Origin: a virus
Length of the DNA stretch: 64,000 nt
IMG/VR virus record: IMGVR_UViG_3300030117_005706
Coordinates: 35,879 to 99,878 of that record
Reading direction: 5' to 3' (one strand)
The notes below the pieces were generated by a model. It was given only the letters and a program-made list of their open reading frames with translations. It made no database searches and was not told the origin of the DNA. Both the position numbers and the translations under genes were made by a program. Shown piece by piece: positions 1-64,000 of this stretch (positions within the stretch are counted from its first letter, which is position 1; each line of letters opens with the position of its first letter).

Positions 1-276
1 ATCCATGATGGCACCAGTCTTGCCTCGACCACTGTGACCTCCAATGCCACAGAAGATGGTCGACGGCTTGAACTTCGACTGAACCGTCTGTTGGTCGAAC
101 TCGTTCATCAGTTCGGGGTAGTTCGTCGTAGCACCACTCTTCGGAGCAGGTGCTTCCTCCTTCTTGGCAACTGGCTCAACTGGCTCAGATTGCACGGGGG
201 GTTCGGTCTTCTTCTCTTCTTTGTTTTCTTCAACAGCCTTGTTCAGTGCTGCCTTCAATGCGTCTAATCCACTCAT
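1..276 (-). CDS. P-loop ATPase, N-terminal part (cut by window edge)
   Basis: The first 92 codons are visible; the gene runs off the left edge. A low-complexity Glu/Pro/Lys linker (about residues 15-50) precedes an ATPase core with the Walker A loop GGHSGRGKTG near residue 85. A RecA/RadA-like or Sak4-like recombination ATPase would suit the neighbouring replication genes, but only the P-loop is seen, so the subfamily is inference. The start is preceded by GAGGTGA, which overlaps the stop of the upstream gene. Confidence 0.7.
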   Translation of the reverse strand, partial: MSGLDALKAALNKAVEENKEEKKTEPPVQSEPVEPVAKKEEAPAPKSGATTNYPELMNEFDQQTVQSKFKPSTIFCGIGGHSGRGKTGAIMD

Positions 277-287
277 TTTTCTTCACC

Positions 288-1538
288 TCAAAATTGGTCG
301 ATGTCTGTGTTTCCACCCGTTGCTCCCGGTCGTGCTGTTCGTGGAGGAACATAGATACCGTAAGCCGTGAGGCTCGGCACCATGTCATCTCGGAACATCC
401 GTGTCTTGAGTTGCCCACAGATGAGCACTGGTGTGCGCTCAGCATAAGGTACCCATTCACCACCCTTCTTGAACTCAAACGGATTGTTCTCGTCGTTCAG
501 GGTGCCCGGAATCCATACGGTAATCTCGGACAGTGGGGACTCTCGACCATACTTCGACTGAGCGCTCAGGCTTGTGATGCTCAGACGGAAGTTGCGTCCC
601 GTTCTGTCGTACTGGTTGTCGTTCGCCTCTTTGTTGAGTCGACTGACATACCCCTTTGTGATAACTGTCGGCGAAAGGAAGCCGTCGTTGTAGGCAATCT
701 TTCGGTCGTCGTACGCTTCAAGGAGTTCGGCCATGTCGACGTAAGTGTCGTGCTTGTCGCTGACCCAAAAGCGTGCTGCATCCGAGAAGTCCGTCATGGA
801 ACCATCGTTCTCGATGTATGTGATTGTGTCACAGAAGTCACGGTTCGTATACACTGTGTCTCGTGTCGGGTCATTCGGAGGAATGACTTGGACTTGGCAC
901 AGTTGACCAATATCGTATTGTGCTGACATGCTGTTGCCACTCAGTGCGATACGCCACAGACGTGGGTTCTCGATGAGGCTGTTGACCTCGTTGCCGAGGA
1001 AGTGCATGTAGCGCACTTCGCTTGTTGGTGCAATCGGCTTGCCGAAGGTGGCTGTGCCCTCACGATTGTTAAGAAGGGCGACCATGGTGTTGTCAACTTC
1101 AAGTGCGAACCACGGTAGGTTGTCACCATCAACACGTTCATTGGTCGGCTCGCCGTTGACGTGCCATACTCCCTCTTTCGCCTTGATTATACCAATCATA
1201 CCTTGCTCGATAGCACGGTTACTGTCACGCTTGAAGAGGTTCACGGCCTCTTCTCGCTGTCGTCGACGTAGGTCGGTCGGGGCGTCGTTCAATCCAAGAA
1301 CGTGGCCTACGAATTGAATCGTATCACGGTTACCACCGCTGCCACTTCGTCCAAGGTTTCGTGTGTCGATGACAAACATCTCAGCCCATTCTGTCAACAG
1401 ATAGGGGTCTTCACTTTGCCAGTCAGTCACACCGAACTCATCGCTGAGCCACTGCTCAAACTCCTTCGTTGCTTCTTCTTCTTCTTTTCCAGTTCTTTCT
1501 GCGTATGCTTTTATACGTTCCATTACTTCATCATTCAT
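288..1538 (-). CDS. hypothetical protein, possible ssDNA-binding/OB-fold protein
   Basis: 416 residues with no motif I can assign firmly. The N-terminus is charged and helical; the middle and C-terminal parts are rich in alternating beta-type segments (for example LWRIALSGNS and TPVLICGQLKTR), and the tail is a Pro/Gly/Thr-rich acidic stretch ending in DIDQF. An acidic disordered tail and a position between an ATPase and a clamp loader resemble single-stranded DNA-binding proteins, but this is context inference. The start overlaps the RFC stop by 4 nt (ATGA), so the two are translationally coupled. Confidence 0.6.
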   Translation of the reverse strand: MNDEVMERIKAYAERTGKEEEEATKEFEQWLSDEFGVTDWQSEDPYLLTEWAEMFVIDTRNLGRSGSGGNRDTIQFVGHVLGLNDAPTDLRRRQREEAVNLFKRDSNRAIEQGMIGIIKAKEGVWHVNGEPTNERVDGDNLPWFALEVDNTMVALLNNREGTATFGKPIAPTSEVRYMHFLGNEVNSLIENPRLWRIALSGNSMSAQYDIGQLCQVQVIPPNDPTRDTVYTNRDFCDTITYIENDGSMTDFSDAARFWVSDKHDTYVDMAELLEAYDDRKIAYNDGFLSPTVITKGYVSRLNKEANDNQYDRTGRNFRLSITSLSAQSKYGRESPLSEITVWIPGTLNDENNPFEFKKGGEWVPYAERTPVLICGQLKTRMFRDDMVPSLTAYGIYVPPRTARPGATGGNTDIDQF

Positions 1539-2482
1539 TGTTTCACTTCCATGTTTTGTTTTAGGGTTGCTACGAAATACTCAAAGAATGCTATATCGTC
1601 ATCAGGCCATTCGTTCGTCATTATAATAAAACGACCGTATGTTCTCATAAACGCATACCACTCTTCTCCCTCTTCCAGCAGGGGTCGTGCTCGGAACCTC
1701 AACTTCTTTAATGTTCCGAAGCGGTTGTTGCCTTCTTCAAGTTCTCGTAGAATATATGCAGCAAGCGACTTATAGTCGCCGCCTGCTAAATTAAGCGCAG
1801 CCTTTGCCATGTTGTTACCACGACCACGTATATGTTCCATTAGTGCGTCGTCAGTCTTTGACAAAGACTGCAATGTATCAACTACTTTTCTTGCACTGCC
1901 GGAGTAATAAGAACCCAAGTTTCTGTAATACTCTTTCCATGCATCAGGTAATTGCTCTTGCTCGTGAATGTTCAATGCCACCTGTTCTATTTCATCAGAT
2001 GTCATGGGCTTGAAATGATATACTCGGCATCTGTCAATTATTGCTGAGTGGAAACCACCTATATCGTTGGCTGTAAGAATAAATCGTACAGTCCTGTGAC
2101 TTGTCTCCATGATTTGACGCAATGCCTTTTGTGCATCTTTCGTTAGTGAATCCGCTTCATCCAAGATGATGTATCGGTGTGAAGCCATCAGTGCTTTCTG
2201 TGAGACAATGTGCTTGAGTTCATCTCGGATATACCCAATCCCCCTGTCATCACTGGCGTTGGTGACGACGACGTTGGCAGGGTCAAACGCACTCCCCAAT
2301 GCTCCCCTCGCCAACGCCATCGCCGCCGTTGTTTTACCCACACCTGACGGTCCTATGAAGAGAAGGCACGGCGGTGTTGTTTCCGCCGACCATTCTCGTG
2401 AATCTCGTTTCAACTCTTGACAGCCGACCATTTGGTCGACAAGAGTTGGTCTGTATTTTTCCCTCCAAACTTCGGTCATCAT
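1535..2482 (-). CDS. rfcS: replication factor C small subunit (sliding-clamp loader)
   Basis: AAA+ clamp-loader subunit that would load the PCNA-type clamp for virus replication. Counting from the second Met, the order is the RFC-box start WREKYRPTLVDQMVG (5-19), Walker A GPSGVGKT (43-50), NASDDRGI (75-81), Walker B ILDEAD (105-110), sensor 1 FILTAND (133-139) and the IDRC arginine-finger region (148-151). NASDxRGI and LDEADSLTKDAQKALR are archaeal/eukaryotic RFC signatures rather than bacterial DnaX or T4 gp44. About 315 residues is the usual length. Two tandem ATGs follow GGAG, and a TATA box lies about 25 nt upstream, so the mRNA may be nearly leaderless. Confidence 0.95.
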   Translation of the reverse strand: MMTEVWREKYRPTLVDQMVGCQELKRDSREWSAETTPPCLLFIGPSGVGKTTAAMALARGALGSAFDPANVVVTNASDDRGIGYIRDELKHIVSQKALMASHRYIILDEADSLTKDAQKALRQIMETSHRTVRFILTANDIGGFHSAIIDRCRVYHFKPMTSDEIEQVALNIHEQEQLPDAWKEYYRNLGSYYSGSARKVVDTLQSLSKTDDALMEHIRGRGNNMAKAALNLAGGDYKSLAAYILRELEEGNNRFGTLKKLRFRARPLLEEGEEWYAFMRTYGRFIIMTNEWPDDDIAFFEYFVATLKQNMEVKQ

Positions 2483-2490
2483 ATCTCCTC

Positions 2491-2514
2491 TTTCTTATTT
2501 CTTTAAATAGGGTC
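2491..2514 (-). promoter_or_regulatory. archaeal TATA promoter for the RFC gene
   Basis: Read on the minus strand, CCCTATTTAAAG is followed by a purine-rich AAATAAGAAAG. The TATA core (2502-2509) is centred about 25 nt before the ATG pair. The same CCCTATTTAAAG box recurs at three other minus-strand places in the window (about 11.9, 20.56 and 25.55 kb). Confidence 0.75.
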
Positions 2515-2521
2515 ATCAAAA

Positions 2522-3979
2522 TTACACCATTTCGATGAGGTCCGTTAGTTGACTTGTATCACTGAATCCGAGGTTGTCGTCAACATACATTACCTCGCCC
2601 ACCATCGACATGGTTGACAGGTTCATATCCTTGACCTGACCAACCAATACAATGGCTTGTTCTTCAATCGGCATCCAGTGATTGCCGACGAGGACTCCGT
2701 TCTTCGCCAACCTTGTCCTCAAGTGGTTGGCAACTGAGGCGTTTAATTTAACCTCAAGCACTTGGTATGGGTCGAAGCCATCCAAGACTCCGAGCCTCAA
2801 GTGCGTTTCATACTCCGCATCCTTCTTTACAGAAAGACCGAGCAAGTGAATCTGATATGCTCCGTCCATCACAACGTAGCCACCATGCCCTCCGATGTCG
2901 AGAGGACCGCCGTCTTTGAGACGCAGTCGTTCGTTATCGTTGATGGCTATTAGTGCGTTCGTCAAGTTCTCGCCTTCCTCAAGAAGCCTACCCACCTTGA
3001 TGGGTACTTTGAAGGTTGCTGTGTTGAGAACCTCGATGCGTTCTCGATAGGGTCGCTTGTACACTTCCCAGTCTTGACCCATCGACAATACATCACTGAC
3101 TGATACAATCGAATTACCTGACACCTCAACCTCATAGACACCAACAGTCTGAGTCGGCAAGAAGAACGTGTCAATCTTGCCAACAGGTTGCTTGTCCTGA
3201 TTGTACAGTGTGCCTCGCAGTGTCCCCGCAGGGAACTCCACGACGTGCAGGTATCGACGCTGTGCTTTGATGACCTCAAGATAACTACTACTTGGTGCAG
3301 TTGTCTGTGTCCACGACTTGTACACTGGTCCACGAAACGGCTGACCCGGTTGGATGTGGTCGAGGGGTTTGACCTCCTCGCTCTCATCCTTGAGTGTCCT
3401 TACAAGATACTCAGCGGGTGACATCGTGTCGAGTATGCGCCTCACTGCCTTGAGGCTCAGCGCCCTACTACCAGTGAGATGTGAACAGCGCTGAATGAAA
3501 CGGTCGATTGGATAGGGCGGGGCTTCGCCCAGTGCCCTTGACCAAAACGCCTCAGCCTCAAGTTGACTGAGTTGCTTGGCTACATCCAACACGGGTGTTT
3601 CGTTCAGTCGGTGCATGAGCATCATCGCTTGCTTGACTGTCAAGTTGCTCGGTTCCTCATTGCTCTCCGATGCAAGGGTCGGCACGATGGGTTGCCCCGC
3701 CAATGCCTCGTCCCACACCAAGCCTGAGATACCAAGTTCTCGACAGACAGACTCTCTGATGTGGCTGTCTGAAATGAACTGGCGAGGATGTCGTGAATAC
3801 TTCGGGAAGAAGATGTCAATGATGTCCTCGTAGTCTTCGGCTGATTGCTCAACCATATCAGACACGGCACGCATGGACTCACGAAAGTCAGCCGCACTGT
3901 CGTCGCTGTTGCGTCGATAGTACAACCTACGGAGTGTGCGTGCTGCCTCAGCAGCAGTCGATAGTAGCAAGGTAATCAC
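2522..3979 (-). CDS. hypothetical protein with DNA ligase-like features (degenerate)
   Basis: 485 residues starting at GTG, with a GTGA overlap with the upstream gene. The helical N-terminal half ends in SPAEYLVRTLKDES (187-200) and IQPGQPFRGPVY (209-220), recalling the DNA-binding to adenylation-domain transition of ATP-dependent ligases. The segment SDVLSMGQDWEVYKRPYRER (295-314) resembles ligase motif IIIa. No KxDGxR nucleophile motif is present; the nearest candidate is IKAQRRYLHV (237-246). I infer a diverged, probably inactive ligase fold, or chance similarity. It sits in the replication module but has its own stop 40 nt before the RFC start, beyond the RFC promoter. Confidence 0.5.
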   Translation of the reverse strand: MITLLLSTAAEAARTLRRLYYRRNSDDSAADFRESMRAVSDMVEQSAEDYEDIIDIFFPKYSRHPRQFISDSHIRESVCRELGISGLVWDEALAGQPIVPTLASESNEEPSNLTVKQAMMLMHRLNETPVLDVAKQLSQLEAEAFWSRALGEAPPYPIDRFIQRCSHLTGSRALSLKAVRRILDTMSPAEYLVRTLKDESEEVKPLDHIQPGQPFRGPVYKSWTQTTAPSSSYLEVIKAQRRYLHVVEFPAGTLRGTLYNQDKQPVGKIDTFFLPTQTVGVYEVEVSGNSIVSVSDVLSMGQDWEVYKRPYRERIEVLNTATFKVPIKVGRLLEEGENLTNALIAINDNERLRLKDGGPLDIGGHGGYVVMDGAYQIHLLGLSVKKDAEYETHLRLGVLDGFDPYQVLEVKLNASVANHLRTRLAKNGVLVGNHWMPIEEQAIVLVGQVKDMNLSTMSMVGEVMYVDDNLGFSDTSQLTDLIEMV

Positions 3980-4179
3980 TCAATCGGATATGTAAATTCC
4001 CAAGTGTTTGCAGTCAACTCTTGCAACTCTTTGACAGCGCCCAGTAACATGGTCACTGTCTTGTTGTCACGTTCATACAAATCATTCACCTCGTGGAGTA
4101 AGTCCTTGACCTGCTCACGTAGCGATTCGTTGTCTCGTTCCAATTGTTCAATTCTGTCTTCAATGTATTCTTTGCTCAT
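3976..4179 (-). CDS. small coiled-coil protein
   Basis: 67 residues, nearly all heptad-patterned helix (RIEQLERDNESLREQVKDLL). The chosen ATG is 8 nt after GGAGAGTGA, where the TGA is also the stop of the upstream gene. Function unknown. Confidence 0.75.
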   Translation of the reverse strand: MSKEYIEDRIEQLERDNESLREQVKDLLHEVNDLYERDNKTVTMLLGAVKELQELTANTWEFTYPIE

Positions 4180-4183
4180 GCTT

Positions 4184-4411
4184 TCACTCTCCTTCTTTAT
4201 TCCATTCATCAAAGCACATCGTTCTGAAATCGATGCCCCACCGACTACCTAGATAGTCGGCGAGGTCGAGTATATTTAAAAAGTTGAATTGACAGTCACT
4301 GTCAAATTTGGCTTGCTCGACCAACAACCTCATATTATTCTCAGTATCGTTTGCTAACATGCTCAATAGCATTTCTCTCTCATTTGTTTTCATCCGTTTA
4401 AACAGTTTCAT
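4184..4411 (-). CDS. hypothetical protein
   Basis: 75 residues beginning MKLFKRMKTNERE, helical and charged, ending in NKEGE, whose codons supply the ribosome-binding site for the next gene. The start follows GGAG in AAAAGGAGATGAAAGAATG; an upstream in-frame Met was rejected because it has no such site. No family recognised. Confidence 0.7.
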   Translation of the reverse strand: MKLFKRMKTNEREMLLSMLANDTENNMRLLVEQAKFDSDCQFNFLNILDLADYLGSRWGIDFRTMCFDEWNKEGE

Positions 4412-4644
4412 TCTTTCATCTCCTTTTGAAATACGATGGCACACGGTGTGGGCCATCCCTTCTTGGCAGTGACCATCAGGCCAATCTCCCTGTTATTATT
4501 CTTGCCCCATTCAAGGAGCATCTTATGCATCTTTCGTGCAGTCGATTGTTTGCCGTCGTCGGGAATGAACTGCATTAGTCCGCCGTCGACGATGTCCTTG
4601 TGGACGATGATTGAGCCGTGCTCGCTAAAGTCAACGATGCTCAC
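4408..4644 (-). CDS. hypothetical protein
   Basis: 78 residues. I chose a GTG start that overlaps the upstream stop (GTGA) and is preceded by GGAGGTGA; a longer ATG version would lie inside the upstream gene. Mixed alpha/beta with a hydrophobic strand REIGLMVTAKKGW. No family recognised. Confidence 0.65.
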   Translation of the reverse strand: MSIVDFSEHGSIIVHKDIVDGGLMQFIPDDGKQSTARKMHKMLLEWGKNNNREIGLMVTAKKGWPTPCAIVFQKEMKE

Positions 4645-5225
4645 GCTGTCACCTCCACGCCTCGCCACCAGTCGGGAGCAGGTGTACCTTTCTCCCACTT
4701 AGCGAACTGCTTGGAATGGTAGTAGCGACGGTAGGCTTCAACTGCTATTTGATGTGAAGCATGAGTGAGTCTTTTGTCGGCATAGTCGTCAGGGTACATG
4801 ATACCTCTATGCTCGCTAAACCACATGGGTCTGAACTCATCAGGCATAGCCAATGCGAATGGTGTAGGGTCACCCGGAGGTATGAGGGCGATAATCATTC
4901 CACGCATACGACCTATTGCATCATGGCAAGCGTGTACTTTACCGAACCGCTTGCTGTACTCACGACACAACTCGTCGCCGTACTGGGCGAGCCAAGAGTA
5001 ATTGCTACGAGTGTCGCCCGCCCATACTGTACATGGGTGGTGAGCGTAGCCACCTTTGTAGGGTGTGCCACTCTTGGTCAGTGGCATTTGCTGGTCAGTC
5101 GCACCGTGTCGGCGCAGGGCTGATGCCATCATTTGTGCTGCTTCGACACACATCTTAGGAACGTGCTTGTCGCAGTGCATTCGTGCTGCTTCTCTTGCGC
5201 TTCTGTCTAATACAAATATGTTCAT
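4641..5225 (-). CDS. conserved viral protein of the MNIFVLD family
   Basis: 194 residues opening MNIFVLDRSAREAARMHCDK, followed by conserved-looking HHPCTVWAGDTRSNYSWL (about 62-79). This pattern (MNIFVLD, HCDKHV, HPCxVW, SRSNYxWL) is familiar from many tailed phages and large DNA viruses, where it is annotated as hypothetical. Clustered His, Cys and Trp residues suggest a metal- or nucleotide-binding enzyme, but the reaction is unknown. It starts next to the stop of the preceding gene and lies in the replication-proximal part of the early operon. Confidence 0.75.
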   Translation of the reverse strand: MNIFVLDRSAREAARMHCDKHVPKMCVEAAQMMASALRRHGATDQQMPLTKSGTPYKGGYAHHPCTVWAGDTRSNYSWLAQYGDELCREYSKRFGKVHACHDAIGRMRGMIIALIPPGDPTPFALAMPDEFRPMWFSEHRGIMYPDDYADKRLTHASHQIAVEAYRRYYHSKQFAKWEKGTPAPDWWRGVEVTA

Positions 5226-5587
5226 TCGTCCACTTCCATGCGTTCAGCGATGTATTCATCAATGTAAGACTGAGGAGCCTTCGGCTTACCGCTACAGTGA
5301 GTGCACCAAAGATTCCTCATCTGAACACTCTCCCACATATCGGAGCCGATGTTACCCTTGCTGTCAAAGCAAACGAGGAGTCCTTCTTGTCCCTCTTTGT
5401 CCAACGACCAGTAAGGGTCACCGCAACCGCAGTCAGGTTCTAAGAATGAAGACCAACTGTCAGGCTTGAACCACTCGGAGTCGTAAGCCTCAATCGCTTC
5501 CAGCCTCAATTCCTCACGGCGAATGGCCGTCGCTTGTTCTTGGTCACTCAATGCTGCAAATTTTTTCATGTCTTCCAGTTTCATCAT
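5222..5587 (-). CDS. hypothetical zinc-binding protein
   Basis: 121 residues beginning at a pair of ATGs after GGGATGAG. Two cysteine clusters, PDCGCGDPYW (about 54-63) and LWCTHCSG (about 97-104), probably bind one zinc between them. The ending EVDE overlaps the next start. Function unknown. Confidence 0.65.
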   Translation of the reverse strand: MMKLEDMKKFAALSDQEQATAIRREELRLEAIEAYDSEWFKPDSWSSFLEPDCGCGDPYWSLDKEGQEGLLVCFDSKGNIGSDMWESVQMRNLWCTHCSGKPKAPQSYIDEYIAERMEVDE

Positions 5588-5591
5588 TTTC

Positions 5592-5855
5592 TCATCCCTT
5601 TCGTTCAGTTTCCTCAGCGTGTGCTGTCCACATTGCTTGTAGTATTTCCCAAAAATTGTCATAGCGATGAGCCTGCCAATCTGTTACAATGTCCACGACA
5701 CCTTGTCGATGGTTCGGGTCAAGCGCTGACAGTGCGTTCAATGCCTTGCGAAGAAGGGGTAAGCCCTCCCACGCTGCGTGTTCACCTGACGATGCGTTCT
5801 TTCCAAATCGTGCTACGTGTAGGGCTTTGTCCGCCCATTGTTCTTTTGTTATCAT
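5592..5855 (-). CDS. hypothetical protein, paralogue of the adjacent upstream gene
   Basis: 87 residues. The N-terminal KEQWADKALHVARFGKN and the core GLPLLRKALNALSALDP align with KEKWMDDARHVARHGVN and GLPMLYDSLAQLNDLD of the upstream gene, so the pair is a tandem duplication. GGAGTGA precedes the chosen ATG. Function unknown; both look like small all-helical proteins. Confidence 0.75.
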   Translation of the reverse strand: MITKEQWADKALHVARFGKNASSGEHAAWEGLPLLRKALNALSALDPNHRQGVVDIVTDWQAHRYDNFWEILQAMWTAHAEETERKG

Positions 5856-5856
5856 T

Positions 5857-6210
5857 TTATTCACTCCTGTCTTTTCGTAATGTGTCTGCATACTGTAATG
5901 ACCAACCACACGGGAAGTCCTTACGGTATGAATCACCTTGTATGGCTTTCTTCTCCTCGTAATATGCTCGAAATATCGCTCCGTTTGTTTCCCATAATCT
6001 CTTTGGAAGGCCCGAACCATTCGCCCATTCAATTACGATGTCAGAAACAGCCGCCCGACCTTCTGAGTCGAGGTCATTGAGTTGTGCAAGTGAGTCATAT
6101 AACATGGGTAGTCCGAAGAACGATGCGCGATGCCCATCTGATTTGTTCGTATTCACTCCATGTCGTGCTACGTGTCGGGCGTCGTCCATCCATTTTTCTT
6201 TCATTGTCAT
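5857..6210 (-). CDS. hypothetical protein, paralogue of the adjacent downstream gene
   Basis: 117 residues, longer than its paralogue by an added C-terminal segment ending in RKDRSE. The shared helical core reads HVARxG, then GLP-hydrophobic-L, then D(I/V)V.W. The start follows GGAAGTGA. Function unknown. Confidence 0.75.
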   Translation of the reverse strand: MTMKEKWMDDARHVARHGVNTNKSDGHRASFFGLPMLYDSLAQLNDLDSEGRAAVSDIVIEWANGSGLPKRLWETNGAIFRAYYEEKKAIQGDSYRKDFPCGWSLQYADTLRKDRSE

Positions 6211-6211
6211 T

Positions 6212-6472
6212 CTATTCACTTCCTGTAACAACCATCACAATCTTTCCTTTGTTGTGTTGGTCAATCGTCCACATGCTCAGTTCAGTGTCTGTCATGTGCG
6301 CTCGGTTCTGTTCGTCGTTGCAGTTCATGCACCAGTCAACATCCTCTTTGGCAAGGTCCTCGTGTTGCCACATCGGTTTGCCACAGTTCTCACAGGGCTG
6401 ACTCTCGTCGCCCTCTTCGATAATCAATGCTCGTAGTTTCAATCCCCACATCGGGACAACTTCAACTCTCAT
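6212..6472 (-). CDS. small zinc-ribbon protein
   Basis: 86 residues with CENCGKPMW (27-35) and WCMNCNDEQ (47-55), a classic CxxC-CxxC zinc ribbon. GAGGTGA precedes the ATG. One of many single-ribbon proteins in this early region; a DNA-, RNA- or protein-binding takeover factor is likely but unproven. Confidence 0.7.
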   Translation of the reverse strand: MRVEVVPMWGLKLRALIIEEGDESQPCENCGKPMWQHEDLAKEDVDWCMNCNDEQNRAHMTDTELSMWTIDQHNKGKIVMVVTGSE

Positions 6473-6717
6473 TCTTTCACCTCGTCAATCGAGTTCATGA
6501 TAGCCTGAGCCAACGAGTACGCATCCTCTTTGCTCATCCGAACACCTTGCTTTGTCCAACCTGCTCCCGAAGGATGGTCGGCAATGCGACGTACACGGAT
6601 GTCCATGCGATAGTCGTCAGGCTCGTGTTCATTGGTCACCGTGCTGAGTACAACCTCAGCCTGACCTTTCCATTTTCGTTCTGTACATGGCCTTCGCCAT
6701 TGAATCGTTTGTGTCAT
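6469..6717 (-). CDS. hypothetical protein
   Basis: 82 residues with a 4-nt overlap with the next gene. A beta-rich N-terminal half is followed by an amphipathic helix (KEDAYSLAQAIMNSIDEV). The order resembles small DNA-interacting phage proteins, but no family is recognised. Confidence 0.65.
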   Translation of the reverse strand: MTQTIQWRRPCTERKWKGQAEVVLSTVTNEHEPDDYRMDIRVRRIADHPSGAGWTKQGVRMSKEDAYSLAQAIMNSIDEVKE

Positions 6718-6728
6718 TCTTCATACCT

Positions 6729-7481
6729 CTAAATCCAACTTGCTTTGAACATGACCAAGTTTTTCGATTGATGATAATTGTAAATCTTCGTAAGCATCTT
6801 ACCATAATTTGATGGGTTGCTTGATGTAATGACTGATACCCCATGCTCCTGTCCTAACTTCTTCATCATCCGAGCGTGGTCGTAATCATCATGAAAGGCC
6901 ACATCAGTGTAGGCATGAATAAACCTCGCACTATGTGCGTAAGGTAAGTATTGAACTATTTCATCCAAATACGAAACGAACTTGTCGCCTCTTTCCATGT
7001 CAGTTGGTCGCCATTTACCTTTCTTGAAAGCATCTCCACCATACGGTTTACCGTATATCTTAGCAAGCGAAGAGTAAGTCAATTTTTTGCCGTGAGTTAC
7101 CTTTCTGTCACGTAGTTTACTGTACGCATTACTGATGACAGGGTCTGAATGTGATGCAAAGAAGTCAACGAAGTTTTCCATGGTCCAATTGACTTGAATA
7201 GTATTCAACTCGACTATCGCATTCATTGCATCCCAACTGATACTTATCGCTGGCATGTCCAAACCTAACTCACACGCAGCAGTCCACCGGTGTTGTCCGT
7301 CTATCAGTAGACACTCGTTTTCAGTTTCGTAGACGGTCAATGCTGAAAGCACCCCATAATTGCTCATGCTCTCTTTCAATTTGTTCACAAGTGATTTGTT
7401 TACTGGTCTGTTGTATTCCAACAATTTCACTTTCTTCTTGTCTTTGTTTTTCAATGTTACAATTTTTACTTTCTTGTTCAT
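6729..7481 (-). CDS. ParB/sulfiredoxin-like domain protein
   Basis: 250 residues. The ParB-like nucleotide-binding core is in the N-terminal third: the strand KKVKLLEYNRPVNKSLVNKL, then CLLIDGQHRWTAACELGL (about 58-75), the DGxHR motif of ParB/Srx folds. In viruses this fold can act as a DNA-binding partitioning-like protein, a nuclease or a modification-associated protein. The C-terminal two thirds match nothing I know. Lower GC and more Lys/Asn than neighbouring genes hint at separate acquisition. Confidence 0.8.
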   Translation of the reverse strand: MNKKVKIVTLKNKDKKKVKLLEYNRPVNKSLVNKLKESMSNYGVLSALTVYETENECLLIDGQHRWTAACELGLDMPAISISWDAMNAIVELNTIQVNWTMENFVDFFASHSDPVISNAYSKLRDRKVTHGKKLTYSSLAKIYGKPYGGDAFKKGKWRPTDMERGDKFVSYLDEIVQYLPYAHSARFIHAYTDVAFHDDYDHARMMKKLGQEHGVSVITSSNPSNYGKMLTKIYNYHQSKNLVMFKASWI

Positions 7482-7494
7482 TCTTCATTCCTCC

Positions 7495-7761
7495 TCAGAA
7501 ATGCTCACTCTTGAGCGTCTCGATAGCACACGCTCGACAGTATCGGTTGCCTGCATACATGCCCTCCAATTGAATGTAGAGTCGAGTTCGTTCTGCACCA
7601 CAGTCGGTACAGCACTCGACATTGAACAAGCCCTTGTCAATCGCTTGGTTGAATGTCAAAGCCTTGCGCTTGTTCCACGCTGCGATGCGTCGTTCCTCAG
7701 CCTTTGCCTTTCGTTCCTTTGACTCTCTTGCAATCTTTTGCCTGAATGTTTCTTCTGTCAT
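7495..7761 (-). CDS. small zinc-ribbon protein with basic coiled-coil N-terminus
   Basis: 88 residues from the second of two close ATGs, 6 nt after GGAGGA. A Lys/Arg/Glu-rich helix (about 8-40) is followed by CCTDCG and YCRACA, a CxxC-CxxC ribbon. Probably nucleic-acid binding; function unknown. Confidence 0.7.
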   Translation of the reverse strand: MTEETFRQKIARESKERKAKAEERRIAAWNKRKALTFNQAIDKGLFNVECCTDCGAERTRLYIQLEGMYAGNRYCRACAIETLKSEHF

Positions 7762-7763
7762 GT

Positions 7764-8003
7764 TCATTCCTCCATTCCGTAAGGTCTGTAGTCAAAGTAC
7801 AAGTAAGCAATTGCTTCCGCTACGCTTTCGGGTGACATCCAATGATGACCGCCGAAACCAACACGTACATTGCATCCACTCGTGTCTTCCCATGCCTTCT
7901 CCAATCCTAAACCACAAGCGTGCTTACACGCTTTGTCGGCTTCTTCAAAACTACTTTGTTTCTTCCATACTGCTATATTCCATTCACCATTTCTACTTGT
8001 CAT
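7764..8003 (-). CDS. hypothetical protein
   Basis: 79 residues, starting after the coupling cassette GAGGAGGAATGAATATG. Aromatic- and Gly-rich (GFGGHHWMSPES). The ending GMEE supplies the next ribosome-binding site. No family recognised. Confidence 0.65.
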   Translation of the reverse strand: MTSRNGEWNIAVWKKQSSFEEADKACKHACGLGLEKAWEDTSGCNVRVGFGGHHWMSPESVAEAIAYLYFDYRPYGMEE

Positions 8004-8005
8004 AT

Positions 8006-8170
8006 TCATTCCTCCTCTCGTAGTGCAAAGCAATGTGAGCAAGCCATCGTGCCGTCCACATCATACTCCTCGACGCTGTCGACAATCTTGCCACACACGT
8101 CGCATTCGTACGCTGCGTTCGCTCGGTCTTCCCACACCTGTGCGTCCATCTTTTCGTACCAGTCGTACAT
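8006..8170 (-). CDS. zinc-ribbon microprotein
   Basis: 54 residues: an acidic N-terminus, then CDVCGK and CSHCFAL, a compact CxxC-CxxC ribbon, and a terminal REEE that encodes the Shine-Dalgarno of the next gene. Coupled by GAGGAGGAATGAACATG. Function unknown. Confidence 0.7.
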   Translation of the reverse strand: MYDWYEKMDAQVWEDRANAAYECDVCGKIVDSVEEYDVDGTMACSHCFALREEE

Positions 8171-8172
8171 GT

Positions 8173-8391
8173 TCATTCCTCCTCGTCTATTAGTGTGCAT
8201 CGGTTCGGCAGTATGACACGTGGACCTGCGTCAGTCAGTTTGTGAAAGACCTCGTAGCCACGCGTCGTCTTGCGTACCATGTAACCTACATGTGCACCCG
8301 GAACTCGGTGAGCAAATGTGACTTGCCACCAGTGTTCGTTGACGTATTCTAAATCCAAGTATGAGTTCTGACCTACAGTCAGTCGAGTCAT
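8173..8391 (-). CDS. hypothetical beta-rich protein
   Basis: 72 residues, beta-rich (HWWQVTFAHRVPG, VGYMVRKTTRGYEVFH), ending in IDEEE. The ATG overlaps the upstream stop region. No family recognised. Confidence 0.65.
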   Translation of the reverse strand: MTRLTVGQNSYLDLEYVNEHWWQVTFAHRVPGAHVGYMVRKTTRGYEVFHKLTDAGPRVILPNRCTLIDEEE

Positions 8392-8639
8392 TCCAACTCG
8401 CCTCCGTTCTCGATGATGTCAAACTCGCCCGGTGCGTCAGGGTAGTGCTCGTCCAAGAACTGAAACACTCGCAAGGACAATCCTTGAAAGTGCTTCTTCT
8501 GATTCTCCAGTTGTTCAACTTTTGATTTGACATACTCAAGTATGCTCGTCAAGTTTGTCAGTTCATTGACATGTGCTATGCGGTTGGCTGAGTCAACCAA
8601 CTCTTGTACTGTCTGATATTGCAATGGTCGTTCGTTCAT
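8388..8639 (-). CDS. small coiled-coil protein
   Basis: 83 residues from MNERPLQYQ, after GAGGAG. The central helix (VKSKVEQLENQKKHF) is a likely coiled coil; the C-terminus is acidic. Function unknown. Confidence 0.65.
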   Translation of the reverse strand: MNERPLQYQTVQELVDSANRIAHVNELTNLTSILEYVKSKVEQLENQKKHFQGLSLRVFQFLDEHYPDAPGEFDIIENGGELE

Positions 8640-8875
8640 TCGTTCAACTCCTCGTATCGGTTCTCGCACCATTCGATGATAGCGTCGGCCATCGTGAACT
8701 CTATCTCGCACCACACCTCTTGGATGACCTCGTTCGCAACAGAGTTCAAATCCTCAATCGACAAGTACAGCGCCAATTTGTTTTTCAATTTCTTGACGCC
8801 ACTGTCGTGGTTCAGCCAGTCGCTCACCCAGTCGAGTGTCTCTTCTTGTATCTTTTCTAATCCTTCTTCGTTCAT
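8636..8875 (-). CDS. small acidic helical protein
   Basis: 79 residues, strongly acidic and helical, with conserved-looking Trp residues (DWVSDWLNHD). The start follows GGGAGGAATAAAC. No family recognised. Confidence 0.65.
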   Translation of the reverse strand: MNEEGLEKIQEETLDWVSDWLNHDSGVKKLKNKLALYLSIEDLNSVANEVIQEVWCEIEFTMADAIIEWCENRYEELNE

Positions 8876-8878
8876 TGT

Positions 8879-9028
8879 TTATTCCTCCCAGTTGATGTAG
8901 TCATCCCAATCATCCCTGATGATTGACCACATGTTCAGTTGTACCTTTCCCTCCACCCCGTCGCTTCGACGTAGCGTGAAGTATACTTCTTGGCCTTGCC
9001 AATCAATGTCTTGTATTCTAAAATCCAT
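8879..9028 (-). CDS. acidic microprotein
   Basis: 49 residues, opening MDFRIQDIDWQGQEVYFTLR and ending NWEE before TAA. It fills the gap between two coupled genes exactly and has the cassette CAGGAGGAATGAAGATG, which supports it as a real gene despite its size. Trp/Asp-rich; function unknown. Confidence 0.65.
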   Translation of the reverse strand: MDFRIQDIDWQGQEVYFTLRRSDGVEGKVQLNMWSIIRDDWDDYINWEE

Positions 9029-9030
9029 CT

Positions 9031-9243
9031 TCATTCCTCCTGTTCTGCTAATTCGTTAATCCATATTCGCTGTTGAGCGCAACTGGCACCATACGTAATC
9101 TCGTATCGTTCGTAGAAATCATCAGCCACTTCCCAACCACAGACATCAACCAGCATTTCTACTGACTGCCTGTCCCATTCATCCATACCTGCCTGTGCTA
9201 CAAAGCACGCAAGTCTTGTCATTTTCTTGTAATCCCAACTCAT
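9031..9243 (-). CDS. small acidic helical protein
   Basis: 70 residues from MSWDYKK after GAAGAGGAGGAATGAAC. Helical with several Trp and two Cys; ends ELAEQEE. No family recognised. Confidence 0.65.
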   Translation of the reverse strand: MSWDYKKMTRLACFVAQAGMDEWDRQSVEMLVDVCGWEVADDFYERYEITYGASCAQQRIWINELAEQEE

Positions 9244-9245
9244 GT

Positions 9246-9932
9246 TCATTCCTCCTCTTCGTTCCATTCGTAAATCGCAGGCCGACCACGCAAGTGAATC
9301 GGCAGTCGCTCACCGCTGATACCACAGACGGAACCAAGGACAACCATGCGCCCTAGTTCTTCGTCTCGTGCATCAACAATCTCAGCCGCCTCAGGTGGAT
9401 GCACCACCCGATAGGTCACAACCTCAGTGCGATAGTTTTCCAAGAAGTCTGTGCCAACAAGCAACTCAAAGTCACGTGGTGGCAACAGAATCTGATGCTC
9501 GCACACTGAGCATGGTACCTCGACGCCCCAGTCCTCGTAGGACAACACCTTCCCTTCATCGTCCGTGCCCTCTTGCTCACCCAAGAACCGCCAAGATGCT
9601 TGGTCAAATCCGTAGGCTGCAATCGGTAGCGAACACTCAGGGTTCGGGCATTGCATTGACTCCAGTTGTTGTTGCTTGAGTCCCAGTGAGAACTCAAATT
9701 GTTCATCAGGGTCGCCAATCACACGGGCTTCTGATTCGTCAAGGACCCATCCCCTCTTTTCAACCTCACCCTTGATGACGCCGTGCACCTTCGCAGCATC
9801 CATTGAATTGAATGTCGCAAGCAGTTTCAGTTCGTCACCTTCACCTTTCATGTAAACAAGACCTTGTCCGGTCAAGTCCCACACTTGGTATGGCTGTAGT
9901 TTATTCAAAATCTCGTTCAGTTCGTTCTCCAT
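9246..9932 (-). CDS. hypothetical zinc-binding protein
   Basis: 228 residues. CPNPEC (about 94-99) and CSVC (about 139-142) form a likely split zinc site. The C-terminal part is beta-rich and ends with four Glu codons that double as the next ribosome-binding site. It overlaps the upstream gene by 32 nt, more than its neighbours do. Function unknown. Confidence 0.7.
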   Translation of the reverse strand: MENELNEILNKLQPYQVWDLTGQGLVYMKGEGDELKLLATFNSMDAAKVHGVIKGEVEKRGWVLDESEARVIGDPDEQFEFSLGLKQQQLESMQCPNPECSLPIAAYGFDQASWRFLGEQEGTDDEGKVLSYEDWGVEVPCSVCEHQILLPPRDFELLVGTDFLENYRTEVVTYRVVHPPEAAEIVDARDEELGRMVVLGSVCGISGERLPIHLRGRPAIYEWNEEEE

Positions 9933-10242
9933 TTTCTTCCCTCTTCTCCTTCAAAAATTCCTCAGTCGTCCAAATGACTCTGTCGCAGCAGCACAATACG
10001 AGCAACCTGTATTGGTTCGTTGCAAAGATGAGTGTGTCACCGACGGTTCGCTCACCGCACCGTGGGCAGTCACCGATGGGAACATGGGCACTGAGGATAA
10101 TCTCCTCGTGCTCAGTCTTCCCGCTGTAGGTAACCATCGCAGGTATGGCAATCGGGTGTCCAAGCAGTGAGTATCTCGCCTCACCGTCAGGACAGAAGTA
10201 ACCGTCGCTGTCAAAGTCTTGTGCTCGCATTCTGTCTGCCAT
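9901..10242 (-). CDS. hypothetical zinc-binding protein
   Basis: 113 residues with CPRCGE (about 59-64) and a CCCD cluster (about 84-87). The C-terminus is a charged helix encoded within the overlap with the next gene. The start lies 15 nt beyond GGAGGTC and abuts the stop of the DUF932 gene. Function unknown. Confidence 0.65.
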   Translation of the reverse strand: MADRMRAQDFDSDGYFCPDGEARYSLLGHPIAIPAMVTYSGKTEHEEIILSAHVPIGDCPRCGERTVGDTLIFATNQYRLLVLCCCDRVIWTTEEFLKEKREENGERTERDFE

Positions 10243-11801
10243 CAGTAAATGACCTCCGAAATCATAGGGGTTGCTGCAAGCACACCCTCAATGAGTTCGG
10301 ATGATGTGCCTCGCAGGTTGTCAGGCGCAATCACGCTGTTACCGCTGTCGACCATCCACGCCGATTGGACTTGGTCAGCAACACCACGTAGCATCTTGTG
10401 TGCTGCGTGCAGTCGCTTGTCCATTTGATTGAATCCAAGTTTCTTGCCCTCAAGTGGCTTGTTCTTGTACTGGTCATTGTCTTGATACACAGGCTTGTGT
10501 GTAATCGCACCAGTCATCACATTGTAAACGTGGTACAGGGTGTTCTTGTCCTCTTCTTGGACACGCACCCAGTGGTTCGCAGGCTTCGTCCATCCGTCCA
10601 TGGCGACTCGCCACATGTGACCACCAGTGAGGTGGCTGATGTTGGCATTGTCGTCACGGTGAACACGTGGCTTGGTGATGAGGTCATGCTTCTCACACAG
10701 GGTGAGGAGTTTCTCAAACGACTCAGCGCTGACTTCGATGTTTCGCATCGCTTCAACCTCAGCCAGTTCCATCATCGCTTCACGGATGACTGCATCAATC
10801 TTGGATGCAAGACCTTGGAAGTCGAAGTTGCCCATCACACCCTCAGTGTGTTTGAGACTGAACAGCGTCTGTTGCTTGCCCAAGACCATACCGTTGGTGC
10901 AGGCAAGTCGCATGGCAATCGCATTGACCTTGTAGGCCGATGACCCGTCAAGGCTGTTGTGCACTGAGAAGCCGATGCGGTAATCACCTTGCTTCAAGAA
11001 GCCGTGGTTTTGCCACTTTTGCCCAAGGTGAGTTTTGCCGTAGTCGTCCCAGTTGACACTGCTCGATACGTCACAGTCAAGCCGTGCCTTCTTGCCCTCT
11101 TCGTAAGCGAAGACCTTGGCATTCCATCCGTTCTTCGCAGCCAGTTCCAAGATAGGGCGGAAGCCCTTGGCGTATGGCATGGCGTAGTACGACGGACTGA
11201 ATGTCCCAAGGTGAGCACCCGCAGGGCGAGCCTCAGACTTGTAGTTCGGGTTGAAGACGTGCTTGACCACTGGCTTGCCATCAAGGTTGTTGATGCGTGC
11301 CACTCGACCCATGTTGGACTCGACATCGTCAAAGACAATGTGACCCATCTTCTCGACTGGGATGAAGTCCCAGTCAGCCGTAGCCTTGTTCTTGCGTCCA
11401 CCGCTGTACAGCATGTCGTCGAAGGGACCGACCTCAGCGACGAGAACCTCGCCGTTGTCTGAGACAGACACCTCAACTTCACCCGCTTCAAAGGCAGGTA
11501 CTTCGTCTTGCACTTCTTCTTGTGGCTCGATGGTGATGGTGCTCATGTCCTCACCATGCTCAAGCGCACCGGCTATCGCAATGTCGTTCGCCGTTACAAT
11601 GTACGGGGCGCCGTCGCCAGTCAGTTCACCTGCGCTGTCTGATACCATCAAGGCGACTCGTCCGTCGCCAAGTATCTCATAGCGCTCTAAGTCACCCATT
11701 GGGATGGTTACCGTTTTCAATCCAGCCACTGACGGGTACTCAATGGTAAACCCGTTCGGACCGCTTTCTGTCACTTTTCCTATTACAGTTGTTCCTGTCA
11801 T
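10242..11801 (-). CDS. DUF932 family protein
   Basis: 519 residues. The core (about 150-470) contains the DUF932 hallmarks YRIGFSVHNSLDGSSAYKVN, then AMRLACTNGMV, then a helical region with EVEAMRNIEVS. DUF932 proteins are common in phages, plasmids and archaeal viruses; their function is unknown, with a role in replication or antirestriction suspected from context. The first 130 residues are an acidic beta-rich extension. The start is the second ATG after AAAAGAGGAATGAATATG. It is the first gene behind its own TATA promoter and a hairpin leader. Confidence 0.85.
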   Translation of the reverse strand: MTGTTVIGKVTESGPNGFTIEYPSVAGLKTVTIPMGDLERYEILGDGRVALMVSDSAGELTGDGAPYIVTANDIAIAGALEHGEDMSTITIEPQEEVQDEVPAFEAGEVEVSVSDNGEVLVAEVGPFDDMLYSGGRKNKATADWDFIPVEKMGHIVFDDVESNMGRVARINNLDGKPVVKHVFNPNYKSEARPAGAHLGTFSPSYYAMPYAKGFRPILELAAKNGWNAKVFAYEEGKKARLDCDVSSSVNWDDYGKTHLGQKWQNHGFLKQGDYRIGFSVHNSLDGSSAYKVNAIAMRLACTNGMVLGKQQTLFSLKHTEGVMGNFDFQGLASKIDAVIREAMMELAEVEAMRNIEVSAESFEKLLTLCEKHDLITKPRVHRDDNANISHLTGGHMWRVAMDGWTKPANHWVRVQEEDKNTLYHVYNVMTGAITHKPVYQDNDQYKNKPLEGKKLGFNQMDKRLHAAHKMLRGVADQVQSAWMVDSGNSVIAPDNLRGTSSELIEGVLAATPMISEVIY

Positions 11802-11857
11802 ATTCATTCCTCTTTTTTGTTCTATTTCAATTGTTTGTTTCAATCGCCTCGATTAGT

Positions 11858-11873
11858 CCCCTAAATTTTGGGG
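11858..11873 (-). promoter_or_regulatory. palindrome in the leader of the DUF932 gene
   Basis: CCCCTAAATTTTGGGG is a 16-nt near-perfect palindrome (one T:T mismatch) between the TATA box and the start codon. It could be an operator for a dimeric repressor or a 5'-leader hairpin. Confidence 0.5.
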
Positions 11874-11889
11874 AAGTTGGCAGTCCTAT

Positions 11890-11912
11890 CTTTCTTACTT
11901 CTTTAAATAGGG
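11890..11912 (-). promoter_or_regulatory. archaeal TATA promoter
   Basis: CCCTATTTAAAG followed by AAGTAAGAAAGA on the minus strand; the TATA core is 11902-11909. It is nearly identical to the RFC promoter. It lies about 100 nt before the DUF932 start, so this transcript has a leader. Confidence 0.7.
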
Positions 11913-11936
11913 CAGCCCAAAATCGATGGACTCGTA

Positions 11937-12347
11937 TTATTCTTCTCCCACCTGCTTGAAGAGTTTGCTCTTGTCGTATTCCTCAAACGGCTTGAGCACA
12001 TCCTTGTGGTTTACTGTGCTGTATTCTGATTCGCTCGGCTGGGTGATTTCGTCAGGGGTATCGACCTTTTCTTCGTGTTCAAGGTCAGCCAAGTCGATGC
12101 CCAAGTTGTGAGCATCGTTGTGTACAATCTCTGCTGACAAATCCCTTGTGACCGTAAGCCACTCCGCACCACAGTTGGTACAGAACAGGCGAACCTTGTC
12201 CACTCTTGAGAACGTGTCCTCAACTGTGAACTGCCATGTGTGCCCTTCTCTCATGCACTGCTTGAGGTCTGACATCAGTGTCAGTTTCTTCTCCAAGTCC
12301 CGTGCCTCTTGTGCTAATTCGTCAATGTGTTCGTCTATTGTTTTCAT
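11937..12347 (-). CDS. hypothetical zinc-finger protein
   Basis: 136 residues. An N-terminal coiled coil (4-30) leads to a zinc-ribbon-like segment: CMREGHTW and then FCTNCGAEW. The acidic C-terminal half looks disordered. Start after GGAGTTGATTGA. Function unknown. Confidence 0.7.
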   Translation of the reverse strand: MKTIDEHIDELAQEARDLEKKLTLMSDLKQCMREGHTWQFTVEDTFSRVDKVRLFCTNCGAEWLTVTRDLSAEIVHNDAHNLGIDLADLEHEEKVDTPDEITQPSESEYSTVNHKDVLKPFEEYDKSKLFKQVGEE

Positions 12348-12601
12348 TCAATCAACTCCTGTATGCGCTTTATGATACTCCACATATCTGTTTTCGTGGT
12401 TTCAAACTCATCAAGTATATCTTGCATTCCACTACGCAACCGCTTGACTTCTGCGAGCAGGAGTGGTGCGTCGGCTATGAGGTTTTTGTCGGCTTCTTGC
12501 CATTCAACTGATAAGTTCCCAACAGTCCAACACCTATTACTTAGTTGAACAGGTTTCCACGGTGCGGGTGTGTGTCCTTTGTATTTTCTTGTGTCAATCA
12601 T
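12344..12601 (-). CDS. small protein with AEVKRLR helix (MIDTxKY paralogue)
   Basis: 85 residues. The opening MIDTRKYKG and the helix LLAEVKRLR are shared with the next upstream gene (MIDTDKYEE, ALAEVKRLR), so the two are paralogues. A beta segment with Trp residues (PWKPVQLSNRCWTVG) recalls small phage proteins of the form APWxxxxxxxV, but no function is known. Confidence 0.7.
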   Translation of the reverse strand: MIDTRKYKGHTPAPWKPVQLSNRCWTVGNLSVEWQEADKNLIADAPLLLAEVKRLRSGMQDILDEFETTKTDMWSIIKRIQELIE

Positions 12602-13075
12602 CCAATCAACCCCAATATCTCATCAAATCCCTTAAGTTGCTCAAGAATGTCATACTTGTCTTGTAAGAGCCAGTTCAGTTCTCGCAAGGACTCAAGTTCT
12701 TGCTGGTAGTTTCTCACCATTTCACGCTTCTCCTTGTTTTCTTCACGCAACCGCTTGACTTCTGCGAGTGCCCATAAACAATGTACTCGCTCAATTCTCC
12801 CTTCATTCATAGCATTCTCAAACTCTTCGTATTTGTCTGTGTCAATCATTCTACTCACTCCTAAACAACCACAAACTGAACAAATCCTCGTCAAGTTTGC
12901 TGAACAAATCATCTCTACTGAGGTCGTGTTCACCAACATGGCGAACCGCAGTTATGAACGCTTCACGCAATCGCTTGACTTCTGCCTCAAGGTTCGCTAT
13001 CGTTTGTCTTGATGCCCAATCAAATGTAGGGTGTTCTCCATCAATCACTTCACGCAACCGCTTGACTTCCTCTCG
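12435..13075. repeat. four dispersed copies of a 23-bp coding repeat
   Basis: CGCAACCGCTTGACTTCTGC (plus-strand orientation) recurs at 12435, 12746, 12966 (one substitution) and 13053 (diverging at the end). All copies encode EVKRLRE/S in coiled-coil helices of three adjacent genes and are in the same reading frame relative to the protein. This indicates local duplication of a helix module. Confidence 0.85.
12598..12849 (-). CDS. small coiled-coil protein (MIDTxKY paralogue)
   Basis: 83 residues from MIDTDKYEEFENAMN, after GGAGTGAG. It carries one AEVKRLREEN repeat and a long coiled coil (about 28-62). Paralogous to the downstream gene. Confidence 0.7.
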   Translation of the reverse strand: MIDTDKYEEFENAMNEGRIERVHCLWALAEVKRLREENKEKREMVRNYQQELESLRELNWLLQDKYDILEQLKGFDEILGLIG

Positions 13076-13141
13076 TTCCTTTTGCAATTTTTCATTGAAG
13101 CCTTTGATTATGTTTCCAACGCCTATTGTTTTTTCACTCAT
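12851..13141 (-). CDS. small coiled-coil protein with two EVKRLRE repeats
   Basis: 96 residues from MSEKTIGVGN, after GAGGAATAAACATG, where the TAA ends the helicase gene. Two EVKRLRE repeats (about 28-34 and 54-60) lie in an otherwise helical protein. Function unknown. Confidence 0.7.
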   Translation of the reverse strand: MSEKTIGVGNIIKGFNEKLQKEREEVKRLREVIDGEHPTFDWASRQTIANLEAEVKRLREAFITAVRHVGEHDLSRDDLFSKLDEDLFSLWLFRSE

Positions 13142-13143
13142 GT

Positions 13144-15120
13144 TTATTCCTCTGTGTAATTCCATCCGTTCTGTTGCTTCAATCGCTTGACCAATTCCTT
13201 GACCAAACTTTGTCGCTCTTGCACGTCGCCGCCATCGAGCACTGCTCGGACGACTTCACGCTTGGCTTCGACAACCCTGTCGAAGTGCTCGTCGATGCTG
13301 TTCACAACGGATAGGTAAACAGCGCTGACGCTTTGGCTCTCCTGACCAATGCGATACACACGGTCTTCGGCCTGTTCTTCATCGGTCGGCACCCATTCTC
13401 GTTCAAGGAAGAGAACGGTGTCAGCCGCAGTGAGTGTGATACCTTCTTTCGCAGCCATGGTGTTACAGACGAGTACGTCAATGTCACCGGCTTGGAAGGC
13501 TTCGACTCGCAACTGTCGTTCGTTACTGTTGACATCACCACTGATGGTGGACACAGTGTAGTTCTTACCCATGCCATCGACAATGCCTTTGAGCACGTCA
13601 CGGTGATGGGTAAAGACAACCAGTTGCTTGTCGGTCTGTTCCAAGTATTGCTTTATCCAATCAACAGCAAACGGAACTTTGATGCGACCACAGATGTGAC
13701 GCAGTTCGTTCAGCATGTTGAGCATGTAGCCTTTGGGTAGTGGTACGCCACGAGCAGCGTGTGAGTCAATGACCTGCCAGTGTTCCTCTTGAGTCAGGTC
13801 ATACTCTTGGCGTTCTGTCTTAGTGAGTTCCACTGGAATGAACTGACGAACCTTGTCGGGCAACTCGGTGAGTACCTCAGACTTGAGCCTGCGAATGCAC
13901 AGGTCTCGTGTCCGTTCATTCAGTTCCTTGATGTTGCTCGCACCAGTGAAGTCCCATCCGAAGCCGTTGTGCCACGGGTCACAGTAGCGTTGCTTGTAGT
14001 CCCACTCAGAAGGGAACTGTTGCGGACGCAGTGTGTTCAGTGAGTTGAAGAACTCCGATGGTCGGCTTGAGATAGCCGTACCACTGAGTGCAATGACTTT
14101 GTCGATTGAGCGAGCCAAGTCAATCGTTGCTTCGGTGCGTTTGGCTTTCTTGTTCTTGAGATAGTGAACCTCGTCGATGACCATTATCTTCGCCCACAGT
14201 GATTGCAGTGATTGACTTTGTTTGCCAACAAGGTCGTAGTTGATGATGACAATGTTGGTGTCCTCAATGGCTTGCTTACCAGTGTTGACAACAGACACAG
14301 TCTCGTCAGGCATCCAACGCTGAACTTCTTTGAGCCAGTTGTACTTGACGTTGGATGGTGCGACGATAATCATGGGTCGTTGAGTCGGGTGAAGTGCAGC
14401 GTATGCAATCGCTTGGATGGTCTTGCCAATCCCCATCTCGTCACCAATCAAACAACGTCCGTCGCTCGCCTCAGCGAACGCAACGCCAACCTCTTGGAAT
14501 GGATAGAGTTCAAGACCGTCGGGCAACGCCTCCTTGAGTCGTCGTCGCAGGTCGTCGGCATCAACCTCCTTGAGTTCAGTTGCACCACTCATCTCGACAC
14601 GTTCGATGCTGTCCTCAATCTCCTGTTGGATTTGTGGACAGTCGATGATTGCCTGAGCCAGTGGTTTGTAAATGTCCTCCAACAATCCATGCAATGTTCT
14701 CGCCTGTCCGATTGGGATGGTCCAACACTTCTTGTCAGGATTGAATCGTCTACCTGAGATGGCTCGCACCGTCAGTCGCACTGAGTCTCGCAAGCCCTCG
14801 TCAGGAATATACGGCCAGTGCAATTCCAACTGACCACCATTCACTTCCACCCACACATCACTGGGCGAGCGCACATCAGCATCACCCACCAATGCATACA
14901 GGGCGGAGCAATCATACCCATGCCCTACCAGCACTTCACACGCCTTGATGATAGTGCCTCTTGCTTGCTGCACTGACCATGCCTTCTTATCCCCTTCCCA
15001 CTTCACTTGGGGGAAAGGCAAAGCACTCTTGAGCGCATCCTTCGCATCAGCATTGTACGCAAAGCGCAAGGCAACGCGTGCACCAAACCTATCACTGTAT
15101 TGTTCAACCTCAACTTTCAT
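13144..15120 (-). CDS. SNF2-family helicase, SMARCAL1/HARP-like
   Basis: 658 residues. The N-terminal 160 residues hold two HARP-like repeats, recognisable at KWEGDKKAWSV (40-50) and RRFNPDKKCWTIP (124-136), the arrangement of SMARCAL1-type annealing helicases. The SNF2 core has Walker A GDEMGIGKT (226-234), DEVH box (316-319), LSGTAI motif III (about 344-349) and EDRVYRIGQ motif VI (about 590-598). Such enzymes remodel stalled forks by re-annealing DNA; here it probably supports virus replication or recombination. GAGGTAATTGA precedes the start. Ends NYTEE before TAA, supplying the next coupling cassette. Confidence 0.93.
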   Translation of the reverse strand: MKVEVEQYSDRFGARVALRFAYNADAKDALKSALPFPQVKWEGDKKAWSVQQARGTIIKACEVLVGHGYDCSALYALVGDADVRSPSDVWVEVNGGQLELHWPYIPDEGLRDSVRLTVRAISGRRFNPDKKCWTIPIGQARTLHGLLEDIYKPLAQAIIDCPQIQQEIEDSIERVEMSGATELKEVDADDLRRRLKEALPDGLELYPFQEVGVAFAEASDGRCLIGDEMGIGKTIQAIAYAALHPTQRPMIIVAPSNVKYNWLKEVQRWMPDETVSVVNTGKQAIEDTNIVIINYDLVGKQSQSLQSLWAKIMVIDEVHYLKNKKAKRTEATIDLARSIDKVIALSGTAISSRPSEFFNSLNTLRPQQFPSEWDYKQRYCDPWHNGFGWDFTGASNIKELNERTRDLCIRRLKSEVLTELPDKVRQFIPVELTKTERQEYDLTQEEHWQVIDSHAARGVPLPKGYMLNMLNELRHICGRIKVPFAVDWIKQYLEQTDKQLVVFTHHRDVLKGIVDGMGKNYTVSTISGDVNSNERQLRVEAFQAGDIDVLVCNTMAAKEGITLTAADTVLFLEREWVPTDEEQAEDRVYRIGQESQSVSAVYLSVVNSIDEHFDRVVEAKREVVRAVLDGGDVQERQSLVKELVKRLKQQNGWNYTEE

Positions 15121-15317
15121 TCAATTACCTCGTATCTCTTCGTCTCTTCATCGAAACGGATGAAACCGTACACCAACATCAAGTGCCTCACATCTTTACC
15201 GAATGCTTGATTGCATTGATTGGGCTTGCTCCATTCTTCGACTATCTTGTCTCGGAACTCACGCAGTTGCCTGAGTTCTTTCTGTGCTACTCGTAGTGCT
15301 ATCATTGTTCCACTCAT
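15117..15317 (-). CDS. hypothetical small helical protein
   Basis: 66 residues if the ATG overlapping the upstream stop is used; a second ATG 12 nt downstream, after GAGTGGA, is equally plausible. Arg/Lys-rich helix followed by a short strand. No family recognised. Confidence 0.6.
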   Translation of the reverse strand: MSGTMIALRVAQKELRQLREFRDKIVEEWSKPNQCNQAFGKDVRHLMLVYGFIRFDEETKRYEVIE

Positions 15318-15538
15318 AGTGTCACGCCCAGTTGTTCAAGTGCGTTCTCAATCTCGCTGAGTTCATCCTCGATTCGACAAAGCACATCTTCGTACTCCAT
15401 CTCTCCATGATGCGAACCTTCGACACCAACTTGACTGCAATATCCCTCAACCTCCGAGATGTAATGCAGCACATATTCAACTGCGTCTTTCGCACGTTCC
15501 AGCGTCTTTATCTTGTCTTTCAAATCGTCAATGTTCAT
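15314..15538 (-). CDS. small acidic coiled-coil protein
   Basis: 74 residues from the second ATG after GATGAGGAGGAATGAACATG. Two helices with a loop containing Cys and His; acidic. Function unknown. Confidence 0.65.
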   Translation of the reverse strand: MNIDDLKDKIKTLERAKDAVEYVLHYISEVEGYCSQVGVEGSHHGEMEYEDVLCRIEDELSEIENALEQLGVTL

Positions 15539-15540
15539 GT

Positions 15541-15735
15541 TCATTCCTCCTCATCCCAAACGATGTCGTCGAGCAAGTCGCCGTTGCGATAGTTCTTGAG
15601 CATCGCAATCAGGTAGCCCTGCGTAATGGTGAGTACGCCCAACCTCGATAAGTGTGGATGGTCCTCTTGATGTTCTTGCACCAAGAGATGCACTGAGTTC
15701 TCAAAATGTTCTGCGTCAATTATTTCGTGTATCAT
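15541..15735 (-). CDS. small acidic protein
   Basis: 64 residues from MIHEIIDAEHFENS, ending VWDEEE, whose codons form the next ribosome-binding site. No family recognised. Confidence 0.65.
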   Translation of the reverse strand: MIHEIIDAEHFENSVHLLVQEHQEDHPHLSRLGVLTITQGYLIAMLKNYRNGDLLDDIVWDEEE

Positions 15736-15737
15736 AT

Positions 15738-16451
15738 TCATTCCTCCTGTGGTGTGTCCTTGAGTGACCACTCTTGGTGTGCATCATTCCAGTGAAAGTA
15801 CATACCGTTGGACAGTGGCTTGCTCGTGTCGTAACTGAGATGTTCCTCAAAGTAGTGTTGGATAACATCGTCCGCATCAAGGTAAGTATCTTGATGTGGG
15901 TTGAGTTCACGAATGATGAATGTCTCAATGAACTCAGCATCCTTACAGATGCGTTTGTATGTGAGCGTCGGTGCTCCGACGAAGCAGTCGCTGTATCGCT
16001 TGTACCCTGCTTTGCGCCATGTGTCCTCAGCCACACACTTCATGATGGTGAACTGGAACTCCTCACGTGAGGTGTTGCCCACGTTGCACGACCATTCGTT
16101 GTCAGCCATGCGCTGTACGAAGTCTCGGTCTTTCAACACATCAAAGAGCAGTCGCTCCGATGCTTGAAGTTCCTGTTGCCATTCGGTCAACTCCTCATCT
16201 TCGTCAGGTTGGTATCGACCTGCTGCACATCGGACAAACTTGCAAGCGTGTATGGCTACAGCGAATCGTTCAGTCGCTTCATCCACACCGATGTTGTTGT
16301 ATCGGTCAGGTGCGTTCTCGATGTCAGGATTGATTCGACCAATCCCTGCGGTCATCGCAAGTGCTCCCATCTCCAATGAGTGGAGTAGTTCAATCTCGTT
16401 CGGGGCAAAGCCCTTTTCTGTTGCGTTCTTTATTCCTACCATTAGTGGCAT
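15738..16451 (-). CDS. hypothetical protein
   Basis: 237 residues, mainly helical with several Cys and Trp. Start after AGAGGAGGAATGAACATG; ends TPQEE. No domain recognised; length and composition resemble unassigned early virus proteins. Confidence 0.65.
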   Translation of the reverse strand: MPLMVGIKNATEKGFAPNEIELLHSLEMGALAMTAGIGRINPDIENAPDRYNNIGVDEATERFAVAIHACKFVRCAAGRYQPDEDEELTEWQQELQASERLLFDVLKDRDFVQRMADNEWSCNVGNTSREEFQFTIMKCVAEDTWRKAGYKRYSDCFVGAPTLTYKRICKDAEFIETFIIRELNPHQDTYLDADDVIQHYFEEHLSYDTSKPLSNGMYFHWNDAHQEWSLKDTPQEE

Positions 16452-16453
16452 GT

Positions 16454-16894
16454 TCATTCCTCCTCTGTGTATTCCTGTGCTTCGTATGGGTCAACCGTCT
16501 CAGGGTCGTAGGCCTCAGCGTACAGACAGACAACCTCCATGCTCGGAGCCTTGCCTGCCAAGATGTTGGCTCGGCACTCATCGCCCTCCTCATCTGAGTT
16601 CGGTGGGATGAGTCCGGGCTTGATGCCAACGTCCTCGCTGCGTACGAAGTTCCACGAACTGTTCATCCGTAGAACGACAGGCTGGTCAGGATGCCAGCCA
16701 GCCAGTTGTGCAATCAACTCTTTCACGGTCGTGCCGTAGTGGTTCTTCCACTTGTCTTGCGTCTGTTGGTCAACGAACATTTTGTTGTTGTTCGCATCAA
16801 AGATACGACGAAGCGTAAACGAATTGTACGGTCGCTTGCTGTCTATCTCTCGTTCTTCTTCTGTCATGTCTTGCCAATGTTTTATCTCAATCAT
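16454..16894 (-). CDS. hypothetical protein
   Basis: 146 residues. The stretch TVKELIAQLAGWHPDQPVVL (56-75) is a pattern seen in small phage proteins (VxELIxxLxxxxPDxxVxL), usually annotated hypothetical. Ends YTEEE. Preceded by GGAGATGATTGA. Confidence 0.7.
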   Translation of the reverse strand: MIEIKHWQDMTEEEREIDSKRPYNSFTLRRIFDANNNKMFVDQQTQDKWKNHYGTTVKELIAQLAGWHPDQPVVLRMNSSWNFVRSEDVGIKPGLIPPNSDEEGDECRANILAGKAPSMEVVCLYAEAYDPETVDPYEAQEYTEEE

Positions 16895-17091
16895 TCAATC
16901 ATCTCCTTTTGTATTTTCTTAATGTCCTCAAGTGTGTTTCGCCACATGGCGATGATGTAACCAATCCATTCAACCAGTTCATCCACGTCATCCTCCATCC
17001 CGTACTCTTTCAAGTCACGATGTGTAATCTGTGCGTCACCGTTCCAGTGGTGGTTGTATGCTAATTCATCTAATGCTGCTGGGTCAATCAT
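16891..17091 (-). CDS. small acidic protein
   Basis: 66 residues, ending QKEMIE. Those codons plus the stop (GGAGATGATTGAATG) form the ribosome-binding site and start of the next gene. No family recognised. Confidence 0.65.
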   Translation of the reverse strand: MIDPAALDELAYNHHWNGDAQITHRDLKEYGMEDDVDELVEWIGYIIAMWRNTLEDIKKIQKEMIE

Positions 17092-17993
17092 TCAATCATC
17101 TCCTTCATCTTGTTGTAAATGTCGTTCATCACTTCGTGCCAGTCCTTGCTCGCTTGGTACTGTACCTTCGTTGCAGCGACCAAGCGCTCAGCCAAAGCAG
17201 GTAACTGCACCACGAGTGTGCCGTCAATGATGCGAGCGTCGTCCTTAATCTCCCAAATCATTTTTTGGTAGTCAGGCTCATCCATGAGGTCGCCAGCCTT
17301 ATACTCCTTGTCCAGTTCCCTGTACTCATAACGGTCAGGGTCATTCACGATGAACCGTGTGCTGTACGACAGGCCAAATGACCATGCACCATGTGAACTG
17401 CTTGTGCTGCCACACCGATACGCATCGAATGTCTTGAGTAGGCACTCACGAATCTTGTCTTTCGACAGCACTCCTTTAGCGTTCTTCTCCTCGTTTTCGA
17501 CACGTAGCACAATGTTTCCAAGATGTTGTCGCTGTACTCGCAATGCCTCTTCGTCCTTGAATGCAGTGCGCTTGTCCCAGTGTGCATCAACGATTGCTTG
17601 CCAATTCTCCATCCCTTTACGCTTGATGTTGAATTGGTTCCACACCACTGTCGATGTGATACCACGGTAGTTGCCTCCGTATCGTCGGTAGAGTGTGTAC
17701 GGTACGTTGAGTCTTACGTACTGTACATCACGGCTGTAACCACGTGGGTTCTTCGATGAGAAAGCGTATTGCTTTCGGTGTTCTTCAAGCCAAGCCATGC
17801 TTGACTTGATTTCTTCCTCAGTCATTTGCTCACTAAGTTGTTTCATCGTCGTCTTCGTACGTTCCTCAGGGTCGGGCGTGTAGTACACATAACGACCTTT
17901 CAAAATCGTAAGTAGTTTGTTCACGTTGGGTGGTACATTCGTCCACCCAATCTTGCTCGTCTGTTCTTTCCATTCTGTCTTTGTTCCTGTCAT
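17088..17993 (-). CDS. hypothetical protein
   Basis: 301 residues, mixed alpha/beta, with a basic central part (YTLYRRYGGNYRG; NIKRKG) and an ending MKEMIE identical in style to its downstream neighbour. No motif assigns a function. The size suggests an enzyme or nucleic-acid binder, which is only inference. Confidence 0.65.
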   Translation of the reverse strand: MTGTKTEWKEQTSKIGWTNVPPNVNKLLTILKGRYVYYTPDPEERTKTTMKQLSEQMTEEEIKSSMAWLEEHRKQYAFSSKNPRGYSRDVQYVRLNVPYTLYRRYGGNYRGITSTVVWNQFNIKRKGMENWQAIVDAHWDKRTAFKDEEALRVQRQHLGNIVLRVENEEKNAKGVLSKDKIRECLLKTFDAYRCGSTSSSHGAWSFGLSYSTRFIVNDPDRYEYRELDKEYKAGDLMDEPDYQKMIWEIKDDARIIDGTLVVQLPALAERLVAATKVQYQASKDWHEVMNDIYNKMKEMIE

Positions 17994-18224
17994 TCAATCA
18001 TCTCCCAGTACCATTTTGTTTGTTACCTCTCGGTCACCGAGTACCCAACGGAGTGCGTAGGTTGCACCCTGCAATCCCTTGTAGTTCCTCATGTGATGCG
18101 CTCGCTCCTTAGTTGAGAGGTCTCTGTCGAAGGACGCTTCCTTACGTCGTGCACGTTCATGCTCGACGCGTTCAAGCAGGGCTTCAATCTCAGCCCATGT
18201 TCGTTCGTATGTAAATTCAATCAT
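17994..18224 (-). CDS. small basic helical protein
   Basis: 76 residues, with an Arg-rich helix (RVEHERARRKEASFDRD). The stop lies within GGAGATGATTGAATG, coupling it to the next gene. No family recognised. Confidence 0.65.
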   Translation of the reverse strand: MIEFTYERTWAEIEALLERVEHERARRKEASFDRDLSTKERAHHMRNYKGLQGATYALRWVLGDREVTNKMVLGDD

Positions 18225-18604
18225 AGTCTGTCACCGTTCCAGTCGTACTTCCACAGTCCGAAGTCGCCGTCTTCCCATGCCCAATTGAGATAGTACTCAC
18301 GCTTGCCTTCGATGAAGGGTGGTCGTAGTGTGTTCTCGTTGAGCCAGTCCACTGCAAAGTTGGACAGATGTGCCAGTCGGTTGAACTGGTCGTCGGTCAG
18401 GTCTATAACCGTAGCCGTGAAGTCCACGTCAGCCAGTGCCCCCCAATCAGCCAGCATCTCGTGCTCGTGTGCAAGGTTAATCAGTCGCCAAGCATTGTAT
18501 GCGAATCCGAATGCTCCATCAAAGTAACATCCGACATCGTCGTCTGTGTACTCAGCGATTCGGCTCGGCTTGTCTTCGTCGTGTTGTAGTTCTATCCATT
18601 TCAT
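18221..18604 (-). CDS. small acidic Trp-rich protein
   Basis: 127 residues, acidic, with many Trp/Tyr near the end (YYLNWAWEDGDFGLWKYDW). 4-nt overlaps at both ends. No family recognised. Confidence 0.65.
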   Translation of the reverse strand: MKWIELQHDEDKPSRIAEYTDDDVGCYFDGAFGFAYNAWRLINLAHEHEMLADWGALADVDFTATVIDLTDDQFNRLAHLSNFAVDWLNENTLRPPFIEGKREYYLNWAWEDGDFGLWKYDWNGDRL

Positions 18605-18744
18605 CTTAACAACTCCTCGTGTTCTTCCATCTTGCCTAAGAAAATGACGCAGGCAAGGTGTTGGTATTCAAGTGGGCGACTGCCCACTGGGACAGCGATG
18701 CCCCATATGTCTTCACCGCAGTGTGTACATTTGTATGCTGCCAT
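18601..18744 (-). CDS. zinc-ribbon microprotein
   Basis: 47 residues, opening MAAYKCTHCGEDIWG with a possible second ligand pair at HLAC (about 29-32). The start sits 1 nt after the upstream stop with GGTGG before it; the longer open frame upstream overlaps a better gene and was rejected. Confidence 0.6.
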   Translation of the reverse strand: MAAYKCTHCGEDIWGIAVPVGSRPLEYQHLACVIFLGKMEEHEELLR

Positions 18745-18745
18745 C

Positions 18746-19102
18746 TCAAAGCCACCTGTGATTGATTGCGTAGCCACCTGCTGAGTCAGGCTCGCCGTTG
18801 CGACGACCATGTGGTTCAGGTGTACCGTCAGGCCAAAGGACTTGACCAAGACTGTAAATGACATGGAAGCCCATGTCCATGCCACAGCCTCCAACCTTGA
18901 TGGCATAGTATCGGTCACTGTACTTCCAGTCCAGTGCCTTCGCCACAAGATAAGTGAAGTCGTAAGGATAGTCGTCTTTGATTTGACGCACCTTGATGAA
19001 GCGGGTCATGCCCGACTTCGTGACGTGTTCCAGTTGTGTGTAAAGTGTGTCGTTGGGTTTGATTGCTTCTCTTAGTTTCTCTATTGCTTCTTCTCTGTTC
19101 AT
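18746..19102 (-). CDS. conserved phage-type hypothetical protein
   Basis: 118 residues. The segment DTLYTQLEHVTKSGMTRFIK (18-37) matches the pattern TVYTxLxHVSxSGMxRxI seen in many small phage proteins of unknown function, followed by GCGMDMGFHVIYSLG. The C-terminus is Gly/Arg-rich. Coupled by CAGGAGGAATGAACATG. Confidence 0.75.
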   Translation of the reverse strand: MNREEAIEKLREAIKPNDTLYTQLEHVTKSGMTRFIKVRQIKDDYPYDFTYLVAKALDWKYSDRYYAIKVGGCGMDMGFHVIYSLGQVLWPDGTPEPHGRRNGEPDSAGGYAINHRWL

Positions 19103-19104
19103 GT

Positions 19105-19299
19105 TCATTCCTCCTGTAGTTTGTTGAGCATTTCTACGATGCGTGTTCCCCATCGGTCGTCGCACCATGTGGCGAGTTCAAAGATGAGTTCGTCATCGAA
19201 TCCGTAGTATTCATCATTCATGGCGTCGATGAGGTTTGCACCCGTATCACCGTAGCCAATCATGTGCATCATCAAGTCAAACATTGCTTCGCTTACCAT
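19105..19299 (-). CDS. small acidic protein
   Basis: 64 residues from MVSEAMFDLMMHM; GGGAGG lies 7 nt upstream. Met/Asp-rich helix, ends LNKLQEE. No family recognised. Confidence 0.6.
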   Translation of the reverse strand: MVSEAMFDLMMHMIGYGDTGANLIDAMNDEYYGFDDELIFELATWCDDRWGTRIVEMLNKLQEE

Positions 19300-19301
19300 T
19301 C

Positions 19302-19367
19302 TCATGCCTCCCAGTATTCTTCGTAGATGAATTCCTCAGTCTCGATTCTGATTTTCAGTTCGCTCAT
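19302..19367 (-). CDS. 21-residue acidic microprotein
   Basis: A 22-codon frame, MSELKIRIETEEFIYEEYWE plus Ala. It is exactly bracketed by an upstream KREE stop with AGAGGAATGAAACATG and by the next start, for which its own codons GGGAGGCATGA act as the ribosome-binding site. The perfect fit argues that it is translated, perhaps mainly as a coupling leader. Confidence 0.5.
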   Translation of the reverse strand: MSELKIRIETEEFIYEEYWEA

Positions 19368-19370
19368 GTT

Positions 19371-19934
19371 TCATTCCTCTCGCTTGGTAAGGTTCTTGAT
19401 AACACCGAAGCACTCGTCGAAGGCTCCGCAAATTCGTTCCATGCGACCATCTAATTCGATGATGGCATCGGCGAGGCTATCGTTGTCGATGACATACTTG
19501 TCGTAGTCGAACTCAAAGTTGTCCAGTGTGTAATCCATAATCTCACTCTCGTTGTTGTCCCACAAGAGTTCAGCAACTTTGCGATGTATGTTTTGTCCGA
19601 GCAACTTGTTGAGGAGTGCATCCTCGATGTTCTCAAATTCGATGCGCTCCTCAAGTTCGTAAGCGATGTCGCTAAGGTCAAGTTCTCCAGCGACGTCGCA
19701 TGCATCCATGTTGTATGCAACGTCATGTGCATCAATGTATGTCGACAAGTCGTGGAAGCATATGTTCTCACTAACACGTCCAACCACTTCATGCATGTCG
19801 AAGTGTTCGCTCAACTCTTGTGCAAGGTCAGGCATCTCGCTCAACTTCACCGAGAGTTGGTCGTAGTCAATACCGTCCATCAGGCGGTCGTCAATCTGTG
19901 CGTCTACAATTTTCTTAATCCATTTTCGTATCAT
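19371..19934 (-). CDS. acidic Asp-rich protein
   Basis: 187 residues, extremely acidic after a short basic start (MIRKWIKKIVDAQIDD). Repeated DxxD/DVA patterns (YIDAHDVAYNMDACDVAGEL) look like degenerate helical repeats. Such acidic proteins are often DNA mimics; this is speculation. Ends LTKREE. Confidence 0.6.
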   Translation of the reverse strand: MIRKWIKKIVDAQIDDRLMDGIDYDQLSVKLSEMPDLAQELSEHFDMHEVVGRVSENICFHDLSTYIDAHDVAYNMDACDVAGELDLSDIAYELEERIEFENIEDALLNKLLGQNIHRKVAELLWDNNESEIMDYTLDNFEFDYDKYVIDNDSLADAIIELDGRMERICGAFDECFGVIKNLTKREE

Positions 19935-19936
19935 GT

Positions 19937-20371
19937 TCATTCCTCCTCAGTGTAACACTCAGGGAACTGTTCTTGTCGGGTTGCTTCGATGGCATCCCAC
20001 TTGGATTGCAGTTCATCGCTTGGGGTCTTGTCGATACTGGCATACATCCACAGCGTACCGTAGCCCGTCAGGTAAAGTTCCATCGTCGGGATAGCCGAGA
20101 CAAAGTTCCCACTATCAAGCGTACGTGGTGCGTCGGCGTTCATTCGGTCCCACGTTCTCTTGATGAGTTCCTTTGCCTTCGTCATGCTGAGTTCAACACA
20201 CGCAAGGTCACCGCTTGTACAAACGGTAATCTTCACGGGGTCTCCTCGTCGCCACTTGGGAACTGATTCGTCGCTCACCCTGTCCTTGTGTAGTTGAACA
20301 AGGTAGGTCAGTCGGTTCAGCGTATCGGCTTTCGTTAGTTCTGTGTATCTGTCTTCGTTTTCTTGTGTCAT
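19937..20371 (-). CDS. hypothetical protein
   Basis: 144 residues from MTQENEDRYTEL. Alpha/beta with no recognisable motif. Ends CYTEEE, providing the next ribosome-binding site. Confidence 0.65.
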   Translation of the reverse strand: MTQENEDRYTELTKADTLNRLTYLVQLHKDRVSDESVPKWRRGDPVKITVCTSGDLACVELSMTKAKELIKRTWDRMNADAPRTLDSGNFVSAIPTMELYLTGYGTLWMYASIDKTPSDELQSKWDAIEATRQEQFPECYTEEE

Positions 20372-20373
20372 AT

Positions 20374-20511
20374 TCATTCCTCCATTCGGTTGTCGTTCTC
20401 ACGCATCACTTCTTCGATGATGGGTGTTAAGTCAGCACAAGGGTCTCCCCCTCGCATTAGATTTCGTATCATTGCTTTGTCAATTTCTTTTATTGTAGGT
20501 TTTCTGTACAT
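20374..20511 (-). CDS. microprotein
   Basis: 45 residues opening MYRKPTIKEIDKAMIRN and ending NRMEE. The cassette AAGGAGGAATGACGATG precedes it and ATGGAGGAATGAATATG follows, tiling it exactly between neighbours. Function unknown. Confidence 0.6.
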   Translation of the reverse strand: MYRKPTIKEIDKAMIRNLMRGGDPCADLTPIIEEVMRENDNRMEE

Positions 20512-20513
20512 CG

Positions 20514-20714
20514 TCATTCCTCCTTTGGGTTGTTTCGTTCTTCTCTTTCTTGCTTCTTTAAATAGGGCAATCCATTTTCGTTGTTCTCATGTGTAGTCTT
20601 GTTTCTTCTCTCCCAAATAGGACACATAGTCCAGTTCCAATTGGGCGAGGATGTGTCGAAATGTTGTCTCATGTTTTCGCATAATTCGCACATACAATTT
20701 TCTCTTGATGTCAT
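20514..20714 (-). CDS. small Cys-containing protein
   Basis: 66 residues with an N-terminal CMCELC (7-12) and a later CPIW, possibly one zinc site. The C-terminal codons for GLPYLKK contain the promoter-like CCCTATTTAAAG, so coding and regulatory roles may overlap. ATGA overlap with the upstream gene. Confidence 0.55.
   Translation of the reverse strand: MTSRENCMCELCENMRQHFDTSSPNWNWTMCPIWERRNKTTHENNENGLPYLKKQEREERNNPKEE
20545..20568 (-). promoter_or_regulatory. internal TATA promoter within a coding sequence
   Basis: CCCTATTTAAAG plus AAGCAAGAAAGA, matching the RFC and DUF932 promoters; TATA core 20557-20564. It lies inside the upstream small gene, about 45 nt before the next start, and could re-initiate transcription for genes downstream (leftward). 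Confidence 0.6.
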
Positions 20715-20821
20715 TGTGATTCCTCCTGTGTGTCCTCAAGAATGAGGACGAGTTCCATTGTGCCATCAGCAAATGTGATGAGCATGTGTGGCGTTGCTTC
20801 TCCGTGTCGTGTCTGTATCAT
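20711..20821 (-). CDS. microprotein with MIQTRHGE start
   Basis: 36 residues. The first eight residues, and 23 of the first 24 bases, are identical to the start of the next upstream gene. GGGGTGAACAG precedes the ATG, which overlaps the upstream stop (ATGA). The remainder (ITFADGTMELVLILED) is a small beta-type segment. Confidence 0.55.
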   Translation of the reverse strand: MIQTRHGEATPHMLITFADGTMELVLILEDTQEESQ

Positions 20822-20973
20822 CTGTTCACCCCATAGCCCAAGCCGACTGGCTTTTCGTGTGTGATTCGACAGTGCTTGCAGGTGTAGTAACTCCAAACAT
20901 TTGGAGGACTCAACGCTGTTGTGTATCGATGGCATCGACATTGGTCATCTTCTCCGTGTCGTGTTTGTATCAT
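20818..20973 (-). CDS. zinc-ribbon microprotein with MIQTRHGE start
   Basis: 51 residues. After MIQTRHGEDDQ come CRCH (12-15) and CKHCRITH (32-39), a compact zinc ribbon. GGAGGTTTGGTTGA precedes the ATG. Part of a duplicated-start pair with the downstream gene. Confidence 0.6.
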   Translation of the reverse strand: MIQTRHGEDDQCRCHRYTTALSPPNVWSYYTCKHCRITHEKPVGLGYGVNR

Positions 20974-21182
20974 TCAACCAAACCTCCTGTCACCATGCAG
21001 CGATAGGTAGTGCGACCGTAGTAAGGTAGGTCTTCAATGGCATCCAACAAGTCCATTTGACTGTCGAGCAATCCGTGAATCCTCTCACGCATTTCAGGTA
21101 TGTCATACATCATAGACCAAAGCGTATCTAAACGCTCGATGATGGGGCGACGATAGTAACTTCTTTTCAGTATGCTTGTCAT
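20970..21182 (-). CDS. small basic helical protein
   Basis: 70 residues with a basic N-terminus (MTSILKRSYYRRPIIERL). GGAAGTGAGACA precedes the ATG, which overlaps the upstream stop. No family recognised. Confidence 0.6.
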   Translation of the reverse strand: MTSILKRSYYRRPIIERLDTLWSMMYDIPEMRERIHGLLDSQMDLLDAIEDLPYYGRTTYRCMVTGGLVE

Positions 21183-21286
21183 TGTCTCACTTCCTTTCCG
21201 TTGTCGTGCAAGTGCTTACCGCACTCGCCACAGTTCTTGTAGTAACAGATGTAAAAGTGTACGCAGTCCTTGCAGTTCTCAATCAT
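21179..21286 (-). CDS. Cys-rich zinc microprotein
   Basis: 35 residues with cysteines spaced CKDC, C, CGEC and flanking His (MIENCKDCVHFYICYYKNCG), typical of a tiny zinc knuckle. The start lies 8 nt inside the end of the upstream gene after GGAG-type sequence; the stop overlaps the next ATG. Confidence 0.55.
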   Translation of the reverse strand: MIENCKDCVHFYICYYKNCGECGKHLHDNGKEVRQ

Positions 21287-21482
21287 ATTGTTTCATCTCC
21301 TTTTCTATCTGTGCCCACGGGTCGTCGAACTCCAAGAAGTATTGTACCCATGAATCAATGTCATCGAGCATCACATCTCTTGGTGTTCCGCCGTGCTGAC
21401 TGCACATCATGTACAGCATAACACTGGTCAGGAATTGTTTATCTTCAAGTGTATATCCATAAGGGTCAGGCTTGGGTTTCAT
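21279..21482 (-). CDS. small acidic protein
   Basis: 67 residues from MKPKPDPYGYTLEDKQF after GGAGATGATACA. Helical; no family recognised. Confidence 0.65.
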   Translation of the reverse strand: MKPKPDPYGYTLEDKQFLTSVMLYMMCSQHGGTPRDVMLDDIDSWVQYFLEFDDPWAQIEKEMKQYD

Positions 21483-21486
21483 TGTA

Positions 21487-22209
21487 TCATCTCCATGTTG
21501 TGTATGTTCCATCATCGTTAGCAACGAATGAGGTGTAGCCGTTCTCGCCCATGTGTGTGGCGAGGTCTCGTTGTTCCTGAGCACGCTCAGCCTGCTCTTG
21601 TTTGTACTCGTCAGTCTTGGAGTACTCAAGCCAGCGCTTGTGTTCAGCCTCCTCCTCTTCTACGAGTAGTTGGTAGGGTGTCTTGTCAACAGCATCGAAC
21701 TTGTCGTGTGTGAAGAAGTCGCCACTCATGTTGGTAATGATGTGGACAATGTGTTGTCTCTTTCGTGAGTAGTCGTACCATTTGAATCGAATGTCTTGCT
21801 TTACTTGTGCGGTTTTAATGTACTCAAGGTTCTTGTTGAATCTTGCAAGTGTTGACTCGTGAACTTTGTGAGCGTACTCTTGTTGCTCACCACCATAGTC
21901 CGTTGCACGCCAGCCTTTCGTCGGCATACCGAAGTAGGAGTGTGGCAGGTTGTGGTAAGCCCTCATGAGTGGGTCTAATTCTGTTAGTATCTCGACAGTC
22001 ATGCAAGCCTCAGCATAGCGAGGGGACACTTTCCACTCGTCTCCCATGTTGTTCCAGTCGTCAGGAGCCTCATTGTGTAGCATCTCGTTCGCCAACTCCT
22101 CTATCGCAGCGGCGATTGATTCAGTCGTGGTAAATAGAAACCGCTTGATGTCAGCAGGTTCGTCGTAGTCGTATGTTTCTCTCCGTTGTTTGTAAATCAT
22201 TACTGGCAT
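21487..22209 (-). CDS. hypothetical protein
   Basis: 240 residues, largely helical with a very acidic/charged C-terminal helix (VEEEEAEHKRWLEYSKTDEY). TAATG overlap with the upstream gene. No domain recognised. Confidence 0.65.
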   Translation of the reverse strand: MPVMIYKQRRETYDYDEPADIKRFLFTTTESIAAAIEELANEMLHNEAPDDWNNMGDEWKVSPRYAEACMTVEILTELDPLMRAYHNLPHSYFGMPTKGWRATDYGGEQQEYAHKVHESTLARFNKNLEYIKTAQVKQDIRFKWYDYSRKRQHIVHIITNMSGDFFTHDKFDAVDKTPYQLLVEEEEAEHKRWLEYSKTDEYKQEQAERAQEQRDLATHMGENGYTSFVANDDGTYTTWR

Positions 22210-22688
22210 TACTGGTTCAACTCCCGTGCTAAGTCAGCAGCGTTCTCACGCTCGGTGATTGAATCGAGTGTGTCATATATCGATTCATTGACGGCATGCG
22301 AGATGTTGTATCGCTCAATGCGACGAACCAACTGCTCGACTGTGCTTTCACTCACGTGGTTGCCACACTTTGTGCAAGTAAAGTTGCCTTCGTAGTTGCG
22401 AATAAGTTCGACAAGGTTGCCTTCTTTGTCACGTGTCCACTCAAGTGAATCACGACGGTCGAGAAGTATGTCAAGAGAACGCTCAAGCGTGTCAGGCATT
22501 TGCTTGAATCGCTTGTCCATGCGTGGCCCTTCGTGACCATTACACCATTTGATTGGTTCTTTGAACTGGCGACGAGCCTTGACTCGACGTGAAGGCTGTG
22601 GCTCAGTCGGCTCAGGAGCGTCAGCCCAGTGCCGCCAGTTGGTGTTCGATTGCGTGCTACGTGTTTGTTTGTTCTTGTGTTTTTTCAT
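22209..22688 (-). CDS. hypothetical zinc-finger protein
   Basis: 159 residues. A basic disordered N-terminus (MKKHKNKQTRS; RRVKARRQFK) precedes WCNGH (about 48-52) and FTCTKCGNHVS (about 102-112). Probably nucleic-acid binding. Preceded by GGAGAAATAAACATG. Confidence 0.65.
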   Translation of the reverse strand: MKKHKNKQTRSTQSNTNWRHWADAPEPTEPQPSRRVKARRQFKEPIKWCNGHEGPRMDKRFKQMPDTLERSLDILLDRRDSLEWTRDKEGNLVELIRNYEGNFTCTKCGNHVSESTVEQLVRRIERYNISHAVNESIYDTLDSITERENAADLARELNQ

Positions 22689-22690
22689 GT

Positions 22691-22906
22691 TTATTTCTCC
22701 ATTGATATTGTGAATGCGATTGACTTCTGTATCTCAGTCAGTTTTACTGCCTTGAAAGCGAGTTCTGATTGCTCGTCTTTGAACGATAGTTTACCCCACA
22801 TCTCTTCAAATGTGTACAGGAACTGAACTATGTTCTCCGTGATTTGTTCGGTTGAGAATGGTTCGTGTGATGATAAGAATGGGTCGGGGTCAAGTATTGG
22901 TGTCAT
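22691..22906 (-). CDS. hypothetical protein
   Basis: 71 residues from MTPILDPDPFLSSHEP after AGAGGAGGAATAAACATG. Helical; no family recognised. Confidence 0.65.
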   Translation of the reverse strand: MTPILDPDPFLSSHEPFSTEQITENIVQFLYTFEEMWGKLSFKDEQSELAFKAVKLTEIQKSIAFTISMEK

Positions 22907-22908
22907 GT

Positions 22909-23211
22909 TTATTCCTCCTCTTGTATTTGTGTGAGTAAGTGTTTGATTACTTGGATGTCTTCTTCCATCATGGCTTTGACTTGTGTGAGTTGTTCGCCTG
23001 TAAAGTTCCAAAGCAACGCTCGTGCATACCCTGCGTGAACAGGGCCGTTTTCGTATGTCCTGTCGGGGATGATGCTTTCGATGCCGTCGTCTATTGCTGG
23101 CTTGACTGTCGGGTGGGTTCGTGGTATCGGACGCTTGCCTACCCAGTTGTTGCGTGCTATCTTACCGATGAGTGTGTATGCATCGATGCGTCTAAATGGT
23201 TTGTCAGTCAT
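22909..23211 (-). CDS. hypothetical protein
   Basis: 100 residues, basic Pro-rich centre (GKRPIPRTHPTVKP), ending TQIQEEE. No family recognised. Confidence 0.6.
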   Translation of the reverse strand: MTDKPFRRIDAYTLIGKIARNNWVGKRPIPRTHPTVKPAIDDGIESIIPDRTYENGPVHAGYARALLWNFTGEQLTQVKAMMEEDIQVIKHLLTQIQEEE

Positions 23212-23582
23212 TGGCGATGCCTCCTGTTGCGGTAGTTGTTGTATTCATCCACCATGTGGTCGATGGTTGTAGGAGTAGCGTGGCCTTCTTCATCAGCCAG
23301 TTCGCATCCGATGTGGTCAAGGGCATCGAGAATCACGAAGCCCCACCAGTCATCACTAACATCCTCACGGAAGGGTAACCGTGCTTTGAGTAGGCAGAAT
23401 GCAGTACGTGCGTAGTTCTTGGCAGGTTCAAAGGGAAGAAAGGGCGGTGACTTCACAAGTTCATGGAGCAGTGTCATCATCTTCCGACGCTGTGTTTCCA
23501 TGAGCACTGGGTCACGCTCACGTCGATGTTTGTTCAGCAGGCTGTAGGCTTCGTCTGTGGTTTCAGGGTATAGGTTTGGCAT
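23208..23582 (-). CDS. hypothetical protein
   Basis: 124 residues, basic helical middle (LNKHRRERDPVLMETQRRKM), ending NRRHRQ. 4-nt overlap with the next gene. No family recognised. Confidence 0.6.
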   Translation of the reverse strand: MPNLYPETTDEAYSLLNKHRRERDPVLMETQRRKMMTLLHELVKSPPFLPFEPAKNYARTAFCLLKARLPFREDVSDDWWGFVILDALDHIGCELADEEGHATPTTIDHMVDEYNNYRNRRHRQ

Positions 23583-23584
23583 GG

Positions 23585-24031
23585 TTATTCCTCTCCAAGT
23601 GATTCAAGGTATTCCTTGTACGAGTCGTGTGGATGGTCAAGGCCCAAGACATTTCGTAGGCTCTTTTGCTGTAGCCAGTCACGTTTGCGCTGGAGTTCTT
23701 TGTATTTGGCACGGACTTCCTTGTACACACGGTGAAACATGTTGCGTAGTTGTTGTTCAGCAGTCGGTTCGTCTGAGGGAAACAGGGAGCCGAGTGATTC
23801 TTCTTGAAGGCTGATGTCATTGACCTCGCACCACACGTAGTAGCAGTCAACGACAGACGGTTGGTTGGACTGTGGTGTCTTGCCCATGCATTGTTTGACA
23901 ATCACTTCACACAGGTATTGTGTTTTGTCACCTGCTGAGATGCCACCGACTCGTGTGGCGAGATGTTTGTAGATGCTCAGGCGGCGTTCTCTTGTGCGTT
24001 CGTCTTCTTCTTGGGCTGTGTTTGGTATCAT
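23585..24031 (-). CDS. hypothetical protein, first gene of the leftward early operon
   Basis: 148 residues, charged helical with a coiled-coil region (YKEVRAKYKELQRKRDWLQQ). The start follows GGAGGAACAAACATG without an upstream gene, so the same leader cassette is used even where no coupling is possible. No family recognised. Confidence 0.65.
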   Translation of the reverse strand: MIPNTAQEEDERTRERRLSIYKHLATRVGGISAGDKTQYLCEVIVKQCMGKTPQSNQPSVVDCYYVWCEVNDISLQEESLGSLFPSDEPTAEQQLRNMFHRVYKEVRAKYKELQRKRDWLQQKSLRNVLGLDHPHDSYKEYLESLGEE

Positions 24032-24070
24032 GTTTGTTCCTCCATTGGTTTGCAGTGTCCCGTTTAGAGT

Positions 24071-24250
24071 GGGACAAATCCTCTTTTACAATGTATACTT
24101 CGATGGTGTAGTAGTATTCTTGGCTCGTATACAACTTTACTACTATACCTTAGATTTTATTATAATATATATCTAAGAGTAAGGAGTATTGTAGGAATCG
24201 TCACGACTTATACATCAGCGATGCATACTTCGGAAAAGTGGATTTGTCCC
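24071..24250. repeat. 11-bp inverted repeat flanking the early operon leader
   Basis: GGGACAAATCC (24071-24081) is repeated inverted as GGATTTGTCCC (24240-24250). The 158 bp between are AT-rich and contain the next palindrome. Candidate sites for a regulator or initiator. Confidence 0.6.
24149..24177. promoter_or_regulatory. AT-rich palindrome upstream of the early operon
   Basis: CTTAGAT and ATCTAAG flank a 15-bp spacer of only A and T. It lies about 120 bp upstream of the first early gene and could hold its TATA box plus an operator, or be a DNA-unwinding element. Confidence 0.45.
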
Positions 24251-24836
24251 CTATGCGTATAGGGATAACGTGAATAAGATAAGTCGCCTCTCCCCCTATA
24301 CTATACGTAGGGGGTCGACGGTGAAACGCTCAGCGTTGGCCGAGTGGTGGTGTGAGGTGTTAGGTTGTGTCGCTCTCTGCGATAGGGAGGACTGGGGATG
24401 TGGCGATTAGGATGATAATGTAAAGGGGACATGGATGGTGAACGGCATTCCTTTAACTTGCCAAGTTAGTCCCTGTGTTCGCACGAATGCTACTGGCAGG
24501 TATTGGATTTATCACCATCCATGTTGAGTAGGAAGGCCACCCACACCGTCACATCACACTGGTATCGCTCCAGTCGTGCGTGCGGTGTGGGTAGCGGGGA
24601 GTGTGTGCACGGTATACACCCCGTGCGGTGGGTCCCGAATCAGAATCCGTCTGTCCTTCGGTGTGGGTATCTGTGTGCGTTCGTGGCTGAGCGTACAGTC
24701 TGTTCGATGCTCGCATGGTGTCGTTGCACACAAGGGGAAAGGGTAGCCACCCACCCGACCTGAATCGAGTGGGTGGCGGACAACTGTGGTACGTGTACCA
24801 CAGGTTACGACGTGAGTGGGTCAGTCAGACCGACTC
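24249..24836. other. gene-free region with a series of strong hairpins
   Basis: No convincing gene lies here. Inverted repeats in order: CCCTAT/ATAGGG (24249-24264); CCCCCTA/TAGGGGG (24292-24314); ACATGGATGGTGA/TCACCATCCATGT, 13 bp, enclosing 70 nt with inner GCATTC/GAATGC (24429-24524); ACCCACACCG/CGGTGTGGGT with inner ACTGG/CCAGT (24539-24592); GCACGG/CCGTGC (24607-24626); GCCACCCAC/GTGGGTGGC (24746-24777); CTGTGGTAC/GTACCACAG (24784-24803); GAGTGGGTC/GACCGACTC, one mismatch (24814-24836). The last ones follow the stop of the neighbouring minus-strand gene and may serve as its terminator; the rest could be structured RNAs or origin elements. Confidence 0.7.
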
Positions 24837-25413
24837 AAGCGTTTTTCTGAGCGTCAAGGAATGCCTTGAAGTCGACGAGTTGCGCTTGGGTCATGTGGAT
24901 GGGGGTCATCTCAGCGTCAGCCATTGGCTCAGGTGCGGGTGCACCAGCCTTGAATGCGTCGAGGGCAGCAATGCTTTCGGCCTTGCGTACTGGGTCAGTC
25001 ACGCCGTTGGCGCCGAACCAGTCGTTGCCGCAGTTGGCACGAAGCCATGCCTTGTCCTCGGCTGTGAGTTTGCGCTTGGTTTTGCGTGTGCTTGGGTCGT
25101 AGTCTTGGCTGTCGATGAGGTTCATCAACCATGCGAGGTTGGATGATTCGCCAATGCGACCTTGCTTGTCAGCCTTGCCTGTGTAAGTTGCTTCGATGGC
25201 GTCGGCCATGCCCTTGGTGTCACCCTCGATGAAGGCTCCCTGTATGTGGGTCAGTGTTCGGTGCATGATGCCAAGACCTCGTGCGGTGGTCAAGATGGCT
25301 TGCAGGTCTTTGACTGCGGCCTTCGTGCCCTTGCGTAGTCGCTTCGCTAACTTGGCGACAAAGGTTTCGTTGTTCATGCGTGCTTGCTGTGCTTTGCTTG
25401 TCTGTGTACTCAT
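24835..25413 (-). CDS. hypothetical protein of the control region
   Basis: 192 residues from MSTQTSKAQQARMNN, preceded by GGAAGTGAATACA. Basic helical N-terminal half (KLAKRLRKGTKAAVKDL), Lys/Arg/Thr-rich middle (DPSTRKTKRKLTAEDKAWL) and an Ala/Pro linker before a short C-terminal helix. Isolated on the minus strand in the divergent control region, behind its own TATA promoter and a structured leader, it is a candidate early regulator or origin-binding protein. No family recognised. Confidence 0.7.
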   Translation of the reverse strand: MSTQTSKAQQARMNNETFVAKLAKRLRKGTKAAVKDLQAILTTARGLGIMHRTLTHIQGAFIEGDTKGMADAIEATYTGKADKQGRIGESSNLAWLMNLIDSQDYDPSTRKTKRKLTAEDKAWLRANCGNDWFGANGVTDPVRKAESIAALDAFKAGAPAPEPMADAEMTPIHMTQAQLVDFKAFLDAQKNA

Positions 25414-25484
25414 TGTATTCACTTCCGTATTGCAACCGCCCCCCTACGAATGCAGGGAAGCACCCCCACACCAACGGCGCTGAT

Positions 25485-25519
25485 GCACCGAGGGGGAGGT
25501 GCCCCCCAAGTGAGGGGGG
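25485..25519 (-). other. GC-rich hairpins in the leader of the control-region gene
   Basis: GCACC/GGTGC (25485-25502) and CCCCCC/GGGGGG around AAGTGA (25502-25519) lie between the TATA box and the start codon, so the mRNA would begin with a strongly folded leader of about 110 nt. Confidence 0.5.
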
Positions 25520-25531
25520 AAGCCGACCTAT

Positions 25532-25554
25532 CATTATCTTGCCACTTTAAATAG
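25532..25554 (-). promoter_or_regulatory. archaeal TATA promoter
   Basis: GGCCCTATTTAAAG followed by TGGCAAGATAATG on the minus strand. It is the fourth copy of the CCCTATTTAAAG box, with a more diverged downstream half. Confidence 0.65.
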
Positions 25555-25582
25555 GGCCAGCCAAAAAAGGGCAACTCACAGA

Positions 25583-26112
25583 GGGCTTTACTACCACTCG
25601 ATAGCGACCACCAATCACACATGGGGAGGGCTTTACGAGGGGGGCTTTACGCCGCTTACAGAAGCATCAACAATGACACACACCCATATGTGTGGGGCTT
25701 GCCCCCGACCAACCAACCGACTACCCCACACAGCGAGGCCACTGACACACCACAGCGGCCTGACTCACACACCACAGCGAGGCGGCTCTCATGCGTGGCT
25801 GCTGATTCGCTTTCCCATGAGAGCAGTGACCCTTTCACGGGCGACGGCTGACCACGCCCCCTGTGCTGACTGACCCCTTTGCGTGTGTGGACTGAGGCGG
25901 CTAACCGTGACACTGCGAGGCTGCTTCACACGTGGGGCGGCGGCCTCTTCTCACACAGGCGGCTACCCTAAACGTGTGACTGCGAGCCGACACACACGTG
26001 TTGGTGTGTCCCGTACGTGTAGTCGCTTTACTACACATGAAAACGCCTTACTGCGAGGGCTTTACGAGGGGCTTTACTTAGGCGGAGGGATGGCTTTACG
26101 GGGGCGCTTTAC
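25583..26112 (+). repeat. GCTTTAC iterons in the control region
   Basis: GGGCTTTAC or a close variant ([GC]GCTTTAC) occurs in the same orientation at about 25583, 25628, 25642, 26024, 26057, 26069, 26092 and 26105, often followed by GAGGGG. Between the two clusters are repeats of CACACCACAGCG and many CACACG words. No gene in this 0.8-kb stretch is convincing. Direct repeats of this kind are typical of replication origins or of cooperative regulator binding. Confidence 0.75.
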
Positions 26113-26157
26113 GGTGCTTAAGCCACACACGGCGCTCGACCAAAATTTTGAAAAATT

Positions 26158-26188
26158 TTAGTATACTAACGCCACCTTAGTGTACTAA
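26158..26188 (+). promoter_or_regulatory. two palindromic operators upstream of the rightward genes
   Basis: TTAGTATACTAA (26158-26169, perfect palindrome) and TTAGTGTACTAA (26177-26188, one symmetric mismatch) have centres 19 bp apart, about two helical turns, directly after AAAATTTTGAAAAATTTT. The first rightward gene starts 44 bp further on. Likely tandem dimer sites for a repressor or activator of late transcription. Confidence 0.65.
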
Positions 26189-26231
26189 AAGCCTGCGACA
26201 CCGTTAAGCCGCAGGGCTACATGGCTCGCTC

Positions 26232-27014
26232 ATGGACCCGTTTGACGCAGCGTGGTCAATTCTCAAAGGAGACTTTATTCTCGGCGGCCAAGACTATGAT
26301 TTAGGTAACTTCGCTGCTGATTACACTGGTCCCGAATACGAGGGCACTCCCTATGAAACAGCCCTTCCGCCCCTTCAACGATTTGAGCGATACGACCCAA
26401 GCAACATGCACCTCGGCACGAAACGAATGATGGTGCCGCAATCCATGGCAAATATCTCGGAAGGTCAAATGTCTCCACGTGTGACTCGTGTAGTAGATAA
26501 TGTTCCGACACAGCAGCCGTACTTCCGTGGTTCGTCGGTGCCCAGTGTGAGAGATGGAGGCTTAGCAGCCGTCAACGTAGCAAGTGTGTTAGCCGACAAA
26601 AAGGTGAGCAACTTCGATGACTTTGCTCGTTTGGTAGGTAGCACGGCGGCGCATGAGGAAGTGCATCGGCTTATCGAACCTGAAATTCATGAATGGTCAG
26701 TGCAGCAGACAGGCGTGAAGAATCACGACCCGGAAGACTTTGAGCACTCGCTGCCTGCCAATCGTGCATTTCTAACCCTTAATTCATTGGGTCACGAGAA
26801 AGGGGCGTTTGCTCTCACACCCGGCATGACTCAAAAAGAAAAAGACAAATTTTTGAGGCGACGTTATGCCTTTTCACCTTACCTCAACCCCATTGGTCGT
26901 GAAAGGCTCATAAATGAACTTCACCTTGCACGAAGCCCTATGCCACCTGACTCGACTCTGACTTTGGACGAGTTGCGAGAGGCTATCGCCGCCCGAATGC
27001 GGCAGCAACAATAA
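26232..27014 (+). CDS. putative zinc metalloprotease with N-terminal AWxILK tag
   Basis: 260 residues. The N-terminus MDPFDAAWSILK is the tag shared by many proteins in this segment. HEEVH (141-145) in a predicted helix (GSTAAHEEVHRLIEPEIHEW) fits the HExxH zinc-binding and catalytic motif of zincins; downstream acidic/His residues (EIHEW; DFEHSLPANRAF) could supply the third ligand. If real, it may act in virion maturation or after injection. No Shine-Dalgarno is visible. First gene of the rightward region. Confidence 0.6.
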   Translation: MDPFDAAWSILKGDFILGGQDYDLGNFAADYTGPEYEGTPYETALPPLQRFERYDPSNMHLGTKRMMVPQSMANISEGQMSPRVTRVVDNVPTQQPYFRGSSVPSVRDGGLAAVNVASVLADKKVSNFDDFARLVGSTAAHEEVHRLIEPEIHEWSVQQTGVKNHDPEDFEHSLPANRAFLTLNSLGHEKGAFALTPGMTQKEKDKFLRRRYAFSPYLNPIGRERLINELHLARSPMPPDSTLTLDELREAIAARMRQQQ

Positions 27015-27042
27015 TATCACACGTCTTCCTCAGACTACCATG
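27014..27042 (+). promoter_or_regulatory. conserved leaderless-type promoter, copy 1
   Basis: AATAATAT is centred about 27 nt before the ATG, followed by CACACGTCTTCCTCAGACTA up to the start. The same sequence with two substitutions precedes the next gene. No Shine-Dalgarno. Confidence 0.6.
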
Positions 27043-27258
27043 TCCAGTCCTGACGAAGCCGCTTGGTTAGTGTTGAAACAACTCTCTTCCTTTCCAATAA
27101 TCAGTACCGGTCAGCCTTGTCAGACCTGTGCGGGTACGGGTAAGATGATGACACCTGTTGGTGCTGCACCTTGCTTCGCTTGTCAAGGTACTGGTAACGA
27201 GACACCGCTGCCTTCGTCACCTACCCCTGACCCTATGACTGGAAGCATTTACCAGTAA
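27040..27258 (+). CDS. tagged small protein with DnaJ-type zinc module
   Basis: 72 residues. N-terminal tag MSSPDEAAWLVLK, then CQTCAGTGKM (about 27-36) and CFACQGTGNE (about 46-55). This is a pair of CxxCxGxG motifs as in the DnaJ zinc domain, which bind one zinc. The C-terminus is Pro/Thr-rich. An adaptor or protein-binding role is possible. Confidence 0.7.
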   Translation: MSSPDEAAWLVLKQLSSFPIISTGQPCQTCAGTGKMMTPVGAAPCFACQGTGNETPLPSSPTPDPMTGSIYQ

Positions 27259-27278
27259 GCAAATCGTCGGATAATTTC

Positions 27279-27307
27279 ATATCACACGTCTGCCTCAGAC
27301 CACCATG
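27279..27307 (+). promoter_or_regulatory. conserved leaderless-type promoter, copy 2
   Basis: ATATCACACGTCTGCCTCAG precedes ACCACCATG and matches copy 1 at 27 of 29 positions. An AT-rich box (AATTTCATAT) is centred about 28 nt before the ATG. No Shine-Dalgarno. Confidence 0.6.
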
Positions 27308-28705
27308 GTCAGCCCTCTTGATGTCGCATGGGACGTTGCTAAGGGTGAACCCTTTCACCCAAGTGTAGCAGGCTACATGGCGGCAGGGCACGGCGGAGAA
27401 CGTGACCGAGCGATTTTGGAAGAAATGCGCCGGATGGAAGAAATTTACGGCACCATGCCACTACACGGAATGGCGGCACTGGAGTTTCACAACAAGTACA
27501 TGGAACTTCAAAATTCACTAAGTGACGACCCGCACGGCCTTCAAACCATGCGTGCTGCAAGGCCGAACGCCGAGCGTGAAAACAGACCTCATAGTTTTCG
27601 GCCCTACGACAGATTTGGTGAGTACGATATTAGTCGACAAAGCACAGACGATATGCCGCCAAGGACAATGCGTTCAGGTGAGCGTGATGCGTTAAGATTA
27701 CGAATGTACAATGCAGGGCGAGGAAAACCAGTAGGTCCGACAGGTGAACTTGACACGCTTGCACATCTTTCGGATGAACCTCTTAGGGCTATCAGAACCG
27801 ACACACAAATTCTTTCTGACGAACTTGACCGTGAACACGAGACACGTTTGCCTGAAATGGGAGACACAGGTCGACTTAACCCTTCGATGTTACGCTCATC
27901 CGACTCTCCCATTGACACGGCTTGGTCAATCCTCAAGGAACTGTCACGTGAAGATTTAGAGATGGCTGCTCGCACAGGCGGTATTCCAATTACGGATGCT
28001 CGTCGACAGGCATTCGCTGATTCTCCCGAAGAACTTTCTCCGACTTTGTTACAAACTATGCGACCTGAATTTTTGCCAATGAACCAACCGATTACGGACG
28101 ACTTCGGCAACATCATCGTCAATCCAAAGCAAACAGGTGGACAGGGTGAATTTGGGGATATGATGCAAGAGTACAACGAAGCCATCTTCCCCGATGAGGA
28201 AGCCGAGTATAGGAGAATCAACGCACCTACACCGGTCAGCACACCGGGAGTCGGCGACCCGAATCGGCGATTCCTTGAGCAACGTCTTCAAGATATGAAT
28301 TACGAAATCGCACAGATGAACGCTGCGGGAATAGACCCACGTACGAACTTGCAACTCAGGAATCTCATGCAAGAGCGTATGAAACTCATGCACCGCATTG
28401 GTCAACGACCTGCACCACAGCCCGGCGTACCGCTACCAATCGAAGAAGCAGGCGATGCTTCAATGCCCGACCCGTCACAGATGGAACACTTGGGCACACA
28501 GTTAGCGCACGCTGACATGATGCGTGACGATTTGGTCGATATGTCAAACGTAGAGAGAGGAGGCATCAATCGACCTGCTTATGATTACATCCGTGAGCGA
28601 TACAAGGCAGCGAGGCCATTCAGTGTTGAAGATATTATGCGACGAATAATGAACGGCGAGCAAGTAAGTGATGAGGAACTGATGTCCTTATCAAGAGTGG
28701 ACTAA
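27305..28705 (+). CDS. tagged virion-region protein with a second internal tag
   Basis: 466 residues. The N-terminal MVSPLDVAWDVAKGEPFHPS (then VAGYM) is shared over 25 residues with the next gene. The block VGPTGELDTLAHLSDE (about 141-156) also recurs there. A second tag, SPIDTAWSILKELS, lies internally at about 200-213, as if two tagged proteins were fused or a polyprotein is processed. The rest is hydrophilic and Met/Arg/Pro-rich, probably largely disordered. No enzymatic motif seen. Confidence 0.7.
   Translation: MVSPLDVAWDVAKGEPFHPSVAGYMAAGHGGERDRAILEEMRRMEEIYGTMPLHGMAALEFHNKYMELQNSLSDDPHGLQTMRAARPNAERENRPHSFRPYDRFGEYDISRQSTDDMPPRTMRSGERDALRLRMYNAGRGKPVGPTGELDTLAHLSDEPLRAIRTDTQILSDELDREHETRLPEMGDTGRLNPSMLRSSDSPIDTAWSILKELSREDLEMAARTGGIPITDARRQAFADSPEELSPTLLQTMRPEFLPMNQPITDDFGNIIVNPKQTGGQGEFGDMMQEYNEAIFPDEEAEYRRINAPTPVSTPGVGDPNRRFLEQRLQDMNYEIAQMNAAGIDPRTNLQLRNLMQERMKLMHRIGQRPAPQPGVPLPIEEAGDASMPDPSQMEHLGTQLAHADMMRDDLVDMSNVERGGINRPAYDYIRERYKAARPFSVEDIMRRIMNGEQVSDEELMSLSRVD
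27889..27937 (+). repeat. 45-nt direct repeat encoding the internal tag (copy 1)
   Basis: The DNA encoding RSSDSPIDTAWSILK is almost identical to 29312-29360 in the next gene; the only differences fall in the codon before AW. Sequence-level conservation means recent duplication or recombination rather than convergence. Confidence 0.8.
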
Positions 28706-28724
28706 AGCAACAAGGAGATGAACT

Positions 28725-29456
28725 ATGACCAATCCTATCGATGTCGCATGGAACGTCGCTAAGGGCGAACCATTTCATCCCAGCGTAGCAGGCTACATGT
28801 CACGGGCAACTCCGGTTGATGACCAATTCGGAGCACCCGTCGCCGGTCGCGTTGAGCGCTCTAACGCTGATGCACTCAACAGAAAACTTAGCCCTACCGG
28901 AGTGCGACCCAGTATGAAAGACATGCAAGAGCGCCAACTTCTATCGCTCCGTCCACCTGTAGTCAGGGAGCGCTTTGATATGGGTACACCCATTTCAGAA
29001 CTACAAGGTGACCGTTCAAAGACACCTGAATATGCTATGGACTTTCACAAAGACCCCAACGCACCAGCAGTAGGTCCAACAGGTGAAATTGACGAGTTCG
29101 CTCATCTTACTGATGCACAGACACCTGTAATTCATACTTATGGGTTTAGCGGGTTTAACGACCCCATGAAGGAGAGACTTTTTGCAATGCGAGACACAGA
29201 CAGCCCACAAAGAATCTCTCCCGAATTTTATCCCGAAGAGTCCGGCATGGATTTTAGAATTGACCGAATGAATCCTCCTTCCCCACTTAACGAGCGCTAC
29301 AACAAATTATTCAGACGCTCATCCGACTCTCCCATTGACTCCGCTTGGTCAATCCTCAAGTTCGGCTATCCGGGGGGAGACGAGAAGGCTATTGGCGAAT
29401 ACTTGGAAGCGCTAAAGCGTGAGCGAATGCACCGAGCGCAACAACTGATGGAGTGA
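28725..29456 (+). CDS. tagged virion-region protein, paralogue of the preceding gene
   Basis: 243 residues. It shares the N-terminal tag block (MTNPIDVAWNVAKGEPFHPS), the VGPTGEIDEFAHLTD block (about 111-125) and an internal tag (DSPIDSAWSILKFGYPG, about 201-217) with the preceding gene. AAGGAG lies 8 nt before the ATG. Function unknown; probably a virion component. Confidence 0.7.
   Translation: MTNPIDVAWNVAKGEPFHPSVAGYMSRATPVDDQFGAPVAGRVERSNADALNRKLSPTGVRPSMKDMQERQLLSLRPPVVRERFDMGTPISELQGDRSKTPEYAMDFHKDPNAPAVGPTGEIDEFAHLTDAQTPVIHTYGFSGFNDPMKERLFAMRDTDSPQRISPEFYPEESGMDFRIDRMNPPSPLNERYNKLFRRSSDSPIDSAWSILKFGYPGGDEKAIGEYLEALKRERMHRAQQLME
29312..29360 (+). repeat. 45-nt direct repeat encoding the internal tag (copy 2)
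   Basis: Partner of the copy at 27889-27937; encodes RSSDSPIDSAWSILK. Confidence 0.8.
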
Positions 29457-29463
29457 TGAACAA

Positions 29464-29850
29464 ATGCAACCAATTGATACAGCATGGAATATACTGAAAG
29501 CACGAACGATACGAGACCAATCTTCAATTCATGGTGAGTATGGGCGACCGGGTAAATTTAGACAGCCACAAACCATGAAAGACATCGAACCACCTCAACC
29601 CGGACCTGCACGTTCAACACAAACCAACAGGATGAAGCGTGAAATGGACCGTCAGCGAAAAGATGCTGAACAAGGCGAAACGCGTGACCCACTCGATATG
29701 TTTGAATTAGAAGACATGGAAAGTCGACCGCCTGAGGCAGTTGACGCTATTGACGCTTCTGAGTTTGACCCACAGACGGCTGAGCAAAAGGCGGCAATCC
29801 GCAGTTACATTGAACAGATGATGCAAAGCGGATTCCCCCCAAAGATGTGA
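29464..29850 (+). CDS. tagged acidic/charged protein
   Basis: 128 residues. Tag MQPIDTAWNILK at the N-terminus, then a charged, probably disordered body (MKREMDRQRKDAEQ) and an acidic C-terminal helix. No enzymatic motif. Overall resembles a packaged or scaffolding-type small protein. Confidence 0.65.
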   Translation: MQPIDTAWNILKARTIRDQSSIHGEYGRPGKFRQPQTMKDIEPPQPGPARSTQTNRMKREMDRQRKDAEQGETRDPLDMFELEDMESRPPEAVDAIDASEFDPQTAEQKAAIRSYIEQMMQSGFPPKM

Positions 29851-29856
29851 TGGCGT

Positions 29857-30297
29857 ATGACATACCCGTTCGATGAGTGGGGTTTCATTTCTCAAATTCT
29901 AAAGCGACAAAGAGAACTGGGTGAATACGACCCTGACTTTCCGAGCACATATGGACCTGTGACAGAATATCACGGTACGACATTCCTACCTGAAATTGAC
30001 ATGGGTGGCTTACAGGGCCAAGTCATGGCTCCCCACAGGGCAGTTCAGCCACCTGACCAGTTCATTGGTCAACCTGTTACGTATACAACAACGGATTATG
30101 ACAAAGCACGTCAGTGGGCTGAACAACAAGCAAAACGTTTCAAGGTCAAAGACCCACGAAGAGTGGGTGTTGTAGGTGTGCGTGGTTCAGGGCTACAGCC
30201 TGCCACAAGCGCTGACCCACGTAGCGGTTTTCAAACGGGAGAAGTACGTGTTCATTCACCCGAAATTCCACGACGCCGGTTGGTTATGATACAATAG
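29857..30297 (+). CDS. putative ADP-ribosyltransferase with N-terminal tag
   Basis: 146 residues. A diverged tag (MTYPFDEWGFISQILKRQ) is followed by an ART-like layout: TEYHGTTFLPEI (37-48, first-strand H of the H-Y-E triad), PVTYTTTDYDKARQWAEQQA (73-92, the Y strand and following helix) and GEVRVHSPEIPRRRL (128-142, the E strand). This order and the YHGT motif are typical of PARP/KptA-like and phage ART domains. A packaged ART would parallel T4 Alt, injected to modify host transcription machinery. The fold assignment is inference from motifs. Confidence 0.55.
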   Translation: MTYPFDEWGFISQILKRQRELGEYDPDFPSTYGPVTEYHGTTFLPEIDMGGLQGQVMAPHRAVQPPDQFIGQPVTYTTTDYDKARQWAEQQAKRFKVKDPRRVGVVGVRGSGLQPATSADPRSGFQTGEVRVHSPEIPRRRLVMIQ

Positions 30298-30327
30298 GAT
30301 TTTTATCTATGACTTCTTAGGCTGGCT

Positions 30328-30645
30328 ATGGACACTCCTTTTGACCACGCATGGGCTATTTTGAAATCAATCCCTCGTGGACCAAACGAGATGCGTGCTT
30401 TAGCGCCGATTCAGGCTGCTCGTGATTTTGTCCACCAACATGGCGACTCAACCGGACCAATGAAGGCACACGCCGACCGTGTGGCAAGGGAATTGCAAGC
30501 ACATCTGTTTGAAGGAGGACCAGCACCTCAACTACCGACCATGGAGCGACAAGCAGGTCGACAAGAATACGGTGGTAACATAGGTGCACCTGAGGGTATG
30601 ACGCCTTCCTATGCCGAAGCGCACATACACGATACCTATGGGTGA
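30328..30645 (+). CDS. tagged small protein ending in YAEAHIHD motif
   Basis: 105 residues. Tag MDTPFDHAWAILKSIPRG at the N-terminus, helical middle, and C-terminal SYAEAHIHDTYG, a peptide that recurs in the 672-residue protein at 41-43 kb. A TATA-like ATTTTTATC is centred 25 nt before the ATG, with no Shine-Dalgarno. Confidence 0.65.
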   Translation: MDTPFDHAWAILKSIPRGPNEMRALAPIQAARDFVHQHGDSTGPMKAHADRVARELQAHLFEGGPAPQLPTMERQAGRQEYGGNIGAPEGMTPSYAEAHIHDTYG

Positions 30646-30651
30646 AAATAT

Positions 30652-30825
30652 ATGACTTGGGCGGAGTACTTGGCTATTGCATTCATCGCTTTTGTAGCGG
30701 GATTTTTGATGATGTGGCTTATCACTGAGGACTTGCGTGACACAACAATTCTTATCACTGAGGAAGAAGTGCAAGAAGATTGCATCGGTGGTTTGCGAAA
30801 TTCCGCTTTCATACAAAAAGATTAA
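30652..30825 (+). CDS. single-pass membrane microprotein
   Basis: 57 residues. The opening MTWAEYLAIAFIAFVAGFLM (1-20) plus MWLI is a transmembrane helix, followed by an acidic tail (ITEEEVQEDC). It sits just after the tagged cluster and before a terminator. A small membrane protein could be a lysis or holin-like factor, but nothing proves this. Confidence 0.6.
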   Translation: MTWAEYLAIAFIAFVAGFLMMWLITEDLRDTTILITEEEVQEDCIGGLRNSAFIQKD

Positions 30826-30833
30826 GTAAATCG

Positions 30834-30873
30834 CCCGAATCAGGATTATCGGGTGAGGGTTGGTTTTTCTTCT
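30834..30873 (+). terminator. stem-loop plus T-rich terminator
   Basis: CCCGA/TCGGG (30834-30853) followed by TTTTTCTTCTT. It closes the tagged-gene cluster before the HMG-CoA lyase gene, which has its own promoter. Confidence 0.65.
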
Positions 30874-30942
30874 TGGGCATCAATTTCAAGACCTATCTCT
30901 TTCATGGTTCTTTCTTCTTTCCAACCCTCATCCACCTGTATC

Positions 30943-30951
30943 GTTAAGTAC
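30943..30951 (+). promoter_or_regulatory. TATA-like box for the HMG-CoA lyase gene
   Basis: GTTAAGTAC is centred 27 nt before the ATG, the spacing expected for a leaderless archaeal transcript. No Shine-Dalgarno is present near the start. Confidence 0.5.
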
Positions 30952-30973
30952 AGTGTATGCCTGTGAATTGAAT

Positions 30974-31813
30974 ATGCGATTGACAGTTTATGAAGTAGGA
31001 CCACGAGACGGATTACAAAATTTACCTGAGTTTGTACCTACGGACGTCAAACGACGACTCATTTCAGAACTGTACAAGTCAGGTATCAAGCACATCGAAG
31101 AGGTTTCGTTCGTACATCCTAAACGTGTACCACAGATGGCCGATGCGGAAGACGTACATGCGTACGGTGCAGCACTGGTCATGAACCCAAAGGGCATGGA
31201 ACGGGCACTAGCGACGGGTGTTAAACTGTTCAACGTGGTGTTTTCTCCATGTGAGACGTTCAACATCAACAACATGGGGCGCACACGCACCGAATTGATA
31301 TACATGTTCAAGAGCATGTTGCAAGATGTACCGAAAGAAAACGTGCGTGTTTACATTTCAATGGCGTTTGGCAGTCCGTATTCAGGCGAAGTCCCACCAT
31401 GCTTACTCAAGCAGTGCGTACGCGATGCTTCGATGCTTGGTTCAACAGTTGTGTTTGCTGACACTGTTGGTACGGGTACACGTGAAGAGATTGCAATCGC
31501 TGCTGAGTATGCACGTGAGTATTCACTTACTTCTGCTTTGCATCTTCATCACAACGAGGGACAAGAAAACGAAGCACTTGAGCGAGTTAAGCATGGCATT
31601 TTTTCAGGTATTGCACAATTTGACTCTAGTATCGGGGGATTAGGTGGATGTCCGTTTGTCGACGGTAGTGGTGGCAACCTCGCTACTGAACGTTTGGTTC
31701 AGTACCTAAACGAGCATGGATTTGACGTGGGCTTTACGGTTGACGATTTGCAGGGTGCACTTGTGTGGGCTGACAAAATCAAAGCCTTGCAAGCACAACC
31801 GACCATCGCGTAG
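30974..31813 (+). CDS. hydroxymethylglutaryl-CoA lyase-like enzyme (auxiliary metabolic gene)
   Basis: 279 residues, TIM-barrel HMGL family. YEVGPRDGLQNL (5-16) is the substrate/metal loop with catalytic Arg-Asp; FVHPKRVPQMADAEDV follows; LHLHHNEGQ supplies the HxH metal ligands; GGLGGCPFVDGSGGNLATE carries the catalytic Cys signature GLGGCP. All key residues are intact, so cleavage of HMG-CoA to acetoacetate and acetyl-CoA is plausible. Known HMG-CoA lyases act in leucine breakdown; in archaea HMG-CoA is also the precursor of isoprenoid lipids. I chose the ATG at the family's normal N-terminus; the longer frame upstream would start in the terminator. Confidence 0.9.
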   Translation: MRLTVYEVGPRDGLQNLPEFVPTDVKRRLISELYKSGIKHIEEVSFVHPKRVPQMADAEDVHAYGAALVMNPKGMERALATGVKLFNVVFSPCETFNINNMGRTRTELIYMFKSMLQDVPKENVRVYISMAFGSPYSGEVPPCLLKQCVRDASMLGSTVVFADTVGTGTREEIAIAAEYAREYSLTSALHLHHNEGQENEALERVKHGIFSGIAQFDSSIGGLGGCPFVDGSGGNLATERLVQYLNEHGFDVGFTVDDLQGALVWADKIKALQAQPTIA

Positions 31814-31830
31814 ATTAAATATAGGACACT
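31814..31830 (+). promoter_or_regulatory. TATA promoter, leaderless type
   Basis: ATTAAATA (31814-31821), followed by TAGGACACTA, centred 24 nt before the next ATG. The TAGGACACTA continuation recurs before the gene at 35445. Confidence 0.65.
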
Positions 31831-31841
31831 AATCGCTATTC

Positions 31842-31982
31842 ATGGGTCGCAGTCGAAGCCCCGCATGTCCCGACTGTAGTACCCGCCCTACTCAACGATT
31901 GTACATCAAAACCAAAGGTCAGAACAAGCAAGAAGGATTTGCTTGGCACTGTCCCGCCTGCGAATGCATGTGGAAACAATAA
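31842..31982 (+). CDS. zinc-ribbon microprotein
   Basis: 46 residues: basic start, CPDC (9-12) and CPAC (38-41) in a typical ribbon. Expressed from its own leaderless-type TATA promoter directly after the lyase gene. Possibly a small transcription-associated or nucleic-acid binding factor; unproven. Confidence 0.65.
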   Translation: MGRSRSPACPDCSTRPTQRLYIKTKGQNKQEGFAWHCPACECMWKQ

Positions 31983-32008
31983 AATCATGTGGCTTTCTGT
32001 GACACCAC

Positions 32009-32323
32009 ATGGCGGACGCTTTTGAAGATGCTTGGGAAATTCTCAAGGGTAAGAGGAAGTCGAAGCCGTTTCACGGGTATAATCCAAACAAGCACAGTAA
32101 AAAAGGCGGACTGAACGCCAAAGGTCGTGCTGCTGCAAAGCGCAAAACAGGTGCGAACCTCAAACCACCTGTTACAACAAAGCCAAGTAAACTCAAACCC
32201 GGTGGCAAAAAGGCCAAGCGACGAAAGTCGTTTTGTGCACGAATGGCAGGCGTTAAGGGACCAACCAGCAAGAAAGGCAAATTGACGCCAAAGGGTGCAG
32301 CCCTGAAAAGGTGGAATTGCTGA
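32009..32323 (+). CDS. tagged basic protein, DUF6321-like
   Basis: 104 residues. Tag MADAFEDAWEILKG, then a Lys/Arg-rich body ending in RRKSFCARMAGVKGPTSKKG and a terminal LKRWNC. This matches the basic family I know as DUF6321 in marine phages and large DNA viruses (GLxAKGRAxxxRxTGxNLKxPV, then RRKSFCARMxG). Strong positive charge suggests packaged DNA- or RNA-binding. TATA-like AATAAAATC lies 26 nt before the ATG. Confidence 0.75.
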   Translation: MADAFEDAWEILKGKRKSKPFHGYNPNKHSKKGGLNAKGRAAAKRKTGANLKPPVTTKPSKLKPGGKKAKRRKSFCARMAGVKGPTSKKGKLTPKGAALKRWNC

Positions 32324-33261
32324 TGTCTTGGTTTGAAATCCTGAAACAAAAAGACATTGACTTGGTGCTTCCGCAAGGTAAGCAAATGGTTTTGAAAGCC
32401 GATGACAAGAAGTATGAGCGTGGCCTTCTTGTCAAATTGCTAAAGAGTGGAGCGTACGAAATGGCATATTGGTACGATGAACATAAACCATACCCAATCG
32501 AAATACTGGTCGATGGCAAGTCCGTCAAAAAGGATGCAAAAAAGGTCACTATGAAATTCCATCCTGAGTTGAAGAAGTCCGTGTTTGTTAAGCGTATACA
32601 GTCACCTGAGGCTAAGCGGCACAAAGTCGAGTACGATACTCAGTATGAATCGTCACCAAAACGTGTCAAATACCGTGAAGAGTTGAATCAAGAACGCCGG
32701 AAGCGTGGGATGTACGGAGATGGAAGTCATCGTGACATCAGTCACACACAAGGTAACAAACTGACAGTTGAAGACGAGCACGATAACCGTGCACGTCACT
32801 TCAAAGGCAAAGGTACTTTGCGCCCTGTGAAAAAGGCCGAACTCAAGAGAAACGGAGTTACCGTAACTCACGACGAATGCAAAGACATCGAAGAGAAAAT
32901 ACTACGTGAAGTTGAAAAAGAAGGTGGTGCATTGGGTATGAAAAATTTAAAGGGCATTGCTCCGCCTCAAAAATTAGAAATGGTGTTGCAAGACATGATG
33001 AAACGAGGAAAAATCAAAGAGCACAGGCACGGCGACTTTTATACGGACCAACCCAACAAAAAAATGCAAAAATCTTGTGACTGCGAGCATTGTGCAGGTA
33101 TGCACGCTGCTATCGACCTGTTAGAAAAGAAACTGTGCCCAGCAGGTAAGGCAGCAGCAAAGCGCAAATTCAAAGTTTACCCTTCGGCTTACGCTAACGG
33201 ATGGGCAGTTCAATACTGTCGCGGTAAGTTCCGTGGTAAGAAAAAGGGGAAGAAGAAATGA
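32323..33261 (+). CDS. basic protein with C-terminal VYPSAYAN domain
   Basis: 312 residues from the ATG that overlaps the upstream stop (TGATG). It opens MSWFEILKQ, a shortened tag. Basic body, a helical region with possible winged-helix character (about 190-245, GGALGMKNLKGIAPPQKLEM), a CDCEHC cluster, and a C-terminal segment CPAGKAAAKRKFKVYPSAYA that recurs in many marine virus proteins of unknown function. Probably DNA-associated. Confidence 0.7.
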   Translation: MSWFEILKQKDIDLVLPQGKQMVLKADDKKYERGLLVKLLKSGAYEMAYWYDEHKPYPIEILVDGKSVKKDAKKVTMKFHPELKKSVFVKRIQSPEAKRHKVEYDTQYESSPKRVKYREELNQERRKRGMYGDGSHRDISHTQGNKLTVEDEHDNRARHFKGKGTLRPVKKAELKRNGVTVTHDECKDIEEKILREVEKEGGALGMKNLKGIAPPQKLEMVLQDMMKRGKIKEHRHGDFYTDQPNKKMQKSCDCEHCAGMHAAIDLLEKKLCPAGKAAAKRKFKVYPSAYANGWAVQYCRGKFRGKKKGKKK

Positions 33262-34163
33262 GCAAAGTCGTCGTCCGCAAGAACTTGAACCGATGGTTCA
33301 AAGAAAAGTGGGTCGACGTCTCACGTCGTGATAAGGACGGCAAGCACCCTCCGTGCGGTCGTAAGAAAGCAAAGAAGGGCAGCAAAGGCTATCCGAAGTG
33401 CCGACCGTCGGTCAAGGTTAGCAGTAAGACGCCCAAGACTAGCGGAGAAATGACAAGCGGTCAAAAGCGTGCAGCGACCAAGCGCAAGCGAAGCAAGAAA
33501 CAAGGCGTAGGCGGTAAGCCGACGATTGTCAAGCAAGATTATCCCTTTGAAGCAGTTGACACCGCAGCACCTGACCCAGTTGTTGATACGTTTGTGTCGA
33601 TGCATCGAAAGGTCCCTACAAAAATGAGGCAGTTTGAAGCAATGGAGCGTGCACGTAAAGACCCACTTACACATCCGGGCTTTAGTGCAAGCGACATTTT
33701 TGATACATCCCTCGGCCAAGCACAAGCGGTCGAGCCTACGATAGCGGGTACGAATGCTCCTTTCACTCAACCTAACCCTCGTCCTACGATTTTTGGTCAA
33801 CAATTTCAAATTGCTGACCCCAAGCAAATGAGCCGAATCTATCGTATGAGAGATGACACACACAGGGAAGGTGTTCACGACGGAATGGTGGCTGCCGAAG
33901 AATTACAGATGCCAAGAGTACAAACACAACTTGTCACTCCACTTGATAGGAACAAACTTGACCCACAGGGGTTTTATGGAGACGCCATGGTCAATCTCCC
34001 CTCATTCCGTGGTATGCCCTTCAACGAAGAAACGTATTTCACTACAGGCGAGCCTATGGACTTGGCATTCAGGTTGCTCAAGCGAGACATGTCGCATTGC
34101 AACTGCAACGCTCCCAAAGGCTTTTCGTGCCGAGCACACTGCAAGAGCAAGGGGAAGCGATGA
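33258..34163 (+). CDS. DUF5872-like basic protein with C-terminal tag
   Basis: 301 residues. The N-terminal 90 residues (KEKWVDVSRRDKDGKHPPCG, then YPKCRPSVKVSSKTPKTSGE and AATKRKRSKKQGVGG) match the family I know as DUF5872, found in marine phages and large algal viruses. The C-terminus has a tag variant, TGEPMDLAFRLLKRD, followed by CNCNAPKGFSCRAHC, a probable zinc knuckle. The tag is near the end here instead of the start. Confidence 0.7.
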   Translation: MSKVVVRKNLNRWFKEKWVDVSRRDKDGKHPPCGRKKAKKGSKGYPKCRPSVKVSSKTPKTSGEMTSGQKRAATKRKRSKKQGVGGKPTIVKQDYPFEAVDTAAPDPVVDTFVSMHRKVPTKMRQFEAMERARKDPLTHPGFSASDIFDTSLGQAQAVEPTIAGTNAPFTQPNPRPTIFGQQFQIADPKQMSRIYRMRDDTHREGVHDGMVAAEELQMPRVQTQLVTPLDRNKLDPQGFYGDAMVNLPSFRGMPFNEETYFTTGEPMDLAFRLLKRDMSHCNCNAPKGFSCRAHCKSKGKR

Positions 34164-34366
34164 GCATGTTACCACATTGGGTCGTCACTGCGTATGACTA
34201 CATGCTGTGTCAAATCGAAAAGTGTGTGGACATACTTGAGGAGAATGTCGACGAACATCCTGAACTCATCGTTGACTTGATTGAGGCTCAGGAGTACTTT
34301 ACGTTCATGCGTAAGAAGTACAGAACGATGGTAGAGGAGGGTGATATGTTTGTCTACGCCGATTGA
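34160..34366 (+). CDS. small acidic helical protein
   Basis: 68 residues from MSMLPHWVVTAYDYM; the ATG overlaps the upstream stop (ATGA) after GGGGAAGCG. Acidic helix pair; no family recognised. Confidence 0.6.
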   Translation: MSMLPHWVVTAYDYMLCQIEKCVDILEENVDEHPELIVDLIEAQEYFTFMRKKYRTMVEEGDMFVYAD

Positions 34367-35366
34367 TGCAGCCTTCTCAGTTCTCAAGCCTGAGGAGGAA
34401 GTTCGTAAGATTCTTCCTTTAGCCGCCGCTTTACCGTACGTTATACCTGCGGCAGCAGCAATATATGGTGGTATTCAGGGCGCCAAGAACGTTCGTGAGA
34501 ACAGAATTACTGACCCTGTACTTGGCGTAGTGTCAAGAGAAGGAGACGACTCGGCACTAAGCAACTTGGCTGAATTTGGAACAGGTTTTGCACAAGGCTT
34601 TGTTCCGGGTAAAGCAGCGAAAGCGGGCGCACGAGCAGGCGGTAAAGCACTTGCAGGTCGAACTGCAAAGAGAGCAGCGCAAAAAGAGGCTACACGTAAC
34701 ACTCAACGGGCGGCTACTGAACGAGCCTTGACTCAACAGTACATGGGTCAAGGGATGAATCGGGCAGGGGCAACCAAGCACGCACAGTACATGTCACGGC
34801 AAATTCATCCAACTACTCCAATATCTGCATCGCCCGGTATCGGTAGTCGCACACTTACTGGACTTGGGCAACCGATGGGTCGATTAGCACCAGCCGTTGC
34901 AGTCGGAGGTGGCATGGCTTACGCAGGCAAACAAATTGCTGACGCTCTTGGCAACATGTCCGTGGGCGGAGGCGGTGCAGCAGCACCCTCAGGTAGCGGT
35001 ATGGGCGGAGGTCAACAACAACAACGAACACAGTCTAACCTTGGTGACCCTTCGGGCGGCGTCCAAAACATTCAAAACCGAAACCCTTCTGCAACAGATG
35101 AAGACGCCATTTGGGAAGCAGGCGGACGCGGCACATTCAAACAAAAAGGTGAAACCATGACATTTACACACTACGACGGCAACGAAATGCTTCGCAAGAC
35201 TCTTGAAGACCTCGACAAAATGCACTGTGGTACAGAACAAAAGGCCGAAGAAGACAAAGGTGGCAAGAAATCTAAGAAGCCTGCACACGGCATGGTTATC
35301 GTCATCGGCTCCAAAGGCTCAGGCCCCGGTCCTTCGACCAACGGCAAGCGTGATTCCAAGGACTGA
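34350..35366 (+). CDS. tagged Ala/Gly-rich virion-region protein
   Basis: 338 residues with a TTG start, chosen because GAGGAGG lies 9 nt upstream and the protein then begins with the tag (STPIDAAFSVLKPEEEV). A hydrophobic segment LPLAAALPYVIPAAAAIYGG (about 22-41) may insert into a membrane. Then come a basic Ala/Arg-rich region, Gly-rich low complexity and a Lys-rich tail. It could be a membrane-active injected protein. Confidence 0.65.
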   Translation: MSTPIDAAFSVLKPEEEVRKILPLAAALPYVIPAAAAIYGGIQGAKNVRENRITDPVLGVVSREGDDSALSNLAEFGTGFAQGFVPGKAAKAGARAGGKALAGRTAKRAAQKEATRNTQRAATERALTQQYMGQGMNRAGATKHAQYMSRQIHPTTPISASPGIGSRTLTGLGQPMGRLAPAVAVGGGMAYAGKQIADALGNMSVGGGGAAAPSGSGMGGGQQQQRTQSNLGDPSGGVQNIQNRNPSATDEDAIWEAGGRGTFKQKGETMTFTHYDGNEMLRKTLEDLDKMHCGTEQKAEEDKGGKKSKKPAHGMVIVIGSKGSGPGPSTNGKRDSKD

Positions 35367-35444
35367 GGGTAGTCCCTCTTCCCTCGGTCCACCTTAGAAC
35401 ATTTTATGAATGCGTTGTAATTAGGACACTATGAGAGGGACACT
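35365..35444 (+). promoter_or_regulatory. intergenic stem and TATA-like box
   Basis: GAGGG/CCCTC forms a short stem right at the upstream stop codon (possible terminator). Further on, TGTAATTA (35416-35423) is centred 26 nt before the next ATG, followed by a direct repeat of GGACACTATGAG. Confidence 0.5.
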
Positions 35445-36005
35445 ATGAGTTCTCAGACAAACGCAATTGACCAAAGCGAAATAAGACTACTTGGATTAAT
35501 CTTGATGCAATCAGCAACCGTCGGCTTGGCCGTCGGTATTTTCGATGCCGAAATGTGGATTGACTTGGAAACATCATCACTCAATGGCTTCACGTATGCT
35601 ATGGGTGCATTTTTTGTGCAAGGCATCGCATATTACATTTTCAAGATGTTTTTCCAACAAGGTATGGACGAAAAAGCACGCACTGCAACTATGGAACGAG
35701 AGCGACGAATACGCTATCGTGGCATGGAAGAGACGTTTGAACGGCGTCGACAAGACATGGAACTGCGTATGCAAGAGGCACAACTTGAGGCTGAACTACG
35801 GTGGATGGAGAGCAACCCCGGTAAAATGCCACCACTGTATCAGGGCAAGGTGTTTGAAGAAACAACAGCCGATTTCAACCCTGAACCGAACCATGAGGCA
35901 TCAGTTGATGAGCCACTCGGACTTGGCGTAACCTTTGGTGATGAGAAGAAAGAAAAGGCAAAGCGTGAGCGTAACCCCGACGGCACATTCAAAAACAAAA
36001 AGTGA
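35445..36005 (+). CDS. membrane protein with cytosolic coiled coil
   Basis: 186 residues. Two hydrophobic segments (GLILMQSATVGLAVGIF, about 17-33; GAFFVQGIAYYIFKMFF, about 53-69) precede a long charged coiled coil (ERERRIRYRGMEETFERRRQ) and a Lys-rich tail. A virion membrane or tail-associated role is possible. No family recognised. Confidence 0.65.
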   Translation: MSSQTNAIDQSEIRLLGLILMQSATVGLAVGIFDAEMWIDLETSSLNGFTYAMGAFFVQGIAYYIFKMFFQQGMDEKARTATMERERRIRYRGMEETFERRRQDMELRMQEAQLEAELRWMESNPGKMPPLYQGKVFEETTADFNPEPNHEASVDEPLGLGVTFGDEKKEKAKRERNPDGTFKNKK

Positions 36006-36016
36006 GGTGACCCCGC

Positions 36017-36265
36017 ATGGGTCGTATTTTCAAAACGCCGACTGATGACAGCACGGAGGCTACGCTTCGCGCTATGCACATAGCGAACACGGTCGACACT
36101 GCTTATGAACGAGCGTGGGGTTGGCTCAAGGCTCTTGTGTTTTCAATAGCATCAGCACTCACTGTTAGCGCAGTCGAGTTTCATAGCGATTGGAGTCTTT
36201 GGGACTCAACCGCACAGTGGTTTGGCGAGAAATTGTCGAACTGGCTTGGTGGTTGGTTCAATTGA
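36017..36265 (+). CDS. small membrane-associated protein with internal tag-like helix
   Basis: 82 residues. VDTAYERAWGWLKALVFSIA (about 25-44) combines a tag-like ERAWGWLK with a hydrophobic stretch; the rest is amphipathic (WFGEKLSNWLGGWF). GAGGTGAC precedes the start. Its stop overlaps the TTG start of the GTPase gene. Confidence 0.55.
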   Translation: MGRIFKTPTDDSTEATLRAMHIANTVDTAYERAWGWLKALVFSIASALTVSAVEFHSDWSLWDSTAQWFGEKLSNWLGGWFN

Positions 36266-36978
36266 GTGCAGCGGCAGGCTCAGCAATGGTCGGCGGATTG
36301 GTTTTTGCACGAGAGTTGTATCACTATTGGGTGCCTCGTCGTGTCGGAATTTACGGTCCAACCATGGTTGGTAAAACAACACTCGACAAATATCTCACCA
36401 CACCCGGTGAAATGGAAGACATACCCGTCGAAAACCGAACATCACACACAAAAATACTGGGCAAGTACTTGTTGCCACGTGCAACACGTAAGAGAGTTCG
36501 ATGGAAAGGTGAGCGTCGGGTCGTTCACTCATCAGATATGGGTGGAGAAGAACGATTTTGGAATCTTTGGATTGATGATATGGTTAATCGTAACGTTGAA
36601 TCTGTTGTGTTTATGTTTGACCATCGTGTACGTTTAGGTGGCGAACCTGCTTTGCAAGCAGTGGCTGGATTCAAATTTTTATGTGATGCACTCATTCATC
36701 GTCAGTATCGATACAGGACACTCCGTGCACGACTACGTGGTAAGAAATACTGTCCCAAAACGATTCTCCTTGTTGCAAACAAAGCCGACCAATGGTGGGA
36801 TGACCAAGCGAATGTTCTTTGGCAACAACAACGACTAGGTGAACACAAAATCTTTGACCCGTTCCGAGAAGACCTTGTACGACTACAAAAAGCGGGCATA
36901 CCGACCATGCGTTCAATGATGGCAACACGCATCGGTTGGAACGTCGAAAATACAATGATTGACTTACTTTCGTCATAG
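36262..36978 (+). CDS. Ras/Arf-like small GTPase with N-terminal hydrophobic anchor
   Basis: 239 residues from a TTG overlapping the upstream stop (GGTGG upstream); an earlier TTG would lengthen the hydrophobic segment. After SAAAGSAMVGGLVFAREL come G1 GPTMVGKT (32-39), switch I region with Thr (58-63), G3 DMGGEERFW (92-100) and G4 NKAD (173-176). DxGGxE followed by W recalls the Arf/SR-beta group; the domain length fits a small GTPase. Likely a membrane-tethered molecular switch. It is unusual among virion genes of a tailed virus. Some phage P-loop ATPases look alike, but the combination of G1, G3 and G4 argues for GTP binding. Confidence 0.8.
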   Translation: MSAAAGSAMVGGLVFARELYHYWVPRRVGIYGPTMVGKTTLDKYLTTPGEMEDIPVENRTSHTKILGKYLLPRATRKRVRWKGERRVVHSSDMGGEERFWNLWIDDMVNRNVESVVFMFDHRVRLGGEPALQAVAGFKFLCDALIHRQYRYRTLRARLRGKKYCPKTILLVANKADQWWDDQANVLWQQQRLGEHKIFDPFREDLVRLQKAGIPTMRSMMATRIGWNVENTMIDLLSS

Positions 36979-37026
36979 GGAAGACTTTTGAAATAGTACG
37001 CTAACAGGTTATCAGGGGGAGATGTA

Positions 37027-38001
37027 GTGGTGTTTGACTTTAGTGGGCGATTCCGGGGCAACTCAGTGAATGGCAGTCTCCAATCGATGGATGCCGCTGA
37101 AATGAAGGCGCTGAGCCATCAAGGGAACCCATCACACGAGCAGTTGATTGAGATGCAAAGCGCACAACAGTCCATGCGAGCAGCAGGTGCACGCAATAAT
37201 ATCGAAGTTCCAAAAGTCAATTTTTATCCGAGTCGTCACCCTGACCCTCGCAAGGCTCGTAAAAAGGACATCAAACAAGCACGTGCATTACTCAAGCCAT
37301 CGAAGCGTTCAATCTTCAATCCGTTACGGTGGGCTGGCTTTAAGTACAGATACAACAAGAGCGCAGGCGCTTGTGTTGTGGACGGTTGTGATTGTCAGAA
37401 GTTAATTCAGTACGACAATCTGTATGCAAAAATCACTGACGAGTCCACTGGTGAAAGTCTGTGGGATTTGTACTGGCAAAACCCAGTTACAGGCGAGCCT
37501 ACGGCCTTTATTGCTCGTGAAAATGTAACAGATGGTCGACTGATGCGAGGAACATACTGCCCTGAGCATTTACATCTGTATCATCTGTTGACAAAATGGG
37601 AGTCAGAAAACGAAAAAGAACGACTCAAAACAAAGGGAGGTATGCGAGAGATGGTCAGAAAGGGTGTGAGCACAGTCGCTGTACCGATTTCAGTTCTAAA
37701 AAAGAAGAACAACACACCTGAGTTCTTGCTCAAGTATGAGCCGTTCTTTGTCGAGTTGGAAAAAGATTCCAAGCGACACGCAGGCATAACAATTACACAT
37801 TACAAAAATCCAAACAACGGTATGAACGACATCACAGCCGTGTATTTTGACCTTCGTTACTTTCATGACGAACTTAACATGATTCCAACGGACGTTGGAA
37901 TCAGCGACGCAGTTGGTTCTGTGGGTATCGAACAGGCTGAGCGGCAACAAGTTCAAGAACAGAACGTGCCTCAGCAACAATATACGCTTCCACAGCAGTA
38001 G
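37027..38001 (+). CDS. hypothetical virion-region protein with zinc-like motif
   Basis: 324 residues, GTG start after GGGGGAGATGTA. A basic helical region (RKARKKDIKQARALLKPSKR) precedes CVVDGCDCQ (about 115-123) and YCPEHLHLYH (about 176-185), together a likely zinc site. Gln-rich C-terminus. No family recognised. Confidence 0.65.
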   Translation: MVFDFSGRFRGNSVNGSLQSMDAAEMKALSHQGNPSHEQLIEMQSAQQSMRAAGARNNIEVPKVNFYPSRHPDPRKARKKDIKQARALLKPSKRSIFNPLRWAGFKYRYNKSAGACVVDGCDCQKLIQYDNLYAKITDESTGESLWDLYWQNPVTGEPTAFIARENVTDGRLMRGTYCPEHLHLYHLLTKWESENEKERLKTKGGMREMVRKGVSTVAVPISVLKKKNNTPEFLLKYEPFFVELEKDSKRHAGITITHYKNPNNGMNDITAVYFDLRYFHDELNMIPTDVGISDAVGSVGIEQAERQQVQEQNVPQQQYTLPQQ

Positions 38002-38009
38002 GTGAACAT

Positions 38010-38633
38010 ATGGGATTATTTGGAGGAGGAAACGAGCAACAAAATGGAGCACTTAATTTGGGTGTACCACAGCAAAATGGATTTGCTCAACAGAATACAT
38101 ACCAACAACAGAGCGGTTGGGCACAAAACCCAATCGCAGGTGGTTTTATGCAAGGCGCAGGTATCAACCCACAGTACATGCAGCAACCCATGACACCCCC
38201 AAGCGAGGCTGAAATACAGTTGGCTATGCTCAAAAGTCTGTCTCCAGTTGACCGATTCATCGTTAGTCAGAAAATGCCCATGTTTGTACAGATGATAAAC
38301 GACGTTGTCACATATTCATTGCTTGAAATCCTACGAAACGCCTCGTTTACACTCAACGAAGACGATGGTACGTTGAAAATGGACCCACAATCCTTGCCAA
38401 CGAACCTTCAAACAATGAGTGCTGAGAACATTACAAGCCAATTCAATGCTATGACTGCCAAGAGTCAACAGGACATTGACAAAGCACAGATGGAACAACA
38501 GCAAATTCTCGCTGTATCTCAGCAATCCATGATGGGAAGCGCACTTCATGCTGCTATGGCTGACGAAGGATTCATGCAAAAGGTCGGTGGAGGCATCGGC
38601 TCGTTTACTCGTAACATGATTGGAGGTCGATAA
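38010..38633 (+). CDS. Gln/Asn-rich virion-region protein
   Basis: 207 residues. A Gly/Asn/Gln-rich low-complexity N-terminus (about 1-62) is followed by a helical domain (PPSEAEIQLAMLKSLSPVDR) and a Gln-rich coiled coil. GGTGA precedes the ATG. No family recognised. Confidence 0.65.
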   Translation: MGLFGGGNEQQNGALNLGVPQQNGFAQQNTYQQQSGWAQNPIAGGFMQGAGINPQYMQQPMTPPSEAEIQLAMLKSLSPVDRFIVSQKMPMFVQMINDVVTYSLLEILRNASFTLNEDDGTLKMDPQSLPTNLQTMSAENITSQFNAMTAKSQQDIDKAQMEQQQILAVSQQSMMGSALHAAMADEGFMQKVGGGIGSFTRNMIGGR

Positions 38634-38634
38634 G

Positions 38635-38886
38635 ATGGATAGAGGACCAAGAATGCCCTTTTCACAAGGCTTTGCACTAACGACAAGCGATATTTTCGCC
38701 CCGAAAAAGTCCGTTATCGTTGATATGGTCATGGTTCAGATACTGACCATCATCGTAACTGTCACAATGCTGCTTATTTTGAAGAACGATTCGCTCGGAA
38801 GCGATACGATTGCATGGCTCATGGGGTCACTGATGACAGGAGTTCTCCTCGCAAGTGCAATTTATTCCCGAATTTCGTCGGTATAA
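38635..38886 (+). CDS. small two-helix membrane protein
   Basis: 83 residues with transmembrane segments at about 28-47 (DMVMVQILTIIVTVTMLLIL) and 60-76 (MGSLMTGVLLASAIYS). GGAGG upstream, start 2 nt after the previous stop. Size and topology would suit a holin or virion membrane protein; unproven. Its 3' end overlaps a minus-strand gene tail-to-tail. Confidence 0.65.
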   Translation: MDRGPRMPFSQGFALTTSDIFAPKKSVIVDMVMVQILTIIVTVTMLLILKNDSLGSDTIAWLMGSLMTGVLLASAIYSRISSV

Positions 38887-39140
38887 CGTCCCCATTGCCC
38901 GATTGGGCACTCTGAAGAGGACAGACTTGTCTTTATTCTCATCTGACAGCCGCATTTTTTGCACCTTGAACCCGTCCAATGAGGGCATTTTTGACACATT
39001 TTAAGCCGTTTTTCCTTGATTTCAGGGGGTACATTTCGCCTTAAAACGACATCCCGTGCTGCTTTTGCGAGAGATACAGCCGTATCTTTGTTCACAGGCA
39101 CGCCCAAGACACGTACACCTGCTGGACGAATGCGACCCAT
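38862..39140 (-). CDS. Cys-rich zinc-binding protein, DUF6171-like, on the opposite strand
   Basis: 92 residues. The C-terminal half carries CQKCPHWTGSRCKKCGCQM and then CPIGQWGRY, the CxxC, CxxCGC, CPxGxW pattern of a widespread small phage family (DUF6171-like). It is the only minus-strand gene in the late region. A TATA-like TTTTATCA (39163-39170) lies 26 nt before its ATG, so it has its own leaderless-type promoter. Function unknown. Confidence 0.75.
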   Translation of the reverse strand: MGRIRPAGVRVLGVPVNKDTAVSLAKAARDVVLRRNVPPEIKEKRLKMCQKCPHWTGSRCKKCGCQMRIKTSLSSSECPIGQWGRYTDEIRE

Positions 39141-39201
39141 GTGCTGTTTTTCGCACCCTCTTTGATAAAACCTTATCGTTGACAGTTACCTGCCCTTACG
39201 C

Positions 39202-39903
39202 ATGGGGGGTCGTCAGACAAAATTGTCATGTGCTTTTTGTCAGGATGAGAACCGTGATGAACTTGAGGAACAAATAGCCTCAGGAATCGTCGATATGCGC
39301 GTACTGGACCGTGATAAAGGGTGGAGAACCAATACGGCTGAGAGACATATGCGAAACCATGCAGGCGAAAACGTCACTGGTTCTAATTACCGATGCCCAA
39401 TATGCACCTCAGACAACCGAGGATTGTACGAAGTCGCTTACTTTGACGAGGGCATGACCACAGAAGAGATAGCAAACGAGGTCGATTGTTCAGAAGATGC
39501 GGTATATCGGCATATGAAAGAGCATTTTCAGCCACTTGTACGCCGTTCCTCGACTGCGGTCGTTTCAATCAAGGTTGGTGAAGAACTCGGAGTCATACGA
39601 AACAATACAGAAAAGTTGAACGAGAAGTTGACTCGATACATGGACGAGGTCAGCATTCACGATGACAACGCTATAGGTGATATGGTACGCCTCAACAAAG
39701 AGATTCGTGAGTCAATCAAAGACCTCATGGCATTCCAATCACAATGGGCACAGCCTGAGGAAAAGACTGTGACCAATACCATCAACATCCTGAAAGTTGA
39801 AATGGCGAAGGAGAGTCCCGAAACATGGATGCGAGTGCGTGAAGCACTTCTTCGTGGCGATTCTGACGTTCTTGATGTGATTGATGAAGGGGAGGTGGAC
39901 TGA
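39202..39903 (+). CDS. putative terminase small subunit (zinc finger plus HTH)
   Basis: 233 residues. CAFCQDENRDELEEQIASG (10-28) and YRCPICTSDN (63-72) look like zinc-binding units. Then a helix-turn-helix: EGMTTEEIANEVDCSEDAVY (83-102) with RHMKEHF. The C-terminal half is coiled coil and helical. Position at the head of the packaging genes, DNA-binding HTH plus oligomerising helices fit TerS. Assignment is by architecture and synteny. Confidence 0.6.
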   Translation: MGGRQTKLSCAFCQDENRDELEEQIASGIVDMRVLDRDKGWRTNTAERHMRNHAGENVTGSNYRCPICTSDNRGLYEVAYFDEGMTTEEIANEVDCSEDAVYRHMKEHFQPLVRRSSTAVVSIKVGEELGVIRNNTEKLNEKLTRYMDEVSIHDDNAIGDMVRLNKEIRESIKDLMAFQSQWAQPEEKTVTNTINILKVEMAKESPETWMRVREALLRGDSDVLDVIDEGEVD

Positions 39904-41057
39904 TGCCAAGTGGATTCGGAGGTATGGGACGTGGCTCTGATACCCGTATGTATGCTCCCCGTTCAGAATCGAGTCGTATGTACGCATCCGATGACGAGGA
40001 TTCGTACAGGCATGGCGCAGGCGATGCCGAAGAACAGGAGCGTCGACGTGACGAAAAGATGCGTAAGCGTGAAGAAACGAAAGTCGTTAGCGATACACCG
40101 CATCTTCAAATCAGCATCGACAAACCTGATGAAGACCCGATGATGGGTGGCATGGAAGAACCTCAAGAAGAGGAAGACCCGAACATGTACAATCCTGAAC
40201 AGGACGCTATGGCATCCGATATGTCGGCTATGGCAGGCGCACTCGGCACAGGTGGACCTGATTTGTCTCAAGCACTCGGTGCTCAGACAAACGGTGTCAT
40301 GGGCGGCTATCGACCACTGGTTGCTACAGGTGAGCCGATGGACGACGCTTGGTCGACGTTGATGAAGAGTAGTTTGAAAAACATAAAGCCGAAGCAAAAC
40401 AAACCGTGGCAACAACATCAATTTGACCCTCCACCCGGTGGGCGCCGACCTGATTTAGCCACATCATTGAGAGGCAGTCGACAGGCACGTACACTCAGTC
40501 CACGCACAGAACATGGTGGAACAACCGAAGCACCACTTGCTGTTGAGATGGGTCACTTGGCATTGACGACCAAGCAACCGCTACGCATGTTCCCCGGTAA
40601 ATACCGACAGCAACTCGGTCAGCGACAGCAACATTCGCTAATGGGTAACATCACCATGCCCTACCAAACACACAACATCGAGCAACGTACACCTACAAAG
40701 CCCGGACCAATGGGTGCAGGTAAGATAATCGGTATGCCAACTGGCAAAGGGCGCTCAAAAGCAGTAGCCAAGTCAGAACTCCAAGAAATGAACACACTGC
40801 TCAAGTCAGCAAAAGACTATCTTCACATCTCACAACTCCGAAGAATGATTCGTGATTTGAAGAAAATCGTCGAGCGACAAGACCGAATGAAGAAAGCACC
40901 TCTTTCCCGTGGTAGCAAGAAGAATAAGGAGGCAGGTCATCGAGGAGAAACAACGAACCCGCAAGGCGGAACTGATAGCACTGATTCCGACGAGATGTCA
41001 TCATCAGGTATGCCCGGTCACGTCTTTGCAGCACGTGGTAGCGGGAGAGTGGGCTGA
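39903..41057 (+). CDS. virion-region protein with internal tag
   Basis: 384 residues, mainly disordered and charged. The tag variant TGEPMDDAWSTLMKSS lies at about 143-158, in the same TGEPMD context as the C-terminal tag of the 33.3-34.2 kb protein. C-terminal basic coiled coil (ISQLRRMIRDLKKIVERQDR). TGATG overlap with TerS. Function unknown. Confidence 0.65.
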   Translation: MPSGFGGMGRGSDTRMYAPRSESSRMYASDDEDSYRHGAGDAEEQERRRDEKMRKREETKVVSDTPHLQISIDKPDEDPMMGGMEEPQEEEDPNMYNPEQDAMASDMSAMAGALGTGGPDLSQALGAQTNGVMGGYRPLVATGEPMDDAWSTLMKSSLKNIKPKQNKPWQQHQFDPPPGGRRPDLATSLRGSRQARTLSPRTEHGGTTEAPLAVEMGHLALTTKQPLRMFPGKYRQQLGQRQQHSLMGNITMPYQTHNIEQRTPTKPGPMGAGKIIGMPTGKGRSKAVAKSELQEMNTLLKSAKDYLHISQLRRMIRDLKKIVERQDRMKKAPLSRGSKKNKEAGHRGETTNPQGGTDSTDSDEMSSSGMPGHVFAARGSGRVG

Positions 41058-43075
41058 TGTTCAAGTACACGCCCCGACATATTCTTTTTCCTGAACCCGA
41101 ACCAACTGAGATTCTCAAAGCGTATCGGCTCAAGCACGGCCCGAAAAGCGGTAGGAACGGCGATGCGTGGTCTGAGTGGTACCCCGAAGAGGCTATTCGC
41201 ACACATGAATCGGACCATCCATGGTATCACCAGTTTGAGGGCGACGTCCCTGCACATCATCCACCGTTTGGATTTGACCATGACTCAAAAGAACTTCTTT
41301 GGCAAAATGATTACGACCCGAACAATCCGCACAGGGATGGAAAACTCGGTGAGCGCCCACACACGTTTCACCCTATGGACTACATGATTTACGATTTAGC
41401 AAAGTATGCACGAAAGATTTTGGGATTCAGTCAAGGCAAGGCCGAAGAAATCGTCAAGCAGATGGTCATGACACCTGCTATCGACGCATTCAATGCGAAG
41501 CACGCTGACGTTCATGGAGATGATGCAACACACATTTTGCCCGGTGTCAACAGTGTTGAATGGCGACGCAACACTGTCGGCACTTTTGACAAAGACAGTG
41601 GAGGTGCTATGCGAATGACAAGGGGTAGTGGAACATCGGATGACGGTGTTCAAAACCCACTCATCAATTATTCTCTCAACAAAGGTAACGTTTTGTCTGA
41701 GCACTCCGACCAAGGTAATTTCATTGACTCAGGTGTCAATCACATGCATGAAGAAATGCAAGACCCTGTCAAGAATTATTTCAGACGTATCGTTGACATG
41801 ATGCAAAACCCTGCTTTCAATGTCGACATCAACGACCCTGAAATTACAAAAGCGTTTGACCAAATGATTCAGTTTTCTCAAGATTCTTTTGGAGGCGGGG
41901 AGCAAACGTACCTCAACAACCCAGTCGTGAACCTTGAACATTTGACGTTTCACAAAGTGGCTCATGACCGTGGGCGACACCGACGATTTGAGGCAGGTGC
42001 GGAACGACCTATCACGGATTTCCATCCGTTACAGGGACTTGAGTTTGCTCCTCAAGCGCTTTTTGATACGGTTGGCACCAAGCAAGGTGGTATGACAGCG
42101 GAGTCTCTCAAAGCAAAACTCGCTGAACAAGGCGTCGATGTCACCGATGAAGAGGCTGAAAAATTGCACAGAATGCCGAAGTCGCATCTTGTGCTTGGCG
42201 AGAATCGTAAGAACTCGATGCCCGGAAACATTCTGAATTCGATAGGACAAGACCTTGGCATTGACATGCAATCGAACGAATATCAGAACATCTTAGGGTC
42301 AATCGGCGCACGAGGCGGACACCGACACGCTCGCCACTTGTTAGCGATACCAAGATACTTGGCACAACAACTGGTAGCCGAGGGGTATGCTCCCGAAGAA
42401 GTTGAAGAAATGATAAAGCAACGATTCGCATCTCATGACTACACTCACGCCAAACATTCACGAGATGAAGGTAATCGTGAGTTAGGTCAGCGTGTCTTTG
42501 GTGAACTCAAAGAAAAAATGGGAATCTCTGACTTGCCGGAAGGCCGATTGACGTTTGAACCGTTGGGCGAAGAACACATGCGTCGTGGTTATACGACAGT
42601 CGTTCCTCAGTATGCTGAGGCACACATACACGACGATACAGCACATCCGAACATGACCGCTGCTCAGGCTCGTGCGGGGCGACAGGGTGAAATGCCTGTT
42701 GCTACACCGGAGCCTATGGCTGAGGCACCTCCGATGGGCAATATGCCTCCACCGTTGCCTGAGGGTCAACAGACATTAGACCAATACGGTTTGCAGCGCA
42801 AAGCACAGGTGGCTGAAATCACAGAAGCAATGGAGCACATCCAACTGGAGGACGCTAAGCAAGATGCTACAATCCTCAAGATGCTCCCACACAATCCTAT
42901 TCAACTCAATTCAATTCAGTCAGTCGGCTTATTTGCCAAAGACTTGGGTATCACATCGATGGACGTTCACGGCCTCCTACACTCACGTGGTGACTGGCAC
43001 CGTATCGCTAAGGAATGGAACGTCAGTCCACAAGTCGTTAAAGTCGTCAAGGTTACCTTCAACGGAGGGGTTTGA
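41057..43075 (+). CDS. large hypothetical virion-region protein
   Basis: 672 residues, rich in His, Asp and Met, no recognised domain. QYAEAHIHDDTAHPN near 519-533 repeats the C-terminal peptide of the tagged 105-residue protein at 30.3 kb. The C-terminal region has a possible winged-helix segment (DVHGLLHSRGDWHRIAKEWN). Start right after the preceding gene with GAGAGTGGGCTG upstream. Probably a structural or injected protein. Confidence 0.65.
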   Translation: MFKYTPRHILFPEPEPTEILKAYRLKHGPKSGRNGDAWSEWYPEEAIRTHESDHPWYHQFEGDVPAHHPPFGFDHDSKELLWQNDYDPNNPHRDGKLGERPHTFHPMDYMIYDLAKYARKILGFSQGKAEEIVKQMVMTPAIDAFNAKHADVHGDDATHILPGVNSVEWRRNTVGTFDKDSGGAMRMTRGSGTSDDGVQNPLINYSLNKGNVLSEHSDQGNFIDSGVNHMHEEMQDPVKNYFRRIVDMMQNPAFNVDINDPEITKAFDQMIQFSQDSFGGGEQTYLNNPVVNLEHLTFHKVAHDRGRHRRFEAGAERPITDFHPLQGLEFAPQALFDTVGTKQGGMTAESLKAKLAEQGVDVTDEEAEKLHRMPKSHLVLGENRKNSMPGNILNSIGQDLGIDMQSNEYQNILGSIGARGGHRHARHLLAIPRYLAQQLVAEGYAPEEVEEMIKQRFASHDYTHAKHSRDEGNRELGQRVFGELKEKMGISDLPEGRLTFEPLGEEHMRRGYTTVVPQYAEAHIHDDTAHPNMTAAQARAGRQGEMPVATPEPMAEAPPMGNMPPPLPEGQQTLDQYGLQRKAQVAEITEAMEHIQLEDAKQDATILKMLPHNPIQLNSIQSVGLFAKDLGITSMDVHGLLHSRGDWHRIAKEWNVSPQVVKVVKVTFNGGV

Positions 43076-44043
43076 TGAGCAAGATTCTTGTGAAGGCTTC
43101 GCCTCAGATTCAAATTGGACCTGACGGTAAGCCTCAGATGTACTACAACATCGGCTTTGGCGGACGACGTGGGGGAGGCGATGGAGCACGTGGTCGTACA
43201 AAGCGAAGTTATGCAGGTAGTATAGCAGGTGGAACACTGGGCGCACTCGGAGGACTTGCAGGTGAGTCGCGAAGTCTTGGCGGGTTTTTATCAAATCTTC
43301 AAGTCGGTGCTATGCAAGGTGGTGCTTTGGGTCGACGAATTGCTGACTCTCGTTTGGTAACACCACGTCGACGACAAGCACGTGCTGATTTGGTTGAAGG
43401 CCAAAAACAAGCGAGAGCACGTTCTGATGCCGAAGCCCGATTAGCAGGCGAAAGAGAAATGAAACGACGAAGAGGGTTTGACCGTCGTGACCTTTCATTA
43501 GAACAAATACGAGACATGGGTCCCTCTCCGGACAGAAGAAGAATACTACCCGGCATAGGTCGTAGAAACATGACGCAGTTTGGGCGTGACTTAGCAGCCT
43601 TCCAATCAGAACAGGAAGCGGCTGCTGCCGAACAAGCGAAGCAAGAAAAACTTCGTGCAAGAGGTCGTCGACGAGATGACGACCCTGCTGTACAAGCAGT
43701 GCGAAACATAGACCCGGAGCGACTACGAGCAGCACAACAGGTGTTGGCTAACGCTGGTATACAGGCACCGCAACAACAGCCACAGGCGCCTCAGCAAATT
43801 GTTCCGCTTTCTCAAGAGACACAAAATCAAATCACTCAAGGTGACACCCAGCCTCCAGTTGATGCACCTTTCGCTGACCATGATTCAGAACAGAACAGTG
43901 CAGGGCAAGTTGGAGAAGGCGAAATGCCTGAAAGCGAAGGCGGAGAACCGTCGCAGCCGACATCAACACGAATGGGGCGACTTGGAGACAAAGAGCGAGA
44001 GTTGTCCGAACTGTTTTTGAGGCAGGGGGCGGAGAATGAGTGA
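43075..44043 (+). CDS. Gly/Arg-rich virion-region protein
   Basis: 322 residues from the ATG overlapping the upstream stop (TGATG), with GGAGGGG 5 nt upstream. Gly-rich segment with GxxxG spacing (AGSIAGGTLGALGGLAGESR) suggests membrane or oligomer packing; then Arg-rich helices, a Gln/Pro-rich linker and an acidic tail. No family recognised. Confidence 0.6.
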   Translation: MSKILVKASPQIQIGPDGKPQMYYNIGFGGRRGGGDGARGRTKRSYAGSIAGGTLGALGGLAGESRSLGGFLSNLQVGAMQGGALGRRIADSRLVTPRRRQARADLVEGQKQARARSDAEARLAGEREMKRRRGFDRRDLSLEQIRDMGPSPDRRRILPGIGRRNMTQFGRDLAAFQSEQEAAAAEQAKQEKLRARGRRRDDDPAVQAVRNIDPERLRAAQQVLANAGIQAPQQQPQAPQQIVPLSQETQNQITQGDTQPPVDAPFADHDSEQNSAGQVGEGEMPESEGGEPSQPTSTRMGRLGDKERELSELFLRQGAENE

Positions 44044-45535
44044 CGCTGAGGGTGTTAAGGCACTCGTTGACGAAATCGACATGGAGATGTCGAAGAAGTC
44101 GTTCAAGTTCTTTTTCACTGAGATTCTTGGTTTTGACTACGCCGACCATCACGAAGCGTGGGACCAAGGTTTGAACGGTCACCGATACTATTGCGTCAAA
44201 GCGAGCCGTGACCACGGCAAGTCTGTATTCTTCATGTCGTATGCTCTATGGATTGCAGCGTTCAATCCAAACACGCATATCATGGTGTTCAGCCACTCGC
44301 TTGAACAGACGCTTGAGCACATGCGATTCATTCGTAGCAACATCGACATGGCCGACATTCTCAAACCACTCAAGCCCTCAGGCAAACCTTGGGCAAAATC
44401 CTACTTTGAGTTCACCAACGGTAGCCGTATCATGGCAAAGTCCGTTGGTGGTGCTACTCGTGGTTTCCACCCGGACGTGGTCGTGTGCGATGACATCCTG
44501 TGGGGAACCACAGCGTCTGAACTTCAACGTGCAGCCGACTGGTTCTATACCGTTCTTCTCCCTGTTCTTCACCACACAGGTCGAATGATGATGGTCGGTA
44601 CACCGTTTTCGTACAACGACCTGTACGCTGAACTTGAACAGAAGGACACGTTCCAAGTCGAAACCTATCCCGCTATCTTAGAGAATGGTGAACCGCTGTG
44701 GCCCGGACGTTGGCCTCTCGACGCACTCCGAATGCGTGAACAATCAATGCCTGCTATCAAATTCGCTCGTGAGTATCTGTGTGAACCGATTCACGACAAC
44801 TCCAGTATGTTCCCTAACAGCCTGTTGGAAAAAGCACGGGACGAAAGCCTCGTATTGCTTGACCACGCTGAGCAAGAGTTCGACGAAGAAGGCAACGCAG
44901 CAGGTGTATTCGGTCAACACTTTGTCGGCTGGGACCCTGCGATTGCCAGTGACAGCAACGCTGACTATACGGCGATGGTCATCTTACGTATGCTTCCCGA
45001 TTCTGAGGAGAAGCAAATGGTCCACGTTATCAATCAAAAAGGATTGAGTGGAGCAGCACAGAAAAAGAACATCCTTCTCATCAACAATCGATTCCAACCT
45101 GACTTGATTGAACTTGAGGGCAACAATTTTCAGCGCATGTTTGCAGCCGAATTGCAAGATATGCGAGATGACATCCCCATCAAAACATTTATGACCACAA
45201 AGCAGCGCAAGGAAAGTATGTTCATGTCGCTGCTGATGGCCTTTGAGCAAGGCAAAATCAGAACGCCATGGGGCAATGAGCGTAGCAAGGAGTACACACG
45301 TGAACTTGAGAAGCAACTCAGTCGCTTTGGTATGACCAAGAGTGGTAAGTTGGAATCGGTCGGTTCGCACGATGACTTGGCTATGGCGATTGCGTTGGCG
45401 AACTGGGCAACCAAAGAATTTCGTGGCAGCGTTATACTTCTTGATGATGAGTTGCCCGGATTTGACAAGTGGTTTCTTGATGCACCCGGACGTGGTGCTG
45501 AGCGCATGACAGGAGATGATTGGTTTGTTGCTTGA
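44036..45535 (+). CDS. terL: terminase large subunit (packaging ATPase-nuclease)
   Basis: 499 residues, standard TerL length. ATPase: Walker A KASRDHGKS (55-63), Walker B DVVVCDD (147-153), coupling motif around MMVGTP (185-190). RNase H-like nuclease: VGWDPAIASDSNADYTAMV (298-315, first Asp), a central Glu near LIELEGNN (357-364) and SHDDLAMA (444-451, last Asp pair). It pumps and cuts genome concatemers at the portal. 8-nt overlap with the upstream gene. Confidence 0.96.
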   Translation: MSDAEGVKALVDEIDMEMSKKSFKFFFTEILGFDYADHHEAWDQGLNGHRYYCVKASRDHGKSVFFMSYALWIAAFNPNTHIMVFSHSLEQTLEHMRFIRSNIDMADILKPLKPSGKPWAKSYFEFTNGSRIMAKSVGGATRGFHPDVVVCDDILWGTTASELQRAADWFYTVLLPVLHHTGRMMMVGTPFSYNDLYAELEQKDTFQVETYPAILENGEPLWPGRWPLDALRMREQSMPAIKFAREYLCEPIHDNSSMFPNSLLEKARDESLVLLDHAEQEFDEEGNAAGVFGQHFVGWDPAIASDSNADYTAMVILRMLPDSEEKQMVHVINQKGLSGAAQKKNILLINNRFQPDLIELEGNNFQRMFAAELQDMRDDIPIKTFMTTKQRKESMFMSLLMAFEQGKIRTPWGNERSKEYTRELEKQLSRFGMTKSGKLESVGSHDDLAMAIALANWATKEFRGSVILLDDELPGFDKWFLDAPGRGAERMTGDDWFVA

Positions 45536-46274
45536 CCCGTTTGAAGTAGCGTGGATGCTGCTCAAGCAGTCAAAGGAAGAACAGTTGCGTCAGGCTATTC
45601 AACAGCGAAAGCGAGAAATAGAAACACAAGAACATCAACTCGAAACAAATTCTGACTACGTCAATGCCTTAATGGGTGTCACACCTGAGTCTCTTGAAGG
45701 ATTAAAAAGAGGTCTTGAGCACTTTGAACAAGAATTGGAAGATTATATGGGTGGTCGTGGTGCAAAAGAAGCCGAGCGAAAGAAAGAGCGAACTCGTGAA
45801 AAAGAACTCAAGCGTCAAGAATTTTTGGAACAGTCTCGTAAACTTAGCGAGCAACGACAACAATCAGCACAAGCGAAGGACGATGCACGTGTTCAAGCCG
45901 AGAAAGATGCCGAAGATGCAAAGCGTCGAGCGCAAGAAGAAAAGCACGAAGCAAAGCGAATCAAAGATGAAAAGAAGCGAGAATATCAAGAGCGTAGGCT
46001 AAGGCGTGAAGGCAAAGAGCCTGAACAAGCCACTGCTATCGAAGACCCTGACGCTTCAATCGAAAGTGTTCTTGAAGAGTTGAATCGCCGTGAACAGGCG
46101 AAGTTGGGAGAAGCAAAGAAACCTCCTACTGTTCAACCCTCTCGACGTGTTGCTGTCCGCCGTCCCCCTTCGCCTCCTTCTAAGGATGAGGAAGATGATG
46201 GAAAAGAAGACTGGGAACGAGTCTTAGAGGAAATGTCAGGTACATTTGACTACGACCCATACGGAGATGATTGA
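45525..46274 (+). CDS. tagged coiled-coil protein
   Basis: 249 residues with a TTG start (or the next TTG codon) chosen because GGAG is 9 nt upstream and the protein then begins with the tag LLDPFEVAWMLLKQSKEE. The rest is an almost uninterrupted charged coiled coil (about 20-175) and a Pro-rich, acidic C-terminus. Located between terminase and portal; may be a scaffold-like or packaged rod. Confidence 0.7.
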   Translation: MLLDPFEVAWMLLKQSKEEQLRQAIQQRKREIETQEHQLETNSDYVNALMGVTPESLEGLKRGLEHFEQELEDYMGGRGAKEAERKKERTREKELKRQEFLEQSRKLSEQRQQSAQAKDDARVQAEKDAEDAKRRAQEEKHEAKRIKDEKKREYQERRLRREGKEPEQATAIEDPDASIESVLEELNRREQAKLGEAKKPPTVQPSRRVAVRRPPSPPSKDEEDDGKEDWERVLEEMSGTFDYDPYGDD

Positions 46275-46275
46275 G

Positions 46276-47586
46276 ATGTGGCCGACACTTATCGTAGGCG
46301 AATCAGACATACATCTTGACATGGGTCATGAACAATCAACCATGATTGCATCCTCTCTTCTGAGTCACCCGTCTCTTCGTGATGATATGATGAAGGCCGT
46401 CAAAATCGCAAAAGAGGCTGCACCACAGCAACCTATCCTACAGATTGAAACACATGTGTTCCCCGAAAACGGCGACTCATGGTTTGACGCATATCTTGGC
46501 AAGAGTGCTGACGAGGTCGTCAAAGACCTCAAGCGTGCTCGACGCAAGATGAAAGACATGAAATTTGACATTGATGGTGCTATCAAAAGCGTGCGTGCTC
46601 TCAAAGCACAGGAAGTTGAGCAAACCATATCATCGATACCATGGGCAGTCGAACACGCCGACACCATTCGCAATCTTGGCTTAAGTGACCGTAATCTCAA
46701 ATCACTACGTACGTTTGGCACAGCAAGGGAGTCAACCTTGTTGCGGGCCTGTCATATGTGGGAAGCAGCCGACGAAGCCCTCAAAATGCTCGATGACTTT
46801 GAGGATGTTTGGGGCGAAGAAGAACGAAGCGCTTGGGTCACTGCTATGCAACAGCGACAGGATGCACGTAAGATGTGGCGAAGCGGCCTCCATCAGGTCG
46901 ATACACTCACCAAAGAACAAAAGAACTGGCTTGAGTTAGCAAAGAAAGAATTGGAAGACAAAGGGCACATGGGCGCACGTGACATCACAGCCAATCTCAT
47001 TGAAAAAGGTGTGAACCGACTCACAGCCACACGCATGAGCAAATTGCTCTCGATGTTTGGTGAGGAGATGGACATTGTCAAAGCACCTCGACGTGGGGAA
47101 TATGTGCTTCTCTCATGCGATGGGTTAGTCATCAAAGACCCATGGGCCTACGCTGCTGGATTCATGGATGCTGATGGTTCAATTTTCATTACCAAACGAG
47201 GTGAAGTTCGTGCATCAGCCGTAGCCACCGGGGACAGGGGACGTATTCACTGCGAACGATTACAAAAGACGCTTGGTTGCGGCACACTCTCACTTGACGA
47301 AAAGATGTCAAAGAACAGCAAGCGAACAACACATCGACTCAACTTTCACTCACGAGATGATTTGAAGAAAGTTCTTAACGGAGTGCTTCCGCACTTGCAA
47401 TTGAAGTCGACTCAAGCAAAGGCCGCATTGCGATTCCTTGAAGAGAATGACACGATGAAAAAGGAGCAGTATCGTATGTTGGTCATGTTTGAAAACTGGA
47501 AGGACGACGCTGACGCTGTCCAAAAGAAATTAGATGCATGGGGTGTTGATGCGGACACTATTCGTTCTTGGGGAAGTGATTTGTGA
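46276..47586 (+). CDS. virion-region protein with C-terminal LAGLIDADG endonuclease domain
   Basis: 436 residues from an ATG 9 nt after GGAG. The first 285 residues are helical and unrecognised. DPWAYAAGFMDADGSIFITK (about 288-307) is a LAGLIDADG helix and first strand, followed by RIHCERLQKTLGCGTL and SRDDLKKVLNGVLPHLQLK, the usual fold order. One motif means it would act as a homodimer. It may have invaded the end of a structural or packaging gene. No intein splice-junction residues are visible, so it is not an intein. Confidence 0.75.
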   Translation: MWPTLIVGESDIHLDMGHEQSTMIASSLLSHPSLRDDMMKAVKIAKEAAPQQPILQIETHVFPENGDSWFDAYLGKSADEVVKDLKRARRKMKDMKFDIDGAIKSVRALKAQEVEQTISSIPWAVEHADTIRNLGLSDRNLKSLRTFGTARESTLLRACHMWEAADEALKMLDDFEDVWGEEERSAWVTAMQQRQDARKMWRSGLHQVDTLTKEQKNWLELAKKELEDKGHMGARDITANLIEKGVNRLTATRMSKLLSMFGEEMDIVKAPRRGEYVLLSCDGLVIKDPWAYAAGFMDADGSIFITKRGEVRASAVATGDRGRIHCERLQKTLGCGTLSLDEKMSKNSKRTTHRLNFHSRDDLKKVLNGVLPHLQLKSTQAKAALRFLEENDTMKKEQYRMLVMFENWKDDADAVQKKLDAWGVDADTIRSWGSDL

Positions 47587-49343
47587 TGGCAGATGAAAAA
47601 GTCAAGGGTGTTCTTGGTCGTTTGGCCGACCGATTTAGACGACGACGTACACCTGAGCCTCAGATGCCATTGTACACAACGGGCATCCAAGAGCCAGTTA
47701 TTGTTCAAGGTATTACAATACCTGCACTATACTCGGTTGCATCTGAGAACCTGATTCTTCGCACAGTGCTTTCGACGCTGCAACAAGAGATATTCAGACG
47801 TGGGTATTATTGGGACAAGAAGTTTCATAAGAAGTGTACGGAGTGTGACAAAGAATATCAACACGACGTTGAGGTATGTGCCGATTGTGGTGGTGATGTT
47901 CGTGCCCCTGACCCAAACGAGATAGTTTACGGAAGATGGCTTGTTGAACAACGTAACTCGATGGAACAGAAATTCATGGATGTATTGCGTGAGATTGAAT
48001 ACGACCTCAACATCATGGACGATGCATTCTTGATTCTCGTCAAAGAATACTATGTCGACCCTGAAACTAACGAAGTGGCTTTTTATCGAGTCAAAGAAAT
48101 TTTGCGTGGTGACCCTATATTCATGCGTATTGTCGCCGATAAGCGAGGTGTACGTGGTGGCCGGTACAAGGTCTGTCCACTGCATCGTAACCAAGTTCGT
48201 GGCTACAGTGAGACGGACAACAATTGTGAGATATGCAATCACGAATTGGAAGACGTGCATCACGTCAACACGGGTGGTGCAGGCAAGACACAGTATTATC
48301 TCAAAGGTGAAGTTATACACGTCAGTAAGTACTATCCTTCTAAGTTGTATGGGAAGTCACCAGTATCAACGCTTTGGCGTCAGGCTATGACGCTGACAGC
48401 AATGGACAATTACATGTACACAGCGTACAGCAAACGTCGCGTACCTCGTGGTTTGATTTCTATTACAACGGACAACCTTGAATCAATGAAGTCGTTTTGG
48501 AAGGGCGTTGATGAGAAACTTGAGCGCGACCCACATTACATTCCAAAGGTCGGCATTGAAAGTCAAAGCGGACGGGGAGGTGTCAATTGGGTCAAGTTCA
48601 TGGACACGCTTGAAGAGATGCAGTACATCGCAGTCCGTGACGAAATGCGAACTCGTATAGCGGCATTTTATGGCGTATCGAACGTGTTCATGATGGACAC
48701 GGGTAAATCGGGTGGGTTGAACAACGAAGGTTTGCAAATTCTTGTTACCAACCGTGCTGTTGAGTTTGGTCACAAGGTGTACACTGACCACCTCTTCCCA
48801 CGACTGATGGAAGAGATGGACATTAACGATTGGAAGTTGACGCTTTATCCGAACGAAGAAGAGGACGAGGTTACTCGACTCCGAAGAGACGAAATGGAGG
48901 TCAACATCGCACAACGTATGGCCCAACTTGGATTCAAGCCTGAACTCATTGAAGAGGGCGGTCGAGATATTCGCTTCATTTACAAGCCGATGGAGCCGGG
49001 TATGGCAGGCCAACCTCAGATGGGCGGTATGCCCGGTGGTATGCCCGGAGGTATGCCCGGAGGTCCGCAACCAATGGCACAGCCCGGAGGCTTGCCAAGT
49101 CGTAACATGCCACCACAGTTGGCAGGTGCACTTGCAGGTCAGGCAAGCGCAGGCTTGAGACAAGCACAAGGGCCTGCTTCACAGCCCGGCGGAGAGGGGA
49201 TGGGAATACGCACACCCCGTGGGCCTGCCAGTCCACAGAACAGAACAAGCATGGGCGCAGGCGCACCGTTTTCAAGCGTACAGCAGCGAGGACCGCAAGG
49301 CACACCGCTTAGCCAAGCCATGAATAACATACGAAGAAATTGA
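47586..49343 (+). CDS. portal protein with two embedded zinc knuckles
   Basis: 585 residues; TGATG overlap with the upstream stop. Portal-family layout: an N-terminal region with IPALYSVASENLILRTVLST, a wing/stem region ending in VIHVSKYYPSKLYGKSPVST, then TRIAAFYGVSNVFMMDTGKS and NRAVEFGHKVYTDHLFPRLM. Unusual are two CxxC pairs, C84/C87 with C98/C101, and C197/H200 with C214/C217, which would bind two zinc ions inside the portal body. The C-terminus is low complexity with 12-nt repeats (MPGG). Forms the head-tail vertex ring and DNA channel. Confidence 0.88.
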   Translation: MADEKVKGVLGRLADRFRRRRTPEPQMPLYTTGIQEPVIVQGITIPALYSVASENLILRTVLSTLQQEIFRRGYYWDKKFHKKCTECDKEYQHDVEVCADCGGDVRAPDPNEIVYGRWLVEQRNSMEQKFMDVLREIEYDLNIMDDAFLILVKEYYVDPETNEVAFYRVKEILRGDPIFMRIVADKRGVRGGRYKVCPLHRNQVRGYSETDNNCEICNHELEDVHHVNTGGAGKTQYYLKGEVIHVSKYYPSKLYGKSPVSTLWRQAMTLTAMDNYMYTAYSKRRVPRGLISITTDNLESMKSFWKGVDEKLERDPHYIPKVGIESQSGRGGVNWVKFMDTLEEMQYIAVRDEMRTRIAAFYGVSNVFMMDTGKSGGLNNEGLQILVTNRAVEFGHKVYTDHLFPRLMEEMDINDWKLTLYPNEEEDEVTRLRRDEMEVNIAQRMAQLGFKPELIEEGGRDIRFIYKPMEPGMAGQPQMGGMPGGMPGGMPGGPQPMAQPGGLPSRNMPPQLAGALAGQASAGLRQAQGPASQPGGEGMGIRTPRGPASPQNRTSMGAGAPFSSVQQRGPQGTPLSQAMNNIRRN

Positions 49344-49373
49344 CGGAACATTCAATACGATGAAGGTTATGGG

Positions 49374-49721
49374 ATGCGTATGGACCTGACGAAGATGGAC
49401 CCTATGGCTCGTAAAATGCGTTCACATGTTGATGCGTTTTTCAAAGCAATTGAAGACAACGACAGTGTGTCAGCAAGTTCGCACATTAACGAAGTAAGCA
49501 AGTACGCTGAATACCTCTCAGAAGACGTATCAAAAGCACTATTGAAAGCCGATATGCCACAAACGCGTGGTATAAATGACATCTATGCAGGCGGCGTACC
49601 AGTCCGCAAATTCAACAGCGTTCAGACCGTTCACGAAGCAACAACACAAGTCTTGCCCGGTACAATCCGAACAAGTCGACGTGGACCTATCATGCAACGT
49701 CGAAACAACAGGAACCTTTGA
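49374..49721 (+). CDS. hypothetical virion-region protein
   Basis: 115 residues; helical N-terminal half (MARKMRSHVDAFFKAIEDND), basic C-terminus. Between portal and the giant protein; may be a small head protein. No family recognised. Confidence 0.6.
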   Translation: MRMDLTKMDPMARKMRSHVDAFFKAIEDNDSVSASSHINEVSKYAEYLSEDVSKALLKADMPQTRGINDIYAGGVPVRKFNSVQTVHEATTQVLPGTIRTSRRGPIMQRRNNRNL

Positions 49722-49730
49722 GGTGATTGA

Positions 49731-50111
49731 ATGAGCGAAGAAGTCGTAGAAGAGGGAACGGCTGAGAAACTCATGGGTGCTTTGATTACAAAGATGGAAA
49801 GCATGGACAACAGTCTTAGCATTCTCAAAGCCGAAAACAATGCACTCAAGCAAATCGTCGCTGACCCTGCTATGCTCTTGAAGCGTGCGGGTTTCATCCG
49901 AAGCGGCTCCAACAGCGCACCGATGGACGTCATGCCTGACTTGTTCCGTGGTGACGCAACATACGATATTCTCAAAGATGAAACAGCCGGTGGTATTGCA
50001 ATTCCTGAAAACAATCAGGAGTTCCACGAAATGGATTGGGCTGACATTCATCGCCTTGCCGAAGAAGCAAAGGGTACAGGCAACTTAGGAAACAACATGG
50101 GAATGGAGTGA
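49731..50111 (+). CDS. small protein with scaffold-like C-terminal peptide
   Basis: 126 residues from MSEEVVEEGTAEKLMG after GAGGTGA. Coiled-coil region (ITKMESMDNSLSILKAENNA) and near the C-terminus MDWADIHRLAEE (about 101-112), which matches MSWDDVHRLAGS at the extreme C-terminus of the protease-scaffold protein. In HK97-like scaffolds the C-terminus contacts capsid protein, so this may be a second scaffold or capsid-binding protein. Confidence 0.6.
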   Translation: MSEEVVEEGTAEKLMGALITKMESMDNSLSILKAENNALKQIVADPAMLLKRAGFIRSGSNSAPMDVMPDLFRGDATYDILKDETAGGIAIPENNQEFHEMDWADIHRLAEEAKGTGNLGNNMGME

Positions 50112-50115
50112 TAAC

Positions 50116-50496
50116 ATGCGACCCCGATACGAACCACGAAGTCCAAAAGTCGACCAACTTTTGAAGGCAGCCAAAGAACTTGAAAGCCGAATGATTGCGA
50201 AAGAGCAAGGCATTAAGTTTGACCAAAAAGAAGGAACAGCCCTTGGCGATGTTCAATTCCACGTACAGGTCGGTGGCGAAACTGGTGTCCAAAACCAATA
50301 CTATTCGACCAACCAACGTCTGATTAGCGTTGAAGATGTCACAAACAAGGGTGCTATCTCAGAAAACAGCGACATCCTTGACAAGAACCCACATTACCCA
50401 ACAGCACTTTCGACGCTCGCAGGGCACTTTGTGGACGGCGGCGGAGAAGCGCAATCGCTCAAGAAAGCGTTGGAAGCACGCATGTACCGCCAGTGA
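50116..50496 (+). CDS. hypothetical virion-region protein
   Basis: 126 residues from MRPRYEPRSPKVDQLLKAAK; basic start, helical, with NQYYSTNQRLISVEDVTNKG in the middle. Function unknown; expected to be a virion or assembly protein from its position. Confidence 0.6.
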   Translation: MRPRYEPRSPKVDQLLKAAKELESRMIAKEQGIKFDQKEGTALGDVQFHVQVGGETGVQNQYYSTNQRLISVEDVTNKGAISENSDILDKNPHYPTALSTLAGHFVDGGGEAQSLKKALEARMYRQ

Positions 50497-50510
50497 ATGG
50501 CGGTGATTAA

Positions 50511-53500
50511 GTGACGATTCCGAACCCCAGTGGTGGAGAGGAACAAGAAGGGGCTGACCCATCGTTTCAGTCTCCTTTTCCATTAGCACAACAGCCTGAC
50601 CCTACTTTTGAAGACGTTGCATCTCTCGGCATTCTTGACCCGTCGACAGACATGCGGGTATCGGAGGGTATGGATAGAGCAGCCCAAACCATGCCTGAAT
50701 CGGTTGAAGGTCGTGCACCCTTCGCTGAGCGCATAAAAGCACACGATAGCATCGTGCATATGGGTTCGCAGTGGCTTCATCAACAGATACGACCACCAAG
50801 CCGAGAACATCAGGGTACAGAAACCGAGCATTTTTTTGAAGACCACTACCACAGTCCTGACTTCAATCCGCTTTGGGGTGACCATGACGAAGATGACGAC
50901 GAATCGCATCCTGAGTTCAGTAACGTGTTGGAGCGTTATTTTCTTGACAATGTTCTCGACCCTGAGGTCGAAAGTGTAGCACAAGAGCATGACAGAAAAG
51001 AGGAGGCTCACTATCGACATCATGGAGATACTGCACTGTACTCACCTTCCATGTACGGTAAGGAACGGGTATCTAATCATGCAATATACGAGATGAATTT
51101 CACCAACTGGGAAGGAAGCCCTGCGGGTATAAAGGCACTCAAAGAAGAGACACTGTTGGGTCGTGAAGGTATTGACTTTGACGAAGCCATGCGAAGACGA
51201 CACATGAATGAAGCGAAAAAGACGTGGAAAGATTTTGACACAAAAGGCGAAGGAACAGACCGCACTGTCGGGCTTGGTGAACTGGATTATTACTTTGGAT
51301 TGGAATGGCTCAGTCCCAAAGACAGGGTTGCGTTTTACGAACACATGATGGAACACGGCTCGATGAACAAGGACAAGGACCGTCTGTTCTTACCTGACTT
51401 GGGCATGAGTGTACCTATGGGTCGGTTCGTAGCAAACTTTCATCAGCGCTATGCTCCAGTTCATGCACACCACACACGTGACGTAGACGCTACAGGTGAA
51501 CCCGGACTGGGTCGTCTTTACACTCCTCCACAGGACGACATCAATCCCGCTGAGATGTACAAAGACCTTGAGGGTACAGAATTGTTTCAGCGACTGAAAG
51601 ATTTCTACGAAGGCATCACAGGTCAAAAGTTGAAGCATTTGGCGAAGGTGGAGAAGGGTCGACTCATACCAAACGATACAAAAACAATCACCCCCAACGA
51701 TTTGTTTGCTATGGCGAACATGGGTCGTGCAGGTCAGAAACTCATGCGGTACGATGACCCATACTATTCACTCAACCGAGGTGACCCTCGTACGATTGCT
51801 TTGCTTGATTCGTTGGAGGGCATCGACGAACTTGTCAAAGACTTCGTAAGTATTCACAGGGATGCTACGAAAATGAAAGGTAACGGTCGTCGGTTGCGAA
51901 ACGCTATTCAGTTTTTTACACAGCCGTTTCTTGCTACCGAAGGTGAGAACGCACACCCTGAGTCGTACATGGACGGTAAGCAAGAATCACTCAGCCATCA
52001 CTTTTCGACACCGTTCTTGGGGAGAGGCGGACTTGGTAAGACGCATGCAACTCGTCTGAACACCATGCATGCAGCGCATCGCTTTTTGCCCGAAGAGGGA
52101 GACGCTATGTCGTTTTTGACAACTGGTGAGCGCTCGCGTATAGGTGGTGACATAGTTGGAGTAGGTGATGCAGGGTCGTTTCGCCCTGAACTGATTGGTC
52201 TTGCCGATGCTGTCGAAAACGTAATGGCACCATTCGGTCCGCCTGAATCGGAACTGACAGCAGTTAAGCGTTATCGTAAAACCGAGAAGGGGCTGTACGA
52301 AGCCAAGCAGGTTGCTGAAATCAGCCCCAGCACGGGTCTGACTGCTCAATTAGGTCCGCACAACCTCAAGCGTACTATAGGTCTAATTTCGGGTGCTAAA
52401 GTCAACAGCACACGGCACGACACGACGACCTCTCCAAAGTATTACAATCAACTGATGGAATCCAAGCATAAGACCACTAGGGATAAAATGACTAATGCCA
52501 TGCTCGATGCTGTTGCTCTAGGATTTGAGCATGTCAACACCATTGGCTCACGCAACGCATTTGGACCAAAGTCGACTGAAACAGGAGTGATGCGTCGTGA
52601 CCAAGATGCTGCTTTGCACCACCATCAGTTGTCCGGAATGATTGGTGCGATACATCCACCTGCCAACCCTTCGTTCCAAGAGGATGTTCATCATCCTCAC
52701 AGCATACACCCTGATACAGAGATGGCTGCGGACCGTGACGAACTCGGAATGTTGCAGGGGATTACGCAAGATAATTATGATAACGATTTGAAAGAACTTC
52801 AAGCGCTACGCGAGAACGCACACGAGAAGCGCATGTTTCTTAGCAGTCTGAGAGACAATCCACCAAAGCCACCTGCTGTTCTTGGTATGAATGATGAATC
52901 GAGGGCGTGGTTCTTAGCCTCACAAGAACACGAAAAAAGAATCAAGGACGCCGAACGAGATGCAGCGTTGGCCGAGGGTAAGGTCGGTGCACACGTAAAT
53001 ACGTTTAGACCAAGAATGTTGGAATACAGCCAAGCCGAGGATGAACTCAACGCACTCATCGAACAACAAGCGCGTGGTATGCCTGTATCAGAAGACGAAA
53101 TCAACGAAGCGCACGAGCGCTTGGAGGCTGTTGAGCAAGAACACTATGCGCCCATCGAGGGAGATTATCAAAGGCATTTGCGGGATAAGGGAAGGACATT
53201 ACAAAACAAGGTGCGAAGTCACATCAACGCAATTGAGAACGTAGCCAAGCAAGTGCTCGCTGAGGCTGAACAACAGGGCTTTGATTTGTTTTCGATGGCA
53301 CCACCTGACACTGTTATGGCATGGGCTATGAAAACAGCGAACGACATTCTTGCTACTCAAGACCAAGATTTTCACGGACAAGAAGCATTGTCAGCGGGAG
53401 TGGTACGTGAGAAAACGCACGTAAGGCACGACGCTATACAAGACCAAGTCAAAGCCTTCATGGACACGGATGATGCTCACGAAATCGGGCCAAACGAAAA

Positions 53501-55922
53501 CGTAGACAAGGCTACAGCAAGAGTGTTTGGCGAAGAAGCATCACCTTACCAAAAACGAATGTTAAGAGATATTATCAATCAAGCCAGTAACCAAGGCTCG
53601 CCTGTACGAATTGCCACGGTACGAGACCTCTTAGGAAAAATACCGTTCCCTACTGGTGCATCATTCAACATTTCTGAATCACTGCCCGACGATTTTCACG
53701 CACTTCTTGACTATCCTCACGACAGGGAAGGTAACTTTGAGTTGGGAACTGTCCGAGCACATCCGAACAGTAGGAATAAATCAGAACTCAAAGCACATCC
53801 GGCTATGCGCGCAGCGTCAGCGGTATCGAGAATGCTTGAGACATTGTCGGACCGAGGTCTGAACATTGAGGTACCAAATCAAAAGAAGAAAGGTCAATTA
53901 AATGCACATTATACTGGTAGCAAAGTCAATGACCCGCTATCACGACCGCACGTCATCCGTGAAAGTAAGGCTCATCGACTTACGAATTTGCTTCACGGGA
54001 TTGTAGTCGATGACGGCTCAGTTGAGTACGACCCAACGCATGAAGCCTCCAAAGAAAGGTTTGCACTTACGTCAAAGCCGATTGGCCGTGCCTCACATCC
54101 TGACACAGAAACATCCGTCATGTCGATTTACAACTCAGATGGGTTGCGTTCTCACAAAGGGCACATGCACGAAGTTCCGTTCCGCATGGATATAAGAGAT
54201 GGTCGTATGCAGTTTCGACCACAAACGCCAAAGAAAATGCGATTGGTCACGCCCATGGGAGGTTCAGTGAGAAGAGTCTTACCTCAACAATATCATGGTC
54301 ACTTTGGTGCACACAACGATGACCGTTCGGTTGAGCGACAGCCGAATGCCACACGCGCTAACCAAGCCCAAACGACTTTGAGTGACAACCTACTGGACAT
54401 ATCGACGAAGATGGATGGACCTGCATTGTTGGCTTCGCTGACCAACCCTGATTTTATCCGTAAGGATATGCCTGAGGGCTTGCCGTCACTGCAACCGATG
54501 CATCGCATCTTTGATGTCGATGACCTTGAACACCTGCGTGGATTCACAGGCGACTGGGTCGTCAGCGACTATCCTGAGGGCGAGCGAATGTTCGTCACCA
54601 AGAAGGACGACGATGTTGAAAGTAAGGGTTCACTTACTGATGAAGAGAAGAAAGCGTTCAAGCAGGTATCTGACAAGGACTTCTTGGTTGACGTTATACG
54701 ACGTGAAAGTGGGTTGTACATCTTTGAGGTCATAGAGTACGATGGCAAAGAGGTTCACGATATACCAATTCAAGACCGCATCAAGTTGTTGCGTGGTATG
54801 CTGCAAAGCGTTGAAGGTGTCGAAGCCCCAAGCGCATCTGACACGAAGTTAACTGATGATGTTGGACTGGCTGACGCTATCAAGAACATTGAGAGCGACC
54901 GTATCTTGTTGCGTGACGCAAAGTCCACATACATGAAAGGCGAGGCACGTCATCCGAAGTGGGTCATGTATCAGAAAGGCAACGACGTCACACTCATGGT
55001 GCTTGAGCGACGAGGCGAATCACCGTACACGTATCGACTTGGCACAGGTCCAATTATTCATGGAGAGGACTTAGGTGACCGCGCAGTCAAGATTGAGGAT
55101 GACATTTACATGGACATCGGCGCATCGTTCAATGCTCCTGAAAAGTATGAGGTCGGTGACTACGTCAAGGTCAACGTCACAAGCGTGACAGAAGGTGAAG
55201 CATCTGAGAATCAAAAGGTGTATACCGTTCACGCACCACGCATCGAGGGTGAGGCTGAGGGCGAGCCACTGGTCAGCACAGAGAGCCTTGCTATGTTAGC
55301 AAAGGCTGACATGGCGCAAAGCCCACTCAACATCTATAGAAGCGACCGTCACATTCGTGTATCGTTTGAAGCAGGCGATGTTCTGTACAAAGCGACCACA
55401 CGTGGCTCGTACTGGACTGTGCACACACCTGTAGCCGATAACGACTATCTAATTCGTTTGTCTGAGAGCCAACGACCGTTTTGGTCACCAGTTGCTGGTG
55501 TGATGCTTAAGGGCGACTTTTCTATAGAAGAACGAGAGGACAAGGCTGAGGTCCACGAAAGCAAAGGCGACGGTAAACCACTCATTCCGCCAAGAAAGAT
55601 TCAAGATACGAATAGGTGGGACAAAGAGAAGAACAAGGTTATGAAGAAGGGCGTCGAACTTCTTGAGCGACTGTTGGCGAAAAGCGGTGTAGGTCAAGTG
55701 GGTACCAGTATGTCAGGACCCAAAGGACTCGGCATAGATTATGGCACACCAATCCAATCACCAACAGGTCCAACAAACCCTGACGATGCAAAAACCATGC
55801 CTGACTACGATGTGCGTGATATTGAGCGTGACAGGAAAGATGAAGAAGAAGAATCGAAGGACGTCGAGGAAGTTGATAGTAAGTTGGAACTTACAGAAGA
55901 TAAGGCTGTCTACCATATCTGA
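50511..55922 (+). CDS. giant virion-region protein (1803 aa) with degenerate ligase-like domain
   Basis: 1803 residues, GTG start. The first 1300 residues are hydrophilic, His/Asp/Glu-rich helices with no recognised domain. From about 1330 the order of an ATP-dependent ligase core appears: WVVSDYPEGERMFVTKK (motif I position, but Lys and Asp of KxDG are missing), LYIFEVIEYDGKEVHDIPIQ with DRIKLLRGML (motif III/IIIa-like), ILLRDAKSTYMKGEARHPKW with VMYQ (motif IV/V-like), and an OB-fold-like YEVGDYVKVNVTSV. I infer a catalytically dead nucleotidyltransferase-ligase fold used structurally or for DNA binding. Likely an internal or injected virion protein because of its size and place just before the protease. 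Confidence 0.7.
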   Translation: MTIPNPSGGEEQEGADPSFQSPFPLAQQPDPTFEDVASLGILDPSTDMRVSEGMDRAAQTMPESVEGRAPFAERIKAHDSIVHMGSQWLHQQIRPPSREHQGTETEHFFEDHYHSPDFNPLWGDHDEDDDESHPEFSNVLERYFLDNVLDPEVESVAQEHDRKEEAHYRHHGDTALYSPSMYGKERVSNHAIYEMNFTNWEGSPAGIKALKEETLLGREGIDFDEAMRRRHMNEAKKTWKDFDTKGEGTDRTVGLGELDYYFGLEWLSPKDRVAFYEHMMEHGSMNKDKDRLFLPDLGMSVPMGRFVANFHQRYAPVHAHHTRDVDATGEPGLGRLYTPPQDDINPAEMYKDLEGTELFQRLKDFYEGITGQKLKHLAKVEKGRLIPNDTKTITPNDLFAMANMGRAGQKLMRYDDPYYSLNRGDPRTIALLDSLEGIDELVKDFVSIHRDATKMKGNGRRLRNAIQFFTQPFLATEGENAHPESYMDGKQESLSHHFSTPFLGRGGLGKTHATRLNTMHAAHRFLPEEGDAMSFLTTGERSRIGGDIVGVGDAGSFRPELIGLADAVENVMAPFGPPESELTAVKRYRKTEKGLYEAKQVAEISPSTGLTAQLGPHNLKRTIGLISGAKVNSTRHDTTTSPKYYNQLMESKHKTTRDKMTNAMLDAVALGFEHVNTIGSRNAFGPKSTETGVMRRDQDAALHHHQLSGMIGAIHPPANPSFQEDVHHPHSIHPDTEMAADRDELGMLQGITQDNYDNDLKELQALRENAHEKRMFLSSLRDNPPKPPAVLGMNDESRAWFLASQEHEKRIKDAERDAALAEGKVGAHVNTFRPRMLEYSQAEDELNALIEQQARGMPVSEDEINEAHERLEAVEQEHYAPIEGDYQRHLRDKGRTLQNKVRSHINAIENVAKQVLAEAEQQGFDLFSMAPPDTVMAWAMKTANDILATQDQDFHGQEALSAGVVREKTHVRHDAIQDQVKAFMDTDDAHEIGPNENVDKATARVFGEEASPYQKRMLRDIINQASNQGSPVRIATVRDLLGKIPFPTGASFNISESLPDDFHALLDYPHDREGNFELGTVRAHPNSRNKSELKAHPAMRAASAVSRMLETLSDRGLNIEVPNQKKKGQLNAHYTGSKVNDPLSRPHVIRESKAHRLTNLLHGIVVDDGSVEYDPTHEASKERFALTSKPIGRASHPDTETSVMSIYNSDGLRSHKGHMHEVPFRMDIRDGRMQFRPQTPKKMRLVTPMGGSVRRVLPQQYHGHFGAHNDDRSVERQPNATRANQAQTTLSDNLLDISTKMDGPALLASLTNPDFIRKDMPEGLPSLQPMHRIFDVDDLEHLRGFTGDWVVSDYPEGERMFVTKKDDDVESKGSLTDEEKKAFKQVSDKDFLVDVIRRESGLYIFEVIEYDGKEVHDIPIQDRIKLLRGMLQSVEGVEAPSASDTKLTDDVGLADAIKNIESDRILLRDAKSTYMKGEARHPKWVMYQKGNDVTLMVLERRGESPYTYRLGTGPIIHGEDLGDRAVKIEDDIYMDIGASFNAPEKYEVGDYVKVNVTSVTEGEASENQKVYTVHAPRIEGEAEGEPLVSTESLAMLAKADMAQSPLNIYRSDRHIRVSFEAGDVLYKATTRGSYWTVHTPVADNDYLIRLSESQRPFWSPVAGVMLKGDFSIEEREDKAEVHESKGDGKPLIPPRKIQDTNRWDKEKNKVMKKGVELLERLLAKSGVGQVGTSMSGPKGLGIDYGTPIQSPTGPTNPDDAKTMPDYDVRDIERDRKDEEEESKDVEEVDSKLELTEDKAVYHI

Positions 55923-55929
55923 TTAAATA
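55922..55929 (+). promoter_or_regulatory. TATA promoter for protease and capsid genes
   Basis: ATTAAATA overlaps the stop of the giant gene. It is centred 27 nt before an ATG (55953), the spacing seen at other leaderless-type starts, and matches the box at 31814. Confidence 0.65.
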
Positions 55930-55952
55930 GAATGACACCTGTAAGGACTACA

Positions 55953-57395
55953 ATGGTCATGGCATCGCCACTACAATCCGCCCGATTTGAAGGCGGTGGC
56001 ACTATATCGCTCCTCAAGAGCGACAATGGCCTTGTGATTGCAGGCTATGCAAGCGTCGAAATGGTCGACAAACAAGGTGACCTTATTACCACAGGTGCAC
56101 TCAAGGGTGCATTTGACAGTTTCATGAAGGCGGACGGATTCCGCAATGTACAACTCGCACACTCCAACATCCAAGTTGGAGAAGTTATTCCACAGTACAC
56201 TGACAGCAGTGGTCGATTGTGGAAGTCCGGTGTCGATGACGCTGGACTCTTCGTTGTCATCCAAGTACGTGATGACATCGAAAAGGCTCGTGAAGTAGCC
56301 AATGAAATTCGCAAAGGCGCCCTTAGGGGTTTCAGTATCGGTGGACAAGCATTCAAGCGAATGCGAAAAGCCGACTCGGAACACGGTGATTACACCGAGA
56401 TTTCTAAACTGGAACTTCACGAGGTAACGATTTGTGAAAAAGGTATAAACCCGGAGGCGACATTCCGTATATTGAAGGAGGATAAAACAATGACTGAAAG
56501 TACAGACATGAACACAATGAGCGAACTGTCGTCCGTCTTGGACCGCATCAACACCCGCCTCGACGTTATGGAGAAAGGCGAAGGTGAAATGCCAAAAGGC
56601 TTGAAAGAGCACATGAAAAACAAAGACAAAGGCGACAAGGATGAAGACAAAGGCAACGAAATGGCCAATGAAGACAAAGACGAAAAGATGTACGGTTCCG
56701 AACACAAAGGAATGCACGGCGACACCGAGAACAAAGCACCCGGTGAAATGGAGAAATCCGAATTTTCTGACGTCATCACACAGGACTACTTGCACTGGAT
56801 GGAAAACACCCTAAAGTCGGGTGGCGTCGATATTGCAGGCGCTCGTGCACACTTTGATGCACTTGAGAAGGCACAACTCGGTGGCTTCGACAACCCATCT
56901 TCCATTGATGGTGCTGACTACTTTGGCGGCCAAGTACGTGGTCGTGCACAAGAAGGCGGTAACCCATCTACAGGCGCAATTGGCAAACTCAACAGCGGCT
57001 CCAAAGCCGATGTTGCAAAGGGCTATTTGTCTCCTGAGGACCTTTCCCCTGCTGACCTTGAGCAAGCATACGCTGCTTACAAGGCTGCTTCCATTGAGAA
57101 GCAACTCAAGGGAACTCTCAGCGATGTCTTCGCCGACCGACTCGCCAAGGAACAGCGCAGTGAGGCTGAAAGCCGACAAGCACAAGCATTCGACGCTCGT
57201 GCTCCACTCGCATCAATCGAAAAAGCAGTCGCTGCTCTAAGCGACCGAATCGATAACCTTGCATCAGGTGCAACTGGAACAACTATCCAAAAGTCCGCAC
57301 CTGTTTCTAACGTTGAAATTCCATCCACTATGGACATGGCTAACATGTCTTGGGATGATGTACACCGCCTCGCAGGGAGTGTATTCCACAACTGA
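55953..57395 (+). CDS. prohead protease fused to scaffold
   Basis: 480 residues from the ATG 27 nt after the TATA box; an ATG 21 nt upstream is possible but lies too close to the box. Counting from that earlier ATG, the HK97-family protease (about 30-175) has IAGYASVEMVDKQGDLI, QLAHSN with the catalytic His (77) and GFSIGG with the nucleophile Ser (135), then LELHEVTICEKGINPEA. The second half is Lys/Asp/Glu-rich, then helical, with C-terminal MSWDDVHRLAGSVFHN, as expected of a scaffold (delta) domain. It guides shell assembly, then digests scaffold and probably other internal proteins. Confidence 0.9.
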   Translation: MVMASPLQSARFEGGGTISLLKSDNGLVIAGYASVEMVDKQGDLITTGALKGAFDSFMKADGFRNVQLAHSNIQVGEVIPQYTDSSGRLWKSGVDDAGLFVVIQVRDDIEKAREVANEIRKGALRGFSIGGQAFKRMRKADSEHGDYTEISKLELHEVTICEKGINPEATFRILKEDKTMTESTDMNTMSELSSVLDRINTRLDVMEKGEGEMPKGLKEHMKNKDKGDKDEDKGNEMANEDKDEKMYGSEHKGMHGDTENKAPGEMEKSEFSDVITQDYLHWMENTLKSGGVDIAGARAHFDALEKAQLGGFDNPSSIDGADYFGGQVRGRAQEGGNPSTGAIGKLNSGSKADVAKGYLSPEDLSPADLEQAYAAYKAASIEKQLKGTLSDVFADRLAKEQRSEAESRQAQAFDARAPLASIEKAVAALSDRIDNLASGATGTTIQKSAPVSNVEIPSTMDMANMSWDDVHRLAGSVFHN

Positions 57396-57410
57396 ATGGA
57401 GTGATGAAGA

Positions 57411-58508
57411 ATGGCAAGAAACTATCTAAGAACAGTAACCGACATGGAACGCTACTACTATGGTGCAGGCTCAAACATGGGCTTCCACTATTCAGGCAGC
57501 GAACTTTTGAAAGCAGACGCACCACTATTGTCCACAACTGCTGGTACATACCAAGCAATTTACGGACGAAAGGTTTGGAGCCAGTTGAACCAAGAGTTCA
57601 ACGCATTCTCCATCCTTCCTAAGAAACCTTGGGACCGAAGTGGATGGCGTGTCGTAACCGCACGACCTGACACCACCAAAGGTGGAGGTATTGCGGAGAA
57701 CGGTACACTACCGGACACCACCAAACCAACCTTCCAGCACATCGCTGCAAAGCCTAAGACCATTGCACACACCTTCGACATGAGCGAAGTTGCAATCTTC
57801 CTTAACGACAAGGATGACGGTCTCGGCGACATCCGCAGTGTTCTCAAGGAAGAGATGGGTAAGCACCATGCGGAGATGATTAACGAAATGCTTCTCCAAG
57901 ACAAAGGAACAGCCGCTGGCAACGACTACGAGTCTCTTGACCGTGTCACAACCGGTGATACTGCTGCTACCAACGACATCTACAGCATCGACCGAAGTGC
58001 AAACTCTTGGTCCCTCGCTGAGCACAATGAGAACAGCGGTACCGACCGAACTCTCAGCCTTGACCACCTCGACGACATCTTCCAAAAGATTTGGGTACGT
58101 GGTGGAAACCCTAAGGTTATCCTCACTGGATATGATACATTGATGCGAATCCAACAACTTCTCCAGTCGCAACAGCGATTCATGGAAGAGAAGCGTGTCA
58201 CCCCTACCTTCAACGGTGTTAAGGGTGTACCGGGTGTTGAAGCAGGTTTCATCGTTGCTACTTACAACGGTGTTCCAATCATTCCATCCAAGGACGTTCA
58301 GACTGACACCATCAGTCGTATGTACTTCTTGGACACTGATTACATACACTTTAGTGTCGCAAAGCCAACTCAATACTTTGAGTCAGGTATCGAAACTGGA
58401 GACCCATTCGCCATTAACCGCCTCGGTCAAGAGGGACTTTACCGAACTATGGGTGAAGTATGGACAACTTTCTTTGGAGGTCACGGTTCAATCCGAGACT
58501 TGAAGTGA
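57411..58508 (+). CDS. HK97-fold major capsid protein
   Basis: 365 residues following the protease-scaffold gene with GGAGTGATGAAGA upstream. Aromatic N-arm, E-loop-like region (GGGIAENGTLPDTTKPTFQH), spine-helix candidate VLKEEMGKHHAEMINEMLLQ, P-domain strands (PKVILTGYDTLMRIQQLLQS) and the A-domain GFIVATYNGVPIIPSK typical of HK97-type capsid proteins. No separate delta domain, because scaffold is fused to the protease. Confidence 0.92.
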   Translation: MARNYLRTVTDMERYYYGAGSNMGFHYSGSELLKADAPLLSTTAGTYQAIYGRKVWSQLNQEFNAFSILPKKPWDRSGWRVVTARPDTTKGGGIAENGTLPDTTKPTFQHIAAKPKTIAHTFDMSEVAIFLNDKDDGLGDIRSVLKEEMGKHHAEMINEMLLQDKGTAAGNDYESLDRVTTGDTAATNDIYSIDRSANSWSLAEHNENSGTDRTLSLDHLDDIFQKIWVRGGNPKVILTGYDTLMRIQQLLQSQQRFMEEKRVTPTFNGVKGVPGVEAGFIVATYNGVPIIPSKDVQTDTISRMYFLDTDYIHFSVAKPTQYFESGIETGDPFAINRLGQEGLYRTMGEVWTTFFGGHGSIRDLK

Positions 58509-58543
58509 GGCTAATGGAGATAACACACAGGAGATGATGAATT

Positions 58544-58969
58544 ATGGCAGCAATAACACACAGAGGAATTACTTACACATTGAGCGCAGGTACACCTACA
58601 ATGAACCTCGACTTACCGCTTGTAGCGGGAGTTGACCAAGACGAAACACTTTGGTTGAAGGGTCAATCTACTGACGCTTATCCGGGTAACTTGACAGGTT
58701 TCCAAGCAACAAACACACAGGTCGCTGAGCGAGTACAACCACGATTGGTTATGCTAACTCTTGCAGCAGACGTAAGCGAAGGCGCTACACTAACCATCAC
58801 AGGTGGTGCAAGCAAGATTATTTCGTTCGTCGCACAACGTGCTGACGCAACTGCGAACGTAGCGATTGTACACACCAGCGATTTGGTGTTGACTTTCGAC
58901 ATGGAAGCAACTGCGGACGGTACAACCGACGACTTGACTGCAATGGAACTTTGGTTAGTTTTGGCCTGA
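58544..58969 (+). CDS. small beta-rich structural protein (decoration-like)
   Basis: 141 residues, almost all beta strand and Thr/Ala/Gly-rich (LTLAADVSEGATLTITGG), right after MCP, with GGAGATGATGAATT upstream. Typical place and composition of a capsid decoration or stabilising protein; family not identified. Confidence 0.65.
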   Translation: MAAITHRGITYTLSAGTPTMNLDLPLVAGVDQDETLWLKGQSTDAYPGNLTGFQATNTQVAERVQPRLVMLTLAADVSEGATLTITGGASKIISFVAQRADATANVAIVHTSDLVLTFDMEATADGTTDDLTAMELWLVLA

Positions 58970-58980
58970 GGTGAATCTTC

Positions 58981-59412
58981 TTGCCTACAATAACCTCACT
59001 CGGTCCTTACTACGAACGTAGGGTACCCGGTATGAAGCGAATATGGGCTACTCGTGGAACTCCAATGGATGTTTCGCAAGAATGGCTTGACGCTAACCGT
59101 GGCAGCCTCACAAACAACAAGTGGTGGAGAATCGACGGAGACACAGGTATCACAATCGACGCAGGCGACGATGGAATTCCCGACTCAGGTTGGACCAAGA
59201 AGGACATCACTGCATGGCTTAAGGAACGTGGAGAAACTGTTGGTGGATATGCGACCAAGTCCAAACTACTGGGCATGGTCGAGTTAATCCTCAGCCCTCC
59301 AGCACCTGAGCCAGTCGTCGAAGAACCCGTGGTCGAAGAACCCGTGGTCGAAGAACCCGTGGTCGAAGAAACCGTGGCAGAAGAAACAGAAACAACAGGA
59401 GATGAACAATAA
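58981..59412 (+). CDS. structural-region protein with SAP/LEM-like domain and VVEEP repeats
   Basis: 143 residues, TTG start after GAGGTGAATC. The C-terminal part has GWTKKDITAWLKERGETVGG followed by YATKSKLLGMVELIL (about 80-113), the helix-extended-helix shape of SAP/HeH/LEM domains that bind DNA or protein. The end is four near-perfect VVEEP repeats (15-nt units). Small proteins with this pair of features are common next to MCP genes. Confidence 0.7.
   Translation: MPTITSLGPYYERRVPGMKRIWATRGTPMDVSQEWLDANRGSLTNNKWWRIDGDTGITIDAGDDGIPDSGWTKKDITAWLKERGETVGGYATKSKLLGMVELILSPPAPEPVVEEPVVEEPVVEEPVVEETVAEETETTGDEQ
59314..59372 (+). repeat. 15-nt tandem repeat coding for VVEEP
   Basis: GTCGAAGAACCCGTG units, four copies with few substitutions; a slippage-prone acidic Pro linker at the C-terminus of the preceding gene. 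Confidence 0.85.
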
Positions 59413-59681
59413 TGGCATTTACAACAACGATTGACGCACGACCGCACGCTTTAGGAGATTTGCTCTTAATCACTGGAACTTTCACCAACGATGGTGGTTC
59501 AGGTGGAGGCGACATTGTGCTCGCCGACCAATTAGGTCAAATCTTTGCAGCAGGTTCAAACGCTAACGCAGCATCAGCACCAGTACACACTACTGAAATT
59601 GATGGCACTGTAACGACCACTTTGACTTTGGTCACAGGTGCTAACGTAAGCGGTACTTGGTGGGCATTAGGAAAGCGCTGA
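59412..59681 (+). CDS. small beta-rich structural protein
   Basis: 89 residues, Thr/Gly/Ala-rich beta protein (MAFTTTIDARPHALGDLLLI). The ATG overlaps the upstream stop (TAATG). Composition resembles the preceding decoration-like protein; may be a head-fibre or decoration component. Confidence 0.6.
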   Translation: MAFTTTIDARPHALGDLLLITGTFTNDGGSGGGDIVLADQLGQIFAAGSNANAASAPVHTTEIDGTVTTTLTLVTGANVSGTWWALGKR

Positions 59682-59692
59682 GGTGATTCACC

Positions 59693-59896
59693 TTGGCGAA
59701 CTTAGCCGGCTTGAAGTCGAAAGTGGTAGGTCCACTACCACCGGGCGACTTTTCCCGCACACCGACAGCAATCGAAGCACTCATTGACGCAGGCTTTGAC
59801 GCAGTGACTGACGCTAACTCGGCTGATACCATTGCAGGTCTTGACACCATAACCGTTATGGGTAACATATACATCATCATCATCTACAAGGCTTGA
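59693..59896 (+). CDS. small structural-region protein
   Basis: 67 residues, TTG start after GAGGTGATTCACC. A helix with DAGFDAVTDANSADTIAGLD, then a very hydrophobic strand end (GNIYIIIIYKA). No family recognised. Confidence 0.55.
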   Translation: MANLAGLKSKVVGPLPPGDFSRTPTAIEALIDAGFDAVTDANSADTIAGLDTITVMGNIYIIIIYKA

Positions 59897-59906
59897 GGAT
59901 GATTGT

Positions 59907-60188
59907 ATGGATGCAGCGACACTTGGACTCGACGAAATCGAGCGACTTGAGAAGCGTGGCGTACGACTGGCCGAGTCCTACGGGGCAGGTTCTGTCTTTA
60001 ACCAAGACAAACCCCTTGAAGGCGTAGTCAGCAAACAACGCATACGTAACCGAAAGGCAGGCGACGTTCTGAATATCGGCTCAGGTACACGGTGCAAATC
60101 GTGTGGTATGCTCTACTTCTGTTGGGTTGACAACTGTCGAACATGCGGAACAAAGATGGACTTCAACTTGGGAACAAAGGAGGAATGA
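59907..60188 (+). CDS. zinc-ribbon protein in the head region
   Basis: 93 residues; helical basic N-terminal part, then CKSCGMLYFCWVDNCRTCG (about 65-83), a zinc ribbon with extra Cys. It ends GTKEE followed by the early-type coupling cassette GGAGGAATGAACATG. Confidence 0.65.
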   Translation: MDAATLGLDEIERLEKRGVRLAESYGAGSVFNQDKPLEGVVSKQRIRNRKAGDVLNIGSGTRCKSCGMLYFCWVDNCRTCGTKMDFNLGTKEE

Positions 60189-60190
60189 AC

Positions 60191-62026
60191 ATGTGGGTAG
60201 GTATACGAAAGGCACCCGGTGATGATGACTCACGCAAAAACCTCATGGACAAACTGGATGCTGCACTAAGCGGCGGAAAGGGCGGCAAAATCAAAGACGA
60301 AGTCGAGCGTCGTATTGAGAAGCCCAAAGGTGAAAAGCAAACCGCTGAGGAACTCCGTGACGTCCCTGTCGAAGTACCGACAACTGGTAGGACAGGTGCC
60401 AAGTTAAGGGGAGTCACAGAGAAAGACCTTGCTGGTAAAACAGTCGTAGGTACAGAAGAATCTGAGGCGATGAAACAAAAGCGCCAAGAGATTTACGACG
60501 AGGCCATCGCACAGGGTAACACCCCTGCACGTGCACAGGCGCTTGCTGACGCTTACCAACTGACTGGCACATCCAGAGACAAGGCCCCTCCACCGTCACG
60601 TGAAGGTAGGCGTGTCAGCGAAGACAAAGAGCGTGGTGCTTCACTCGGACGAGGTATAGGCGCTAAGCGTGCTACCTTTGACATCGAAGATACACGTGGT
60701 AAGAAATTCCGTAGTCGAACAGGCCGTCGTGAGAAAGACATAGCGACCGAAGCAGGTGAAGGGGGCATCGTCGGATTCGGTCGTGAGACAAGAGTCGTTG
60801 ACGACACAGGTCAGAATCCGTACATGGGTAGCAAAAAGAAAGGACCGAAAGAAGCAAGGACGCTTGAATCGTATCTGAACTCGATGATGTCAAAAAAGCC
60901 CGATAAGTTCATGACTGAAATTTTAGGTCGAGAGTACGCTGACATTTCTCCTCGGCGTGGCTCAGGCGGACAAGAAGCAGTTCGTAATGAATTGATTCGT
61001 CAGTTCGGTCAAATGAATGAATTGAACAAAGACGCATTGGTTGACAACATCATAGCCCACATGAATCGCATGGGTCTTCAACTTGGTGGAGCAGGCTACG
61101 AAACATCCGAAGGTAAGGTAGGTGGCAGTGCCAGTATGACTGGCATAAAAGGCGACACCGTGAGCAGAGAGGAATTTATGCAACGTGTTTTCGGCGAAGG
61201 TCGAGACGTTACACAAGACCCCGGCTTCAAGCGACGAGTCGACCCTTCGGACACGGAAGTCACAGGTATCTCAGACGAAGAAAAATTGTCGAACTTGATT
61301 GACATGACTGTACAGCGTCAGGGTATGAGTCCTGATGACGAGCAGCGACTACGTAATGCTGTCGAGCAATTGCAACAGCAACAGGGTACTGCTGCGTTTC
61401 AGATGAGTCCATCTGAACTTGTTGAGCGAGCAGCGATGAACGTCACAGCAGGTACAGACGAAGCACTACAGCAGCGCAACATGGCTAACCTGCGAGCACA
61501 GTTCACCAAACTAATCGCTCAGGAAAATGCACTGGCAGACATGGCTGAAACCAACCCTTCACTACGACGAAGACTATCAGAAATCCGTGACCAACGGCGT
61601 ATGATTGAATCTCAAATCAAAGGAGGCGCATCACCTGAGCGTGCACCACAACGCTCAGACAAGAAACTTAACCGCAAGCAGGGCGAATACGTAGAGGTCG
61701 AAACACTTGATGGTCCACGTATGAAATTCGTCGAATCTGAGAAAACACTCGACCCTACCCAACAAACACCTGACCTTGGGATGGACCCAAGTGCTGTAGG
61801 TCGTTCACGACTTACACCGCAACAGAAAGCGAACTTGGCGATGGGCGGTATGGGTATGACTGAGGAACAGAAGGCACAGATGCTCGCTGACTTTGAGGCA
61901 GCAATGGCTGCACGAGATGATGATGATGATGAGCCACCTGCACCAATCGCCACAGGATTCCCGATGTACATTGGAGACGTGCTCATGAAGTCGGTTCAAA
62001 ACCACCTTTGGTGGCAAGGTCTATGA
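60191..62026 (+). CDS. large hydrophilic structural-region protein
   Basis: 611 residues from MWVGIRKAPGDDDSRKN; an upstream in-frame start was rejected because it lies inside the zinc-ribbon gene. Basic, Gly/Arg/Lys-rich first half, then Gln/Met-rich helices. The C-terminal ATGFPMYIGDVLMKSVQNHL vaguely resembles the TGEPMDxAxxLLK form of the tag. Function unknown. Confidence 0.65.
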   Translation: MWVGIRKAPGDDDSRKNLMDKLDAALSGGKGGKIKDEVERRIEKPKGEKQTAEELRDVPVEVPTTGRTGAKLRGVTEKDLAGKTVVGTEESEAMKQKRQEIYDEAIAQGNTPARAQALADAYQLTGTSRDKAPPPSREGRRVSEDKERGASLGRGIGAKRATFDIEDTRGKKFRSRTGRREKDIATEAGEGGIVGFGRETRVVDDTGQNPYMGSKKKGPKEARTLESYLNSMMSKKPDKFMTEILGREYADISPRRGSGGQEAVRNELIRQFGQMNELNKDALVDNIIAHMNRMGLQLGGAGYETSEGKVGGSASMTGIKGDTVSREEFMQRVFGEGRDVTQDPGFKRRVDPSDTEVTGISDEEKLSNLIDMTVQRQGMSPDDEQRLRNAVEQLQQQQGTAAFQMSPSELVERAAMNVTAGTDEALQQRNMANLRAQFTKLIAQENALADMAETNPSLRRRLSEIRDQRRMIESQIKGGASPERAPQRSDKKLNRKQGEYVEVETLDGPRMKFVESEKTLDPTQQTPDLGMDPSAVGRSRLTPQQKANLAMGGMGMTEEQKAQMLADFEAAMAARDDDDDEPPAPIATGFPMYIGDVLMKSVQNHLWWQGL

Positions 62027-62061
62027 CGGAGAACTGTCTGTGGGAGATGAGGGGATGACGC

Positions 62062-63720
62062 ATGCCAGTAGTATTCTCACCCGGTGAAGCGGAGACACGC
62101 CCCCTCAACCCCGAAGAAATCGTTTACACGACTGCACAGAAAGTCGCTGACTTGCTTGGCATTGGACCGCAAGAAGCCGTCTTGATGTCAGCGAGTGCGG
62201 AAGCAAACGCAGTCTTTGTCACTGGTGCTGACTACAGAAACACTGGCTTTTCAGTTGGCGACATCATACTCATTTACAGTGATGCTGACCCAATGGGCGT
62301 CGAACAGACAATCACTGCAATTACATCGACTGCAAGCGGGGTAAAACTGGCCTTTTCGTCAGCAATCAATCCCGGCTTGTATGAAACAGCGGACAACGGC
62401 TATGTCCAAAACACTGCCTCCTTTACCAACGGTAAGACATTTACCAACGGTAAGACACGAGGCGTCACAAAATCACACGTCGAGCAACGTATCAAAGAGA
62501 TACAAGACCGCATCGACAACGTCACACACAACGCATGGCGACCGAGCCTTGTCATTGCTGAGTACATCAACTTCGATACCTACAAGCCCTACCGTCGACG
62601 ATACTACGTCGATTACGTCGGCAGCACGCCACTGTTGTTCCGTAACGTGCAACAGATGCTTCGCATCGAATTGTGGCAGGGTGACGACTACCGTGAGATA
62701 TGCAGTGCTGAGGCACGTGTTGAAATCGCTGACTACACCGCACTGAGTGGCAAACGAATCGCCGTTTCGCCCGGAGGCGGAGGCTTCGGTCAATTGGTTG
62801 TAGGAACGGGAACTACAAATTGGGACGACCGTTTCGACAAAGTATCAACAGCACAAAGTCTTGCCGACCTTATCAACAAAGAAGACCGCACGAATCGCAG
62901 CGCTATACCGTTGACTGAGACACAAGAAGGAGGCTCAAAGCAACACGATATTGATGGTGCGGCATTCACGTTGCCCGTAGCAGGTGGCACGCAGTCTGTC
63001 AACGTCAACAATGAATTTTTGGCAACTGCCAATTCCGATTATGGTAACGGCAAATTGAAGATTACAAGCATGCGTCAAACCAAAGGTGGCGAATCCGCTA
63101 CAATTGCTACAGACGCTACAACAGGCATTTCAATTAGTCAGACGACGGCTGTTACAGGAACTATGACGTATGCTCAAGCAGGTGCGATATGGACAGTTGC
63201 TTCGGGTGACACAAGTGCCTTTGCTGACTATGGTGTAGCGGTTGCAGTTGCTGACGGACAAACAACTGCGTTGTTTGGTTATACAAGTAAAAACTCAACA
63301 CAGTTGCTCGATGTTCACTGGATGAACACCGAACCTGCTCAAGCAACCAATTACACAATCACTCAACACAAATTTGCTTCCGACATCGGTGCATTCTCAG
63401 ATGCAGGTGGCGACCAAGCCCGTCTCAAGGACTGGTGGATTGACTACGAAATCGGTATGATTTACTTCAACAACTCATACCCGTTTTTTGAGCACAACGC
63501 TGTCAAGGTTTCGTACATTTATGGCGAGCGATACTTGGAGAAGGCTATCGAGGAGGCTGCTACAAAATTGGTAGCCGTAGACCTACTCATGGCTGACGAC
63601 CGTTCTGTTCTCATCCCTGAGGGCAGTCAGAACGTACCGCTTGCACAGAAGATTCAGATGTTCAAAGAAGAAGCCAACGCAATCTTGAACAGATACAAGG
63701 AGATAGTTCTGTTTGAGTGA
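62062..63720 (+). CDS. putative head-tail connector/adaptor with inserted beta domain
   Basis: 552 residues. Helical N- and C-terminal parts (KVADLLGIGPQEAVLM; EKAIEEAATKLVAVDLLMAD and KEEANAILNRYKEIVLF) look like a gp6/gp15-type connector. The centre is a large Thr/Gly/Ala-rich beta region, so a decoration-like domain may be inserted. An 18-nt tandem duplication codes for TFTNGK twice near 125. Position downstream of MCP and just before another neck-type gene supports this; no direct family match. Confidence 0.55.
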   Translation: MPVVFSPGEAETRPLNPEEIVYTTAQKVADLLGIGPQEAVLMSASAEANAVFVTGADYRNTGFSVGDIILIYSDADPMGVEQTITAITSTASGVKLAFSSAINPGLYETADNGYVQNTASFTNGKTFTNGKTRGVTKSHVEQRIKEIQDRIDNVTHNAWRPSLVIAEYINFDTYKPYRRRYYVDYVGSTPLLFRNVQQMLRIELWQGDDYREICSAEARVEIADYTALSGKRIAVSPGGGGFGQLVVGTGTTNWDDRFDKVSTAQSLADLINKEDRTNRSAIPLTETQEGGSKQHDIDGAAFTLPVAGGTQSVNVNNEFLATANSDYGNGKLKITSMRQTKGGESATIATDATTGISISQTTAVTGTMTYAQAGAIWTVASGDTSAFADYGVAVAVADGQTTALFGYTSKNSTQLLDVHWMNTEPAQATNYTITQHKFASDIGAFSDAGGDQARLKDWWIDYEIGMIYFNNSYPFFEHNAVKVSYIYGERYLEKAIEEAATKLVAVDLLMADDRSVLIPEGSQNVPLAQKIQMFKEEANAILNRYKEIVLFE

Positions 63721-64000
63721 TGGTCATGGTAAAGGAAGCACTTGACGTCGTTATCGAAAAGTTGGAAGGGTGGAACCGAGCCAACACAGGCAACATCAAG
63801 CCTGTTATCGCTGACATCGCTACAATCTCGCCTGAGCGTGGTAAGCGTCAAGACCTACAGCGTTCGGACTTCGTGCTCGTGTACGAGACAGCACACAACG
63901 AGGAAGTTCCTGACCTCCTGTACAACTTCGTCACGACTCGTATCAATATCACAGTCGACGTACGCACAGCCAAGAGCCGTTCGCACCTGCAACTGCTTGA
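63720..64000 (+). CDS. putative neck/tail-completion protein (cut by window edge)
   Basis: About 93 visible residues, opening MVMVKEALDVVIEKLEGWNR; the ATG overlaps the upstream stop (TGATG). Alpha/beta with RSDFVLVYETAHNEEVPDLL and NITVDVRTAKS, resembling small head-tail joining or tail-terminator proteins that follow connectors. The gene continues beyond the window. Confidence 0.6.
   Translation, partial: MVMVKEALDVVIEKLEGWNRANTGNIKPVIADIATISPERGKRQDLQRSDFVLVYETAHNEEVPDLLYNFVTTRINITVDVRTAKSRSHLQLL

Follow-up and report, generated by a model that had tools for sequence, protein, structure and literature searches.

Why do a series of otherwise unrelated proteins in one virus genome carry almost the same short peptide, and what could that peptide do for the virus? 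An earlier note listed fifteen copies of it and proposed that it loads proteins into the prohead. The window, which is the whole stretch of 64,000 nucleotides analysed, corresponds to positions 35879-99878 of a 103,328-base virus record (a 103-kb magrovirus-type genome). Magroviruses are tailed viruses, probably of the abundant ocean archaea MGII/Poseidoniales, and their gene set comprises an HK97 major capsid protein (MCP), portal, terminase large subunit (TerL), S78 protease, B-family polymerase and chaperonin. The structural genes of the window are:

44036..45535, + strand: terminase large subunit, terL (phrog_38, E=1e-60)
47583..49343, + strand: portal protein (phrog_18178, E=6e-67)
55932..57395, + strand: prohead protease, with Peptidase_S78 at residues 30-184 and a C-terminal scaffold-like part
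57411..58508, + strand: HK97-fold MCP (SU10_MCP, E=2.9e-12; phrog_24667, E=1e-58)

The source genome also has thermosome-like and polymerase-like early genes (recognised by reading the sequence only). Its predicted gene set and its marine relatives agree with viruses of MGII/Poseidoniales archaea and fit the magrovirus type; a portal search of cellular contigs for the host of the source virus returned no relatives. Magroviruses reportedly occur widely and may rank third in abundance among planktonic marine viruses (PMC10160649).

All fifteen listed peptides are encoded where the earlier note placed them, on the + strand. Thirteen are clear tags; two are weak, YPFDEWGFISQILK containing an insertion and MSWFEILK being degenerate, with half of the motif missing. 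The tags, and the hub gene that bears one of them, are:

26232..26267, + strand: 260-aa HExxH-containing protein with tag MDPFDAAWSILK at its N-terminus
27040..27078, + strand: 72-aa zinc protein of DnaJ type with tag MSSPDEAAWLVLK (DnaJ_CXXCXGXG at E=1.7e-5, which does not reach the curated cut-off)
27305..27343, + strand: tag MVSPLDVAWDVAK on a 466-aa protein, paralogue of the 243-aa protein
27905..27937, + strand: internal tag SPIDTAWSILK in the 466-aa protein
28725..28763, + strand: tag MTNPIDVAWNVAK on the 243-aa protein
29328..29360, + strand: C-proximal tag SPIDSAWSILK in the 243-aa protein
29464..29499, + strand: tag MQPIDTAWNILK on a 128-aa protein
29857..29904, + strand: 146-aa ART-like protein with the divergent tag MTYPFDEWGFISQILK (its homologues have MTPMDEAWxILK)
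30328..30366, + strand: tag MDTPFDHAWAILK on a 105-aa protein
32009..32047, + strand: tag MADAFEDAWEILK on a basic DUF6321 protein (DUF6321, E=6.7e-17)
32323..32346, + strand: degenerate tag MSWFEILK on a 312-aa protein (missed by the profile)
34050..34082, + strand: C-proximal tag EPMDLAFRLLK in a DUF5872 protein
34356..34388, + strand: 341-aa protein with tag TPIDAAFSVLK close to its N-terminus
39903..41057, + strand: hub gene, 384 aa, tag-bearing, with homologues in most magrovirus records examined
40332..40367, + strand: internal tag EPMDDAWSTLMK in the hub protein
45534..45566, + strand: 252-aa protein encoded after terL, with tag DPFEVAWMLLK close to its N-terminus

The 13 clear tags reach first-round profile scores of 23-31, noise elsewhere in the whole source genome staying at or below 14.2 (a portal segment excepted); this profile was derived partly from the same 13 copies, and the relatives serve as the independent test. 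The portal match, NIMDDAFLILVK at 48009, was rejected as an ordinary portal segment: the HVTV-1 portal has DIQSFDDGWLIFERAY there, and the segment is recognisable in halovirus portals. A further full copy, MTPMDEAWLILK, lies at record position 19884, outside the window, behind a 5307-residue tail protein. All real copies in the source genome fall in its late (virion) part, as had been claimed. The claim that the bodies behind the tags are unrelated mostly stands; it fails for the 27305 and 28725 proteins, which are paralogues with AKGEPFHPSVAGYM and GPTGE.D in common. In the hub protein, E-P-M of the tag is nearly invariant across 66 homologues, and relatives have up to three tags per hub protein. 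Its structure model is poor (pLDDT 52, pTM 0.20) and presents the tag as a low-confidence helix, probably in a disordered region.

Magroviruses put one peptide of about 12 residues on hundreds of otherwise unrelated predicted proteins. The profile scan of related genomes suggested in the earlier note covered 80 relatives from a portal search and additional contigs from pattern scans, with portal, TerL, MCP and S78 protease genes common to them. An iterated profile (copies counted at a score of at least 13) found 738 copies in 17,257 ORFs, whereas reversed proteins gave 3 and shuffled ones 4. In the ORFs of the relatives, 564 distinct tag contexts were distinguished (210 N-terminal, 311 internal, 43 C-terminal). 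The 724 modules adjoining tags fall into 259 groups without detectable similarity, which refutes a single larger homologous domain as carrier of the peptide. Little is kept beyond the consensus MxPxDxAWxLLK when 123 tagged proteins are aligned, and a Lys follows within two residues of the matched segment in 97% of copies, though this Lys is outside the profile.

The tagged bodies include DUF6321 and DUF5872 (basic), DnaJ-type zinc, zinc ribbon, SLOG, HD/SpoT-like and GTP-binding-like proteins, and many unknown families. HExxH occurs 24 times in tagged ORFs; PADLOC assigned no defence family to 123 tagged proteins. For the 146-aa ART-like protein (model pLDDT 77), the top fold-search matches are mostly ADP-ribosyltransferases, the best E of 0.13 making this identity suggestive only. 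The ART-like module occurs in two arrangements, either free-standing after a tag or preceded by DUF5872 and a tag, so modules are shuffled with tags. DUF6321 bodies are head-associated elsewhere, since pelagiphage HTVC119P encodes an untagged DUF6321 protein between its scaffold and capsid genes; P-TIM68 has, ahead of terL, a gene for a protein with a DUF6321 domain at its end.

The peptide is on balance likely to be a capsid-targeting (head-loading) tag of magroviruses, with putative packaging and probable trimming by the prohead protease. A head-loading tag would fit the gene position, the restriction to one lineage, the placement at protein ends and the cargo types, and such a peptide appears to account best for the termini, the internal strings, the gene position and the cargo types taken together. 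Ten near-complete genomes hold 133 copies, 105 of them in the stretch that separates the early module from terL; the head region has 8, the tail region 9, and the interval from the giant tail protein to the early genes another 8. The tag is not equally common in early genes, where none of the 133 is convincing and the three early-module matches are weak and non-canonical. Three copies on the opposite strand are still within the cargo zone. All tag-rich contigs examined are magrovirus, either by homology or by sharing a contig with a magrovirus locus. The pattern EPM[DE]xAWxPhi-L-K gave two matches only, which is chance level, in 85,000 cellular species (one genome each), and both (L368, L369) are short non-gene ORFs. 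Another match, L207, was rejected as transposase-like, judging from its sequence. Regions of HVTV-1, HCTV-1 and vir519 with related MCP and portal contain no convincing tag.

Part of this distribution could be read differently. The 17 of 133 copies in the tail region or behind the giant tail protein would suit a peptide that docks its carriers on another partner, either a virion component in the tail or baseplate or, once the virus has entered, a host protein, and because virus and host ranges coincide, lineage restriction cannot separate a viral from a host receptor. However, the majority of copies adjoin terL and the head genes, tagged genes have the late strand and region in common rather than the early module, and DUF6321 cargo is encoded in the head cluster of other phages, which makes docking on such a partner unlikely.

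The anatomy of the peptide bears on what the head-loading tag would do. The full tag reads [ETNSD]-P-[FILM]-[DE]-x-A-[WF]-x-(x)-Phi-Phi-K, internal copies often having G or S before it, and it appears to consist of two parts, P-[FILM]-[DE]-x-A-[WF] followed by Phi-Phi-K. Among N-terminal copies, 187 of 210 have at most one residue between Met and the residue preceding Pro; in 15 of the 43 C-terminal copies, K plus two residues is the protein end. This tight spacing indicates that what is positioned at the ends is the peptide and not a domain. About 85% of internal copies have a hydrophobic residue at -4 and G or S at -1 upstream, and up to eight copies occur in one protein (relative L118). The Phi-Phi-K tail is present in 532 of 547 tags, with Lys at W+4 or W+5. 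Since hub proteins supply 127 of the 142 W+5 cases, this variation is only a modest argument for separable docking and cleavage halves. In low-confidence structure models, the tag is a helix outside the confidently folded parts.

A conserved Phi-Phi-K followed by a small and then an acidic residue also marks candidate maturation sites in several proteins:

57504..57512, + strand: MCP residues 32-34, LLK/AD, candidate maturation site ([LI]LK then AD in 38/38)
56010..56018, + strand: LLK of protease residues 27-29, a candidate for self-cleavage at the S78 domain start (K in 56/56)
56469..56477, + strand: ILK of protease residues 180-182, a further candidate at the S78 domain end, NPEATFRILK/ED (ILK in 56/56)
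49968..49976, + strand: residues 80-82 of a 126-aa head-cluster protein, ILK/DE, candidate site (K in 60/60)
55296..55304, + strand: residues 1596-1598 of a 1803-aa protein, LAK/AD, candidate site (K in 59/60)
55503..55511, + strand: residues 1665-1667 of the 1803-aa protein, MLK/GD, candidate site (K in 56/60)

The acidic position is weaker at protease residues 27-29 than at the other sites, and the full pattern is absent (0) from early protein families. Halovirus MCPs (36% identity) keep K-A-D at the aligned site, with SKAD in HVTV-1 and HCTV-1, and the solved capsid chain 6j3q matches the MCP from a point downstream of residues 32-34 onward. A Phi-Phi-K-E-E site at MCP residues 144-146 lies within the fold and is unlikely to be a cut site. 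Phi-Phi-K being common to the tags and to the candidate MCP and protease sites, trimming of the tag by the prohead protease is plausible. Beyond the tag Lys, however, agreement with the putative cleavage consensus is only partial (P1' A/G/S/E in 54-57%, P2' D/E in 24-37%).

The peptide might instead be mainly a substrate or exosite of the maturation protease, a processing signal rather than an address, the proteins entering the head otherwise. The shared Phi-Phi-K at conserved MCP and protease sites, the resemblance of the protease's own NPEATFRILK/ED to the whole tag and the separation of modules by internal tags all agree with this. Removing 12 N-terminal or 2 C-terminal residues, however, is without evident use unless the peptide acts beforehand, and the conserved P-Phi-D-x-A-W exceeds a cleavage site and is missing at the MCP site; a role mainly in processing is distinctly unlikely. 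The clear shuffling of modules between tags could also suggest that the shared sequence is a recombination joint with no protein role. Yet the fixed P, A, L and D residues are encoded by freely varying synonymous codons, both within one genome and between genomes, so the tag is not a DNA repeat and selection acts on the peptide, which contradicts a joint and makes it very improbable. One divergent homologous domain, or a chance motif, is scarcely credible despite the paralogy of the 27305 and 28725 proteins, being contradicted by the 123-protein alignment, the 259 module groups and the 3-4 decoy matches.

A head-loading tag might work as follows. Before head closure, the short helix P-Phi-D-x-A-W would dock on a component of the procapsid interior, candidate partners being the MCP, the scaffold part of the protease gene, the portal and the 1803-aa protein; self-repeats (a cohesin-like array) were absent from the candidate receptor proteins. 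Docking would carry in each tagged protein or tag-joined string of modules. The S78 prohead protease would then cleave N-terminal and internal copies behind Phi-Phi-K, which would release the cargo and split the modules apart; no cut would be required at C-terminal copies. The cargo (basic DNA-binding-like, ART-like, metallopeptidase-like and SpoT-like) would be injected with the DNA. A general delivery system is a more tentative extension, possible but short of probable: any tagged protein, including polyproteins whose modules are separated by tags (up to eight), would be loaded, cut after Phi-Phi-K by the S78 protease and injected, and the region from the early genes to terL would be an exchangeable cargo cassette. 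Most genes of the magrovirus virion region are unannotated, and the tag offers a way to list hundreds of likely internal, injected modules directly from sequence. It could also serve as a transferable label that brings cargo into an archaeal capsid. A literature search, with subscription papers outside its reach, found no description of the tag, which would be the first address of such kind for these archaeal viruses within the literature searched.

The closest known logic is that of phage T4, whose capsid-targeting sequence (CTS) is a peptide of about 10 residues at the N-terminus of unrelated internal proteins, IPI-III and related; small basic proteins and the ADP-ribosyltransferase Alt belong to this internal set (PMC9026906). 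Targeting resides in the N-terminal part of the CTS, and processing occurs at residues 8 and 10, after Glu (PMC9026906). The magrovirus tag is probably analogous: it too is a short N-terminal peptide on unrelated bodies in the 210 N-terminal contexts, and its putative targeting part precedes a putative processing part. In contrast, T4 processing follows Glu and uses a gp21-type protease, whereas the magrovirus tag ends in Lys and the protease is Peptidase_S78. Magrovirus tags are also often internal (about half) or C-terminal and repeated within one protein, their cargo families are far more numerous, and no sequence similarity to the CTS was seen. As the Glu rule and the protease type fail, the tag is placed outside the T4 family and called CTS-like.

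Phage P1 shows a second independent case of such head-targeting logic. An N-terminal signal of DarB, of which 30 residues suffice for a reporter, sends this large defence protein into the head, and the P1 MCP is cut at E120/S121 (PMC9024508). Compared with the magrovirus tag, the P1 signal is longer and the Dar cargo proteins are few, and no common motif was seen. In the giant phages SPN3US and phiKZ, many head proteins are ejected with the DNA, and the prohead protease removes N-terminal propeptides, mostly of 111-254 residues, after A-X-E, most head proteins remaining uncut (PMC10052503). Propeptides are thus long and cut after A-X-E there, whereas the magrovirus tag has about 12 residues and a putative cut after Phi-Phi-K. 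Bacterial microcompartments and encapsulins use short portable terminal peptides to load unrelated proteins into a shell; encapsulin shells have the HK97 fold, and their cargo peptides are usually C-terminal. These are, however, cellular compartments without DNA or a maturation protease, their peptide sequences are different, and C-terminal contexts make up only 43 of the 564 magrovirus ones. The Druskaviridae haloviruses HVTV-1 and HCTV-1, although their late regions are without the tag, resemble magroviruses in having a related portal, MCP and protease and K-A-D at the MCP site.

Internal copies of the tag, the peptide of about 12 residues proposed to direct unrelated proteins into the head, are mostly preceded, across all relatives, by a hydrophobic residue at -4, T, K, A or M at -2, and G or S at -1, an upstream context that the N-terminal copies lack. 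In three sequences (L175, L182 and L163), the proteins carrying DUF6321, the basic domain of one tagged window protein, begin with a decayed tag-like stretch, CDCCSPSTQAFGTLxEDxFEKGKKK; this start is perhaps an eroding tag. Among the bodies of the tagged proteins (A1 member set), one matches RelA/SpoT (TIGR00691, E=4e-8), which would mean that the cargo includes an alarmone enzyme.

Four further genes, one of them outside the window, are as follows.

Window 30860-31813: gene for an HMGL-like enzyme of the HMG-CoA lyase family (PF00682, E=1.8e-18)
Window 36190-36978: 262-aa protein of the virion part with small-GTPase-like motifs (GPTMVGKTT, DMGGEERF, NKAD)
Window 46246-47586: conserved gene with an HNH-endonuclease domain, between the tagged 252-aa gene and the portal gene
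G000 (the whole 103-kb virus record) 23881-25392, ahead of the window: gene for a thermosome-like chaperonin, one of the early genes

The HMGL-like gene, a possible metabolic gene, lies within the cargo zone (between the early genes and terL) yet bears no tag. A Pfam search with the small-GTPase-like protein returned no match. In the halovirus HVTV-1, an HNH gene likewise stands between terL and portal.

The first and last ORFs of G000 (132-611 and 102815-103294) are near copies, and the first 83 bases of the repeat at its ends are exact; the genome is therefore probably complete and terminally redundant. Its chaperonin is conserved, with 41-55% identity in relatives.

Follow-up and report, generated by a model that had tools for sequence, protein, structure and literature searches.

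Why a virus of archaea should encode HMG-CoA lyase, and what such an enzyme could do in an infected cell, is the question raised by this locus. The window, meaning the whole stretch of DNA analysed, is 64,000 nucleotides long (positions 35,879 to 99,878 of IMG/VR record IMGVR_UViG_3300030117_005706). The lyase gene and its immediate surroundings are as follows.

30328..30645, + strand: upstream neighbour of the cassette, 105 aa, with a DxAWxILK N-terminal tag
30652..30825, + strand: small single-helix membrane protein, 57 aa, with a G-[LM]-R motif near the C terminus
30826..30973, + strand: intergenic gap between small protein and lyase, 148 bp, read from sequence
30974..31813, + strand: HMG-CoA lyase gene, 279 aa, catalytic and metal-binding residues all present
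32009..32323, + strand: downstream neighbour, 104 aa, carrying the tag; its family occurs near the lyase in 15 loci

Identity of the lyase

An earlier note, made from the window alone, had called this gene a full-length HMG-CoA lyase with its GPRDGLQ, HxH and GLGGCP signatures intact, and our data agree on every point. The open reading frame at 30974-31813 (+) translates to a complete protein of 279 aa with no internal stop, in which GPRDGLQ occupies residues 9-15, HLH residues 190-192 and GLGGCP residues 222-227. The program-made frame opens at a TTG at 30860, but translation probably begins at the ATG at 30974, where the family alignment also starts. The protein matches the Pfam HMGL-like family (1.2e-18), and its best NCBIfam model is PRK05692, HMG-CoA lyase (7e-62), where its score of 209 bits falls short of a 246-bit cut-off that is an annotation threshold, neither mechanistic nor defining for HMG-CoA lyase. 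Searching the PDB by sequence returned HMG-CoA lyases only (best 1.5e-42). The AlphaFold model, built from viral and bacterial relatives, is of high confidence (mean pLDDT 94.1, pTM 0.92), and its first 14 PDB structure matches are all HMG-CoA lyases (TM 0.83-0.88). Isopropylmalate synthase, homocitrate synthase and other DRE-TIM enzymes share the TIM-barrel superfamily of the window lyase but are more distant (TM about 0.63-0.74), isopropylmalate synthase-like enzymes ranking after the lyases at TM 0.74 or less, and when bacterial genomes were scored with a profile of the viral copies, HMG-CoA lyases reached 180-232 bits whereas no other DRE-TIM enzyme exceeded 38 bits. By sequence, profile and structure, the nearest family of the HMGL-like domain is thus HMG-CoA lyase.

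The active site is conserved throughout the viral copies, with E7, R11, D12, Q15, E42, D163, H190, H192, GLGGCP, C226 and N235 unchanged in those that cover them (80-81 of 81). The established metal ligands and catalytic residues of human HMG-CoA lyase (Asp42, His233, His235, Asn275, Arg41, Glu72, Asp204 and Cys266) all have aligned counterparts in the window lyase, and the misaligned catalytic residues that the earlier note had named as grounds against its own reading were not seen. Close pairs of viral lyases give dN/dS values of 0.02-0.16 (Nei-Gojobori). Judged from these comparisons of sequence, the viral lyase is an enzyme in use and under strong purifying selection rather than a decaying insert, and the window protein very probably converts HMG-CoA to acetyl-CoA and acetoacetate.

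The viral protein resembles the cellular lyases of human (2cw6), Bacillus subtilis (1ydo), Brucella (1ydn) and Pseudomonas (2ftp) in fold (TM up to 0.88), in catalytic residues and in sequence (about 32-38% identity), but differs from them in a shorter segment near residue 65, in forming a separate clade, and in the loop after HxH, which reads HLHHNEGQENEA where cellular enzymes have HxHDTxGQ, so that its substrate range could differ. The only other viral structure to match over the full length (TM 0.88) is an HMGL-like protein of Klosneuvirus KNV1 (BFVD A0A1V0SKU2), a giant virus of eukaryotes, which is 29% identical to the window lyase.

The virus and the distribution of the gene

The source record is 103,328 bp long, within the 90-110 kb range of Magrovirales genomes, and its two ends share a 645-bp repeat, 96% identical, so that the genome is probably nearly complete and terminally redundant. 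It encodes a thermosome-type chaperonin, a B-family polymerase, an ERCC4 nuclease, an SNF2 helicase and a clamp-loader-like AAA protein, the last called from a general AAA match, together with virion genes for a terminase, a portal-like protein, a prohead protease and a phrog_24667 capsid protein. The Magrovirales set of family B polymerase, clamp loader, chaperonin and HK97-type capsid genes is therefore present; MCM helicase and archaeo-eukaryotic primase had no Pfam match among the proteins scanned, a search that divergent copies could escape. Hallmark genes and ORF strands show the replication gene cluster running one way and the virion gene cluster the other, with the lyase on the virion-gene strand. 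Among 50,697 phage records, 11 match the capsid protein; all ten of the matches listed come from tailed viruses that infect Haloarcula or methanogen-related archaea, with haloarchaeal tailed viruses nearest, in agreement with the relationship of magroviruses to Druskaviridae given in the ICTV profile (PMC10768690). That this is an archaeal virus, as first suggested from the window alone, is thus borne out by the chaperonin, polymerase and nuclease and by the capsid matches. On its gene content the record belongs to the Magrovirales, archaeal tailed viruses of the class Caudoviricetes, and the literature on the magrovirus group makes Poseidoniales the probable host. Two long ORFs in this virus are also of note: a single ORF of 5307 aa at L011:3953-19876 (+), in the virion-gene direction, is possibly a giant tail or fibre protein, and an ORF of 1803 aa between the portal-like and protease genes (window 50511-55922, +) has a weak DNA-ligase-domain match (2.5e-4) that is below the cut-off and would be an odd location for a ligase.

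A protein-alignment scan of viral contigs found the lyase in at least 82 others, and the best 80 of the 82 confirmed relatives were kept for locus comparison. An HMGL-like gene is present in 10 of 24 long records whose capsid protein is closely related, and in 7 of the 10 MCP-related records of at least 79 kb; the three large records that do without it indicate that the gene is not essential to the virus group. In the set checked, every record of 66 kb or more with an HMGL gene also has a chaperonin-family match. By these sequence criteria the lyase is an auxiliary metabolic gene, a cell-type enzyme kept under selection and dispensable for replication and the virion, its dispensability following from its patchy presence among related records. 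Such a gene is not new. A magrovirus HMG-CoA lyase is listed by Xu et al. 2023 (PMC10160649), and the ICTV profile of Aoguangviridae names the enzyme as a host-modulating function (PMC10768690); both thus treat the enzyme seen here, in viruses of this kind, as auxiliary or host-modulating. The suggestion of an unusual viral control point is in this respect not supported, the lyase being common in magroviruses and already in print.

In a tree of viral and bacterial sequences, a single branch separates all the viral lyases from every bacterial one sampled (n=40; SH-aLRT 76, weak), and the main group of 37 is supported at SH-aLRT 97. A scan of genome contigs gave best bacterial identities to the viral lyase of 34-41%, and the best 80 matches listed were all bacterial. 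The phylogeny proposed earlier, as a way to tell a host from a bacterial derivation and to detect another enzyme activity, is in this way answered in part: the profile and structure comparisons do not place the lyase with another HMGL-like activity, and within the viral and bacterial tree it has no sampled bacterial donor. Four records (L079, L080, L082 and L083) form a second, deeper group of viral lyases that are 38-42% identical to that of the window and have different neighbours; chaperonin matches are very strong in three of the four, and the group possibly represents another lineage of archaeal viruses. Three matches in the annotated phage collection were unlike the magrovirus loci and were set aside; the lyase match in Acinetobacter phage MD-2021a was discarded for its bacterial metabolic gene neighbours, and that in MT836185 as lying in an unverified record without annotation.

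The lyase unit and its proposed role

In 46 of 81 loci, a small protein predicted to have one membrane helix, 51-58 aa long in most, is encoded directly upstream of the lyase. The stop codon of the small gene overlaps the lyase start by 4 bases in 40 of these 46 paired loci, and in most overlapping loci its last codons supply a GGAGG-like ribosome site, an arrangement which suggests that the two proteins are probably co-translated in these relatives and which partly explains the conserved C-terminal codons of the small protein. Purifying selection acts along its length (dN/dS 0.16 or less in the pairs tested; 0.11-0.15 in the subgroup of the window copy). The window copy matches the family profile, of which it is itself a member, at E 1e-19, and AlphaFold gives it a high-confidence helix at residues 3-24 and a poorly defined tail; its gene lies 148 bp from the lyase, with no 4-base overlap. 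When viral contigs were searched with one copy, all 13 strong matches fell in lyase-bearing contigs, and six weak matches reached 55-65% over 23-29 residues. The small protein may hold the lyase at the membrane or regulate it from there. One locus (L074) of the group lacking a partner gene directly upstream has a weak small-protein match (E 5e-4) about 4.6 kb downstream of the lyase start.

Many of the relatives also carry a conserved promoter-like element. Upstream of the lyase, at no more than 330 bp, 44 of 80 loci have a site like AAGTTTAATTTCTACACC with at most 3 mismatches; this count partly reflects the shared ancestry of the viruses, and only four such sites occur in the remaining 2.6 million positions of those loci. 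The element is 18 bp long and near-invariant. The start codon that opens the unit, be it that of the small gene or of the lyase, follows about 15-20 nt after it, a position that fits a leaderless archaeal promoter, which is the role we infer for it. Across all viral contigs the pattern had 61 matches, of which 15 precede a lyase and 46, rejected here, look like chance occurrences in AT-rich or coding DNA. The translated motif KFNFYTA was considered as an N-terminal extension of the small protein, and is more likely non-coding DNA before the real start. The AAGTTTAATTTCTACACC-like element was not found upstream of the lyase in the window and its two nearest relatives, which have a different short palindrome before the gene. 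The window gap contains CTGTATCGTTAAGTACAG (30936-30953), about 30 nt before the lyase ATG, a possible leaderless archaeal promoter judging by its letters. A scan around the window lyase for terminators and sigma-70 promoters gave no signal above chance, and hairpin formation in the 148-bp gap was no better than in shuffles (z -0.59). Of the terminator-promoter boundary once proposed for this gene, the non-coding gap, together with the element in many relatives, keeps a boundary plausible, with the terminator and the promoter of the window gene both putative.

Judged by the flanking gene clusters, the lyase occupies four kinds of genomic site, and the small protein accompanies it at three of the four. 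When the sites are mapped on the viral tree, five changes are required where three would be the minimum, and three of the four site labels must each involve more than one change if the well-supported branches are respected. On this mapping, the lyase unit has changed genomic site repeatedly. The check proposed earlier, whether other members of the group have the gene at the same locus, thus comes out positive for the gene, which however lies at four different sites instead of one. In their available text, the published magrovirus accounts, which we compared by description, make no mention of a small partner, a promoter-like element or relocation; these features of the cassette appear to be new, as we found no report of them, and an earlier mention of the small partner in primary papers is possible.

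Archaea make their isoprenoid membrane lipids through HMG-CoA. Thiolase, HMG-CoA reductase, enoyl-CoA hydratase and HMG-CoA synthase were not found in the 24 HMGL-bearing virus records, that of the window included, nor did Pfam scans of the window's virus find any of these mevalonate- or leucine-route partners; substrate supply and product use must therefore be the host's, and the mevalonate branch is the surest source of substrate. The reading that we favour, and to which we give an even chance, is that the lyase diverts HMG-CoA from mevalonate with recovery of acetyl-CoA. The enzyme would be produced when a marine archaeon, probably one of the Poseidoniales, is infected, and would cleave host HMG-CoA, drawn most likely from the mevalonate pathway, to acetyl-CoA and acetoacetate, stopping new host investment in lipid and making acetyl-CoA available again for the energy and biosynthesis that virus production needs. 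In many of the relatives it would probably be co-translated with the small membrane protein and possibly be membrane-held or -regulated. More tentatively, the pair may form a two-gene device in which the small protein anchors or controls the lyase, a unit-specific promoter drives it, isoprenoid supply is shut off at HMG-CoA and the whole moves between sites as a cassette. A viral lyase so widespread and strongly selected may mark a control point specific to archaeal membrane chemistry, and with its membrane partner and a promoter-like element specific to the unit, what was a brief annotation becomes a system open to testing.

The same chemistry could instead complete or boost leucine catabolism in a proteolytic host, yielding acetyl-CoA for the virus with mevalonate not the main target. 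Poseidoniales are described as proteolytic degraders of amino acids, without amino-acid biosynthesis genes (PMC6461757), which keeps the leucine route in play, and the published annotation puts the magrovirus enzyme in leucine degradation (PMC10160649); the enoyl-CoA hydratase family, a step of that route, is however absent from the 24 HMGL-bearing records, and we consider leucine use possible, if somewhat unlikely. A lyase of this family acting on another natural substrate, such as a different 3-hydroxy-3-methyl acyl-CoA, would account for the score below the PRK05692 cut-off, the virus-specific loop and the distinct viral clade, and bacterial genomes with several HMGL paralogues under the viral profile show that the family does diversify. 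The retention of HMG-CoA lyase catalytic residues in the viral copies, and the identity of the model's 14 best PDB matches, make such a change of substrate improbable.

The tight pairing with a membrane protein, in more than half of the loci, might also suggest that enzymatic use was lost and that the protein became a structural or regulatory part. However, the active site is invariant across copies down to 38% identical, and where the small protein is missing the lyase is no less intact at catalytic positions, leaving this a very slim prospect. Least credible of all is misassembly of host or bacterial DNA into the virus record, for which we found no evidence, since the lyase lies amid viral genes here and in many independent assemblies.

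A peptide tag in neighbouring genes

Both flanking neighbours of the cassette carry a peptide, P-[FILM]-[DE]-x-A-W-x-[ILV]-[LA]-K, that recurs in otherwise unlike proteins, mostly at residues 5-10; the lyase and its small partner are without it. There are 145 matches in 793 ORFs of the viral loci, where shuffled proteins would give 0.3, and the N-terminal cases, which fall in 47 separate sequence clusters, are all on the lyase (virion-gene) strand (102 of 102). The peptide is possibly a capsid- or assembly-targeting signal. Tagged ORFs on the + strand of the window are those at 26232, 27040, 27305, 28725, 29464, 30328, 32009, 33258, 34341 and 45516.
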